IMG/VR virus record: IMGVR_UViG_3300031857_000482
Span: 1 to 39,868 of that record
Length of the DNA stretch: 39,868 bases
Reading direction: 5' to 3' (one strand)
Source: a virus
How positions within the stretch are numbered: the first letter of the stretch is position 1; each line of letters starts with the position of its first letter. Below the pieces are notes generated by a model, which did not search any database, was not told where the DNA came from, and saw only the letters and a list, made by a program, of their open reading frames with translations. The translations under genes were made by a program, and so were the position numbers. Shown piece after piece: positions 1-39,868 of the stretch.

Positions 1-112
1 CGAAACCATTGTTGTCAACTGGGTTTATCGGCCATTTCCTAGAATGGTCTTTAATCGTTTTTTCACCACCGGCAAATGCAATAAGTAAAAATTGTCCGAT
101 TTTCTTGAGAAC
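1..112 (-). CDS. Open frame running off the left edge, possible partial gene
   Basis: A stop-free minus-strand frame of 37 codons runs from about 112 to the window edge and reads VLKKIGQFLLIAFAGGEKT... It follows the stop of the gene at 124-318 after a few bases and continues the same gene order. No ATG, GTG or TTG is present near its beginning, so the start is unknown, and the frame may be open by chance. No function is recognised. Confidence 0.2.
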
Positions 113-123
113 TAGACTGTTAA

Positions 124-318
124 CTACTCATCTCTGGATGATATAGAGTGAAACTGGGAATTGTCAGAGGTAAAAATGGTGGTATTTTCATATGGTTCCA
201 GATAATATTTGACTAAATACTTGCTAGAAGCCATAGTAAATACTGTGACAATAGCAACAAGTATCAAAGCATTGATAAAAGGCTTGTGAAATTCATTAGT
301 TTTCAAAATTGTCCTCAT
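124..318 (-). CDS. Small membrane protein, unknown function
   Basis: 64 codons. A hydrophobic stretch at about residues 14-32 (FINALILVAIVTVFTMA) predicts a single membrane segment with a polar C-terminal tail ending SSRDE. The ATG lies inside the 3' end of the upstream gene (296-427) in another frame, so the two are probably translationally coupled; no clear Shine-Dalgarno is visible. It is the last complete gene of a tightly packed minus-strand run starting at 1654. Family not recognised. Confidence 0.55.
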   Translation of the reverse strand: MRTILKTNEFHKPFINALILVAIVTVFTMASSKYLVKYYLEPYENTTIFTSDNSQFHSISSRDE

Positions 319-427
319 TTTCTATAATGTCGGATAAATATAGTAAAAATAACGAATAGATAATTATGCAGGAAGAAAGTATGTGTGGCCCATAATGTTC
401 TAAAAGACCAAGGGGGTTATCGTTCAT
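296..427 (-). CDS. Tiny hydrophobic protein, unknown
   Basis: 43 codons, MNDNPLGLLEHYGPHILS..., with a hydrophobic centre (CIIIYSLFLLYLSDII) that looks like a membrane segment. Its ATG overlaps the TGA of the upstream gene in an ATGA junction, and its end overlaps the next gene start. This is the usual arrangement of coupled phage genes and the main reason to believe it. No family recognised. Confidence 0.5.
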   Translation of the reverse strand: MNDNPLGLLEHYGPHILSSCIIIYSLFLLYLSDIIENEDNFEN

Positions 428-567
428 TGTTTTTTCTTGTGTGGTGGAAAGAAATAGTCCATAACAGTTTTACAAATTCCACAAGTTCTATTTTTCTTTT
501 TCTTATCGTTACTATTATAGTTGCAACTTTTCTTTTGGCGTGTGGTCTTTGGTTTCTTTTTAGCCAT
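424..567 (-). CDS. Small lysine-rich protein with one CxxC knuckle
   Basis: 47 codons. Residues 1-27 are strongly basic (MAKKKPKTTRQKKS...), followed by TCGICKTVMDYFFPPHKKK, a single CxxC pair with a later His. It could be a half zinc knuckle or a nucleic-acid-binding peptide; this is inferred from composition only. It begins in a TAATG overlap with the stop of the upstream gene and ends in an ATGA overlap with the next, so it sits mid-operon. The opposite-strand frame at 385-651 is its shadow. Confidence 0.6.
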   Translation of the reverse strand: MAKKKPKTTRQKKSCNYNSNDKKKKNRTCGICKTVMDYFFPPHKKKQ

Positions 568-1055
568 TATATTTTCCTATTGCATATTGTGATTTCTCTT
601 ATCATTACTCTATCATTACCAAGTTTTTTAAAGAATTGTTTTAGATCATAATTATTATTGAGTGAGTTTACTATTACATCTTTTATTGGTCGAAAATCTT
701 TAATATATTCTAAGACTATAATTTTAGGATTATATTTCTCCACTGCTTTAATTAGGGTTTGTGTTAGTGTTGCACTCTCTAATTTCTCTTTAGAAATTTC
801 ATATCCACCCAAACCAAATCCACAAATAATATCGGCTGATGGTTGTTGGTCTAAAAATTCACTATCTGTTATCCTAAAGTCTGCTCTATTGTCCCATATA
901 TCATTAGATAAGTATGTGAAGTTTCCTTTGAGATAATTTTTAAATCTACTATTACCACTATTAAAATCTAGCACAATTTCGCCATTGAGTTCACCAATAT
1001 GGTTGGATACTAATTCGTATCTATAATCAAGATTCTCTAAATATTCCCAAGCCAT
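567..1055 (-). CDS. Rossmann-like protein, methyltransferase-related
   Basis: 162 codons. Residues 21-32 (IGELNGEIVLDF) followed by NSGN resemble strand 1 and the glycine motif of class I SAM-dependent methyltransferases. Later segments (ADIICGFGLGGYE, NPKIIVLEY) fit alternating beta strands and helices. A clear DPPY or similar catalytic motif is not seen, so catalysis is uncertain. It starts in a TAATG overlap with the stop of the methyltransferase-like gene 1055-1654, so the two are probably made together and may act on one substrate. Confidence 0.6.
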   Translation of the reverse strand: MAWEYLENLDYRYELVSNHIGELNGEIVLDFNSGNSRFKNYLKGNFTYLSNDIWDNRADFRITDSEFLDQQPSADIICGFGLGGYEISKEKLESATLTQTLIKAVEKYNPKIIVLEYIKDFRPIKDVIVNSLNNNYDLKQFFKKLGNDRVMIREITICNRKI

Positions 1056-1654
1056 TATTTTACTACTCCCTCATAGATATATAATTTCTCATTATGATTC
1101 TCTGGATGTTTCCATAATAAATTATAACTCTTAATAGTAAAATTATGTTTATTTAGTTGATTCTCAAAATAATCTTTACTAAAGAAAAATTGCCCAGGCC
1201 ACCTAGCACACTTTCTATTAGAATCTGTCCAAACAACAATCATAAATTTGGCTGATGGTTTGGTTACCCTCCTATATTCTGCAACAACTTTAGGAAGATC
1301 ATCAGCACAAACATGATCTATAGTACTAAAATCCATTAGTATATCAAATTGATCATTATCATATGGAATATTTCTAATATCGCCTTGTTTTACTACCCAA
1401 TTTTTATTACCTATATTGTGAAGCGCCTTTTTGATAACGCTAGCATCTTGTTCTAGACTAAAAACATTAACATCATTCCATATGTGTGGTATAATAGGCT
1501 TAGATTGAGTATATATATTACTTTCATTATGACAATCAGTTTTTAATACTGTTGCACCCTTATTAGTCTGAGCAATTTGTATAGCCTTATCTAGATAAAA
1601 ATTATAAACCTGCACCACGTTTGGTGAGGCTATAATTGGTATATTATCTAACAT
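1055..1654 (-). CDS. Class I SAM-dependent methyltransferase-like protein
   Basis: 199 codons. The part GDIRNIPYDNDQFDILMDF with following DHV and EYRRVTKPSAKFMIVVW matches the second half of methyltransferase type 11/25 folds (motif II acidic loop, post-I motif, strand 5). The N-terminal glycine motif is weak: about residues 30-50 contain GATVLKTDCHNES, so it may be degenerate. A GGAG ribosome site lies 9 nt before the ATG and is the edge of repeat R1. First gene of a packed run 1654 to 124. The target is unknown; small-molecule or tail-sugar modification is only a guess. Confidence 0.6.
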   Translation of the reverse strand: MLDNIPIIASPNVVQVYNFYLDKAIQIAQTNKGATVLKTDCHNESNIYTQSKPIIPHIWNDVNVFSLEQDASVIKKALHNIGNKNWVVKQGDIRNIPYDNDQFDILMDFSTIDHVCADDLPKVVAEYRRVTKPSAKFMIVVWTDSNRKCARWPGQFFFSKDYFENQLNKHNFTIKSYNLLWKHPENHNEKLYIYEGVVK

Positions 1655-1666
1655 TGATCAATCTCC

Positions 1667-1711
1667 GCTGACTAAGACCACTCAGACCAAATCCAGAATA
1701 TTAGGTGAGAC
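1667..1711 (-). repeat. R element copy R1
   Basis: One of six 45-46 bp copies. In transcript sense it begins GTCTCACCTAATATT, contains the stop TAA of the upstream gene (1701-1892) and ends in TAGTCAGCGGAG, which supplies the ribosome site of the next gene (start 1654). The hairpin is degenerate here. Confidence 0.7.
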
Positions 1712-1892
1712 TATCGCCCTCATAATTTATCTTAGGTAAGGGACTATCACCAGCATAGTCTAAAATTTTTTGCAGACTAATAACTAGTGTGAGGTGCTGT
1801 AATTCATCTTTTGGAATCTGACTAAATAATTTATGCAAGTCCTTACCAATCTTCTCCAGACTAATATCTTTATTCAAGTTGTAATAAATCAT
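1701..1892 (-). CDS. Small conserved-looking protein, unknown function
   Basis: 63 codons, MIYYNLNKDISLEKIGKDLH..., mostly helical by appearance with a QIPKDELQHLTLVISLQ core. The C-terminus ...GDSLT is encoded by the first bases of repeat R1, which also provides the TAA stop. Upstream lies repeat R2, ending CAGCGAG about 6 nt before the ATG, probably the ribosome site. No family recognised. Confidence 0.6.
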   Translation of the reverse strand: MIYYNLNKDISLEKIGKDLHKLFSQIPKDELQHLTLVISLQKILDYAGDSPLPKINYEGDSLT

Positions 1893-1899
1893 AAGTTCT

Positions 1900-1945
1900 C
1901 GCTGACTACAACCACAAAAACCAACCCGAATAATTTAGATAAGAC
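1900..1945 (-). repeat. R element copy R2
   Basis: Copy of the R family between the tRNA-Ser gene and the gene at 1701-1892. The GTAGTCAGCGAG end is well conserved; the hairpin half is degenerate (CTAAATTATTCGGGTTGG), still with a TTCG loop. Confidence 0.6.
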
Positions 1946-1957
1946 ATTCCTAATAAA

Positions 1958-2044
1958 CGGAGAGAGAGGGATTCGAACCCCCGGATCAAATTAATGATCG
2001 TCGGTTTAGTAAACCGGTGCATTAGACCACTCTGCCATCTCTCC
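1958..2044 (-). tRNA. tRNA-Ser with anticodon ACT
   Basis: 87 nt class II cloverleaf. Acceptor GGAGAGA/TCTCTCC is perfect, discriminator is G, the D stem is GCA/TGC, the variable arm is GATCA/TGATC and the T arm has loop TTCGAAT. The anticodon loop TTACTAA gives ACT, reading serine AGU. Position 27-43 is a C-A mismatch. No CCA is encoded. A34 in a serine AGY tRNA is unusual, since bacteria normally use GCT. Long variable arm and G73 support serine identity. Confidence 0.85.
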
Positions 2045-2061
2045 ACAATAAATCCTAGTAA

Positions 2062-2133
2062 CTGCTCGACTAGGATTCGAACCTAGAACCTACGCATTAA
2101 CAGTGCGCCGCACTACCGTTGTGCTATCGAGCA
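2062..2133 (-). tRNA. tRNA-Asn (anticodon GTT)
   Basis: 72 nt. Acceptor TGCTCGA/TCGAGCA, anticodon stem around loop CTGTTAA, T loop TTCGAAT, discriminator G, no encoded CCA. Its 5' end overlaps the last codons and the TAG stop of the gene at 2124-2336. It lies 17 nt upstream of tRNA-Ser on the same strand, so both are probably cut from one transcript. Confidence 0.9.
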
Positions 2134-2336
2134 TCAATTTCATTCTCTTGCTTAATAATGATTTCTAAAAGTTTACTATTGTTATGGTCTATATAATCTT
2201 GGGTAGAATAAATATCTGGTTTATATATTTCTTGTGGTGCTACTATTGTCTGACTATCATTATGATCTAAGCATGGATTATCAACACTAGGAAACCATGA
2301 TAGAGTTATAATAATTATTGGCTTTACATATAACAT
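2124..2336 (-). CDS. Small protein with N-terminal hydrophobic segment
   Basis: 70 codons. Residues 5-14 (KPIIIITLSW) are hydrophobic, possibly a short anchor or signal. The rest is polar and ends with a charged helix-like tail (LLEIIIKQENEIDAR). The final codons and the TAG stop are made of tRNA-Asn sequence, so the gene and tRNA overlap by 10 bp. Repeat R3 lies just upstream. Unknown family. Confidence 0.5.
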   Translation of the reverse strand: MLYVKPIIIITLSWFPSVDNPCLDHNDSQTIVAPQEIYKPDIYSTQDYIDHNNSKLLEIIIKQENEIDAR

Positions 2337-2343
2337 ATAAACT

Positions 2344-2388
2344 CGCTGACTACCACCATGCCACCAAATCCAGAGGATTAGGAGAGAC
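2344..2388 (-). repeat. R element copy R3
   Basis: Well conserved copy between the gene ending at 2378 and the gene starting at 2336. Transcript-sense hairpin CCTAATCC-TCT-GGATTTGG. The first stem strand contains the upstream gene's TAA; the far end GTAGTCAGCGAG precedes the next start. Confidence 0.75.
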
Positions 2389-2575
2389 TATCATCGTCAT
2401 CATCTAATATTACAGTAGCATAACTCCTGATGTTTTTTACTATTGGTTTATTATGGGAGATGTTGGCTTTTTCTTTTATTAAAAATAAATCGACAAGTAT
2501 TGATACCATACCTAGTATAGAAATAGCGCTTATTATCCCCAATATAACCATAACACTAACTATTCTGATTAACAA
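2378..2575 (-). CDS. Small membrane protein with acidic tail
   Basis: 65 codons from a TTG, or 57 from the in-frame ATG at 2551; neither has a convincing ribosome site. Residues 2-32 are very hydrophobic (IVSVMVILGIISAISILGM) and predict one or two membrane passes. The tail holds DDDDD and ends DSLS, its stop lying inside repeat R3. Unknown function. Confidence 0.5.
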   Translation of the reverse strand: MLIRIVSVMVILGIISAISILGMVSILVDLFLIKEKANISHNKPIVKNIRSYATVILDDDDDSLS

Positions 2576-2907
2576 ATCCTACGGCGAGACTAACACAAAC
2601 ACACACCATTGTAACAAAAATATAACACCTCACTGGTTGAATGATTCACACACACCCTATTGTAACATATCGGCCACCGTGACGCAACTCCTTGAGACTA
2701 AACAACTTACAAGCACAAGTGGCTATTACTATTTTTATTTAAGAGGGAAAACCCCCTTGACGATATCTAGAATCACTACTATATATTATACAGGGCCGGG
2801 GATTAATATATATACTCTTAGTAATTTCTTAACACCTCTTAGAAATATTCAATATCAACCCCTTGACTGCACAAGAATGGCCAGTATGATAAGGAACACA
2901 CACTGGT
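2576..2907. other. Gene-poor stretch with one promoter
   Basis: About 330 bp with no convincing gene on either strand. It holds the promoter at 2659-2687 and, at 2573-2590, a decayed piece of an R element (CAAATCC followed by GGCGAGAC in plus sense). A 17-codon ATG frame after the promoter is not supported. The rightward open frame at 2430-3026 has no ribosome site and covers the antisense of several genes. Confidence 0.4.
2659..2687 (-). promoter_or_regulatory. Putative promoter, TTGCGT-17-TACAAT
   Basis: -35 TTGCGT at 2687-2682, -10 TACAAT at 2664-2659, spacer 17 bp containing GGCCGATA, the motif shared with the other leftward promoters. It would transcribe 2575 and below. Confidence 0.55.
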
Positions 2908-3087
2908 TCAGAATTCATTACGCGGCGGGAAATCTTTTACTGAATACAATTCCACAGTCTCATTATAATCCAGACCCAAATATTGACTCAATTCTGTATC
3001 CACAAGAGTATCCCAATATTCTTTAGGATCAGTACCATGCTCGCTATTATAAGTAATCTTGAGTGTCACATAGGATGTTTTTAGCAT
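2908..3087 (-). CDS. Small acidic protein, unknown
   Basis: 59 codons, MLKTSYVTLKITYNSEHG..., with an alternating beta-like start (SYVTLKITY) and many acidic residues. ATG overlaps the TAA of the upstream gene (TAATG), so it is the third gene of a coupled trio 3403-2908. Its sequence style resembles the neighbouring gene 3087-3242 (short strand, then an acidic region). No family recognised. Confidence 0.65.
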   Translation of the reverse strand: MLKTSYVTLKITYNSEHGTDPKEYWDTLVDTELSQYLGLDYNETVELYSVKDFPPRNEF

Positions 3088-3242
3088 TATTCAAACTCCT
3101 TGATTGATACAATATTTTCAGAACCAAAGTCACCAAAGAATTCAGGATCAGTATAAAGTTTATCATTCAAATATTCTGGAATATGACTATCCTTAATATC
3201 ATCATCAATAACCAATTCCATACTAATAGTAATAACCTTCAT
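3087..3242 (-). CDS. Small acidic protein, unknown
   Basis: 51 codons, MKVITISMELVIDDDIKDSH... with a beta-strand-like N-terminus and net negative charge. Coupled to its neighbours on both sides by ATGA and TAATG overlaps. Function unknown. Confidence 0.65.
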   Translation of the reverse strand: MKVITISMELVIDDDIKDSHIPEYLNDKLYTDPEFFGDFGSENIVSIKEFE

Positions 3243-3403
3243 TCTTCACCCCTCTCAATTCTATCCAGAAAAATATTAGCAGTTCTAATATAAGCCTTCA
3301 TACTCTCCAGATAAGTATCCTTATGGGTATCAGCATAGTACTGGGCTTGAATTCCAATTTTATCGGCCACATAAATTAATGCTTCACTATTAGTCATACT
3401 CAT
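3239..3403 (-). CDS. Small helical protein, unknown
   Basis: 54 codons, MSMTNSEALIYVADKIGIQ..., almost entirely helical in appearance and ending RIERGEE. AGAGGA lies 7 nt before the ATG at 3403. A second in-frame ATG is two codons in. First gene of the trio ending at 2908, read from the promoter at 3571-3599 through repeat R4. Confidence 0.65.
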   Translation of the reverse strand: MSMTNSEALIYVADKIGIQAQYYADTHKDTYLESMKAYIRTANIFLDRIERGEE

Positions 3404-3439
3404 ATTAAATTCCTCTCTGCTTAATAGACTACTACTTTT

Positions 3440-3485
3440 AGCTGACTATCAGCAACGTCAGCAAATCCGAAGGATTAGGTAATAC
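3440..3485 (-). repeat. R element copy R4
   Basis: Leader copy upstream of the gene at 3403. Transcript-sense hairpin CCTAATCC-TTC-GGATTTGC places TTCG in the loop; the second hairpin GCTGATAGTCAGC is also possible here. No obvious gene ends inside this copy, unlike R1, R3 and R5. Confidence 0.7.
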
Positions 3486-3538
3486 AGATAAGGGTGGGAA
3501 AATAAATGGACTGACAATAATATCAATCTCATTCTTAT

Positions 3539-3568
3539 CCTAAACCCTTACGCACCAACCACTTACGC
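3539..3568. repeat. Isolated half of a Q element
   Basis: CCTAAACCCTTACG followed by CACTTACG matches one arm of the Q family (CGTAAACCCTT...ACTTACG) but has no GC-rich centre and no second arm. It lies just downstream of the promoter at 3571-3599, so it would be in the 5' leader of the transcript. Confidence 0.55.
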
Positions 3569-3570
3569 TC

Positions 3571-3599
3571 ATTGTATCGTCTAGCCACCAGGGTTGCAA
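3571..3599 (-). promoter_or_regulatory. Putative promoter, TTGCAA-17-TACAAT
   Basis: -35 TTGCAA 3599-3594, -10 TACAAT 3576-3571, 17 bp spacer ending GACGA so that CGATA overlaps the -10. It reads into half-element 3539-3568, R4 and the gene trio from 3403. Confidence 0.5.
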
Positions 3600-3632
3600 T
3601 CAAGGTTTTTGAGATTCTTTGATAAGATTTGC

Positions 3633-3716
3633 CGTAACCCCTTGGTACTACTAAACTTAGGACGAAATCTCGGCCGCGGCCGGGTCGTAAGTGCTGCCGT
3701 AGCAACAACTTACGAT
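3633..3716. repeat. Q element copy Q1
   Basis: 84 bp, the most divergent copy. Arms CGTAACCCCTTGG...TTAGGACG and CGTAAGTGCTG...CTTACGAT flank a CGGCCGCGGCCG core instead of GCGGCCGC. It lies 22 bp past the stop of the DUF932 gene and 34 bp upstream of the next -35 box. Confidence 0.75.
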
Positions 3717-3737
3717 TACCGGCTTTCGGCCATGCTG

Positions 3738-4688
3738 TCAGATCGCGTTGGCGAACTCCACCGCCTTGTTGAGAGCCTTGATATTATCGTTGGCGTTCAA
3801 ACCAAACCAGAGGCTGTCGAGCCGATTATCTTCGGTGCGACCCTTCGCATAGTTCAGGTATTCGTTGAAGCCATTGTATGCAGCCCACCACGTTCCACGA
3901 ACACCAGTGGCGGATTGCTTCGGGCCTTCGATACGGGCAAGAATGTCATCCATAATATTACGGGTGCGAGTCTTGATATCGTCATCAGGCGTACCTTCAA
4001 TGTCGAGCATGGTTTTCACATACCGACGAATATCGGCCTGATTGAAGTTCTTGCTAGCAAGGAAACGGAACTGCTCCGCTGTAGCCTCAAACTCCGCATT
4101 GATATTGTCCATGATATCTCGCACATTTTCCAGATTGTTCTTGCTGGAACGTGTGTGACGAATACGGATCAACTTGCTACCGCTACCCTTACTGTGAGCC
4201 ATAGCCATCGTGTTAGCACAAACCACTCGAATGGGGGTATAGCCCACGCGAATAGCGGTTGTACCATCGTGGCTATTGCTCAGTAGAATAAACTTGCAAA
4301 CCTCATCACCACGCACAATCTCGCTATTGTCGCGGTTCAGTTGTGCCAGCACCCAAACCTTCTGCCCCTCGTGGAGCGAACCGGCAGTATGCAACGCACA
4401 CTCGCCAGCATCAATAAAAGGCTGGAACCAGTCAAACGCATCAATATTCTGGAGCGGCGTATAACGCGGCCCCACAACACCCAAGATGCTATTATCGGTT
4501 TTACGATATGTAGCACGGGCTGGAACAGGCGTCCCCTCTTGAGTGAACAGGTCTTTCAGACCCACTTCCCAATCCAGACCAGCGGCAGTAATTGCCTCCG
4601 AAACAGTGGGAGCCTCGTCCAGTTGATTCCCGAGTCCGTGCCAAGGAGTCTCACCAACAAACATCATTTGTTCAACAGCATGAGCCAT
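3738..4688 (-). CDS. DUF932 (TIGR03299-type) phage/plasmid protein
   Basis: 316 codons from the ATG at 4688, chosen because AAAGGG lies 6 nt before it; an open frame extends further but crosses the promoter. The features of the DUF932 family are clear: N-terminal PWHGLGNQLDEAPTVSEAI, then GVVGPRYTPLQN, an ALHTAGSLHEGQKVWVLAQL segment, RVVCANTMAMA and a helical C-terminus with GTWWAAYNGFNEYLNYAKG. The family is widespread in phages and plasmids and its biochemical role is not established. Single-gene unit with its own promoter (4732-4760) and Q elements on both sides. Codons are more GC-rich than in the tiny genes around it. Confidence 0.9.
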   Translation of the reverse strand: MAHAVEQMMFVGETPWHGLGNQLDEAPTVSEAITAAGLDWEVGLKDLFTQEGTPVPARATYRKTDNSILGVVGPRYTPLQNIDAFDWFQPFIDAGECALHTAGSLHEGQKVWVLAQLNRDNSEIVRGDEVCKFILLSNSHDGTTAIRVGYTPIRVVCANTMAMAHSKGSGSKLIRIRHTRSSKNNLENVRDIMDNINAEFEATAEQFRFLASKNFNQADIRRYVKTMLDIEGTPDDDIKTRTRNIMDDILARIEGPKQSATGVRGTWWAAYNGFNEYLNYAKGRTEDNRLDSLWFGLNANDNIKALNKAVEFANAI

Positions 4689-4731
4689 TATCATCCCTTT
4701 CGTGTTACTAGTTCTTCGTTCCGATACGCTG

Positions 4732-4760
4732 ATTCTACAGTATGATATCGGCCAAGTCAA
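4732..4760 (-). promoter_or_regulatory. Promoter for the DUF932 gene
   Basis: TTGACT (4760-4755), 17 bp spacer with GGCCGATA, TAGAAT (4737-4732) with an upstream TG. Transcription should begin about 37 bp before the ATG at 4688. Confidence 0.7.
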
Positions 4761-4788
4761 GCAGAAACTTTGAGAAAAAATTTCGCGT

Positions 4789-4870
4789 CGTAAGTCGTTG
4801 GCTCGTAACAACTTACATCAAACCCGCGGCCGCGAACTCGCCCTAAGTCCTTACAGGGCATAGATTTAGG
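4789..4870. repeat. Q element copy Q2
   Basis: 82 bp with central GCGGCCGC. Left arm CGTAAGTCGTTGGCTCG..., right arm ...CTAAGTCC...TTTAGG. The last nine codons and the TAG stop of the phosphoribosyltransferase gene are encoded inside its right arm. Confidence 0.85.
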
Positions 4871-5337
4871 AGAGGCACACCAAGATCACGTTGGCAAAGT
4901 TTAGATCCAGCCTCGTCATCCTTATATGCTGTTTCGTGAGGCAGATAACAATAAACTCCCATACAAATTGCTCGGGAATATTCTTTCTTAATTTTATTCT
5001 TAATATCTTTAATTGTACTGCCAGAGCAAATTAGATCATCCACAATAATGTATCTAAAAGGAGCAACACCTTCTACCATATGCTCACTATAACACTTCTC
5101 ACCCTTACGCACCAAAACAATATTTTTATTGAGCAATTCTGCAATCTGTGGAACTACCATCATGCCACTAGCACCACAACAGGCTATGCTATCAAAACTA
5201 TCACTAATTTTACGCAGATCACAAACGGCCCTAATAATAATCTTATTTCGAACCTTGTGATTCAAAACATGGCAAGTGTGGCTAGCAGCCTGGATATACT
5301 TGCCTTCTTCGGTGCGATTAACGTTTGTAGTAATCAT
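4843..5337 (-). CDS. Type I phosphoribosyltransferase-like protein
   Basis: 164 codons. The PRPP-binding loop is clear at residues 97-108 (IIVDDLICSGST), with SIACCGASGMM at about 50-60 as the PPi-loop region and a C-terminal LPHETAYKDD segment. This fits the orotate/hypoxanthine PRTase fold; the base substrate cannot be told. The ATG at 5337 lies 3 nt after the tRNA-like element, so an earlier in-frame ATG at 5364, inside that element, was rejected. No good ribosome site is present. The C-terminal residues LLNLCPVRT come from Q2 sequence, suggesting that the element truncated or replaced the original gene end. Confidence 0.8.
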   Translation of the reverse strand: MITTNVNRTEEGKYIQAASHTCHVLNHKVRNKIIIRAVCDLRKISDSFDSIACCGASGMMVVPQIAELLNKNIVLVRKGEKCYSEHMVEGVAPFRYIIVDDLICSGSTIKDIKNKIKKEYSRAICMGVYCYLPHETAYKDDEAGSKLCQRDLGVPLLNLCPVRT

Positions 5338-5341
5338 AAAA

Positions 5342-5429
5342 ACGGATGGTTGGATTCGAACCAACTAAAGAGAAGAATAAGAAAGGATGATTCCTTATGA
5401 TAGATTGCTGTCCCACCAGCAGCATCCGT
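5342..5429 (-). tRNA. tRNA-like element, possibly degenerate class II tRNA
   Basis: 88 nt. Acceptor ACGGATG/CATCCGT, D arm GCTG/CAGC and T arm GTTGG-TTCGAAT-CCAAC are intact. The anticodon region does not form a 5-bp stem with a 7-nt loop; AAGGA/TCCTT pairs around only four bases instead. It may be a decayed tRNA, a tRNA with an insertion, or a processing signal before the PRTase gene. No anticodon is assigned. Confidence 0.5.
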
Positions 5430-5442
5430 TCAGAAGAGAAGG

Positions 5443-5628
5443 CTAATCGTCAATTTCCTCAGTTAGATTGTGGTAATAGTTTTCCCAGTCCGAGTGGCTA
5501 ACAGTTTCCTCATCATGCTCATCATATTCCTCATCGCATGAATACAAGTCATCACAGTCTCTAGCAAGGCTATCGTAATCAAAAGTATCGCTATCGTCAC
5601 CGTAATAATCTTCGTTATCATATCTCAT
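5443..5628 (-). CDS. Very acidic small protein
   Basis: 61 codons from the ATG at 5628, preceded by AGGAG. About 27 of 61 residues are Asp or Glu, with many Tyr (MRYDNEDYYGDDSDTF...). No membrane segment or metal motif. Such composition occurs in DNA-mimic inhibitors of host proteins, but this is inference. Transcribed from the near-consensus promoter at 5650-5678; the tRNA-like element follows 13 nt downstream. Confidence 0.7.
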   Translation of the reverse strand: MRYDNEDYYGDDSDTFDYDSLARDCDDLYSCDEEYDEHDEETVSHSDWENYYHNLTEEIDD

Positions 5629-5649
5629 AAGCCTTTCTCCTTTTCTACC

Positions 5650-5678
5650 ACTATACACCAAACCGGTCAAACTGTCAA
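5650..5678 (-). promoter_or_regulatory. Strong promoter, TTGACA-17-TATAGT
   Basis: Perfect -35, 17 bp spacer, extended TGGTG before TATAGT. It lies between tRNA-Lys and the acidic gene. It lacks CGATA; the TGGTGTAT part equals the late-promoter motif of the right half. Confidence 0.75.
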
Positions 5679-5751
5679 TGGGCCATGAAGGACTCGAACC
5701 TTCAACCTACAACTTAAAAGGATGCTGCTCTGCCAATTGAGCTAATGGCCC
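5679..5751 (-). tRNA. tRNA-Lys (anticodon TTT)
   Basis: 73 nt. Acceptor GGGCCAT/ATGGCCC, loop CTTTTAA, T arm GAAGG-TTCGAGT-CCTTC, discriminator A, no CCA. The anticodon stem has one T-T mismatch. Own promoter at 5762-5789. Confidence 0.9.
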
Positions 5752-5761
5752 TTATTCTAGC

Positions 5762-5789
5762 ATTATACACTATGTTATCGTCTTGTCAA
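5762..5789 (-). promoter_or_regulatory. Promoter for tRNA-Lys
   Basis: TTGACA (5789-5784), 16 bp spacer with GACGATAA, TATAAT (5767-5762) with TG in front. It lies between tRNA-Glu and tRNA-Lys. Confidence 0.75.
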
Positions 5790-5804
5790 CCCCAAAAACT
5801 TTAG

Positions 5805-5876
5805 TGACCCCACAGGGAATCGAACCCTGATTTTATCCGTGAAAGGGATACGTACTAGCCGTTATACGATGGGGCC
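5805..5876 (-). tRNA. tRNA-Glu (anticodon TTC)
   Basis: 72 nt. Acceptor GGCCCCA/TGGGGTC with one G-T pair, anticodon stem TATCC/GGATA around CTTTCAC, T loop TTCGATT, discriminator A, no CCA. Confidence 0.92.
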
Positions 5877-5905
5877 ACACTCGCAACTCAAACGTCAGCC
5901 TCCGA

Positions 5906-5976
5906 TTCCGGGGCTAGGATTCGAACCCAGACAAAGTGATCCAAAGTCACTAGTGCTACCGTTACACCACCCCGGA
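5906..5976 (-). tRNA. tRNA-Gln (anticodon TTG)
   Basis: 71 nt. Acceptor TCCGGGG/CCCCGGA, anticodon stem AGTGA/TCACT around CTTTGGA, T loop TTCGAAT, discriminator A, no CCA. Adjacent to tRNA-Thr with no spacer. Confidence 0.92.
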
Positions 5977-6048
5977 AGCCAGCAGAGGGAATCGAACCCC
6001 CGACAGGTTGTTTACAAAACAACTACTCTACCACTGAGTTACGCTGGC
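5977..6048 (-). tRNA. tRNA-Thr (anticodon TGT)
   Basis: 72 nt. Acceptor GCCAGCG/TGCTGGC, anticodon stem GTTGT/ACAAC around TTTGTAA, T loop TTCGATT, discriminator T, no CCA. First of the Thr-Gln-Glu-Lys group. Confidence 0.92.
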
Positions 6049-6058
6049 AAGACTACAT

Positions 6059-6087
6059 ATCATACTCATTACGCCAAGTCTTGTCAA
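6059..6087 (-). promoter_or_regulatory. Promoter for the tRNA Thr-Gln-Glu group
   Basis: TTGACA (6087-6082), 17 bp spacer, TATGAT (6064-6059). The -35 overlaps the stop codon of the gene at 6084. No CGATA motif. Confidence 0.7.
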
Positions 6088-6437
6088 CGGCGGATCGGGT
6101 ACGCTCCCGCTTGGGCCGGTTGTCCATTACCGTGTCCCGATGCTCCCTGTGACCCGTTGCCAGTTCCCAGCGTTGCTTGACCTTGATTTTCACGTTTTCG
6201 TATTTGCGGCGGCTTGTCATACCATAACCCATCGTTGTGAAGATACCACGTTTTATTATTGTTAGGATCGTATGCTACTTGATACATGAAGTATTGTAGC
6301 GGTTGAGCCTGTTTTCTTTCAAGTCTAAACGTATCCACTATCTCGGGGTGAGAATCAGTATAATGTTTCATCTCTCCCCAAACTAACACTACCAATCCCA
6401 GTAGTGCTACGATTAGTTGTACCACAGTCTGTTTCAC
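6084..6437 (-). CDS. Membrane-anchored or secreted small protein
   Basis: 117 codons from a GTG; GGGAG lies 7 nt before it. Residues 4-21 (TVVQLIVALLGLVVLVWG) form one membrane segment or signal anchor. The middle has WYLHNDGLWYDKPP, and the C-terminal third is a flexible Gly/Gln/Asn-rich tail (GTGNGSQGASGHGNG). No cysteine lipobox is seen. The gene stands alone between Q3 and the tRNA group and is read from a -10-only TGGTGTATAAA site. Unknown function; an inner-membrane exclusion or spanin-like role cannot be judged. Confidence 0.65.
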   Translation of the reverse strand: MKQTVVQLIVALLGLVVLVWGEMKHYTDSHPEIVDTFRLERKQAQPLQYFMYQVAYDPNNNKTWYLHNDGLWYDKPPQIRKRENQGQATLGTGNGSQGASGHGNGQPAQAGAYPIRR

Positions 6438-6449
6438 TTGTCAACTCCC

Positions 6450-6463
6450 TTTATACACCATTT
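6450..6463 (-). promoter_or_regulatory. -10-only promoter TGGTGTATAAA
   Basis: TGGTGTATAAA at 6460-6450 matches the late motif of the rightward genes, here on the minus strand 12 nt from the GTG. A GCCGATAA motif lies just upstream and no -35 box is visible. Confidence 0.5.
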
Positions 6464-6495
6464 ATCGGCCATTCTCTAGCGAACCTTTAGTTTTT

Positions 6496-6577
6496 CCTAA
6501 GTGGTTGATAGCAAACAACTTACGAAGAATTCGCGGCCGCGGCCGTTCCCTAAGTGCTTATGCACAAAGGGTTTACG
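6496..6577. repeat. Q element copy Q3
   Basis: 82 bp with central GCGGCCGC. Left arm CCTAAGTGGTTG...ACTTACG, right arm CCTAAGTGCTTA...GTTTACG. It begins 9 bp past the stop of the gene at 6586 and sits upstream of the 6450 promoter. Confidence 0.88.
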
Positions 6578-6585
6578 GCTAGCGA

Positions 6586-6822
6586 TTACATATCATCCAT
6601 ATTCCAGCCCGCAGCATCTAATACCGCCATACTCTTGAATACGCAAGTGTGACCATCAGCAGTTATATAATCCCTAAAACCACGCTCATCTATATAGAAA
6701 TATTCGTCAATAGTATCATTATCATTTAATTCCCACACACTTTGTTGTGCAGCCTCGAAAGGATTCTTATCGCTTGCAAAAATCATTTCTAGTGAACCAC
6801 TTTTTACATAATATTTAGCCAT
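6586..6822 (-). CDS. Small phage protein, unknown
   Basis: 78 codons, MAKYYVKSGSLEMIFAS..., with a beta-rich start, a helix NPFEAAQQSVWEL and VFKSMAVLDAAGW near the end. The layout resembles small phage proteins that begin with Y-hydrophobic strands, but I cannot name the family. ATG overlaps the end of the zinc-ribbon gene (6815-6982) by 8 nt; GGAG lies 7 nt upstream. Confidence 0.7.
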   Translation of the reverse strand: MAKYYVKSGSLEMIFASDKNPFEAAQQSVWELNDNDTIDEYFYIDERGFRDYITADGHTCVFKSMAVLDAAGWNMDDM

Positions 6823-6982
6823 TGTTAATCTCCGTGTGCATATATTTCATATCACAACCACATTCTTCACAAACGGGAGTACCATTATCTTGATACCAGT
6901 TAGGATTTATATTAACTTCATCCTCACAATCTGGACACTCCCATACCGCTCTAACTTTCCTATTATCAATAATATCCCACAT
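6815..6982 (-). CDS. Zinc-ribbon miniprotein
   Basis: 55 codons. Two knuckles, CPDC at residues 16-19 and CEECGC at 38-43, with Trp and Pro between, form a likely four-cysteine zinc ribbon, typical of nucleic-acid or protein docking modules. AAGGA lies 8 nt before the ATG. Coupled to 6586-6822 downstream; the upstream GP88-like gene ends 10 nt before its ATG. Confidence 0.7.
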   Translation of the reverse strand: MWDIIDNRKVRAVWECPDCEDEVNINPNWYQDNGTPVCEECGCDMKYMHTEINNG

Positions 6983-6992
6983 AATTTATTCC

Positions 6993-7697
6993 TTAGTGAG
7001 CAGGAAACAACACGTTAGCCAGACCCTTGACGCACATATCACAACTAATACTATCCTTAGTACCAGTGCAAGTAATAACAGACCGACCACGACGAATCTC
7101 GGGACAAGTTACAAACTTTGTACCGTTCAGCACAACCAGTTTCGGCAACGCTTTACGCCATGCTTCCGCCTTAGCCTTGCTCTTAGGACGCTTGGGAGCG
7201 ATTTTCATATCACTATCACACCACGCGAACAACTTGAAACCTTGTGCCATAGCCTCGCCCATATCTTTATTATCATGGACACTAGCATAGACATTCATAT
7301 ACTTTTCCAGACTAACAAGCCGACTATCATAAATATGAGTATAAAACCACATATCGGGCAGCGTATCACCATCGGCAAGAATACTCTCACAAGCCCACGT
7401 CACGTTGGCAACATAGTCAAGGTCAAGTTCGCCGTTGAGAAACCAGTCACCACGCTCATGCCACCGAATACTTTTCTTACGCTTTTTAGCGTCAAGAATC
7501 ATAGAGCGAATCTTATGCTTTTCTGTAACAATATTAGCAAAGCCTGCAACGCGGGCATTTTTATACTGATTCTCGGTTGCTTCTGCATAGCATCCATTGT
7601 TGAGATAGTCGCAGTCACTCGGGCAAGTATCGCCCACTGGACGCGAAACCACAATGCAACCCTTACCCAACTTGTCATTACCGTCAGCAGTTTTCAT
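6993..7697 (-). CDS. GP88-like cysteine-rich phage protein
   Basis: 234 codons. An N-terminal cluster CPSDCDYLNNGCYAE, then IRWHERGDWF, a helix with KYMNVYASVH and a C-terminal group with CP, CTGTKDSISCDMC. This matches my memory of the phage gene-88 family (PF17338), also found as accessory genes in actinobacteriophages. The cysteines could bind zinc or an Fe-S cluster; activity is unknown. GGGAG lies 7 nt before the ATG. It heads a three-gene unit 7697-6586 driven by the promoter at 7720-7748. Confidence 0.6.
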   Translation of the reverse strand: MKTADGNDKLGKGCIVVSRPVGDTCPSDCDYLNNGCYAEATENQYKNARVAGFANIVTEKHKIRSMILDAKKRKKSIRWHERGDWFLNGELDLDYVANVTWACESILADGDTLPDMWFYTHIYDSRLVSLEKYMNVYASVHDNKDMGEAMAQGFKLFAWCDSDMKIAPKRPKSKAKAEAWRKALPKLVVLNGTKFVTCPEIRRGRSVITCTGTKDSISCDMCVKGLANVLFPAH

Positions 7698-7719
7698 GAT
7701 TGTCTCCCTGTGTCTACTG

Positions 7720-7748
7720 ATTCTACACTATGGTATCGTCACAATCAA
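7720..7748 (-). promoter_or_regulatory. Promoter for the GP88-like unit
   Basis: TTGATT (7748-7743), 17 bp spacer with GACGATA, extended TG-TAGAAT (7725-7720). Preceded by A/T-rich sequence that may act as an UP element. Confidence 0.7.
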
Positions 7749-7776
7749 GCGAAAACTTTGGCAAAAATATTTTTGT

Positions 7777-7858
7777 TCTAAACCGTTGTGGCACAACAAC
7801 TTACATCAAACTCGCCGCCGCGAATCTGTCGTAAGTCCTTACGCTGCAATGATTTAGC
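7777..7858. repeat. Q element copy Q4
   Basis: 82 bp. The core reads GCCGCCGC, one substitution from GCGGCCGC. Left arm TCTAAACCGTTG...ACTTACATC, right arm CGTAAGTCCTTACG...TTTAGCG. Its right edge touches the 3' end of tRNA-Asp. Confidence 0.85.
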
Positions 7859-7931
7859 GAGAGCGACGGGACTCGAACCCGCAACCTCTAGCGTGACAGG
7901 CTAGCGATCTAACCGATTGATCTACGCTCCC
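7858..7931 (-). tRNA. tRNA-Asp (anticodon GTC)
   Basis: 74 nt. Acceptor GGGAGCG/CGCTCTC with one G-T pair, anticodon stem CTAGC/GCTAG around CTGTCAC, T loop TTCGAGT, discriminator G, no CCA. Its 3' end abuts Q4. Confidence 0.92.
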
Positions 7932-7935
7932 TAAA

Positions 7936-8007
7936 TAGCCCCAAGAGGAATCGAACCTCTAATAATTGCTTAGAAGGCAACTGTTATATCCATTTAACTA
8001 TGGGGCC
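7936..8007 (-). tRNA. tRNA-Arg (anticodon TCT)
   Basis: 72 nt. Acceptor GGCCCCA/TGGGGCT, loop CTTCTAA reading AGA/AGG, T arm AGAGG-TTCGATT-CCTCT, discriminator A, no CCA. AGA is the main arginine codon in the late genes. Confidence 0.92.
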
Positions 8008-8069
8008 AAAAACCGATAGCCGCCAGTTTGCACCAGCGGTCTATCGGAATTATAACAGATAGATTATAT

Positions 8070-8324
8070 TCAGGCAACTGCTTCGGCTTCGGCCTCCACC
8101 TTACCATTGTGAGCATCACCGGCCTGCTTCGCTGTCACACCAGTAACACGAGCACGCCACACCTTATAACCCTGCTCGCTGAAAGCCTTGACCTCTCCAG
8201 CCTTGACATTCGCATGAACATCACCGGGCAGAGCATCGGTCAGACAAGACGAGATCGAATCGACAACAGCATCACGATCCAGTTCATCAGCAACCACATC
8301 AACAACAAACGAAAACTTCTTCAT
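8070..8324 (-). CDS. Small phage protein with DALPGDVHANV motif
   Basis: 84 codons from the ATG at 8324, preceded by AAAGGG at 7 nt. An N-terminal strand (KKFSFVVDVVADEL), a helix with DSISSCLTDALPGD and a beta stretch GYKVWRARVTGV suggest a small alpha/beta fold. The alanine/glutamate-rich tail EAEAEAVA is probably disordered. Unknown function. The tRNA pair Arg-Asp lies downstream without an obvious promoter, so it may be cotranscribed. Confidence 0.65.
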   Translation of the reverse strand: MKKFSFVVDVVADELDRDAVVDSISSCLTDALPGDVHANVKAGEVKAFSEQGYKVWRARVTGVTAKQAGDAHNGKVEAEAEAVA

Positions 8325-8369
8325 ATCAGACCCTTTCAAGTTAGTGTTAGTCTCAACCATCATGCTATC

Positions 8370-8398
8370 ATTCTACAGTGTGTATCGTCTAATGTCAA
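8370..8398 (-). promoter_or_regulatory. Promoter, TTGACA-17-TAGAAT
   Basis: TTGACA (8398-8393), spacer with GACGATA, extended TG-TAGAAT (8375-8370). Reads the gene at 8324 and probably tRNA-Arg and tRNA-Asp. Confidence 0.75.
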
Positions 8399-8427
8399 CA
8401 GCGTACTTGAATCGTTTTTCACTTTTG

Positions 8428-8509
8428 CCTAAGTCGTTGTGGCATAAGCACTTACGTCGAGTTCGCGGCCGCGGCCTTGCCCCAAGTTCTTTGGTAGCAA
8501 GGCTTTAGG
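8428..8509. repeat. Q element copy Q5
   Basis: 82 bp with central GCGGCCGC. Left arm CCTAAGTCGTTGTGGC...ACTTACGTCG, right arm CCCAAGTTCTTTGG...CTTTAGG. It lies directly after the TGA of the bL12-like gene. Confidence 0.9.
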
Positions 8510-8878
8510 TCAAGAGAGATAACCCTCACAACCCAAAGAGGTCAGGTCACGCAGCAACTGTTCAGCCGCCTCGGGAGTTTTAGCGGTGAGAGTGATGGGG
8601 TTGCCACCACCACGCCAGAATCCGCTCTCATCGTAGCGACCAACCATACCATCGGTCCAATCCTTCGCTTCCTTCAATCCCCAGCCGGTGTGCTGTCGAA
8701 CAGCCCTGATGCAAGAGATACGATTGTTGCAATCCATACCCTTGGTGATCGTAACCATACGACGCTGGTTCACGCCCAACGCAACCTCAAAAGCGGTCAC
8801 GATCCGCTCATAGATTTCCAGATTGCAGTTCGTAGCCAGATTCATAGCCTCACGAACACTCAGTTGCAGATTGATCAT
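8510..8878 (-). CDS. Ribosomal protein bL12 C-terminal-domain protein
   Basis: 122 codons from the ATG at 8878 (AAAGGG 7 nt upstream). Residues 54-75, with IRAVRQHTGWGLKEAKDW, match the signature helix pair of the bL12 (L7/L12) C-terminal domain, and TPEAAEQLLRDLTSLGCE near the end matches its last helix and strand. The N-terminal 40 residues are not the bL12 dimerisation domain. The bL12 CTD binds translation factors on the ribosome stalk, so the product may compete for or recruit them. Phage-encoded bL12 homologues are known. Overlaps the end of 8881-9288 through its ribosome site. Confidence 0.8.
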   Translation of the reverse strand: MINLQLSVREAMNLATNCNLEIYERIVTAFEVALGVNQRRMVTITKGMDCNNRISCIRAVRQHTGWGLKEAKDWTDGMVGRYDESGFWRGGGNPITLTAKTPEAAEQLLRDLTSLGCEGYLS

Positions 8879-8880
8879 AT

Positions 8881-9288
8881 TCAAACCCTTTCTTCCAAAA
8901 CGTAAACTTGTTTGCCGTTAGTTAGTAAAGTAGCGTATTCGCTATCATCCCAAACGAATTCGTTGTAGTCACTTTCTCGTCGCCAGTGCGGATCACGAAT
9001 AGGATTATAGTATAACTTTTCTAGGTTGTCAACCCCTATTTCATTATTGATCATAACCTCGTCACACTTTACCCATCCACTCACATCATGCACACCAGCC
9101 TCGTATACCTGTTTAGCCTTATTTATTTTATTCACCAATCGGCACTTAATCATTTCCAACTGATAATATGCCGGATCATAATAATAAACATCCAACTTCT
9201 CACTGCCACACATGGCCTTTACTTGCCAGTGCATATAGTTAGAACCAGCACCAAGATGAAATCGTATTTCGTAGTGTGTGCGTTTCAT
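8881..9288 (-). CDS. Phage protein of unknown function, apparently leaderless
   Basis: 135 codons, MKRTHYEIRFHLGAGSNYMHW..., rich in Tyr and Trp. The opening strand-like segment and long central helix (QLEMIKCRLVNKINKAKQVYEAG) suggest an alpha/beta fold. The ATG lies only 6 nt after the TATAGT -10 box, so the mRNA probably starts at or beside the AUG, and no ribosome site exists. The bL12-like gene follows at once. Confidence 0.7.
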   Translation of the reverse strand: MKRTHYEIRFHLGAGSNYMHWQVKAMCGSEKLDVYYYDPAYYQLEMIKCRLVNKINKAKQVYEAGVHDVSGWVKCDEVMINNEIGVDNLEKLYYNPIRDPHWRRESDYNEFVWDDSEYATLLTNGKQVYVLEERV

Positions 9289-9294
9289 ATTTGT

Positions 9295-9323
9295 ACTATA
9301 CCTTATCGATCAATCGTTGTCAA
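9295..9323 (-). promoter_or_regulatory. Promoter giving a leaderless transcript
   Basis: TTGACA (9323-9318), 17 bp spacer with ATCGATAA, TATAGT (9300-9295). Predicted +1 falls on the ATG at 9288. Confidence 0.75.
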
Positions 9324-9335
9324 TACCTTTAATCT

Positions 9336-9381
9336 CGCTGACTACAGCCACTCTAGCCAAATCCGTAGGATTAGGAGAGAC
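9336..9381 (-). repeat. R element copy R5
   Basis: The best preserved copy. Hairpin CCTAATCC-TAC-GGATTTGG (C-UACG-G loop in RNA), then GCTG-TAGT-CAGC. The TAA in the first strand stops the 28-codon frame at 9371-9457. The next promoter begins 13 bp downstream. Confidence 0.8.
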
Positions 9382-9457
9382 AAATAGATTGGGTTATGCC
9401 ATACTCGGCTTTGCATTTAACCGCGGCTTCTTTGATATCATTCTGCCAACGGCCCAA
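9371..9457 (-). CDS. Possible 28-codon peptide gene
   Basis: Frame LGRWQNDIKEAAVKCKAEYG... from a TTG preceded by AGGGGG at 9 nt, directly after the promoter at 9474-9501. The peptide would form an amphipathic helix. It ends ICLS with TAA inside R5, the same ending style (SLS, SLT) as other genes that run into R elements. Too short for certainty. Confidence 0.4.
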   Translation of the reverse strand: MGRWQNDIKEAAVKCKAEYGITQSICLS

Positions 9458-9473
9458 ATCTACTTGCCCCCTA

Positions 9474-9501
9474 AGTATACATCTATTATCGGGATAGTCA
9501 A
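9474..9501 (-). promoter_or_regulatory. Promoter, TTGACT-16-TATACT
   Basis: TTGACT (9501-9496), spacer with CCCGATAA, TATACT (9479-9474). It reads the short frame at 9457 and R5. Confidence 0.65.
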
Positions 9502-9519
9502 GAGGATTCTTTAAAAAAT

Positions 9520-9602
9520 CCTAAGTCGTTGTTGGATAAGCACTTAGATCAAATTCGCGGCCGCGAACTCTTCCTAAGTCCTTACCCTATCAGGAGTTAG
9601 CG
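9520..9602. repeat. Q element copy Q6
   Basis: 83 bp with central GCGGCCGC followed by GAA. Left arm CCTAAGTCGTTG...ACTTAG, right arm CCTAAGTCCTTACC...GTTAG. The stop TGA of the gene at 9590 lies in its right arm. A T6 run follows the last arm in transcript sense. Confidence 0.88.
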
Positions 9603-9802
9603 AGTACTAATTGAACATACTTATCCACAAGTTCACTTACAGCAATCTCATGAGTAGATATCAACTCTTTAGTCTTACTCACATTATGATTGTTAATAGC
9701 ACTCATACGAGAGTTAAAAAAGTTAATAATATAAATCATGGCCTGATCACGATTCATATCCTTAGCATCCACGGTATGCAAATCTTTAAAGTTTTTAGCC
9801 AT
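9590..9802 (-). CDS. Small helical protein, unknown
   Basis: 70 codons, MAKNFKDLHTVDAKDMNRD..., entirely helical in appearance, ending VDKYVQLVLANS; the last codons lie in Q6. TAATG overlap with the upstream gene. Last gene of a five-gene unit 10729-9590. Confidence 0.65.
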   Translation of the reverse strand: MAKNFKDLHTVDAKDMNRDQAMIYIINFFNSRMSAINNHNVSKTKELISTHEIAVSELVDKYVQLVLANS

Positions 9803-10113
9803 TAGTCGTACAACCCCTTAGTATATTCTTCTGGAATAATAGGACACCAACCTTCTGCTCTCTCTCTATCATATGGATACCAGAATGGAGCATCACAAGC
9901 ATCCACAACGCCCCATTGGCTATTATAGAATACATGGGGGCATAGTTCCATTTCTTTACCGTAGAACTTTTCGTTGCTCTCATCATATCCGTGAGTTTTC
10001 ACTTTACGTTCCTCATAAGAATAGTGACCAATCCCTATTCCTATATTAGGACCGAAGTAGTAAACCTTCTGCCCAACCTCTGGCGGATTCTTATGAGAGT
10101 TATTCCATTCCAT
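9802..10113 (-). CDS. Phage protein, Trp/Tyr-rich, unknown
   Basis: 103 codons from the ATG at 10113, which lies inside the end of the upstream gene. Begins MEWNNSHKNPPEVGQKVYYFGP and ends with PYDRERAEGWCPIIPEEYTKG. The opening resembles short phage proteins that start with a W...P..G..VL(V/Y) strand (DUF551-like style), but I am not certain of a family. Unknown role. Confidence 0.6.
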   Translation of the reverse strand: MEWNNSHKNPPEVGQKVYYFGPNIGIGIGHYSYEERKVKTHGYDESNEKFYGKEMELCPHVFYNSQWGVVDACDAPFWYPYDRERAEGWCPIIPEEYTKGLYD

Positions 10114-10291
10114 TATTATATCTCTTATACAGAAAGAATAATCCAATCACAAAAATTAAACCATACAATACACTTGGCTCTGGCACAATAGTGATGCCGT
10201 CTGGTGATATTAACACAAACGGTGGTAATTGCAATAGGGGTGGTTCATATTTAAACCATGGTTCCCAATCAATATCGGGTAATTTATTCAT
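10100..10291 (-). CDS. Small protein with PEP-CTERM-like C-terminus
   Basis: 63 codons from the ATG at 10291, AGAGA just upstream. The C-terminus VPEPSVLYGLIFVIGLFFLYKR (residues 37-58) has the order of a PEP-CTERM sorting signal: Pro-Glu-Pro, a hydrophobic span and a basic cluster. No N-terminal signal peptide is visible, which real exosortase substrates normally have, so it may just be a tail-anchored membrane protein. Coupled on both sides in the 10729-9590 unit. Confidence 0.6.
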   Translation of the reverse strand: MNKLPDIDWEPWFKYEPPLLQLPPFVLISPDGITIVPEPSVLYGLIFVIGLFFLYKRYNNGME

Positions 10292-10298
10292 TAAATCT

Positions 10299-10505
10299 CT
10301 ACCAACTCTCTGGCATAGGAATATCATTAAGATTCATATAATAGATAACATCATATTTCTTAGGATAAGTCCAAGGATTAGTATTATCTGACCAATAAGA
10401 AGTTGTTAAACTGGTTTGCCAATATAACAATAGTGGATAACTACAACCTTTAACAGCACACAAATACGGTCCATCAGTGATAGGATTGCCATAATTCCAC
10501 TTCAT
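10299..10505 (-). CDS. Small Trp/Tyr-rich phage protein
   Basis: 68 codons, MKWNYGNPITDGPYLCAVKG... with KKYDVIYYMNLNDIPMPESW at the end. The W...P..DG.YL pattern at the start and W..IP.PES at the end look like the DUF551 type of small phage protein; moderate confidence in the resemblance only. ATGA overlap with the upstream gene. Confidence 0.6.
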   Translation of the reverse strand: MKWNYGNPITDGPYLCAVKGCSYPLLLYWQTSLTTSYWSDNTNPWTYPKKYDVIYYMNLNDIPMPESW

Positions 10506-10729
10506 GATTTAGCCCTCGTAACGATCAAACACTTCGTACCACTATCACTATCGGTCAATTTCACACTCTCATGAGGCCCATAATACCAAGCGTCATTCTT
10601 GGAAAAATTAAACACAACCTCTTCAGTTTTCAGACCGGTATCATTATACCCACCCTCATAACCAAGAGTAAGAACCCGCATATCAGCCGGATAACTCTTC
10701 AACTGCTCAATCAGTTCGTTAACTGTCAT
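10502..10729 (-). CDS. Conserved small phage protein (MTVNELIEQLKSYPAD type)
   Basis: 75 codons. The N-terminal helix TVNELIEQLKSYPADMRVL and following GYEGGYND are typical of a widespread small phage/bacterial hypothetical family that I recognise by pattern but cannot name. AGGGAGAG precedes the ATG. First gene of the unit 10729-9590 behind a consensus promoter. Confidence 0.75.
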   Translation of the reverse strand: MTVNELIEQLKSYPADMRVLTLGYEGGYNDTGLKTEEVVFNFSKNDAWYYGPHESVKLTDSDSGTKCLIVTRAKS

Positions 10730-10747
10730 TTTCTCTCCCTTTCCACC

Positions 10748-10775
10748 ATTATACCATTCTTTATCGGTAAGTCAA
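10748..10775 (-). promoter_or_regulatory. Promoter, TTGACT-16-TATAAT
   Basis: TTGACT (10775-10770), spacer with ACCGATAA, consensus TATAAT (10753-10748). Reads the five-gene unit starting at 10729. Confidence 0.8.
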
Positions 10776-10779
10776 TAAG

Positions 10780-10979
10780 AAAAAACCAGCGAATCTTTTA
10801 CGCCCCGATTCTATAATCCAATCTAGTACCCGATATTTTTAACCCTTGGGCCAGGTAAAAACTAGTGGAAACCGCCCACGACATTGGTCCCTAGAAATAT
10901 GATCAGTATTTCATCACCTTGCTATTCAAGCGGTTACTGGTTGTATTGGCCGTGGTCTGGACGCAATCCCACATAGATA
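10780..10979 (-). ncRNA. Candidate structured non-coding RNA 1
   Basis: About 200 nt behind a good promoter, with no open frame. Foldable pieces in transcript sense: GTGG/CCAC hairpin at the start; GGCCA pairing with a distant TGGCC; AACCGC pairing with GCGGTT; inside these, CTTG-AATAG-CAAG and GAAATA/TATTTC hairpins, giving a nested multi-branch fold. A GAATC/GATTC hairpin followed by GCTGGTTTTTT could terminate it. It does not look like tmRNA, RNase P RNA, 6S or a known riboswitch. Confidence 0.4.
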
Positions 10980-10985
10980 GGCACT

Positions 10986-11013
10986 ACTATACAGCGTATA
11001 AGCCCGCTGTCAA
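10986..11013 (-). promoter_or_regulatory. Promoter for candidate RNA 1
   Basis: TTGACA (11013-11008), 16 bp spacer, extended TG-TATAGT (10991-10986). No CGATA motif, like the tRNA promoter at 6059. Confidence 0.7.
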
Positions 11014-11194
11014 CCCCACGCTGCATAACAGCCGTAGGTTTATCGTAATGGCTTATCCCTATCTAGTCCCTTGAGCATGGACCCACGGAAGTTTGTATTG
11101 TTAGGACCGATTGTAGAAGACGTTTCCTAGGACATCAACTACCGTTTTTACCGGCTGCTCGGCCCGACATAGCCAACAAGCGTTTGCTTGTTCT
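11014..11194 (-). ncRNA. Candidate structured non-coding RNA 2
   Basis: About 180 nt without a gene behind the promoter at 11201-11228. It begins with a perfect AACAAGC-AAAC-GCTTGTT hairpin. CAGCCG can pair with CGGCTG about 115 nt later, enclosing CCG-TAAAAA-CGG and GTCC/GGAC hairpins. It may be separate from, or the 5' part of, candidate RNA 1. No terminator is seen before the next promoter. Confidence 0.35.
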
Positions 11195-11200
11195 TCAATC

Positions 11201-11228
11201 ATTGTACACTATGTTTATCGGTTGTCAA
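11201..11228 (-). promoter_or_regulatory. Promoter, TTGACA-16-TACAAT
   Basis: TTGACA (11228-11223), spacer with ACCGATAA, extended TG-TACAAT (11206-11201). The -35 overlaps the stop of the gene at 11225. Reads candidate RNA 2. Confidence 0.75.
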
Positions 11229-11701
11229 GCGGCCAAAACTTTACCCACAATCCGTTTTCCCACATAAAGATTCCTGTGGGCACGTTTGGAGCCAAGATAC
11301 TTGGCCGCAGTTCGGCTATCCATCACCCTAACACTCAATCCCTCCGGAGATACAAATACTAAAACCAATTTGTGAAAATTATTTGGGCAAATATGTTGAA
11401 ACTTATAACTATATTTTACCACACCACCCACCACACCAACGCGAGCCAAAGCAGATTTTACTTCTACCTTGCGACCATTCACCATCATATCAAATGATGC
11501 ACTACCACCAATATAGGAAACAATCTTACCAGTACTCTTATAATAGTCTCTAATCATACGCTCAATAGCATTACCCCTATACTGGCTACTCATCTTGGAG
11601 AGTCGATAGGCCAAAATGCTTTTCTTGGGAGAGAAGATAGATTTGTTATGAAGTCCACGAACTTCATTCAGCACACGATCAAGATTTTTTGTGGTAAACA
11701 T
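11225..11701 (-). CDS. PD-(D/E)XK nuclease-like protein
   Basis: 158 codons. Residues 43-82 show the motif order of PD-(D/E)XK nucleases: GNAIERMI with Glu47, SFDMMVNG with Asp71, then RKVEVKSA with Glu80 and Lys82. The length suits a small restriction-endonuclease-like or Holliday-junction-resolvase-like domain. The target is unknown; a host-DNA or recombination role is inference. The ATG lies 6 nt after the -10 box, so the transcript is probably leaderless. Q7 lies upstream of its promoter. Confidence 0.65.
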   Translation of the reverse strand: MFTTKNLDRVLNEVRGLHNKSIFSPKKSILAYRLSKMSSQYRGNAIERMIRDYYKSTGKIVSYIGGSASFDMMVNGRKVEVKSALARVGVVGGVVKYSYKFQHICPNNFHKLVLVFVSPEGLSVRVMDSRTAAKYLGSKRAHRNLYVGKRIVGKVLAA

Positions 11702-11707
11702 AGTGTG

Positions 11708-11735
11708 AGTCTACAGAACATAATCGGTTTGTCAA
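11708..11735 (-). promoter_or_regulatory. Promoter giving a leaderless nuclease transcript
   Basis: TTGACA (11735-11730), 16 bp spacer with ACCGAT, extended TG-TAGACT (11713-11708); +1 predicted at the ATG at 11701. Confidence 0.7.
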
Positions 11736-11763
11736 CCAAATTTCTTGATCAAATTTAGTTTGT

Positions 11764-11846
11764 TGTAAAGTCTTAGCCAGTAAGCACTTACGATGATTTC
11801 GCGGCCGCGGCCTCGCCCTAAGTCCTTGGCTGGCAAAGACTTAGAG
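11764..11846. repeat. Q element copy Q7
   Basis: About 82 bp with central GCGGCCGC. In this copy the two arms share a matching variable loop (GCCAG in the left arm, CTGGC in the right), which supports pairing or symmetry between arms. The right arm also forms CTAAGT...ACTTAG. Confidence 0.88.
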
Positions 11847-11858
11847 CGACTGCCACGA

Positions 11859-12266
11859 TCAGCAGAGAAACGATGCCAATCCCGTCTTAAACGCTACCCC
11901 ACCAAGGAGGGGACGACGCACATTCGTGGTACGTTCAGCGTAAAAGTTGCGAATCTTACCATCGGGAGTTTGTGCAGTTACAAGGTGAGTAGTACGCTGA
12001 AAGTTATCATCATACCTACGATAGCGACTTTGTCTATTCAGTCGGCGGATACTTTCATCCGACAGCCGATGAACTTCCAGTACCCTTGCCATGTAACGCT
12101 CAGGCTCACCATGCAGCGGCTGATGATATACAAAATTGTAAACACCACCAACCCTAGCAGTAATCAGATTATCACGCACACCAGCATAAACGTGGAAAGC
12201 GGCAAAAGCCAGAAGACCACAAGTCACAACCGCAAAAACACTACCAACAATAAACGCATCGTTCAT
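11859..12266 (-). CDS. Small membrane protein, unknown
   Basis: 135 codons from the ATG at 12266 (AAGGA 7 nt upstream). Residues 5-26 (FIVGSVFAVVTCGLLAFAAF) form one membrane segment. The cytoplasmic or periplasmic part is basic (RRLNRQSRYRRYDDNFQR). It follows a 29-codon membrane peptide gene in the same unit and ends 13 bp before Q7. Confidence 0.65.
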   Translation of the reverse strand: MNDAFIVGSVFAVVTCGLLAFAAFHVYAGVRDNLITARVGGVYNFVYHQPLHGEPERYMARVLEVHRLSDESIRRLNRQSRYRRYDDNFQRTTHLVTAQTPDGKIRNFYAERTTNVRRPLLGGVAFKTGLASFLC

Positions 12267-12279
12267 ATTTTTTCCTTTT

Positions 12280-12369
12280 TTAGAAATCGCAGTTACAACA
12301 AATATCAGTAAACAAAACACCACAAGTAAAAACCGTCACAATCGTACTAATCATCCACATCCAAAACAT
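12280..12369 (-). CDS. 29-residue membrane peptide
   Basis: MFWMWMISTIVTVFTCGVLF with a cysteine-rich tail ICCNCDF. GGAG lies 7 nt before the chosen ATG at 12369; an ATG two codons earlier is too close to it. Directly behind the promoter at 12394-12422. Confidence 0.5.
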   Translation of the reverse strand: MFWMWMISTIVTVFTCGVLFTDICCNCDF

Positions 12370-12393
12370 TTTCATTCTCCAAGTGATAAACCA

Positions 12394-12422
12394 AGCATAC
12401 CATACTTATCGGTTGCTGTCAA
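12394..12422 (-). promoter_or_regulatory. Promoter, TTGACA-17-TATGCT
   Basis: TTGACA (12422-12417), spacer with ACCGATAA, TATGCT (12399-12394). It is embedded in the last codons and stop of the gene at 12406; the TAA stop is part of CGATAA. Confidence 0.65.
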
Positions 12423-12573
12423 CATGTACTTTGGGAATAATTTCCGTTTCCCACCACAATTGTTCATATTCAGATCGAAGCCGACTGACTTCAGAATACG
12501 GCTGACTAATATCCTCCACAGCATCCAAATAAGCCTTATAAGCCGCTTCTAATCGCTGACTATAACTTTCCAT
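12406..12573 (-). CDS. Small helical protein, unknown
   Basis: 55 codons, MESYSQRLEAAYKAYLDAVEDIS..., a likely helical hairpin. TAATG overlap with the upstream acidic gene. The C-terminal VHVDSNR and stop are encoded by promoter sequence. Confidence 0.65.
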   Translation of the reverse strand: MESYSQRLEAAYKAYLDAVEDISQPYSEVSRLRSEYEQLWWETEIIPKVHVDSNR

Positions 12574-12830
12574 TAGTAATCCTCCCCGTAGTCGCCAAAA
12601 TAACCGTAATCCTCATCGGTTCCCCAACCCGCTGACTCCATCGCGGAATCATGGTCGCCATCCATACTGTCATCATAGTCATCATCATCATAACCTTCAT
12701 CTTCATTCATTTGATCACGGATTTCATCCAGCTCGTTTTCCGGCAAACCCCAAAAATCATTGTGGTCATCGTAATTCATATCATCCTCATAAGAGTTATC
12801 GGGATCGAACAAGGGATCGGGGTGACTCAT
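12573..12830 (-). CDS. Very acidic protein, possible DNA mimic
   Basis: 85 codons. Roughly 40 percent Asp plus Glu, with runs such as YDDDDYDDSMDGDHD and a Tyr/Gly-rich end (DYGYFGDYGEDY). No Lys and very few Arg. The composition resembles anti-restriction or other DNA-mimic proteins of phages, but no family signature exists. AAAAGG precedes the ATG. Middle gene of the unit 13019-12406. Confidence 0.75.
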   Translation of the reverse strand: MSHPDPLFDPDNSYEDDMNYDDHNDFWGLPENELDEIRDQMNEDEGYDDDDYDDSMDGDHDSAMESAGWGTDEDYGYFGDYGEDY

Positions 12831-12842
12831 GACTTTTCCTTT

Positions 12843-13019
12843 TTAGTGGGTGTACCAGAAGATACCGTTATCGTCAACCATCGGCTCAGGATACATTTCA
12901 TCGAAAGTACCCGTAACGTCAGCAAACTCCAGAGGGTGAACGTCAATCTCGTCAATCGGCTCGATCATACCATCATCCCGCATGCAGGCCAGAATATCGT
13001 TGATTTCATCAAGGCTCAT
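12843..13019 (-). CDS. Small acidic protein, unknown
   Basis: 58 codons, MSLDEINDILACMRDDG... with PLEFADVTGTFDEMYPEPM and a final DDNGIFWYTH. GGAG lies 8 nt before the ATG. First gene after the promoter at 13049-13076. Confidence 0.7.
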   Translation of the reverse strand: MSLDEINDILACMRDDGMIEPIDEIDVHPLEFADVTGTFDEMYPEPMVDDNGIFWYTH

Positions 13020-13048
13020 CTTCGTTTCTCCGTTGGGGTGATACGCTT

Positions 13049-13076
13049 AGGATACCATAATTATCGGCCAACGCAA
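13049..13076 (-). promoter_or_regulatory. Promoter, TTGCGT-16-TATCCT
   Basis: TTGCGT (13076-13071), spacer with GGCCGATAA, TATCCT (13054-13049). Reads 13019 to 12406. Confidence 0.6.
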
Positions 13077-13109
13077 GCAAAATCTTTGGATTTTTTGAAA
13101 AATAATTCC

Positions 13110-13152
13110 ATGCCAAACCACAAAAATTTTTGCGGCATACCGTTTGCTGTGG
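13110..13152. repeat. K motif copy K1
   Basis: TGCC, an A/T-rich stretch (AAAAATTTTT), GGCATACCGTTTGCT. Located between promoter 13049 and Q8. TGCC and GGCA can pair. Confidence 0.6.
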
Positions 13153-13160
13153 CTATAGAT

Positions 13161-13242
13161 CGTAAACCGTTGTCCCGTAAGCACTTATGTCGATTTCGCG
13201 GCCGCGGCCTTGTCGTAAGTTCTTACGAGGCAAGGCTTTGCG
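13161..13242. repeat. Q element copy Q8
   Basis: 82 bp with the GCGGCCGC octamer at the exact centre (13198-13205). Left arm CGTAAACCGTTGTCCCG..., right arm CGTAAGTTCTTACG...TTTGCG. The variable loops of the arms mirror each other (TCCCG and CGAGG). Confidence 0.9.
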
Positions 13243-13326
13243 TCAAGTATTAACAATCCAGGCCGTGATGCACCCCACTATAAACGTGCAGAATAGTGTA
13301 ATTCCTTCAAATATCGTCAGATTCAT
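13243..13326 (-). CDS. 27-residue membrane peptide
   Basis: MNLTIFEGITLFCTFIVGCI..., one hydrophobic span. AAGGA lies 8 nt before the ATG, inside the end of the upstream gene. Its TGA stop touches the edge of Q8. Confidence 0.5.
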   Translation of the reverse strand: MNLTIFEGITLFCTFIVGCITAWIVNT

Positions 13327-13426
13327 TTTCCGATTCCTTTGGAAAAACTAAATCGCTCAAGGCATAACACGCTGTTACACCCACAATAATACCAAATACT
13401 AAACTATAAGGCTCGAAAAGATCCAT
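13307..13426 (-). CDS. 39-residue membrane protein
   Basis: MDLFEPYSLVFGIIVGVTAC... with one membrane segment (residues 8-25) and an acidic tail KESENESDDI. AGGAG lies 7 nt before the ATG at 13426; an out-of-frame ATG just before it was rejected. Overlaps the next gene by 20 nt. Confidence 0.55.
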   Translation of the reverse strand: MDLFEPYSLVFGIIVGVTACYALSDLVFPKESENESDDI

Positions 13427-13443
13427 CCATGGACTCCTTTTTA

Positions 13444-13752
13444 TTATGAAACCACCATACCATCCATAAACGGATATTCTTTACCGTTAATCTTAACATA
13501 CCAAGTAAAATCCCGCTGGTAAACTCTCACCGGGCTATACTGATTAATTCTATCCTTCGTGGTCACAGTCTGCCAACCCCCACTATTAAGGGTATACGTA
13601 CCATTACTATTAATCTTTACCACATAGGTACTATGCAACTTAATTGCCACAGTATTATCATGTAGAATTTCAGCGTAGGTATTGTTGCCAATCTTTCGGC
13701 TAGTCTTATTACGCTTACCTTGCACCATCACAACCGCTTCTGCATGAGTCAT
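13444..13752 (-). CDS. Conserved phage hypothetical protein (TYTLNSGGWQTVTTKDR)
   Basis: 102 codons. Recognisable by VQGKRNKTSRKIGNNTY, TYTLNSGGWQTVTTKDRIN and YSPVRVYQRDFTWYV, a beta-rich protein seen in many unrelated phages; function not known to me. GGGAG lies 8 nt before the ATG. Two membrane peptide genes follow. Confidence 0.8.
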   Translation of the reverse strand: MTHAEAVVMVQGKRNKTSRKIGNNTYAEILHDNTVAIKLHSTYVVKINSNGTYTLNSGGWQTVTTKDRINQYSPVRVYQRDFTWYVKINGKEYPFMDGMVVS

Positions 13753-13776
13753 TTTCTTCTCCCTAGTGTTATCGGT

Positions 13777-13804
13777 ATTCTACAGGCTAAACTTTAAAAG
13801 TCAA
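13777..13804 (-). promoter_or_regulatory. Promoter, TTGACT-16-TAGAAT
   Basis: TTGACT (13804-13799), extended TG-TAGAAT (13782-13777); here ACCGATAA lies 2 bp downstream of the -10 instead of in the spacer. Confidence 0.7.
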
Positions 13805-13812
13805 ACGCTTTT

Positions 13813-13858
13813 CGCTGACTACAGCCACCCCAGCCAAACCCGAAGGGTTAGGTGGAAC
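13813..13858 (-). repeat. R element copy R6
   Basis: Hairpin CCTAACCC-TTC-GGGTTTGG. Compared with R5 the stem has T to C and matching A to G changes, so pairing is kept, and the loop becomes UUCG. It lies between the stop at 13861 and promoter 13777. Confidence 0.8.
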
Positions 13859-13860
13859 AG

Positions 13861-14055
13861 TCAGTCCCACGACCCCGTATATGTTGGGCTGAAATTGTTG
13901 GGCGATGGCAGCACCTTGCCGCGTCGATCTTCAAACTTCTGCCATACCTTCCAAGCCTCGTCGCGGTATTGAAGATAGGTGGCAGTCCACAGATTCTCAA
14001 CATCGTTTCGGGTTTTGCAATCGTTCAGGCTTTCCAGAATCAGCATCTCGTTCAT
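13861..14055 (-). CDS. Small helical protein, unknown
   Basis: 64 codons, MNEMLILESLNDCKTRNDVEN..., with QYRDEAWKVWQKFEDRRGKV; probably helical. GGAGG lies 6 nt before the ATG. Single-gene unit between promoter 14083 and R6. Confidence 0.7.
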   Translation of the reverse strand: MNEMLILESLNDCKTRNDVENLWTATYLQYRDEAWKVWQKFEDRRGKVLPSPNNFSPTYTGSWD

Positions 14056-14082
14056 CGTTTCCTCCGTTGTGATTATATCGGT

Positions 14083-14110
14083 ATTTTACAGGCCGATCTT
14101 TAGATTGCAA
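14083..14110 (-). promoter_or_regulatory. Promoter, TTGCAA-16-TAAAAT
   Basis: TTGCAA (14110-14105), extended TG-TAAAAT (14088-14083), ACCGATA 2 bp downstream of the -10. Confidence 0.6.
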
Positions 14111-14133
14111 GCGAATTTTTCAAATATAATTTC

Positions 14134-14170
14134 ATGCCAAACAAAAAAAATCTTTGGCACAGCGTTTGCG
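14134..14170. repeat. K motif copy K2
   Basis: TGCCAAA, A8 run, TTTGGCACAGCGTTTGC. The TGCCAAA/TTTGGCA arms pair over 7 bp. Between promoter 14083 and Q9. Confidence 0.6.
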
Positions 14171-14181
14171 TTAGAGTTTGA

Positions 14182-14263
14182 TGTAAGTCGTTATGTAGCA
14201 AGCACTTACGTCGAATCCGCGGCCGCGAAACCGTCGTAAGTCCTTATGCCATAAGGGTTTGCG
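14182..14263. repeat. Q element copy Q9
   Basis: 82 bp with GCGGCCGC at the exact centre (14219-14226). The right arm contains a perfect CCTTAT-GCC-ATAAGG hairpin; the left arm is TGTAAGTCGTTATG...ACTTACG. Confidence 0.9.
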
Positions 14264-14282
14264 TCAAGTTTTGTGTTTCACT

Positions 14283-14314
14283 GTACATGCGTACACTACT
14301 GTACACTTGTACAC
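14283..14314. repeat. GTACA cluster 1
   Basis: Four GTACA/TGTAC words at intervals of 8-10 bp, directly beside Q9 on the side of the upstream gene. Confidence 0.5.
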
Positions 14315-14316
14315 CA

Positions 14317-14329
14317 CCCCAAATGGGGG
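14317..14329. repeat. C-run/G-run hairpin H1
   Basis: CCCC-AAAT-GGGGG, 4 bp past the stop of the gene at 14333 in transcript sense. First of a set of such hairpins between 14.3 and 16.5 kb. Confidence 0.5.
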
Positions 14330-14332
14330 ATA

Positions 14333-14653
14333 TTAGCCCTCCCACCCAAAGGGGGATATTTCCTCCCCTGCTGCTGCTGCATATTGAGCGGCCAACGCTT
14401 CGACCCTCTCACGCGAACCCGGCTTGCCCACGGGCAGGATCATCGTATCCTCACCCCCCACAACGCGGGGGTCAACCTTCTCAACCTTACGCTTTCCGAT
14501 ATTCCGCAACGCCTTGCGATTGAACTTCAAAACCTTCTCGCTATGGATGGGGCCATATACCCCTTCCGCGAGGGAGGGCTGGTGAACGATAGCGATACCC
14601 TCAAAATGAGCGAGGATGCTGCGACGAAAATCAGACAGGATAGCAGACTTCAT
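14333..14653 (-). CDS. Basic small protein, unknown
   Basis: 106 codons, MKSAILSDFRRSILAHFEG... with a basic centre (KVLKFNRKALRNIGKRKVEKV) and VALAAQYAAAAGEE near the end. AAGGA lies 7 nt before the ATG. It could bind nucleic acid, from charge only. Its last codons contain another C-run/G-run (CCCAAAGGGGG). Confidence 0.7.
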   Translation of the reverse strand: MKSAILSDFRRSILAHFEGIAIVHQPSLAEGVYGPIHSEKVLKFNRKALRNIGKRKVEKVDPRVVGGEDTMILPVGKPGSRERVEALAAQYAAAAGEEISPFGWEG

Positions 14654-14723
14654 TTTTTATTCCTTATGGTTGATTGAACTGATGGATTGTACCAAACTTT
14701 TTTTGTGATCCACAACCCCCCTA

Positions 14724-14957
14724 TCAGGTGGGTCGCTTCTCAACATGGGCCACAAAATCGCTTACGCTATCATGCACCCAAGCGTAGAAAGATTCAAGGT
14801 CGGAAGGGTTCACCCTATCCCACACCCTACGCATAATTTCCGAATTCGAATAAACCCAACGTATACGCTTTTCACCATCGAACCTAAACAGGTTTACTTG
14901 CACATTCCACCCTTTGGTGGGGTTAGAGAAACCAACATTCTTCAAAAGCGTTTTCAT
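14724..14957 (-). CDS. Small phage protein, unknown
   Basis: 77 codons from the ATG at 14957, MKTLLKNVGFSNPTKGWNVQVNLF... with RRVWDRVNPSDLESFYAWVHD. GGAGG lies 10 nt upstream, inside the end of the upstream zinc-finger gene. Unknown family. Confidence 0.65.
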   Translation of the reverse strand: MKTLLKNVGFSNPTKGWNVQVNLFRFDGEKRIRWVYSNSEIMRRVWDRVNPSDLESFYAWVHDSVSDFVAHVEKRPT

Positions 14958-14959
14958 GT

Positions 14960-15115
14960 TCAGCAAGCCTCCCCATCATCATAACCGGGAATGTAATCGT
15001 TTTCGTAAACTTCAGTGATAATCTCACAATGCTCACCACAAGCCGAGCAAATTGCATGATTTTCATCACTCTCAACATTGCAGCAATCGGAAACGAAAAA
15101 AACCATCTCTCTCAT
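14960..15115 (-). CDS. Cysteine-rich miniprotein, paralogue of 15723-15890
   Basis: 51 codons from the ATG at 15115. Cysteines at CC, CSAC and C-terminal AC with His, and an ending YIPGYDDGEAC that is shared with the gene at 15723-15890 (YIPGFDDGEAC). Probably one small zinc site. The ribosome site is a GAGAAAG purine run. Confidence 0.7.
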   Translation of the reverse strand: MREMVFFVSDCCNVESDENHAICSACGEHCEIITEVYENDYIPGYDDGEAC

Positions 15116-15157
15116 AACTTTCTCTCTCTTTCTTTCTCTCTTACTTGTTATATCGGC

Positions 15158-15185
15158 ATTATACACGCCACACTTGAGGGTTCAA
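15158..15185 (-). promoter_or_regulatory. Promoter, TTGAAC-16-TATAAT
   Basis: TTGAAC (15185-15180), extended TG-TATAAT (15163-15158), GCCGATA 2 bp past the -10. Two 11-bp GTTAGGATTAT-type repeats (15186-15202) lie directly upstream. Confidence 0.7.
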
Positions 15186-15231
15186 GTTAGGATTATGTTA
15201 GGAAAAAGATTTTTTTGAGTGTGCAAATATC

Positions 15232-15273
15232 ATGCCGAAAAAATATTTATTTGTGGCACGCGATTTGCTACGG
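15232..15273. repeat. K motif copy K3
   Basis: TGCC, A/T-rich stretch, GGCACGCGATTTGCTACGG, between promoter 15158 and Q10. Confidence 0.6.
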
Positions 15274-15281
15274 CGATTTGT

Positions 15282-15363
15282 CGTAAGTCGTTGCAGCGTA
15301 AGCACTTAGGTCGATTTTGCGGCCGCGATTTTGCTGTAAGTCCTTATGCTGTAAGGGTTTACG
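15282..15363. repeat. Q element copy Q10
   Basis: 82 bp with GCGGCCGC at the exact centre (15319-15326). The arms mirror each other at about 22 of 29 positions; the right arm holds CCTTA-TGCTG-TAAGG. Confidence 0.9.
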
Positions 15364-15372
15364 TCGAGGTTT

Positions 15373-15397
15373 TGTACAGTAGTGTACAGGCGTACAC
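15373..15397. repeat. GTACA cluster 2
   Basis: Three GTACA words with the same spacing pattern as cluster 1, again beside a Q element. Confidence 0.5.
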
Positions 15398-15400
15398 TCA

Positions 15401-15444
15401 CCCCCATTGCGGGGGGTAGACGTTTGCCCCTACTTAGTGGGGGG
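15401..15444. repeat. C-run/G-run hairpins H3 and H4
   Basis: CCCCC-ATTGC-GGGGGG (15401-15416) and CCCC-TACTTAGT-GGGGGG (15427-15444) in tandem, downstream of the stop at 15470 in transcript sense. No U-run follows either. Confidence 0.55.
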
Positions 15445-15469
15445 ACTATCACCCCGCGTCAAGGCCAGT

Positions 15470-15661
15470 CTAGTAGGCTTGTCCAACCCTCAACCCTCGG
15501 CCACTTTGTAGCCTCTCGATCAGACTATCATAATCGGTAGTCCTGAATAGTTGAACGCCGTCGCTATCCTTGACCGTCCATTCCCGACAGTATCCTGTCC
15601 AACGTGCATCGACGGTAAGATTGTGACGCTGTGCGAGAAGTTGGATTGTGCTACTTACCAT
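15470..15661 (-). CDS. Small protein, unknown
   Basis: 63 codons, MVSSTIQLLAQRHNLTVDARW..., an alpha/beta start followed by WTVKDSDGVQLFRTTDYDSL and an Arg-rich end. AAAGGG lies 7 nt before the ATG. Third gene of the unit 16188-15470. Confidence 0.65.
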   Translation of the reverse strand: MVSSTIQLLAQRHNLTVDARWTGYCREWTVKDSDGVQLFRTTDYDSLIERLQSGRGLRVGQAY

Positions 15662-15722
15662 GTTATAACCCTTTATAGTGTAATGAGAATGTAAAGTAAC
15701 CGCGAAACGTCTAGTCTATGGG

Positions 15723-15890
15723 TTAGCAGGCTTCCCCATCGTCAAAGCCCGGAATATAGTCCGACTCCATCGAATCATCATATACTACGTCACAATGCTC
15801 CCAGCATGACGGACACAATTCCCAACCCGCAATATCGTCCACAACCTCAACCCCGCAGCATGACGAAACCATATAAATTTTCTTTTCCAT
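15723..15890 (-). CDS. Cysteine-rich miniprotein, paralogue of 14960-15115
   Basis: 55 codons, MEKKIYMVSSCCGVEV... with CPSCWEHCD and the ending YIPGFDDGEAC. CC, CxxC and H are placed as in the paralogue, so the metal site is probably conserved. AAGGA precedes the ATG. Confidence 0.7.
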   Translation of the reverse strand: MEKKIYMVSSCCGVEVVDDIAGWELCPSCWEHCDVVYDDSMESDYIPGFDDGEAC

Positions 15891-15957
15891 TTTCTCTATC
15901 CTTTGTTCTAGTGTAATCGTACCCTAAAGACCCGCATATCGTCCAGTCTACTATCCC

Positions 15958-16188
15958 TCACCCGTATACTGCTTCCGGCGTTTCGGCACTCCACTCCACA
16001 CAATCGCAAGGGTAAATTGCCCGATACTGTGGGCGATCATCTTCATCGACACCCAAGTAGATCGTAACCATAGTTTCCCGATTGTGGACACTCACCTTGA
16101 CCACACTGCCCATATACTCGTGACCATTTTCACGACGGCAATAGAAAGTATCGTTTTTCTGGATCGTCTTAATATCTTTCCTTCTCAT
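15958..16188 (-). CDS. Small beta-rich protein, unknown
   Basis: 76 codons, MRRKDIKTIQKNDTFYCRRENGH... with MGSVVKVSVHNRETMVTIYLG; it looks like an SH3- or KOW-like small barrel. GGAG lies 8 nt before the ATG. First gene after promoter 16233. Confidence 0.65.
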   Translation of the reverse strand: MRRKDIKTIQKNDTFYCRRENGHEYMGSVVKVSVHNRETMVTIYLGVDEDDRPQYRAIYPCDCVEWSAETPEAVYG

Positions 16189-16232
16189 TTTCTAATCTCC
16201 AAGGCTTAATCGTTCCTGCTAACTCTATCGGC

Positions 16233-16260
16233 ATTATACCCTCCATACTTTAGGTTGCAA
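16233..16260 (-). promoter_or_regulatory. Promoter, TTGCAA-16-TATAAT
   Basis: TTGCAA (16260-16255), TATAAT (16238-16233), GCCGATA 2 bp past the -10. Reads 16188 to 15470. Confidence 0.7.
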
Positions 16261-16300
16261 GTTAGGATTGTGTTAGGATTATGTTAGGATTTTATTAGGG
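16261..16300. repeat. 11-bp tandem repeats upstream of -35
   Basis: Three full copies of GTTAGGATTNT plus a partial ATTAGGG, starting directly at the -35 box. The 11-bp period puts them on one DNA face. A shorter version occurs at 15186-15202 in the same position relative to another promoter. Confidence 0.7.
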
Positions 16301-16317
16301 GGCTAATAGCAAATATC

Positions 16318-16410
16318 GTGCCAAAACTTTTTTGTTCGGAATTTTTGTCGAATGGCACACGGTTTGCTCCGCGGATTCTATTTCAAATGGCACGCGGCTT
16401 GCTATGCTGG
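16318..16410. repeat. K motif copies K4 and K5
   Basis: GTGCC...GGCACACGGTTTGCT (16318-16368), then GGCACGCGGCTTGCT (16389-16403) in tandem. GTGCC and GGCAC of K4 can pair. Confidence 0.55.
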
Positions 16411-16413
16411 CAT

Positions 16414-16482
16414 CCCTCAATTGGGGGGTATGATGCTATCCCCCACCATAGGGGGGTTTATTCGTTTCCCCCCGAATGGGGG
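16414..16482. repeat. C-run/G-run hairpins H5-H7
   Basis: Three consecutive hairpins: CCC-TCAATT-GGGGGG, CCCCC-ACCATA-GGGGGG and CCCCCC-GAAT-GGGGG, spaced about 12 bp apart, 100 bp past the stop of the glycosyltransferase. Confidence 0.6.
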
Positions 16483-16583
16483 AATTATCCCACGGCGGCG
16501 GCGGGTGGTATAGAAAAAATAAGCAACCCCTAAACTAATTGGCCGTTTTTCCCATAGTCTTTTTAATATAGATAACTAGATTC

Positions 16584-17840
16584 TCAGCCCCAATGAATAT
16601 TAGGCTTCAAGTCTCGTTCCCACTTGTGAATTGGCCCATTCTCACCAAAACCCGTGAATATCACCCTCATAGGATAGTGATCGCCCCTTACCACACTTTG
16701 ATACAACACATTCTCTAAACTATTTATTTGAGATCTTAATAGCATCTCACTCTGTATAACCTGTCTTTGTAAGTTAACATATTCTATTGTCACATACTGT
16801 AATGCTCGCCCCAAATTCAAATAATCCATAATCGGCCACTTATCTAATCTGATGGTGGTTGTTTTCTTATAAGACTCCTCACTATTATCCGTCACAGGAG
16901 GTTCTCTCCCATTTATAATACTAGTATTGATTCTCTTATTTTTAAAATCAATTCCACTATATCTCATATAATCGTCTAATGACCGTTTTTCCCCCAATCC
17001 ATAAATTCCCAAATCAACCCCATTGTTTTCCTCACCCAATAACATACGAATCCTCTTTTTGCTATAAACATCTCTCTCGCCCCAACTCTTTTCCACAATT
17101 CCCTGTTGTTTAGACTTTTCACTATGATCGCCCCAGTGTTTAATTCGATCATTTCGCCCATAGTGATGCCACACAAAACATTTATGAGGATGATAAATAT
17201 CATAACCCAGAGTATAACTTCTCACACTAAGAGCTATCTCATCTCCTGCAAAATAAACTTCAGGATCATATTTATATTCTTTACAGTGATCCCCAGAGGT
17301 AAAAAAATAGTGACCACTAACCAATAGTCCTCGTAACGGAGCTTCTAGTTTTTGCCAATCTTGAATACTAACAGGATTAAACCATATGGTGCCACTACTT
17401 TTAAAATCATGGGGCAATATTTTACAAGGATTAGGGGCCAATTGATTGTCATTTAACGGATCATAGCCAGCAGCATAGGATGTTAATAGGGGCTTGGGCG
17501 ATTGTTTTAATAAATCATTATGCATTTTAATCAAATCACTATCCCAATTTTTTGAAAATCGGTGATGGCTATCTATTTGTAGGGTAAAATCTTCATCTTG
17601 ATATAAACTTTGAGTTAAACTGCGCGCCCACCCCAATCCTTTACTCTCATTCCAGGGCACACTTATTATTCTCACATTATTATCATTTGAAAATTCCTCT
17701 ATAGATTCACCCTCACCCTTCTGCCACACCAATCCTACCGTTATTTTATTTTCTCCACTACTTTTAGCGTACAAATCTTTTAGGGTGGGATATAACTCTA
17801 AATCCCTATACGACGCTATCTGCACAAAAATACTATTCAT
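16584..17840 (-). CDS. GlcNAc-type glycosyltransferase (PF11397-like)
   Basis: 418 codons. The start MNSIFVQIASYRDLELYPTL and VGLVWQKGEG match the opening of the GlcNAc transferase family of Skp1-type enzymes (PF11397). Other family features are RSLTQSLYQDEDFTLQIDSH with the DxH metal-binding motif, and later FAGDEIALSVRSYTLGYDI and CFVWHHYGR. It would transfer a sugar from a nucleotide sugar to an unknown acceptor; modification of virion proteins, DNA or host surface are all possible. The last 120 residues have no clear match. The ATG overlaps the end of the upstream gene by 8 nt. Confidence 0.75.
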   Translation of the reverse strand: MNSIFVQIASYRDLELYPTLKDLYAKSSGENKITVGLVWQKGEGESIEEFSNDNNVRIISVPWNESKGLGWARSLTQSLYQDEDFTLQIDSHHRFSKNWDSDLIKMHNDLLKQSPKPLLTSYAAGYDPLNDNQLAPNPCKILPHDFKSSGTIWFNPVSIQDWQKLEAPLRGLLVSGHYFFTSGDHCKEYKYDPEVYFAGDEIALSVRSYTLGYDIYHPHKCFVWHHYGRNDRIKHWGDHSEKSKQQGIVEKSWGERDVYSKKRIRMLLGEENNGVDLGIYGLGEKRSLDDYMRYSGIDFKNKRINTSIINGREPPVTDNSEESYKKTTTIRLDKWPIMDYLNLGRALQYVTIEYVNLQRQVIQSEMLLRSQINSLENVLYQSVVRGDHYPMRVIFTGFGENGPIHKWERDLKPNIHWG

Positions 17841-18126
17841 AAAATCTAGTAATATATTGAGGATAAACTACAATTCGTTCCTTTCGGAACAAATACTGCT
17901 TTTCAATAACATAAGGATATGGAATTGGTTGAATATAAATCGGGGGATTGACCACAATTTGTTGTCTTATAACAGGATAGGGGTAATAGGGCGGTTGTTC
18001 CACAAATACCATATGAGGAGTATTTGGTGGAATTACAACTGGTTGACCATTTAATATCACAATATTCTGAGCCATCAACTCATTTGATAGCAGCAGCACA
18101 AAAAACATAAAAAGTAAATTTCTCAT
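17833..18126 (-). CDS. Secreted Pro/Tyr-rich protein
   Basis: 97 codons from the ATG at 18126 (GGAG 6 nt upstream). Residues 1-20 (MRNLLFMFFVLLLSNELMAQ) form a signal peptide with probable cleavage after MAQ. The mature part is rich in Pro, Tyr, Ile and Val (QPPYYPYPVIRQQIVVNPP). Unknown function. A strong terminator lies just upstream, so it depends on read-through or an unseen promoter. Confidence 0.65.
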   Translation of the reverse strand: MRNLLFMFFVLLLSNELMAQNIVILNGQPVVIPPNTPHMVFVEQPPYYPYPVIRQQIVVNPPIYIQPIPYPYVIEKQYLFRKERIVVYPQYITRFYE

Positions 18127-18138
18127 CAGTATCTCCAT

Positions 18139-18181
18139 AAAAAAGAAATCGACGGCCACCAGTTATAGTAGCCGCCGATTC
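18139..18181 (-). terminator. Intrinsic terminator after the AdoMetDC-like gene
   Basis: In transcript sense ATCGGCGGCTAC pairs with GGTGGCCGTCGAT over 12 bp (G-T pairs included), followed by TTTCTTTTTT. It lies between the stop at 18207 and the gene at 18126. Confidence 0.8.
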
Positions 18182-18206
18182 CTAGAATTATAAATTATAA
18201 CTCTAA

Positions 18207-18599
18207 TTAAGAATGATATTCTAATCCACGTTTTACAAAGTGTTCTTCATATTTATCAAATCCAAAATGCTTTTTAGCAAATTCTAGAACAGTTTCAGGT
18301 TTAAATTCTGAGCAAGAATAAACATCCAAACTAATAAAATGCACAGCCTCAATAGCATGAATCTGAATTCCACTCTCAATTAGGCCAACCCATCCACTAA
18401 CACCATACTTATCAGGATACAATTCGCGTCCATGATCTGTTGGACCATGAATCACAATGGGTGGTGTCATTCGTGTCATACCAATTTCATCCACTAGCTT
18501 TTCCAAAAATCTGTAGACTAATTCTAGATTATCTGCTGTGCCTTCAGCAGTATTATACATATCTAGAAAATAACTATATCCGAAAGGTTTCTTTTCCAT
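18207..18599 (-). CDS. speD: S-adenosylmethionine decarboxylase-like protein
   Basis: 130 codons, the size of the SpeD proenzyme of the bacterial/archaeal short class. GVSGWVGLIESGIQIH holds the self-processing Glu-Ser site (Ser76); His81 is at +5 and Cys96 at +20 from this serine, the same spacing as the catalytic Ser, His and Cys of the family. The usual ESH is ESG, and HTWPE is replaced by HAIEA. If active, it would make decarboxylated SAM for polyamine synthesis; if not, it may be a diverged SpeD-like protein. Its ATG overlaps the stop of the upstream DNA-binding gene. Confidence 0.7.
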   Translation of the reverse strand: MEKKPFGYSYFLDMYNTAEGTADNLELVYRFLEKLVDEIGMTRMTPPIVIHGPTDHGRELYPDKYGVSGWVGLIESGIQIHAIEAVHFISLDVYSCSEFKPETVLEFAKKHFGFDKYEEHFVKRGLEYHS

Positions 18600-18817
18600 C
18601 AGTTAACTCCTTCTTGGATTGCCTGCCTATTCTTTGCTGGACGTCCACGACTCTTTGTGATACCACTCTTACGACGCTGGCGACGAATCATACTAGGACT
18701 AATAAGTTGACCAGTAGCCTCACTCAACTTAGCGGCCACTTCCTTATCCAAAAGACCCTTATTATCATTGATAAACTGAATATCAGCGTCTGTCCACTTT
18801 CTATAGCTTTTGCTCAT
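18599..18817 (-). CDS. Small HTH/AT-hook DNA-binding protein
   Basis: 72 codons. YRKWTDADIQFINDNKG..., KEVAAKLSEATGQLISPSMIRRQRRKSG looks like a SANT/HTH unit, followed by SRGRPAKN, an AT-hook-like core. It resembles the N-terminal 45 residues of the putative small terminase at 19680. It is the first leftward gene at the divergence point, a natural place for a regulator. Confidence 0.65.
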   Translation of the reverse strand: MSKSYRKWTDADIQFINDNKGLLDKEVAAKLSEATGQLISPSMIRRQRRKSGITKSRGRPAKNRQAIQEGVN

Positions 18818-18839
18818 AAATTCACCATTATCCTTTACT

Positions 18840-18900
18840 TAGTGTAAAATTAAACTACTATAGTATAGTAAGCCGTAATTTAAAACGAGCAAGGTGCAAA
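18840..18900. promoter_or_regulatory. Divergent intergenic region
   Basis: The only divergent junction. It contains the palindrome ACTATAGT and overlapping TATAGT/TATACT boxes usable in both directions. No -35 TTGACA is seen, so promoter positions are uncertain. Confidence 0.4.
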
Positions 18901-19059
18901 ATGATAAATTCTGAAAACGAACCAGTTTTTGTTGAATCCATACTAAAAGTTACCGCTAGCACAGATATTGATGTATCAAAGGAATTAGCAGCAGAAAATA
19001 ATACTAATAAAACAATCGAGGAATTATTAGAAGAATCAAATGGCGAAAAAAAAGAATGA
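18901..19059 (+). CDS. Small acidic protein, first rightward gene
   Basis: 52 codons, MINSENEPVFVESILKVTAST..., helical and acidic (EELLEESNGEKKE). AAGGTG precedes the ATG. Overlaps the sigma-like gene by 20 nt. Unknown function. Confidence 0.6.
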   Translation: MINSENEPVFVESILKVTASTDIDVSKELAAENNTNKTIEELLEESNGEKKE

Positions 19060-19687
19060 TATATTTACTAGAAAAAAAGTAAAAGAGAGTGATTTTTTAG
19101 CAGCGCTTGATACCATAAGTAAAAAATTAATATATAAATTTAAGTTTGGCTATCATGAGATAGAGGATATGAAGCAGCAGGCTGCCATATTCGCAATAGA
19201 GGGCTTGGAACAATACGACTACAAAAGACCTCTTGAAAATTTCTTATGGACTCATGTGAGAAATCGTCTTTTCAACTTTAAAAGAGATAACTATTTTAGG
19301 CCAGACAATGTTTGCGCTACCTGTCCATTTTTCGATCCTAAGAATAAATTAAGTTCCAATCAATGTTCAAAGTTTACTAATAAAAATGATTGTGAGATTT
19401 TTACTCAGTGGTCGGAAAGAAATACAACTAAAAAAAATCTGATGCTTCCCACCAACATAGAGCATGAAACTGGTGCTAATTTACAAAGCAAAAGCGATTT
19501 GGTAGATACTATAGGTAATAATGAATTAATTAAAATTATTGAAGATAATATTTCTACTAAATATAGAGAAACATATATTAGACTTAAGGGCGGAGCAAAG
19601 GTTCACAAACAAGATCTGATCAAACTACAAAAACATATTAAAGAAATTTTAGATAAACATAATTTATCGAGGGATAGTCATGGCTAA
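19040..19687 (+). CDS. Sigma-factor-like protein, probable late transcription factor
   Basis: 215 codons. Residues 38-85 (YHEIEDMKQQAAIFAIEGLE, QYDYKRPLENFLWTHVRNR, LFNFKR) follow sigma70 region 2: the core-binding helix, the YD...F..W motif and the basic helix. A cysteine set follows, Cys92, 95, 109 and 118 (CATCPFFD...QCS...DCEIF), which could bind zinc. The C-terminus is helical without a clear region 4, which fits -10-only recognition as by T4 gp55. Position at the head of the late operon and the shared GGTGTAT motif in that region support a late-gene role (inference). Confidence 0.7.
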   Translation: MAKKKNDIFTRKKVKESDFLAALDTISKKLIYKFKFGYHEIEDMKQQAAIFAIEGLEQYDYKRPLENFLWTHVRNRLFNFKRDNYFRPDNVCATCPFFDPKNKLSSNQCSKFTNKNDCEIFTQWSERNTTKKNLMLPTNIEHETGANLQSKSDLVDTIGNNELIKIIEDNISTKYRETYIRLKGGAKVHKQDLIKLQKHIKEILDKHNLSRDSHG

Positions 19688-20492
19688 AAAACGAGGCCAA
19701 TTAAGTTTAGATGAAGAACAATTCATCCGAGACAATATAGGTAAACTCACAGTTGATCAAATTGCAGATCAGTTGAATCGTAATGTTGATCCAGTTAATC
19801 GTTATATTAATGAGCAACGACTATTAATTAGTGATGATGAAAAAAATGATAGCGATTATTTAAAACGTAAATTGCACAGTAAAACATTCTGGACTGAAAT
19901 TGAACGACAGTTTGATGAAAACAGCGGTGAACTTGAATACTTTGAGGATACTTGGGTTGGTTTGATACGTCAGTTTCGAGAAGATGTTTTACCAGCAGAA
20001 GAATTACAGATTAAACAATTTATTACAATAGATATTTTAATTAATCGTAGTATGAAAGAGCGTAAGCGTCATATCGCTGAAACAGAAAAACTACAAAAAC
20101 AAGTTGATAAAGAATATGAAAAACCAGAAACAGAAAGAGATATTCCCAAGTTAGCTAGTTTAGAAACTCAACTAAGTTTTGCAAGAAATAGTATTGCTAG
20201 TTATACTAATGAATATACCAAACTATTAAATGAGCAGCAAAAGATTAGCAAAGATTTAAAAGCCACCAGAGAGCAAAGAATCAAGCGTATCGAAGATGGT
20301 AAAAGTAGTTGGGTTGGTTTGATTCGTATGCTTGAAGATGAGGCTATTCGTGAAAAAGAGGGTCGTGAGATGGAAATCTTGGCTATGGCAACAGAAAAAG
20401 CAAAGCAAAAATTATATGAATATCATAGTTATGCAGATAATAAGGTGGATCGGCCAATATTAAATGATCAAAGCGTGATAGATAATGAGTAG
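19680..20492 (+). CDS. Putative terminase small subunit
   Basis: 270 codons. An N-terminal HTH-like unit (SLDEEQFIRDNIGKLTVDQIADQL) is followed by a long charged coiled-coil region (residues 120-215) and a repeated motif (TWVGLIRQF, SWVGLIRML). Just upstream of TerL with only two small nuclease genes between, so DNA-recognising TerS is the best guess. Starts 8 nt inside the sigma-like gene. Confidence 0.55.
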   Translation: MAKKRGQLSLDEEQFIRDNIGKLTVDQIADQLNRNVDPVNRYINEQRLLISDDEKNDSDYLKRKLHSKTFWTEIERQFDENSGELEYFEDTWVGLIRQFREDVLPAEELQIKQFITIDILINRSMKERKRHIAETEKLQKQVDKEYEKPETERDIPKLASLETQLSFARNSIASYTNEYTKLLNEQQKISKDLKATREQRIKRIEDGKSSWVGLIRMLEDEAIREKEGREMEILAMATEKAKQKLYEYHSYADNKVDRPILNDQSVIDNE

Positions 20493-20754
20493 AAACTATC
20501 AAGATCCACTATATAAAAAATGGAGACAGCAAATATATAAAAGAGATAATTTTACTTGTCAGTGGCCACATTGTGGCAAAACTAAAAAATTAAATGCTCA
20601 TCATATTCAAAGATGGGCAGATTTTCCAGGATTAAGGTATCATATTAATAATGGAATAACACTTTGCAGAGATTGTCATCAACGTATTAAAGATAATGAA
20701 GAAAATTATTGTGCATTTTTTAATTCAATTATTTTAAATAAATTACGAAAGTAA
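20485..20754 (+). CDS. HNH endonuclease
   Basis: 89 codons. Zinc cysteines in CQWPHC (25, 30) and CRDCH (61, 64), with AHHI at 38-41 providing the HNH histidines and NN near 55. Standalone HNH proteins beside terminase genes often assist packaging or nick cos/pac DNA; homing activity is the alternative. Overlaps 19680-20492 by 8 nt. Confidence 0.88.
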   Translation: MSRNYQDPLYKKWRQQIYKRDNFTCQWPHCGKTKKLNAHHIQRWADFPGLRYHINNGITLCRDCHQRIKDNEENYCAFFNSIILNKLRK

Positions 20755-20756
20755 TT

Positions 20757-21224
20757 ATGAATAAAGATCCTTTTACAATCATAATAGATACCAGAGAACA
20801 ACTTCCGTGGGAATTCGGATATCACTCTACATCACATCAAAAACTGGACACCGGTGATTATAGTATTGCTGGCTTTGAGGATGTTCTAGCTATTGAGCGT
20901 AAACGAAGTGTGAGCGAAATAGCTAATAATCTTAGTGAAAGTAGATTTTTAGATGTATTAGATAGAATGAGTAAAATAAGATACTCCTTTATCCTTTTAG
21001 AGTTTGAGCTTAATGATGTTTTGGAGTACCCAAATAATTCTGATATTCCTAAAAAATTATGGAGCAAGCTCAGAGTGTCTGGTAATTATATCCTAAAAAG
21101 ATTAGTAGAAATACAGATGCAATATGGAATACATATCATGCTTTGTGGATCTATAGAAAATGCCAGAAGAACAGCAGTCTCCATAATGAAGAGAGTGTAT
21201 GAGCAACAAACTAACAACATTTGA
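20757..21224 (+). CDS. ERCC4/XPF-type nuclease
   Basis: 155 codons. IIIDTREQ with Asp11, DTGDYSI at 31-37 and IERKR at 46-50 give the ERCC4 nuclease signature (GDXnERKX3D, here ERKRSVSE). Likely a structure-specific endonuclease that trims branched DNA before packaging or acts in recombination. It ends inside the TerL gene (26 nt overlap). Confidence 0.85.
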   Translation: MNKDPFTIIIDTREQLPWEFGYHSTSHQKLDTGDYSIAGFEDVLAIERKRSVSEIANNLSESRFLDVLDRMSKIRYSFILLEFELNDVLEYPNNSDIPKKLWSKLRVSGNYILKRLVEIQMQYGIHIMLCGSIENARRTAVSIMKRVYEQQTNNI

Positions 21225-23232
21225 AGACGCCTGGTTAAATCTAGGTGACCTTTCTGCATTACAAATTCCTAAAAATCATCTTATTGGTAGAACCAAGGAA
21301 GATATTGAAAATCCAGATCTTCACCTATTAAGACTATTTACCAATCCACTATATTTTGGTACAGCATGTAAACTATTATTTGGTATAGAACTCCACCCAA
21401 TACAAATATCCATTCTGCAAGAGTTTTGGATTCGTCCATTTCCTATGTTTATTGCTAGTCGTGGTTTTGGTAAATCATTCATTCTTGCACTATACTGTGT
21501 TCTTAAATGTATTTTTATACCAGGAACTAAGATAGTTATTGTTGGTGCCGCATTTAGACAAAGTAAAATTATATTTGAATATATGGAAACTATTTGGAGA
21601 ACTAGTGCTATTTTACGTAGTATATTTAATGGTAATGATGATGGTCCTAGACGAGATGTGGATAGATGCACAATGAGATTAGGTGATAGTTGGGCTGTGG
21701 CTATTCCTATGGGTGATGGTAGTAAAATTAGAGGTTTAAGAGCACATATTATTATCGCTGACGAATTTGCATCAATATCTCCAGATATTTATGAAACCGT
21801 AGTATCAGGTTTCGCTGCCGTAAGTGCAAATCCAATTCAAAATGTTAAAGAAGAAGCCAAAAAACAAGCAATGAGAGAGGCTGGACTATGGAATGAAGAA
21901 TTAGAAGCAGTTCAATTAAAGAAAGGAAACCAAGCTATAATAGCCGGAACAGCAGACTATAGTTTCAAGCACTTCGCACAATATTGGAATAGATATAAAG
22001 ATATTATTAATAGTCGTGGAGATAAGACTAAACTAGAAGAAATTTTTAAGGGTGAAGTACCAGATAGTTTTAATTGGAGAGACTATAGCATAGTACGTAT
22101 GCCATATGAATTAATTCCGAAGGGTTTCATGGATGATAAACAAGTATCCAGAGCCAAAGCTACAATTCATACTGGTATTTATAATATGGAATATGCAGCA
22201 TGCTTTACAGAAGATAGTGATGGATTCTTTAGAAGAAGCCTTATTGAAAGCTGTGTAGTTAATGATGAGAAAGATATATCCTTCCCATCGTGTGGCAAAG
22301 TAGCATTTGATGCTGTGATTAAAGGTAATCCAGATAAGCAATATATCTATGGAGTTGACCCGGCATCAGAACAAGATAATTTTTCTATAGTCGTACTAGA
22401 ACTGCATAAGGATCATACCAGAGTTGTATATTGTTGGACTACTAATAGAACTAATTTTAAAGATCGTCAAAAAACTGGTTTAGTCGATGAGCACGATTTC
22501 TATAGTTATTGTGCTAGAAAAATTCGTAGTCTAATGACAGTTTTTCCTCCAGCCAGAATTGGTATGGATGCTCAGGGTGGTGGTGTTGCTATTGAAGAAG
22601 CATTACACGATCCACAAAATTTAAAACCAGGCGAAAAACTTGTATGGCCTATTATTGATTATGAAAAACCAAAAGAAACAGATAGTCAACAAGGATATCA
22701 TATTTTAGAATTAGTGCAATTTGCAAGAGCCGATTGGACAGCACAGGCTAATCATGGATTAAGAAAAGATCTAGAAGATAAAGTTCTTTTATTCCCACGA
22801 TTTGATAATCTTACATTAGGACTCACTTTAGCGGATGAGGGTCAGGATATTCTTAGTACTGATTTAACTCCTATGTATGATACATTAAGTGAATGTATTA
22901 TGGAAATTGAAGAATTAAAAAACGAATTGACCACTATTGTTATGACTCATACTAGTGGTGGAGCAAATGCTAGAGATAGATGGGATACTCCAGAAATTAA
23001 AACAGCTAATGGTAGAAAAGGCAGATTGCGCAAAGACCGATATAGCGCATTAGTAATAGCTAATATGTTAGCTAGACAAATGCTTAGAAGCTTTGCCACA
23101 CCAGAATATAATATTATTGGTGGTAATGTTAGAAATTTAGACCCTAAACAAAAAGGTCAATTTTATAAAGGACCAGAATGGTTTACAAGTGGTGCTAATG
23201 ATGATTTTTATGGTGCTGTTTATAGACAATAA
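21199..23232 (+). CDS. Terminase large subunit
   Basis: 677 codons. ATPase: FIASRGFGKSF (Walker A, 84-94) and IIIADEFASI (Walker B with DE at 188-189), with LHPIQISILQ as the adenine-side motif. Nuclease: YIYGVDPASEQDNFS and RIGMDAQGGG provide the RNaseH-like acidic residues. It packages DNA through the portal. At about 680 residues it is long for the family. Confidence 0.93.
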   Translation: MSNKLTTFEDAWLNLGDLSALQIPKNHLIGRTKEDIENPDLHLLRLFTNPLYFGTACKLLFGIELHPIQISILQEFWIRPFPMFIASRGFGKSFILALYCVLKCIFIPGTKIVIVGAAFRQSKIIFEYMETIWRTSAILRSIFNGNDDGPRRDVDRCTMRLGDSWAVAIPMGDGSKIRGLRAHIIIADEFASISPDIYETVVSGFAAVSANPIQNVKEEAKKQAMREAGLWNEELEAVQLKKGNQAIIAGTADYSFKHFAQYWNRYKDIINSRGDKTKLEEIFKGEVPDSFNWRDYSIVRMPYELIPKGFMDDKQVSRAKATIHTGIYNMEYAACFTEDSDGFFRRSLIESCVVNDEKDISFPSCGKVAFDAVIKGNPDKQYIYGVDPASEQDNFSIVVLELHKDHTRVVYCWTTNRTNFKDRQKTGLVDEHDFYSYCARKIRSLMTVFPPARIGMDAQGGGVAIEEALHDPQNLKPGEKLVWPIIDYEKPKETDSQQGYHILELVQFARADWTAQANHGLRKDLEDKVLLFPRFDNLTLGLTLADEGQDILSTDLTPMYDTLSECIMEIEELKNELTTIVMTHTSGGANARDRWDTPEIKTANGRKGRLRKDRYSALVIANMLARQMLRSFATPEYNIIGGNVRNLDPKQKGQFYKGPEWFTSGANDDFYGAVYRQ

Positions 23233-23245
23233 TGGTGTATAAGAT
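23233..23245 (+). promoter_or_regulatory. Late promoter motif before the portal gene
   Basis: TGGTGTATAAGAT immediately after the terL stop and 53 bp before the portal ATG; no -35 box. Confidence 0.6.
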
Positions 23246-23285
23246 TCTTAATCCAATCACAATAGTATTATAATAATATTAAATT

Positions 23286-25496
23286 ATGGCTAATCAAAAA
23301 TATCCCAAGAGTGAAGCTATAGAAAACGCCCAATATGATGGTCAAGAAGCTTACGTAACATGGGGTGATGATCTTAACAGTAAAAAAGAAGCATTAAAAT
23401 CTTCATCAGAATCTCTTACCGAATTTAATGGTATTGAAAGATCCACAGCACGAAGAACCAGATTGGATTTTTCTAATCTTGATACGAATGTTAGTGGTCG
23501 CCCCGGTTTGACAAAAAGCGACTATTATTCTTTCAGACCAGACGAAGCAATACCAACTCAAGTTAAATTAATTATAAGAAAGGCTGAAGATATTTATCAG
23601 CGAGTTGGTTTAGTAAAAAATATTATTGATCTTATGGGTGACTTTGCAAGTCAGGGTATTACTATTGTTCATCCAAATAAAAGGGTTGAAAGATTTTATA
23701 GAGCATGGTTTAAGAAAATTGCTGGTAAAGATAGAAGTGAGCGTTTCTTAAATAATCTTTATAGAACTGGTAATATTGTAATTAATAAACAATATGCTAA
23801 ATTAAATAATAAGATTATTGATAAGATGTATAGAGCAACAGCATCAACAGACATTGCTGATCCAACCCTTGAAGATATAGAACCAGTCAAAAAAGAAATC
23901 CCTTGGAAGTACACTTTTATTGATCCAGTTTATGTGGATGTACTGGGAGGCTCCCTCGCTTCATTTGCTACAAATAAAATTTATGGGGTTGTATTACCAG
24001 GAACTTTAAGAAAAATTATTAATAGTCCAAAGAATGATGCTGAAAGAAATATAGTATCTCAATTACCAATCGATATTTTAGAAGCAGCAAAGACCAGAAG
24101 ACCATATATTCTCAATCCTGAAAAGACATCAGTATTTCACTATAAGAAAGATGACTGGCAGATTTGGGCATATCCAATGATATATGCTATCATGGATGAT
24201 ATTACCATTATTGAAAAGCTTAAATTAGCAGATATGTGCGCTCTTGATGGCGCAGTATCTAATATTCGTATTTTTAAACTTGGTAGTTTAGAGCATAGAA
24301 TTGCTCCAACCAAAGCAGCAGCCAGTAAACTATCTGCTATCCTAGGTAATAATGTGGGTGGTGGCACAATGGATCTTGTGTGGGGTCCAGATATCGAACT
24401 CTTAGAGAGTAATACAAATGTTCATAACTTTTTAGGCGAGGGTAAATATATTCCTCACTTGAATAGTGTTTATGCTGGATTAGGTATTCCTCCAACACTA
24501 ACGGGCACATTTGGAGCGTCTGGTACAACTAATAATTTTATTAGTCTTAAAACACTAACACAAAGACTACAATATGGTCGTGATGTGCTAGTAAGTTTTT
24601 GGGAAAAAGAAATTGAGGTTGTTCAGAAAGCTATGGGATTTAAATATCCTGCAAAAATTGAATTTGATAGAATGGATCTATCTAATGAGGATGCAGAGAA
24701 AGCATTATTAATTCAACTAGCTGATAGAAATGTAATTAGTGATGAATTATTACAGATGAGATTTGGTATTGATCCAAGTATGGAGAAGGTTAGAATTAAT
24801 AGAGAAGATAGAGATAGGAAATCAGATAGAATGGTACAAAAATCTGGCCCATATTATGATGCTAATACTGAAAGTACTCTTAAGAAGATAGCACTACAAT
24901 TAGGTTTAGCCACACCAAGTCAAGTTGGTTTAGAATTAGAACCGAAGAAACGTGGAGAAATGAATGCTGTGGAATTAAAGTCACAGTTTGCGATACCAAA
25001 ATCTCCATTTGGTGGTGGTGCGGGCAATCCTCTTCAAGAGTCAGCACCAAAGGGCGCTCCAGGACAGGGTAGACCTAAAAATAGTAAAGATACCAAAATC
25101 AGGAAAACAAAAGATTTTAAACCACGCACAGGAGCATCTTTAGCTATTTGGGCAAATCAAATTGAGGATCAGATTAGTGAGATTATGAATCCTCATTTAT
25201 TAGCATTCTATAATAAAGATAATTTACGCAAACTATCAGCTTCTGAAAGTAAAGATATTGAAACTATTAAGACTAAACTATTTTTTAGTGTTGAGCCAAT
25301 GTCAAGTGTTAATGAGGAATCTTTATTGAATTCGTTAGCTTCAATTGAAAAAGATAATAATATTAAAGATATGTATCATGCATATCAATATTGGCTAAAA
25401 CAAATTGGTCACGAATTAAATCGTCCACTCACATTTGAAGAAAATAAGCTTATTAAAGCATCTTTTTATGCCACGGTGTATGATAAAAATAACTAA
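23286..25496 (+). CDS. Portal protein
   Basis: 736 codons. The core (residues 90-520) shows portal features: VGLVKNIIDLMGDFASQG, a wing with SVFHYKKDDWQIWAYPMIYA, and the clip/stem region YAGLGIPPTLTGTFGASGT. After it comes a Gly/Pro-rich linker with GQGRPKNSKD and a helical C-terminal 100-residue extension, unusually long. It is the dodecameric channel at the head vertex. Fixed between terL and the protease as in most tailed phages. Confidence 0.88.
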   Translation: MANQKYPKSEAIENAQYDGQEAYVTWGDDLNSKKEALKSSSESLTEFNGIERSTARRTRLDFSNLDTNVSGRPGLTKSDYYSFRPDEAIPTQVKLIIRKAEDIYQRVGLVKNIIDLMGDFASQGITIVHPNKRVERFYRAWFKKIAGKDRSERFLNNLYRTGNIVINKQYAKLNNKIIDKMYRATASTDIADPTLEDIEPVKKEIPWKYTFIDPVYVDVLGGSLASFATNKIYGVVLPGTLRKIINSPKNDAERNIVSQLPIDILEAAKTRRPYILNPEKTSVFHYKKDDWQIWAYPMIYAIMDDITIIEKLKLADMCALDGAVSNIRIFKLGSLEHRIAPTKAAASKLSAILGNNVGGGTMDLVWGPDIELLESNTNVHNFLGEGKYIPHLNSVYAGLGIPPTLTGTFGASGTTNNFISLKTLTQRLQYGRDVLVSFWEKEIEVVQKAMGFKYPAKIEFDRMDLSNEDAEKALLIQLADRNVISDELLQMRFGIDPSMEKVRINREDRDRKSDRMVQKSGPYYDANTESTLKKIALQLGLATPSQVGLELEPKKRGEMNAVELKSQFAIPKSPFGGGAGNPLQESAPKGAPGQGRPKNSKDTKIRKTKDFKPRTGASLAIWANQIEDQISEIMNPHLLAFYNKDNLRKLSASESKDIETIKTKLFFSVEPMSSVNEESLLNSLASIEKDNNIKDMYHAYQYWLKQIGHELNRPLTFEENKLIKASFYATVYDKNN
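25475..25484 (+). promoter_or_regulatory. Late promoter motif inside the portal 3' end
   Basis: CGGTGTATGAT-like site (GGTGTATGAT) in the last portal codons, 32 bp before the protease ATG. Confidence 0.45.
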
Positions 25497-25506
25497 GAGG
25501 TAAATC

Positions 25507-26949
25507 ATGCAAATTTTTCAAGATGAAATTAATGATGGCTTGAGCGACCTCCTATCTGCAAAAGCCCACATCTCTTATGCCTCAGTTGTACAACCACTGC
25601 CTGTTTCTGATACTATAAATAAGCCTAAAACCGTTTTCAATAAAACATTAGCTAGTGTGGATGATTCAGATTTATATTATACTCAATCGGTACTAGTTAG
25701 TTCATCATGGAATAAGAATGATGATATTTTTGATAAGGCCGAAGTATGGGCCGCTAAAAATTCACCCGAACACAAACCAACTAATTTAGAGCACGACGAA
25801 TCTGTAATAATCGGTCATATTGTATCAAATTGGCCAATCACAGAAGATGGTGAACTTATTGATGAAAATACATCAGTAGAAAATCTACCAGATAAATTTC
25901 ATATATTAACTGGTTCTGTAATTTATAAAGCATATACTCAACCAGAATTAAAAGATCGCACAGAAGCTCTTATTAACGAAATTGAAAATGGATCAAAATA
26001 TGTTAGCATGGAGTGCTTTTTTAAGGGTTTTGATTATGGTTTAATTAATAAAATTTCTGGTGAATATACAGTATTACCACGAGATGAAAGCACAGCATTT
26101 TTAACAAAACATTTAAGAGCATATGGTGGATTAGGCGAGCACGAGAACTATAAAATTGGTAGAGTTTTAAGAAATATTACTTTTTCTGGCAAGGGATATG
26201 TGGACAGACCAGCAAATCCAGATAGTATAATATTCAGCAGGGATGGTTTTAAGTTTATAAATAATTCACCAAAAAATGATGATAATTCAAAATCAGGTGT
26301 AGTACTTTCTAAGTCAAGCATTAATTCGGAGAAACAAACTATGAATGAAAATACAGAAGTAGTTGAAACTGTTGTTGCAGATTGCGCCGAAGCAACCCAA
26401 GCAGCACAAACTACGATTGCAGAACTAAATACTCAACTTGATACCCTAAGAGCTGAGTTTGAACAAGCCACTATGCATACAAAGAAACAAGAAGAAGAAG
26501 CTAAGAAACATAATGAAAACATGAAGACTAAGTCAGACGAGCTTGATGCTCTAAAGGCTGAACTCGCCGCTGCCAATGAGACAATTGCTGGCTATATGAT
26601 GAAAGAAAAGAAAATGATTCGTAAGGCTAGCCTTGTAAACAATGGTGTTGATAGCACTGATGCTGAATCAATTGTAGAGAAGTTTGATTCTCTCAATGAT
26701 GAAACATTTGCTGCTATGACAGAAACTTGGTTAGATATGGCTAAGAAAATCAAGAAGAATGATAAGGTAACAACAGCCGAAGAGGTTGCAGAAGCCGATA
26801 TCACTGAAGTTCTTGAGAATGTCGAAACCACTTCCGACGTAGCAATTACTGTTGGCGGTGAGGACGATAGTGCTGTTGAAAACACTCGTGCAGCTTTAGT
26901 AGATTTTGTTTATGCTAGACTAGGTAAAAAACTTAATAAGGGAGAATAA
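25507..26949 (+). CDS. Prohead protease fused to scaffold
   Basis: 480 codons. Residues 50-240 look like a serine prohead protease: NLEHDESVIIGHI contains the candidate catalytic His, KYVSMECFF the candidate Ser, and GKGYVDRPANP closes the domain. From residue 279 a long charged coiled coil (AELNTQLDTLRAEFEQA...) and an acidic C-terminus ending ARLGKKLNKGE form the scaffold. Protease and scaffold in one frame with an internal start is the lambda C/Nu3 arrangement. Confidence 0.8.
   Translation: MQIFQDEINDGLSDLLSAKAHISYASVVQPLPVSDTINKPKTVFNKTLASVDDSDLYYTQSVLVSSSWNKNDDIFDKAEVWAAKNSPEHKPTNLEHDESVIIGHIVSNWPITEDGELIDENTSVENLPDKFHILTGSVIYKAYTQPELKDRTEALINEIENGSKYVSMECFFKGFDYGLINKISGEYTVLPRDESTAFLTKHLRAYGGLGEHENYKIGRVLRNITFSGKGYVDRPANPDSIIFSRDGFKFINNSPKNDDNSKSGVVLSKSSINSEKQTMNENTEVVETVVADCAEATQAAQTTIAELNTQLDTLRAEFEQATMHTKKQEEEAKKHNENMKTKSDELDALKAELAAANETIAGYMMKEKKMIRKASLVNNGVDSTDAESIVEKFDSLNDETFAAMTETWLDMAKKIKKNDKVTTAEEVAEADITEVLENVETTSDVAITVGGEDDSAVENTRAALVDFVYARLGKKLNKGE
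26341..26949 (+). CDS. Nested scaffold protein from internal start
   Basis: In-frame ATG at 26341 preceded by CGGAG at 9 nt; 202 codons covering only the coiled-coil scaffold part. The boundary coincides with the end of the protease domain. It would provide excess scaffold over protease (inference). Confidence 0.5.
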   Translation: MNENTEVVETVVADCAEATQAAQTTIAELNTQLDTLRAEFEQATMHTKKQEEEAKKHNENMKTKSDELDALKAELAAANETIAGYMMKEKKMIRKASLVNNGVDSTDAESIVEKFDSLNDETFAAMTETWLDMAKKIKKNDKVTTAEEVAEADITEVLENVETTSDVAITVGGEDDSAVENTRAALVDFVYARLGKKLNKGE

Positions 26950-26951
26950 AA

Positions 26952-27404
26952 ATGGCTCTAAAACCAGATCGTATCGAACTTCTAACAGATATCTCTTTCT
27001 TCATGAATACAACTGAAGAGAGAGGCGGCGTTGCTTCCGTAGTTTCAACTGGAGCAGGCGTATCAATGGATGATGCTGGCGCTGTAGTAGAATATGCTAC
27101 TCTAGCTTCTGGCGCTCTTCCAGTTGGCGTTCTACTCAATGATGTTGTAGATTATGACCTAACAAGACAGCACATTAACTGGCACAAAGATGAGATGCAA
27201 GTTGGTGGCAAGGTCACTCTACTAAGAGTTGGTCAAGTAACAACTAACCAGATTGCTGGTAGTCCAACAGCCGGTGCCCCAGCTTATGTTGGTGCTAATG
27301 GTGTTATCACAACAGCAACAGCAACTGGCGTTGCTAGAATTGGTTCATTCTTGAGCGAGGCAGACGCAGACGGTTACGCAAAAGTCGCAGTAAACATTCA
27401 GTAA
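26952..27404 (+). CDS. Capsid decoration/stabilising protein
   Basis: 150 codons, beta-rich and alanine/glycine-rich (GGVASVVSTGAGVSMDDAGAVVEY, GSPTAGAPAYVGANGVITT). Size and place between scaffold and major capsid protein fit a head decoration protein; no signature motif. GGAG precedes the ATG. Confidence 0.65.
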   Translation: MALKPDRIELLTDISFFMNTTEERGGVASVVSTGAGVSMDDAGAVVEYATLASGALPVGVLLNDVVDYDLTRQHINWHKDEMQVGGKVTLLRVGQVTTNQIAGSPTAGAPAYVGANGVITTATATGVARIGSFLSEADADGYAKVAVNIQ

Positions 27405-27427
27405 TTAAAAACAGGGAGTAAATAAAA

Positions 27428-28447
27428 ATGGCTAATACTAATTCGTTTCAACCAACTCCAGAACTTACAGATCTTCTAGTTCGTTCTGGTTCATTAAATA
27501 AGGAAGAGGCTCTAGCCGCAAATTCACAGTTTGCTAAGGCTCTAGAACTACCTCTTCGTCAGGGTATCCTAAATGGTAACATTTTGGACAACATCTTTGA
27601 GCCAATCGTATTAGCCCAAAGTGCCACTCCAGAATTTCCATTAGATTTCATCGCTCCTGGTACCGAGAAGGATTTTGTGGCCTACACAATTCCAAATCAC
27701 GGTTATATTCCAGAGCGTCACGTTGAAGGCGATTACGTCATGGTTCCAACCTATGACATTGGCGCTAGTATCGATTATCTTCTAAAGTATGCCCGCGATG
27801 CCCGTTGGGACGTTGTTGGTCGTGCTATGGAAGTAATGGAAGCCCAATTCGTCAAGAAGATGAATGATGATGGTTGGCACACAATTCTAGCCGCTGGTGT
27901 TGATCGTAACATCATCGTTTATGATAGTGATGCTAATGCTGGTCTTTTCAGTAAGAGACTAGTTTCTCTTATGAAGACAGTAATGCGTCGTAACGGCGGT
28001 GGTAACAGTGCTAGTAACAATCGTGGTATGCTAACCGACCTCTATGTTAGTCCAGAGGCTATGGAAGATATCCGCAATTGGGGCCTAGATCAAGTTGACG
28101 AAATTACTCGTCGTGAGATCTATGTTGCTGCTGATGGCACTCTAAACCGTGTATTCGGCGTTAACCTCCATGATCGTGATGAGCTAGGTGAAGGTCAAGA
28201 ATATCAATTATTCTTCGACGGCCCACTAAGTGGCACACTACCAAGTGTTGACGAAGAATCGAAGGTTGAGCTAGTAGTTGGCCTTGATCTTCGCAAGAGC
28301 GATAGTTTCATTATGCCAGTTCGCCAAGAAGTTCAAATCTTCGAGGACGATACACTACATCGTCAGAAGAGAGCAGGCTTCTACGGCTGGGCCGAGCAGG
28401 GTTTTGCTGTACTCGATAATCGTAGAGTACTACTCGGCGCTCTCTAA
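27428..28447 (+). CDS. Major capsid protein, HK97-fold type
   Basis: 339 codons. Position, size, an N-terminal helical region with LPLRQGILNGNILDNIFEP, a spine-helix stretch (ARDARWDVVGRAMEVMEAQF) and a beta-rich A domain fit a HK97-fold capsid protein without a long delta domain. Codons here are more GC-ending than in neighbouring genes, typical of a highly expressed gene. GGGAG precedes the ATG and a strong terminator follows. Confidence 0.85.
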   Translation: MANTNSFQPTPELTDLLVRSGSLNKEEALAANSQFAKALELPLRQGILNGNILDNIFEPIVLAQSATPEFPLDFIAPGTEKDFVAYTIPNHGYIPERHVEGDYVMVPTYDIGASIDYLLKYARDARWDVVGRAMEVMEAQFVKKMNDDGWHTILAAGVDRNIIVYDSDANAGLFSKRLVSLMKTVMRRNGGGNSASNNRGMLTDLYVSPEAMEDIRNWGLDQVDEITRREIYVAADGTLNRVFGVNLHDRDELGEGQEYQLFFDGPLSGTLPSVDEESKVELVVGLDLRKSDSFIMPVRQEVQIFEDDTLHRQKRAGFYGWAEQGFAVLDNRRVLLGAL

Positions 28448-28478
28448 GATTAAAAATCACAATAAACTGTGGCAAACT

Positions 28479-28503
28479 AGGCTGGCTCGCGCCAGCCTTT
28501 TTT
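28479..28503 (+). terminator. Intrinsic terminator after the capsid gene
   Basis: AGGCTGGC-TCGC-GCCAGCCT, 8 bp perfect stem, followed by TTTTTTG. It separates the head operon from the next unit. Confidence 0.95.
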
Positions 28504-28517
28504 GTTATATAACCTAC

Positions 28518-28533
28518 TGGTGTATTATATAGT
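28518..28533 (+). promoter_or_regulatory. Late promoter motif after the terminator
   Basis: TGGTGTATTATATAGT, 15 bp past the terminator and 42 bp before the ATG at 28560; the best-placed late promoter. Confidence 0.7.
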
Positions 28534-28559
28534 ATCGTCACCATATAAGGATACTATTT

Positions 28560-28958
28560 ATGTCAGCTAGCCAATATGATTTTCCAATCGAGAAGGGTAG
28601 TTCTTTTAAATTATCCTTAGTATATAAAGATAATAATGGTAATATAATTGATATTACTGGTTATTGCGCTAGATTAACTTGGAGTACAGACACAGGAGTA
28701 ACGACCACCTTCACAACAGATAACGTTGATTTGAGTGAATATAGTTTTACAATTGATGGTCCAACCGGTAAAATTACTCTTTTAATTCCAGCGTCTAAAA
28801 CAGAAACCTTCGCTTTTGATAATGCTCGATATGACTTAGAGTTACATTCAAATATTGATCTGTATACTGGAGGAGGTAAAGAAGTTAATAGAATTATATA
28901 CGGTACAATTAATATAATTAGACGTAATAGTGATACAACAACAACTCTAGCGTGCTAA
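28560..28958 (+). CDS. Virion protein with BppU-N-like domain
   Basis: 132 codons. FPIEKGSSFKLSLVYKDNNGNIIDITGY, ARLTW and PTGKITLLIPASKT form the beta pattern of phage baseplate/appendage N-terminal domains that hold polar additions. Probably a head or neck appendage component. Unusual right after the capsid gene. Confidence 0.55.
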   Translation: MSASQYDFPIEKGSSFKLSLVYKDNNGNIIDITGYCARLTWSTDTGVTTTFTTDNVDLSEYSFTIDGPTGKITLLIPASKTETFAFDNARYDLELHSNIDLYTGGGKEVNRIIYGTINIIRRNSDTTTTLAC

Positions 28959-28962
28959 TCAT

Positions 28963-29505
28963 ATGTCATATTTTGTAGCAAATATAGAGTGTGGTGATGT
29001 TAAAGAGTTTATTATTCAAAGTAATATTGAAAATACTAAACTTATTGAAGTAATAGAATTAGAAGATAAAAATATTGTACTCGAAGCATACGACTATTCT
29101 ACACAAGTTATAATCAACAGCGACTATTCTTGTCAAGAGACCAATAGCTGCTTAACTGGATCTATTCTTCTTACAGAAGGTTCCAATATACCATCTGCTA
29201 ATACTATTAATAATTATTCAATAGATAACGGTGCTTTATTTAAAATCAGCGGAACAATAGCATCTAATATTACTGGTATAGCTAATGGTGTTTCTGGTAG
29301 ATATATAATTATTGTTAATAATACCAATCAGGACCAAACTCTACACGAAGAGTCTTTGTCTTCATCAGCATCTAATCGATTTGTGTTGGGTGTTTCTAAT
29401 AAAATTATTGGCATTAATCAAACCGCAACTCTTGTTTACTTAACTGGATTAACTATTGATAGTGTCGGCTCCCAGTCTAGATGGGTATTGACGGCCACAA
29501 CTTGA
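28963..29505 (+). CDS. Beta-rich appendage protein
   Basis: 180 codons. The last 110 residues (LTEGSNIPSANTINNYSIDNG..., GVSGRYIIIVNNTNQDQTL) resemble repeated jelly-roll units found in phage fibre and appendage proteins. No catalytic motif. Five nt after the previous stop. Confidence 0.5.
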   Translation: MSYFVANIECGDVKEFIIQSNIENTKLIEVIELEDKNIVLEAYDYSTQVIINSDYSCQETNSCLTGSILLTEGSNIPSANTINNYSIDNGALFKISGTIASNITGIANGVSGRYIIIVNNTNQDQTLHEESLSSSASNRFVLGVSNKIIGINQTATLVYLTGLTIDSVGSQSRWVLTATT

Positions 29506-29517
29506 AAAATTAGCATA

Positions 29518-29530
29518 TGGTGTATCATAT
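29518..29530 (+). promoter_or_regulatory. Late promoter motif before 29564
   Basis: TGGTGTATCATAT after the stop at 29505 and 46 bp before the ATG at 29564. It can pair with a nearby ATGCACCA. Confidence 0.55.
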
Positions 29531-29563
29531 TATGCACCACCTCTTTAATTAAAGGGTCAAATT

Positions 29564-30097
29564 ATGGCTTGGCAATCTGAAATGATTACTATTGTTAGAA
29601 CATTAATAAATGATCTTGGTCCTAATTATACATATAGCGACTTAAGAATCAAACAATCAATAGTGGTGGCGGCTAAATATGTACAATTTGATGTTGTAAT
29701 AGAGCCAGAATTCAGTATTGATGTAACGAACTTAACCATAACACCAGATCCAACTATTAATGATGTAGATAATCAGGTTTTTATCAGCCTTACTTGTTTA
29801 AAAGCAGCATGCTTAATTGATCAAAGCAATTACAGAACCAAAGCTGGTTTAGAAGGTATTAGGGCCGCTCTTGGTCCAGCTAGTCTTAGTGTTGGTGGCA
29901 GTCTTGCCGGTTGGAAGGCCATATTGGAACATGGGGCTTGTGCGGCATATTCTGAATTTACAGAACATTGGGATGTTTCCAATGCTAGTGCTGTTAGAGC
30001 TATCTTTAGTCCATTCGTTGGTAATAAATTTGATCCTCAAAATCTTCGTAATCCAAATTTTGATTATTCAAGATATCAGGGCAATCAGTACTACTAG
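29564..30097 (+). CDS. Head-tail connector-like protein
   Basis: 177 codons. The opening EMITIVRTLINDLGPNYTYSD and regular helices match gp6-like head-tail adaptor proteins (phage connector family), which sit under the portal. Moderately confident by pattern and position. Confidence 0.55.
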   Translation: MAWQSEMITIVRTLINDLGPNYTYSDLRIKQSIVVAAKYVQFDVVIEPEFSIDVTNLTITPDPTINDVDNQVFISLTCLKAACLIDQSNYRTKAGLEGIRAALGPASLSVGGSLAGWKAILEHGACAAYSEFTEHWDVSNASAVRAIFSPFVGNKFDPQNLRNPNFDYSRYQGNQYY

Positions 30098-30107
30098 GAT
30101 AGTATAA

Positions 30108-30887
30108 ATGGGAAATTATTGTATTATTCCAGATACTAAAAATAATGTAGTAGAGCTTACTAATAATGATTGTGATATAACAATCCAAAGTACAGCGGTT
30201 ATTCTGCCAGCGTTACCTAATCATCATAATTTTACACATTTTACTAGTGGAGATGATCCACTGACACCAGAAGACATTGGTGCTCAAAATGCTTGGGAAA
30301 GCCCTATATTTGTATCTAATCAATTTACTGCACAAAAAGGCAAACATTATATTATAAAAAGTCAAGTAGGCATAACTCCCACAGTATTTTCCGTATTGGA
30401 TCCATTAAGTCCAAGTATTGGTGATTTTTATGTTATTTATCATGAAGGTGGACCATTAATTAATATTGGTGGTACAGTTTATAGTAGTAGTGGCACTTTA
30501 CTATTTAGGGTTTATGGGGCGGTTGGTCTTTCTGGCCAATGGAAAACACAAGTTGTCAGCCTGCAACAAACTGTAGCTAAAGCTTGGGTAAGTTTTAATG
30601 GTACCACTACTCCAATTACAATTAACAGTAGCTATAATGTAGCTAGTATAACTGATAATAGCGTCGGTTCTTATACTGTTAATTTTAGTAGTCCAATGGC
30701 TAATACAAATTATGCTGTTTTAATTACAGCTAGAGATTATAATAGTGATATCTATGCTATGAATTTGGCAGCTATGAACTCTACATCATCAAAAACTATT
30801 AATAGCGTATCTATAGTTAGTAATTATAATCGTACCGGAGCATATGTGGATTCTCCAGAATATAATGTATTAATTTTTGGAACTTAA
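30108..30887 (+). CDS. Fibre/appendage protein with C-terminal knob-like domain
   Basis: 259 codons. The last 90 residues (KAWVSFNGTTTPITINSSYN, VASITDNSVGSYTVNFSSPM, ANTNYAVLITA) match a domain that ends many phage tail-fibre and virion proteins. The middle (PLSPSIGDFYVIYHEGGPLI) resembles collar units. A host-contact or decoration role is likely; encoded unusually among the connector genes. Confidence 0.65.
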   Translation: MGNYCIIPDTKNNVVELTNNDCDITIQSTAVILPALPNHHNFTHFTSGDDPLTPEDIGAQNAWESPIFVSNQFTAQKGKHYIIKSQVGITPTVFSVLDPLSPSIGDFYVIYHEGGPLINIGGTVYSSSGTLLFRVYGAVGLSGQWKTQVVSLQQTVAKAWVSFNGTTTPITINSSYNVASITDNSVGSYTVNFSSPMANTNYAVLITARDYNSDIYAMNLAAMNSTSSKTINSVSIVSNYNRTGAYVDSPEYNVLIFGT

Positions 30888-30889
30888 TT

Positions 30890-31105
30890 ATGCAATATAT
30901 AATATATCCAAATAATATTACTATTAGTATAGTAGTGCCATCATCAGACAATGTTCTATCATTATCAGAAATTGCTACACAAACCGTGCCTAAAGGATTA
31001 CCTTACAAAATTATTAATAGTGAAGATATACCATCAGATAGAATTTTTAGAAACGCTTGGACATTCGATTTCAGTAATCCAGACGGATACGGCGGTGCTA
31101 CATGA
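30890..31105 (+). CDS. Small virion-associated protein (DUF-like)
   Basis: 71 codons, MQYIIYPNNITISIVVPSSD... with the ending FRNAWTFDFSNPDGYGGA. Two nt after the previous stop, four-nt overlap with the next gene. The ...FRNAW.F pattern is common in small phage proteins downstream of fibre genes. Confidence 0.6.
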   Translation: MQYIIYPNNITISIVVPSSDNVLSLSEIATQTVPKGLPYKIINSEDIPSDRIFRNAWTFDFSNPDGYGGAT

Positions 31106-31356
31106 TTAATATTAATTTAGAACAAGCTAAAAATATTTGGAAGGATATTATTAGAATTAATAGATTATCAATTTTTGATAAATTAGATATAGAGTTTTTT
31201 AAAGCGTTAGAATCTACTGATATTAAAAAAATTCAAAGCATTGGTAAACGTAAAGAGATTTTACGAAATGCCACCAATGATAGCCGTTTTAATAAAGTTA
31301 AGGATATTGATCAACTCAAGACCATTTTCTCTTTAGACGAATTAAATAACGTATAG
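31102..31356 (+). CDS. Small helical protein, partner of 30890-31105
   Basis: 84 codons, MININLEQAKNIWKDIIRINR..., all-helical with KIQSIGKRKEILRNATND. Pairs of this type (short strand protein, then AK.IW...R R helix protein) occur next to fibre genes in phages. Role unknown. Confidence 0.6.
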   Translation: MININLEQAKNIWKDIIRINRLSIFDKLDIEFFKALESTDIKKIQSIGKRKEILRNATNDSRFNKVKDIDQLKTIFSLDELNNV

Positions 31357-31398
31357 TGTAATTAATTTTAGACCTTTCTCTCAAATTAGGGATTTAAA

Positions 31399-31932
31399 AT
31401 GGCTAATCCTTTCACTGGTATTATAACCGCAGAATTTAAACAAATATTTGATGATGCTATTAATGCATTATTAGAAAACACAGCTCTTACCGTACCATGT
31501 ACGCTTATTTTTGATAACACTAAACTGCAAGATTGTCCAAACTGTATTTATGATAGTATTAGTAGAAAATCTAGTAATATTTATGAAGTTGGTGGTCCTA
31601 TCCCATTTATCACCGGTCAAATTTGTCCATACTGTAATGGTATAGGCAGTCTAAGCTTTAGTAGTGAAGAACAGGTTTATCTTGGTATTATTAAACCTGT
31701 ATTCTTTGGTGGTAGTAATCTGGATCTTGAGAGCGTAAATTTTGTTGATGGTAAGATTCAATCGCTATCAAACATAGACCTATATGCAAAACTTAAGAAT
31801 GCATCTTCGGTTATTGTAGATACAAATATTATAAATCTTACTAATAGTAAATATATAAGATACAAAGATCCAGTACCAGTTGGTTTTGGTAATAATTCAT
31901 TTATTATTACAACTTGGCAAGGGGTGCAGTAA
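31399..31932 (+). CDS. Neck protein with zinc knuckles
   Basis: 177 codons. CPNC at about 48-51 and CPYCNG at 77-82 form a DnaJ-like zinc site in a small beta protein. Its place between the connector and tail genes fits a head-closure protein (inference). ATG 43 nt after the previous stop with AGGG upstream. Confidence 0.5.
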   Translation: MANPFTGIITAEFKQIFDDAINALLENTALTVPCTLIFDNTKLQDCPNCIYDSISRKSSNIYEVGGPIPFITGQICPYCNGIGSLSFSSEEQVYLGIIKPVFFGGSNLDLESVNFVDGKIQSLSNIDLYAKLKNASSVIVDTNIINLTNSKYIRYKDPVPVGFGNNSFIITTWQGVQ

Positions 31933-32573
31933 TGTCACTTGAAGTTACATTCAATATCAAAGAAACAGACGCTCAAATTGCAAATTTAATAGTTAATGCA
32001 TTAAAACCAGAAGTTGAAAAAATTCTTAAAAAAAGCTTTAACAAAATTAAAAAATCACTCAAAGATATTGTACAAAATGCACTCAGATTAGCACCAGAAT
32101 ATCAATCACTGGTTTCTGGAGAATTAAGAGCAGAGTTTGGTTTACCAGATGGTCAGTCCAGGGCTGATGCTATCATAGCTTTAATTACTAAAATTGGTTT
32201 TGAATTTAAACCAATCAAACATACTGGATATAATTTAAGTGGTAGTTTTATATTAACCATGATAGAATCTGATTTTAAGAGCGCTTTATCATCCCCAGCA
32301 GCAACATTTACAACTGAAAAGGGCACACAATTGGATTGGTTAGAGTGGCTTCTATTACTTGGTAATAAAACTATTATTAAAGACTATGTAGTAGATATTG
32401 GACCAAATCCAAGATCTCGTACAGGTATGGCTGTGATGCGTGGAGTTAAATCTGGTAAGTGGCAAGTACCATCAGCATTCTCTGGTACAATTAATAATAA
32501 TTGGATAACTAGAAGTATAGATAGTGTTGAACAGGATATTAAACAACTTATACAGGAATCAATTACATTATGA
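31932..32573 (+). CDS. Neck/tail-completion protein
   Basis: 213 codons from the ATG in the TAATG overlap. Helical N-terminus (NALKPEVEKILKKSFNKIKKS) and C-terminal GPNPRSRTGMAVM, then GTINNNWITRSI, as in HK97 gp10-like neck proteins of similar size. Assignment by size and position. Confidence 0.5.
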   Translation: MSLEVTFNIKETDAQIANLIVNALKPEVEKILKKSFNKIKKSLKDIVQNALRLAPEYQSLVSGELRAEFGLPDGQSRADAIIALITKIGFEFKPIKHTGYNLSGSFILTMIESDFKSALSSPAATFTTEKGTQLDWLEWLLLLGNKTIIKDYVVDIGPNPRSRTGMAVMRGVKSGKWQVPSAFSGTINNNWITRSIDSVEQDIKQLIQESITL

Positions 32574-33571
32574 GTCCAGCATTTACATATAATAATTTTA
32601 ATTTTAGTGGTGTTACAAGCATTGGCGAACATCTACTAATGTCCCAAATTGAAAATAATATCAAATCTTTTTTAGACTGGGGTTTGCTCAATATTGGTGG
32701 TTTTATTAATGTTCTAAGACCACAAAATAATATTTTTGGTAATCCTATCTATAAACTAAAACCAACAGAGGATCCAAATTTTACCACAGGTCAAGTTTGG
32801 CAAACCATGAGAAAAGATTGGGTTTGGGAGCAAGACATAGTTTTTGTTGATAAATATAATCCATTATTACAAAGCACCCCAACTCTAATCACTGGTATTT
32901 ATGTTAATAATGTTTTTTATCCATTAAATACAGTTGGTCAATACTCATATAAAGTTGACTATATTAATAGTAGAATCATATTTAATAGTCCTATTTCTAC
33001 TTCAGCTGAAGTTGGTATGGAATATTCATATAGATGGGTTCAGGTTTATACCTATGATAATGCAAGATGGTGGCAGCAATTACAGTATAAAACTGATCAA
33101 AATATTAACCATTTTAATCAATTAGCCGAGGGTGATTTTAGTATACTTAGTAATAATAGAGTGCAATTACCGGCCATTATTGTGGAAACTATTTCACGAG
33201 GAATGTCAGAGCCATACCAGTTAGGAGACAAGTCCTTAATTGTAAAACAAGAATTATTACTGCATATTGTGGCCGAAACTATGCATGATCGTAATATGAT
33301 GATAGATATATTAAGACTGCAACAAGATAAATTTATTAAATTATATGATACTAATGTTGTTCTTAAAAATGGTGTATATCCTTTTAATATTGATGGATCA
33401 TTAAACAATAATAGACTTCAATATGATGAATTAATTAATGACGAAGATTATTATTGGAAAACAGCAAGACTTATTGATATTTTTGCTAGTGATGTTCAGT
33501 CATTTAGCCCATTTTTATCAGAAAGTAATGTTAAGCTTACCGTAGAGATTATTTTTGGTGTTGATAACTAA
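32570..33571 (+). CDS. Head-tail joining or tail-terminator-like protein
   Basis: 333 codons with no recognised domain; the C-terminal 130 residues (LPAIIVETISRGMSEPYQLG onward) are alpha/beta. The position before the tail tube suggests a tail terminator/neck role, though it is longer than usual. Four-nt overlap with the upstream gene. Confidence 0.5.
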   Translation: MSPAFTYNNFNFSGVTSIGEHLLMSQIENNIKSFLDWGLLNIGGFINVLRPQNNIFGNPIYKLKPTEDPNFTTGQVWQTMRKDWVWEQDIVFVDKYNPLLQSTPTLITGIYVNNVFYPLNTVGQYSYKVDYINSRIIFNSPISTSAEVGMEYSYRWVQVYTYDNARWWQQLQYKTDQNINHFNQLAEGDFSILSNNRVQLPAIIVETISRGMSEPYQLGDKSLIVKQELLLHIVAETMHDRNMMIDILRLQQDKFIKLYDTNVVLKNGVYPFNIDGSLNNNRLQYDELINDEDYYWKTARLIDIFASDVQSFSPFLSESNVKLTVEIIFGVDN

Positions 33572-33572
33572 A

Positions 33573-33585
33573 TGGTGTATATTTT
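33573..33585 (+). promoter_or_regulatory. Late promoter motif before the tail tube
   Basis: TGGTGTATATTTT immediately after the stop at 33571 and 50 bp before the tube ATG. Confidence 0.6.
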
Positions 33586-33622
33586 ATAGATAACATAACA
33601 CTTCTTCAATGGAGAATCCAAG

Positions 33623-34570
33623 ATGGCCAATAAAAGAATTTTCTATGCAAGTCACGCTGTTAAAGTTGGTAATGCGACAGTAAATGGCGCACAAAGCGTA
33701 GCAGTAAATACTAATTTTAATCTTGAAAATATCTTCCAGCTTGGTAGATTGTCTGCTTATGAGCTTATTAGTGTGGATCCTGACGTTGAAATTACTATTA
33801 CCAAAGCGTTAGATGGTTATAATACTGTTTATAATTTAGCCACAACTGGTGGTGGCGCAATTGTTGAAAATGCTAATGATACAACCACAGTAATTGTTGC
33901 TGTTGGTGAGGACACAAATGAAGCTCTTAATGATCAGGCTTTGGTAAGTTCTATCACCATGACTGGATGCTTTATTTCTAGTATCAATTATACCATCCCA
34001 GTAGAAGGTAATATGATAGAAGAGGTAGTATTAGTCGGTAGTCATAAGGAACTTAATGGCGCTGTGGCGAATCCTAATGCTGATCCAAACCCTCACGTGT
34101 TGCGCAGACAGAATCTGCATCTTGCTAATTGCGTATTTCCAACTGAGCTTGGCGATGTGATTAATAAAACAGCAAGACTTAGCAATATCTCAATTAGTGC
34201 TAGTTTAAACAGAGAGAAGATGTTTGCTCTGGGTCAAGTTTCACCATTCCATCGTTTCGTAAATTTCCCAATTGAAATCACTGTTGCTTTTGATTTGATT
34301 GCAGTAACTAATAATGATGGTGTAGTATTCGCTCCTGTTGAAAATGAATGTGAGCCACTAGTAGAACTAGATCCACAAGATATTCTTATTAACCTTTGTA
34401 ATAGTGCTAGTCAAGATATTTATACCTTTGATTTTAGAGCTAATCAAACTGAGGGTGAAGGTAAAGCATATTTACAGTCTACTAGCTATAGTGGTGGAGA
34501 TACTGGTGGTGGTAATGTGACAACAACTTATACTTATATTGTATATAACGACTTGTCAATTACTGGTTAA
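33623..34570 (+). CDS. Tail tube (major tail) protein
   Basis: 315 codons. Beta-rich with ARRxH-like features absent but the tube order present: IFYASHAVKVGNATVNGAQS, ITITKALDG, MTGCFISSINYTIPVEGNMIEEV and LSNISISASLNREKMFALG. Own promoter motif and strong ribosome site agree with a highly made structural protein. A C-terminal GDTGGGNVTTTYTYI tail is extra. Confidence 0.7.
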   Translation: MANKRIFYASHAVKVGNATVNGAQSVAVNTNFNLENIFQLGRLSAYELISVDPDVEITITKALDGYNTVYNLATTGGGAIVENANDTTTVIVAVGEDTNEALNDQALVSSITMTGCFISSINYTIPVEGNMIEEVVLVGSHKELNGAVANPNADPNPHVLRRQNLHLANCVFPTELGDVINKTARLSNISISASLNREKMFALGQVSPFHRFVNFPIEITVAFDLIAVTNNDGVVFAPVENECEPLVELDPQDILINLCNSASQDIYTFDFRANQTEGEGKAYLQSTSYSGGDTGGGNVTTTYTYIVYNDLSITG

Positions 34571-34614
34571 TTAAAATAGGATAGGATTAGTACTCAAAAT
34601 AATTGAGGTTTTGA

Positions 34615-35667
34615 GTGGATTTAGATATAGAAGATAATATATATAGAATTATAAATGGTTACTATTTTATAGAATTAAATAATAATATCTATAAAGTATT
34701 TTCAACACCATTATTAATCAAGCAAAGAGCAAATGCTCTATATAATGAAATTATAGATAAATATAAATTTGATACTAAGTCTTGGTTATCTAAACAAACC
34801 ATAGACTATCTACTAATAAGAGATAATTTATGGAATAAAGATAAAAGTAATCATTGTGAATTACTACTTAAACAATTAGAAAAAACAAAAATAGAACTAT
34901 ATTTAAAATTCATTGATCCTGTCAATAGAAAAAACTGTAAACAATTAATTCAAGAAATTAAAACAAAAATTAATAACTATCACAATGATAAATATTATTT
35001 TTATCATATGTCTCTAGAAGGATATGCTCATTCAATAAAAAATCAATTTATTATAGCCCATACGGTGTATAAAAATGATGAGTTAATTTTTAAAGATGAT
35101 TGGAATAATATCGATATATCTTTATTAGATTCTATCTCATCAGAAATATATAAAAAAAATTTAGGACTAGATGAGATTCGATATTTAAGTAAACAAGAAT
35201 TATGGAAATCGTTTTGGTCAGCTAGTAAGGAAAATGTTTTTGCTCCTCCTACAACACAATGGACAGATGAGCAGATTTTAATTGTAAATATTAGCAAAAG
35301 TTTAGATTCTATCAGGGAACATCCTGAATGTCCAACGGAGGATATTATTAACGATAGTGATGCTCTTGATGGATGGATGTTATTTCAACACGATAAAACA
35401 CAGAAAGAAAAGAAAAAACAACAATTAGAAGAACGACTTGGTCTTAAAAATAATAAGGGTGGAGTCAATGAATTGTTTGTTCTGACAGATAACAAAGAAG
35501 AAGCCAGGGAAATATTTGATTTAAATGACAATAATATTAAACAAGATATTAAAGAAATTAGAAAAGTCGCCCAGTCTGGAAAATCTGTTAATTGGACCGA
35601 ACTACCACATGTACAAAGAGATATGAGATCCGCACAAAAAGAATTATCTAAAAGACTTCCACAATAA
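34615..35667 (+). CDS. Tail assembly protein, unknown
   Basis: 350 codons from a GTG with GAGG 6 nt upstream. Very A/T-rich and helical; C-terminal half has charged coiled coil (KKKQQLEERLGLKNNKGG). Located between tube and tape measure, where tail assembly chaperones are encoded, but no slippery frameshift site is evident. Confidence 0.55.
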   Translation: MDLDIEDNIYRIINGYYFIELNNNIYKVFSTPLLIKQRANALYNEIIDKYKFDTKSWLSKQTIDYLLIRDNLWNKDKSNHCELLLKQLEKTKIELYLKFIDPVNRKNCKQLIQEIKTKINNYHNDKYYFYHMSLEGYAHSIKNQFIIAHTVYKNDELIFKDDWNNIDISLLDSISSEIYKKNLGLDEIRYLSKQELWKSFWSASKENVFAPPTTQWTDEQILIVNISKSLDSIREHPECPTEDIINDSDALDGWMLFQHDKTQKEKKKQQLEERLGLKNNKGGVNELFVLTDNKEEAREIFDLNDNNIKQDIKEIRKVAQSGKSVNWTELPHVQRDMRSAQKELSKRLPQ

Positions 35668-35679
35668 TAGGAAATTACA

Positions 35680-35979
35680 ATGCTAAACCAAGATCAAAAA
35701 GACTTGTTAAAAGATATGGAAATGAGATTTAAAACACTAATGATAGGATCAATAGCAAGATTTGAACAAAAATTTGGTTATCTATGGAATCATGGACAAG
35801 AGCCAGAAACAGACAATCATAATTATTTCAGAGATAAGTGGGATGATTTAAGAATTGATTTACTAAATCATGGTAATAATCAAATAAGATTAGCTTTGGA
35901 TGAGCTATTTGACTATTTACATTCTGATGCTAATTATAAATATAACTACTACTTTAAAATTAAACAGGATAAGAAATAA
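35680..35979 (+). CDS. Small tail-region protein
   Basis: 99 codons, MLNQDQKDLLKDMEMRFKTL..., helical. Twelve nt after the previous stop, 11 nt before the next start. Unknown function; a chaperone partner is possible from position. Confidence 0.6.
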   Translation: MLNQDQKDLLKDMEMRFKTLMIGSIARFEQKFGYLWNHGQEPETDNHNYFRDKWDDLRIDLLNHGNNQIRLALDELFDYLHSDANYKYNYYFKIKQDKK

Positions 35980-35990
35980 AAGGAGATTCT

Positions 35991-36872
35991 ATGAGCGATT
36001 TTAGTTTCAAGTGTGAAGTTGATGGACAGGAAAAAGAATTTGATATTAAAACAGTAACTTTAAATGATCAAAGAGAATCTCAAAAAATTTATAATCAAGC
36101 GTTCTCAGATGCTGTAAAATCAGGCTCAATAGTTAGAGCAAGACTGGATGACTTATTAACTCAACAAGGATTATGGAACGACAATAAAGAAAAAGAATTC
36201 CGTACAATACAAAAAGAGCTAGCTGATCTTGATAAGGTGCTAGCCAAGGGGGGTATTTCATTAAAACAGGCCAAACAATCTGCTGTGAAAATGAAAAAGC
36301 TACGCGAAGATATGAGAGACCTCATTTCTGTTAAAACTAATTTAGATACTCATACCGCTGAGGGTCAAGCTGATAATGCTCGTTTTAATTATTTGGTTTC
36401 GGTGTGTGTGGTGTATAAAGATACTAAGAAGCCCTATTTTAATAGTTATGAAGATTATCTAAACAGGGCTTCAGAATTGGTCGCAATTCTTGGTGCTCAG
36501 AAATTGGCATCAATAATGTACGGATTGGATAGTGATTTTGAAAAGAAATTACCAGAAAATAAATTCTTACTAAAATATAAACTAGTTAATGATAATCTAG
36601 AATATGTAGATAGTAAGGGTAGATTGGTTGATGAAGATGGTAGATTAATAAATGAGGATGGACGCTTTATTAATGAACAAGGACAATTCATTGATAAAGA
36701 TGGTAACTTAGTTGATGATACTGGTGAATTTGTTGTAGATTTTACCCCATTTACAGATGATGATGGCAAACCAATAGTAGTGGATAATAATGAAACACAA
36801 ACTGAACCCCAATCATCAGAAGTTGAAACTCCAAAACCAAGGAAAACTAAATCAGCAGATAAATCTGCTTGA
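35991..36872 (+). CDS. Probable tail assembly chaperone with heptapeptide repeats
   Basis: 293 codons. Residues 1-200 are helical; 204-245 hold about six 7-residue repeats of the type DEDGRLI/NEQGQFI/DKDGNLV. The C-terminus is acidic then basic (KPRKTKSADKSA). Just upstream of the tape measure with a terminator between. A TGGTGTATAAA motif occurs inside at about 36409. Confidence 0.6.
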   Translation: MSDFSFKCEVDGQEKEFDIKTVTLNDQRESQKIYNQAFSDAVKSGSIVRARLDDLLTQQGLWNDNKEKEFRTIQKELADLDKVLAKGGISLKQAKQSAVKMKKLREDMRDLISVKTNLDTHTAEGQADNARFNYLVSVCVVYKDTKKPYFNSYEDYLNRASELVAILGAQKLASIMYGLDSDFEKKLPENKFLLKYKLVNDNLEYVDSKGRLVDEDGRLINEDGRFINEQGQFIDKDGNLVDDTGEFVVDFTPFTDDDGKPIVVDNNETQTEPQSSEVETPKPRKTKSADKSA

Positions 36873-36901
36873 TCATACAAGTCTTTCATTCAACATGACA
36901 A

Positions 36902-36938
36902 AACCCCACCATAGCAATATGATGTGGGGTTATTGTTT
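36902..36938 (+). terminator. Terminator-like hairpin before the tape measure
   Basis: AACCCCAC and GTGGGGTT pair over 8 bp around a 14-nt loop, followed by ATTGTTTAATT. Weak U-tract, so partial read-through is likely. Confidence 0.6.
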
Positions 36939-36954
36939 AATTGGAGAATAATAA

Positions 36955-39868
36955 ATGGCTAAACCATTCAATCTAACAGCTCAACTTAATATTCAAGGCC
37001 CCAATAATCTTAAACCAGTTATTGGCAAGATTAAGAGCGCTATTAGTTCCATAAAAACTGATATTAAACTTAATATCGACACCTCATCTGCTAAAAATAT
37101 TTCTGCTATCACAAGACAATTAAATGCTCTAGCAAAAGCATCTGATAAAGCTAATAGTAGCGTATCATCTTTAAGTGGAACATTAGCAAATTTGGCAAGT
37201 GGTTTTAACAATGCGGCAGGCTCTGTAGCATCTAGTGTTGGTGCTCTTAATCAGGTACAAAAATCTGTGAAGTCATCAGGCACAGCAATAGTACAAACCA
37301 CTTCTGCTATTGAAGATTTCGGTAAAGCATCAGGACTTGCTGTTCGTCGTTTTGCTGCTTTTAGTACTGTTACTGGTGTTATTTATGGTTTAACCAATGC
37401 CATCACGGCTGGATATAAAGAATTTTTAGTTTTTAATAAAGAAGTTGTTAGATTATCACAAGTCACAGGACAATCTGTAAAAGATTTAAAAGGTGTAACC
37501 GATGAAATTACAAGATTGGCTACTAATTTTGGCGTAGCATCATCAGATTTATTAGCGGTGAGTTCAACATTAGCACAAGCTGGTTTATCAGCATCAGATA
37601 CAAGAATTGCTCTTGAAGCATTAGCAAAATCAGCATTAGCTCCATCTTTCGACAATATTACCGATACTACAGAAGGCGCTATTGCTGCCATGAGACAGTT
37701 TGGTATTCAAGCAGGAGAGTTAGAAGGCGCATTGGGTTCTATCAATAGTGTCGCAGCAGCATTTGCTGTGGAATCTAGTGATATAATTACTGCTATTCAG
37801 CGTACTGGTGGTGTATTCGCAGCATCTAGTAAAGGTGTTAGTGAAGGTACAGATGCTCTTAATGAATTTATTGCTGTATTTACAAGTATTCGTGCCACTA
37901 CTCGTGAAAGTGCCGAGACTATTGCTACCGGCCTAAGAACTATCTTTACTAGAATTCAGCGTGGTAAAACAATAGAAGCGCTAAAAGAATACGGTGTTGT
38001 GCTTACAGATTTACAAGGAAAATTTGTGGGTCCATATGAGGCCACAAGAAGACTAAGCGAAGGATTAAGTAAATTAGATCCTAGAGACTTAAGATTCGGA
38101 CAGATTGTGGAAGAACTTGGTGGATTCAGACAGATTGGTAAGGTTATTCCACTTATCCAACAGTTTGCAACAGCAGAGCAGGCTTTGGGTGTGGCCCAAA
38201 AGGGACAAACATCATTAGCTAAAGATGCTTCTATAGCACAGCAAGCATTAGCAGTACAATTTACCAAAACAAGAGAATCTTTCTTAGCATTAATTCGTGA
38301 TATTGGTGACAGTACAAGTTTTAAGGTTTTTACTACTTTAGCATTAACTTTAGCAAATGCTTTCATCAGTCTTGCTGGCGCTTTAAAACCATTATTACCA
38401 CTATTATTAACAGTTGCTAGTCTAAAAGTTGGTTCAGCTCTAACCCAATTTGGTACAGGATTTCTTAGCGGTATTGGTGGAGGTAAAAGAAAGGGTTTTG
38501 CTAGAGGTGGCTTGGTTCCTGGTAGTGGTAATGGCGATACTGTACCAGCTATGCTTACTCCTGGTGAGTTTGTAATCAGAAAAAGCGCTGTAGAAGCAAT
38601 TGGTTCTGGTAATTTACATCAAATGAATAAATATGCTGGTGGAGGCTTAGTAAATAGTAATAGAAATGCTTATGGTGATGAGATATTAAGTAGAAGTGAA
38701 ATTGTTAAAAGATTTAGAAAACAAGGAGTTGAAATTAGTGCCACATCTGAACTTTATAAAGATTTAGGAAGACGAGATTCAGTAGGTAGTGATCTTAGAA
38801 TGAAAAAAACTTTAGAATTACAAAAATCAACACCAAGACCACGAACAACAATACAATTAGCAACATTACAAGGTGAATCTTATGAGCGTAATATAAAAAC
38901 AAGAGCAGGATCTGCCAAAGTTGTTGCTAGACCATTACAAAATCCAGCAGCAATTGAAGAAATTCAAAAAATTGTGACTAGCGCATCTGAACGAGCAATA
39001 GAAGAAATTGCTAAAGTATTAAGTAAAGCAGCAGGAATTAATAATATATCTGGTATAGATAAAAGCATATTAGCTAATCTTGCAAATGCAAATATTGCTG
39101 AAGTTACTGGACATTTATTTGAAGCTGGATTAAAAGCTGCTGGAGCCATAGCGGCACCAAATCTTGGTGGTAAAAAAGCTGCTATTGATCTTCAAAATTT
39201 AGGACCAGTAGCGCCAGCATTTGGTTTACAACCTGATTTAGCAACTGAAGTTACTAGAGAAAAGAAAGATTTGGGTAAAAAATCTAGATTCCGTGGACAA
39301 ATTAAAAGATTCTTAACAGAACGACAAAGATTTGCTCTTGGTGGATGGGTAAGGGGTGCTTATAGTCCACAAGATATTGCATCAAGAGCACAAATTTTAG
39401 GACTTTCTTCAGAAGCTTTAACCTCCAAATTAGAAGAAAGAGTAGGTACTGGACCCAATCCTAATGATTATAAGATTATGCCTTGGGATATTGAAAAATT
39501 ATTTGGACTAAAACCAAGCGTGAGACCTCTATCTGCTGTTGAAACACAAATTGATGAAGCTAATGCTAAGAGAGAAATGCGTATTCAAAGGTCTTTGGAA
39601 GCTCAAGGACTTAGTATGCAGGACTATAGCCGTTCAAGATATCGTGGATTTGAACCAAGGCGTGGTTTTGCTAGTGGTGGTTCGGCACAAGATACTGTTC
39701 CAGCATTATTAACTCCTGGTGAGTTCGTTATCAATAAACAGTCTGCTCAAAAAATTGGTTATAGTAATCTTCATAAAATGAATCAAATTAAAGGATTTAA
39801 TAAGGGTGGTACTGTCGGTGGAGTACAAAAGTTTGCTGTTGGTGGAAAAGCTTTAGAAAATATAAGTA
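36955..39868 (+). CDS. Tape measure protein (5' part)
   Basis: At least 971 codons, open at the window end. The start MAKPFNLTAQLNIQGPNNLK is preceded by GGAG at 8 nt. Residues 100-450 match the TP901-type tape measure core (FNKEVVRLSQVTGQSVKDLK, GIQAGELEGALGSINSVAAA, IRATTRESAETIATGL). A hydrophobic stretch FTTLALTLANAFISLAGALK follows. Two copies of a GG...DTVPA(M/L)LTPGEFVI...A...IG..NLH motif lie near 38505-38640 and 39660-39780. It sets tail length and sits inside the tube. Confidence 0.9.
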   Translation, partial: MAKPFNLTAQLNIQGPNNLKPVIGKIKSAISSIKTDIKLNIDTSSAKNISAITRQLNALAKASDKANSSVSSLSGTLANLASGFNNAAGSVASSVGALNQVQKSVKSSGTAIVQTTSAIEDFGKASGLAVRRFAAFSTVTGVIYGLTNAITAGYKEFLVFNKEVVRLSQVTGQSVKDLKGVTDEITRLATNFGVASSDLLAVSSTLAQAGLSASDTRIALEALAKSALAPSFDNITDTTEGAIAAMRQFGIQAGELEGALGSINSVAAAFAVESSDIITAIQRTGGVFAASSKGVSEGTDALNEFIAVFTSIRATTRESAETIATGLRTIFTRIQRGKTIEALKEYGVVLTDLQGKFVGPYEATRRLSEGLSKLDPRDLRFGQIVEELGGFRQIGKVIPLIQQFATAEQALGVAQKGQTSLAKDASIAQQALAVQFTKTRESFLALIRDIGDSTSFKVFTTLALTLANAFISLAGALKPLLPLLLTVASLKVGSALTQFGTGFLSGIGGGKRKGFARGGLVPGSGNGDTVPAMLTPGEFVIRKSAVEAIGSGNLHQMNKYAGGGLVNSNRNAYGDEILSRSEIVKRFRKQGVEISATSELYKDLGRRDSVGSDLRMKKTLELQKSTPRPRTTIQLATLQGESYERNIKTRAGSAKVVARPLQNPAAIEEIQKIVTSASERAIEEIAKVLSKAAGINNISGIDKSILANLANANIAEVTGHLFEAGLKAAGAIAAPNLGGKKAAIDLQNLGPVAPAFGLQPDLATEVTREKKDLGKKSRFRGQIKRFLTERQRFALGGWVRGAYSPQDIASRAQILGLSSEALTSKLEERVGTGPNPNDYKIMPWDIEKLFGLKPSVRPLSAVETQIDEANAKREMRIQRSLEAQGLSMQDYSRSRYRGFEPRRGFASGGSAQDTVPALLTPGEFVINKQSAQKIGYSNLHKMNQIKGFNKGGTVGGVQKFAVGGKALENIS

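Follow-up and report, generated by a model that had tools for sequence, protein, structure and literature searches.

Q elements of an uncultured large-phage lineage: probable paired docking sites for a protein at whole helix turns upstream of early promoters, rather than hairpins

The window analyzed here is the complete 39,868-bp stretch of the viral record IMGVR_UViG_3300031857_000482 (positions 1 to 39,868). Ten copies of an element of about 84 bp with two 25-bp arms, designated Q1 to Q10, lie in the gaps between leftward early genes, all in a single orientation, in a region where eight tRNA genes are found as well. The question raised by this locus is what such a family does. A preliminary description, made from the letters of the window, had read the elements as NotI-centred dyads with nested hairpin or cruciform symmetry. 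The dyad family proved real, while the hairpin and cruciform symmetry did not hold.

The Q family in the window and in related contigs

The ten-copy family is not a chance assembly. The GCGGCCGC octamer has 8 exact occurrences in 39.9 kb against 0.1 expected, every one of them within the family, and all ten copies were recovered both by repeat search and by HMM (nhmmer E-values from 1e-21 to 1e-24 for nine copies and 4e-10 for Q1). All ten lie on the minus strand, a shared orientation that the preliminary description had not mentioned. The octamer sits on the exact centre, at positions 11–18 of a 28-nt spacer, in Q2 (4787–4871), Q3 (6495–6579), Q5 (8428–8511), Q6 (9519–9600), Q7 (11762–11846), Q8 (13160–13244), Q9 (14180–14265) and Q10 (15280–15365); the exact midpoint had been reported for the last three and extends to the other five. 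Instead of the exact octamer, Q4 (7775–7857) has GCCGCCGC as its core at 7814, and Q1 (3631–3715), the most divergent copy, has the TCGGCCGCGG variant at 3668, with the core TCGGCCGC on the dyad. Each arm in the window consists of two YAANNNNTTR boxes, and each box is palindromic by itself.

Relatives were gathered by scanning viral contigs for the core pattern and for the DUF932 protein encoded between Q1 and Q2. The scan yielded about 80 contigs of up to 244 kb, most of which carry the elements, clustered in roughly one 20-kb stretch per large contig. An iterated HMM recovered 467 copies from about 70 large-phage contigs, of which 338 were unique and full-length; raw element counts are inflated by near-identical contigs. 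Covariation was evaluated on 173 representatives less than 80% identical.

The family appears to be undescribed, as had been supposed. The region from 12.8 to 15.7 kb has no similar DNA among 50,697 phage records, tRNAs are the sole Rfam matches in the window at gathering score, and the element description was not found in the searchable literature, outside which most subscription papers lie.

Several other repeats accompany the Q elements. A second upstream family, AATCC-N3-GGATT-N15-GTCAGC in the sense orientation, occurs at 1665–1712, 1899–1946, 3439–3486, 9335–9382 and 13812–13859; its 138 matches in the loci are all on the sense strand, often near tRNA genes, and mostly 15 or 22–23 nt from the −35 box where a promoter was matched. 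Five sigma54-like TGGCAY-N5-TTGC sites (0.06 expected) lie at 14155–14169, 15254–15268, 16353–16367 and 16388–16402 on the plus strand and at 16309–16323 on the minus strand, two of them directly adjoining Q9 and Q10. Clusters of TGTACA/GTACAC repeats at 14282–14305 and 15373–15396 also adjoin Q9 and Q10 and are followed by short CCCC..GGGG inverted repeats.

Conserved geometry and the hairpin reading

Across the 338 unique relatives, the arms are free of insertions and deletions, and the gap between the inner TTA..TAA half-sites is 28 nt in 327. The strong half-sites fall at alignment columns 5.5, 26.5, 58.5 and 79.5, giving spacings of 21, 32 and 21 bp, and spacer positions 11–17 form a block of about 95% or more G/C. 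The NotI octamer itself is not a hallmark of the family: what relatives retain on the dyad is just a block made up of G and C, in many sequences. Reduced forms, with the core and one arm or the core by itself, occur in the outgroup. Judged from the aligned copies, the conserved feature is a geometry of duplex DNA, with half-sites spaced at two, three and two helical turns about a centre of G and C only.

Base pairing found no support. In the covariance and dyad test of the 173 representatives, variable columns paired at or below the shuffled level in both arm hairpins, in the loop mirror and across the whole dyad. The mirrored arm loops described for Q7, Q8 and Q10 gave WC pairing of 0.29 against 0.30 in shuffled controls over the same set. 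Strong covariation of columns 24/25 with 60/61, in the inner half-sites, was rejected as base pairing, as it largely reflects differences between genome types. The cores were somewhat more palindromic than shuffled ones (5.9 vs 4.5). The quasi-palindromic arms (TAAGT...ACTTA) are an effect of the two self-palindromic boxes in each arm, and the nested symmetry was seen because every box seems complementary to every other. The hairpin or cruciform with mirrored loops was dropped on these covariation results. Nor do the aligned copies have the layout of an intrinsic terminator: the arms are followed by several nucleotides and then AT-rich DNA, with no U tract straight after a stem, and the G/C core lies mid-element.

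Elements are phased to early promoters and switch type in concert

The elements sit just upstream of predicted sigma70-type early promoters of the form TTGAC..CGATA..TANNNT. A good sigma70-like promoter was found within 140 nt downstream of 436 of 521 elements, compared with 95 of 504 control windows, and 386 of these 436 had CGAT or GATA in the promoter spacer. Viewed from the promoters, an element lies no more than 150 nt upstream in 322 of the 492 consensus early promoters, and the opposite strand has only 2 promoters of this kind. Predicted promoters in the window, all on the minus strand, include that of the DUF932 gene (4732–4760; TTGACT-N17-TAGAAT, with GCCGATA in the spacer and the AT tract AAATTTTTTCTCAAAG ahead) and those downstream of Q4 (7720–7748; TTGATT-N17-TAGAAT), Q5 (8370–8398; TTGACA-N17-TAGAAT), Q6 (9474–9501; TTGACT-N16-TATACT) and Q7 (11708–11735; TTGACA-N16-TAGACT).

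Three arm types were distinguished among the relatives, namely T (TAAGT-type), A (a TAAAC variant) and P. The distance from the outer TTA to the −35 box is mostly 19–21, 29–32 or 40–42 nt in T copies (centres 20, 30.5 and 41), values one helical turn apart. For 222 unique T copies the Rayleigh statistic nR2 was 167 at 10.5 bp; when each combination of downstream gene cluster and distance was counted once (n = 64), it was 40, against 7.0 at the 99.9% level of the null. For a single orthologous gene the distance can be 20, 30 and 41 nt in different genomes, a jump by whole turns. P copies lie near 15, 25 and 51–52 nt.

Within the window, the distance is 30 nt for Q2, Q4 and Q7, 31 nt for Q5, 20 nt for Q6, about 19–20 nt for Q3 with its weak −35 promoter, and uncertain for Q1. 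Q8–Q10 lie 70–100 nt from the next promoter (about 85 nt for Q8) in no clear phase, with a TGCCA..TGGCA segment (TGCCA..TGGCA-like for Q10) interposed. The whole-turn distances of class-I upstream sites are therefore found across the family but not in these three copies. The interposed segments resemble the sigma54-like sites.

In P-type phages, the whole element is CTGCCAAAATGGCAG-N14-CTGCCAAAATGGCAG, with the 14-nt spacer exact in every matched copy. Its arms are direct repeats, AAAA nearly always lies on the gene-sense strand, and the centre is C|G in 92% of unique cores. With one exception, each genome has a single arm type: 62 P pairs were found in P loci and 1 elsewhere, and no T element was detected in P loci at E 1e-3. 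The exception, the short contig L071, has one P-type element (323–366) and two T-type elements and has either recombined recently or been assembled as a chimera.

The types interleave on the DUF932 tree, where L061 (P) is sister to L062 (A), and L078, L085 and L086 (P) fall among the T-type L069, L077 and L079–L084 with few changes between them; whole element sets have thus been replaced together. Some of the interleaving may come from gene exchange in a recombining region. In aligned relatives, the upstream gene end with its stop codon, the promoter and the DUF932 start are kept and the element between them changes type; the exchange takes place at fixed positions and in all copies. This concerted replacement by a different docking sequence points to a shared regulator. 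Neither the phasing nor the concerted switching is visible from the window alone.

A lone T-like arm (3540–3568, minus strand), recognized by sequence and a weak nhmmer match, lies directly downstream of the −10 box of the promoter after Q1. Its position is kept in relatives, even in the P-type phages L061 and L063, and it may therefore have another role.

A putative regulator and competing readings

On this sequence evidence, we infer that a protein binds the elements and contacts RNA polymerase, and we consider it fairly likely that Q elements serve, upstream of early promoters, as paired operators bound by a sequence-specific regulator. Each element would be a double-stranded docking site for a probably dimeric regulator, either phage- or host-encoded, with two arms flanking the G/C-only centre. 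Because the strongest half-sites are whole helical turns apart, the bound protein would be lined up on one face of the DNA. The element would stand just upstream of an AT-rich UP-like tract and the −35 box of a strong leftward early promoter, and at 20, 30.5 or 41 nt the complex would always face RNA polymerase in the same way.

If the phased site works in this manner, its effect is, by a slight preference and by analogy, mainly activation of the class-I (UAS-like) or Fis-site kind. Phased contact with RNA polymerase favours activation, and repression is possible; phasing alone fits activation and repression, by contact or looping, alike. Near-consensus promoters may need no activator. Going further, we tentatively propose a promoter "key" system of jumbo phages, in which most early promoters would share a phased two-arm site and lineages would repeatedly exchange the full set of copies in one step; the keys would act as types of compatibility or competition, determined either by a phage regulator or by an activator of the host.

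The rival that survives best, though we think it unlikely, is a set of repressor operators or stoperator-like immunity sites, at which a phage regulator would silence early promoters or stop transcription from reading through, with arm types corresponding to immunity groups. Stoperators of cluster A mycobacteriophages likewise occur as many intergenic copies in short gaps and one orientation, with a phage-specific consensus changing in concert (PMC6550527, PMC9283540). However, they are 13-bp asymmetric sites with a known repressor, mostly not associated with promoters (PMC6550527, PMC9283540), whereas Q sites are dyads of 44–84 bp that lie upstream of promoters and are phased to the −35 box at class-I activator positions. 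No repressor was found in the fetched, incomplete contigs.

DNA architecture or insulation is a considerably less probable explanation. Nucleoid-type wrapping, or a gyrase site or barrier to supercoils ahead of heavily transcribed units, with a G/C block that resists melting, would agree with AT/GC steps phased over 84 bp and with a G/C-only dyad block kept through all arm types, even in core-only outgroup copies; sequence-specific arms, wholesale type switching and exact −35 phasing exceed what insulation needs. A structural hairpin, cruciform or RNA element (a terminator, a REP/REPIN- or ERIC-like repeat or a processing site), suggested by the inverted repeats that the window appears to contain, by its G/C palindromes and by elements that often start at the upstream stop codon, is very improbable given the pairing results, the invariant loop length, the direct-repeat P arms that preclude a single long perfect hairpin and the separate intrinsic terminators preceding many copies.

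Class-I CRP sites, at −61.5, −71.5/−72.5 and −81.5/−82.5, also lie upstream of the −35 box in steps of about 10.5 bp, and CRP acts there by contact with the alpha C-terminal domain of RNA polymerase (PMC6301791); the Q family differs in its length of 44–84 bp, its four boxes or two arms and its G/C centre, and activation by the putative factor is an analogy. Protein p4, a regulator of phage phi29, binds near promoters to imperfect inverted repeats arranged in pairs and reads out A-tracts, but its four sites lie at one locus, have another consensus and are not a repeated family (PMC3100819). As the logic resembles both class-I activator sites and stoperators, we read the mechanism as a variation on schemes already known from upstream activators or phage operators.

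Two further systems offer parallels. The rrnB P1 promoter consists of a core promoter, an UP element and phased Fis sites, an order matched here by core promoter, AT-rich UP-like tract and putative phased protein sites; however, Q arms do not fit the Fis pattern G-N13-C, the P arm CTGCCAAAATGGCAG having C..G at its ends, and the type of Q site changes between close relatives. The T-type boxes YAANNNNTTR are close to the IHF core CAANNNNTTR, whereas P-type elements have no IHF-like core, and no DNABII (IHF/HU) protein was found in 11 contigs.

The search for the regulator itself covered the fetched, incomplete contigs, where no candidate gene tracks arm type. An OGG-like HhH protein was rejected as the switching factor; its identity (85–93% in some T genomes, 67–73% in others, 62–67% in P and A) does not follow arm type. 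A 72-aa HTH-like protein with an AT-hook-like RGRPAK tail (18599–18817) is conserved across the lineage and was likewise set aside as a regulator, as it follows lineage. Weakly conserved P67 genes include no transcription-factor family, only a weak HNH match and a methyltransferase. The first gene of the rightward module (19040–19687) matches sigma-70 region 2 weakly, at E 8e-4, which falls short of the cut-off. A Bacteroidetes host, linked through one 3.7-kb contig in a MAG, was distrusted because the promoters are of the TTGACA/TANNNT type.

This large uncultured phage lineage seems to run its early genes via a regulator, and the sequence that this regulator recognizes appears to have been exchanged throughout on several occasions. 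Neighbouring genes stayed nearly unchanged during the swaps, which makes the lineage a natural experiment on concerted change of a multi-site regulatory code. The phasing makes direct tests of the element easy, and if the factor belongs to the host, arm type would read out the host.
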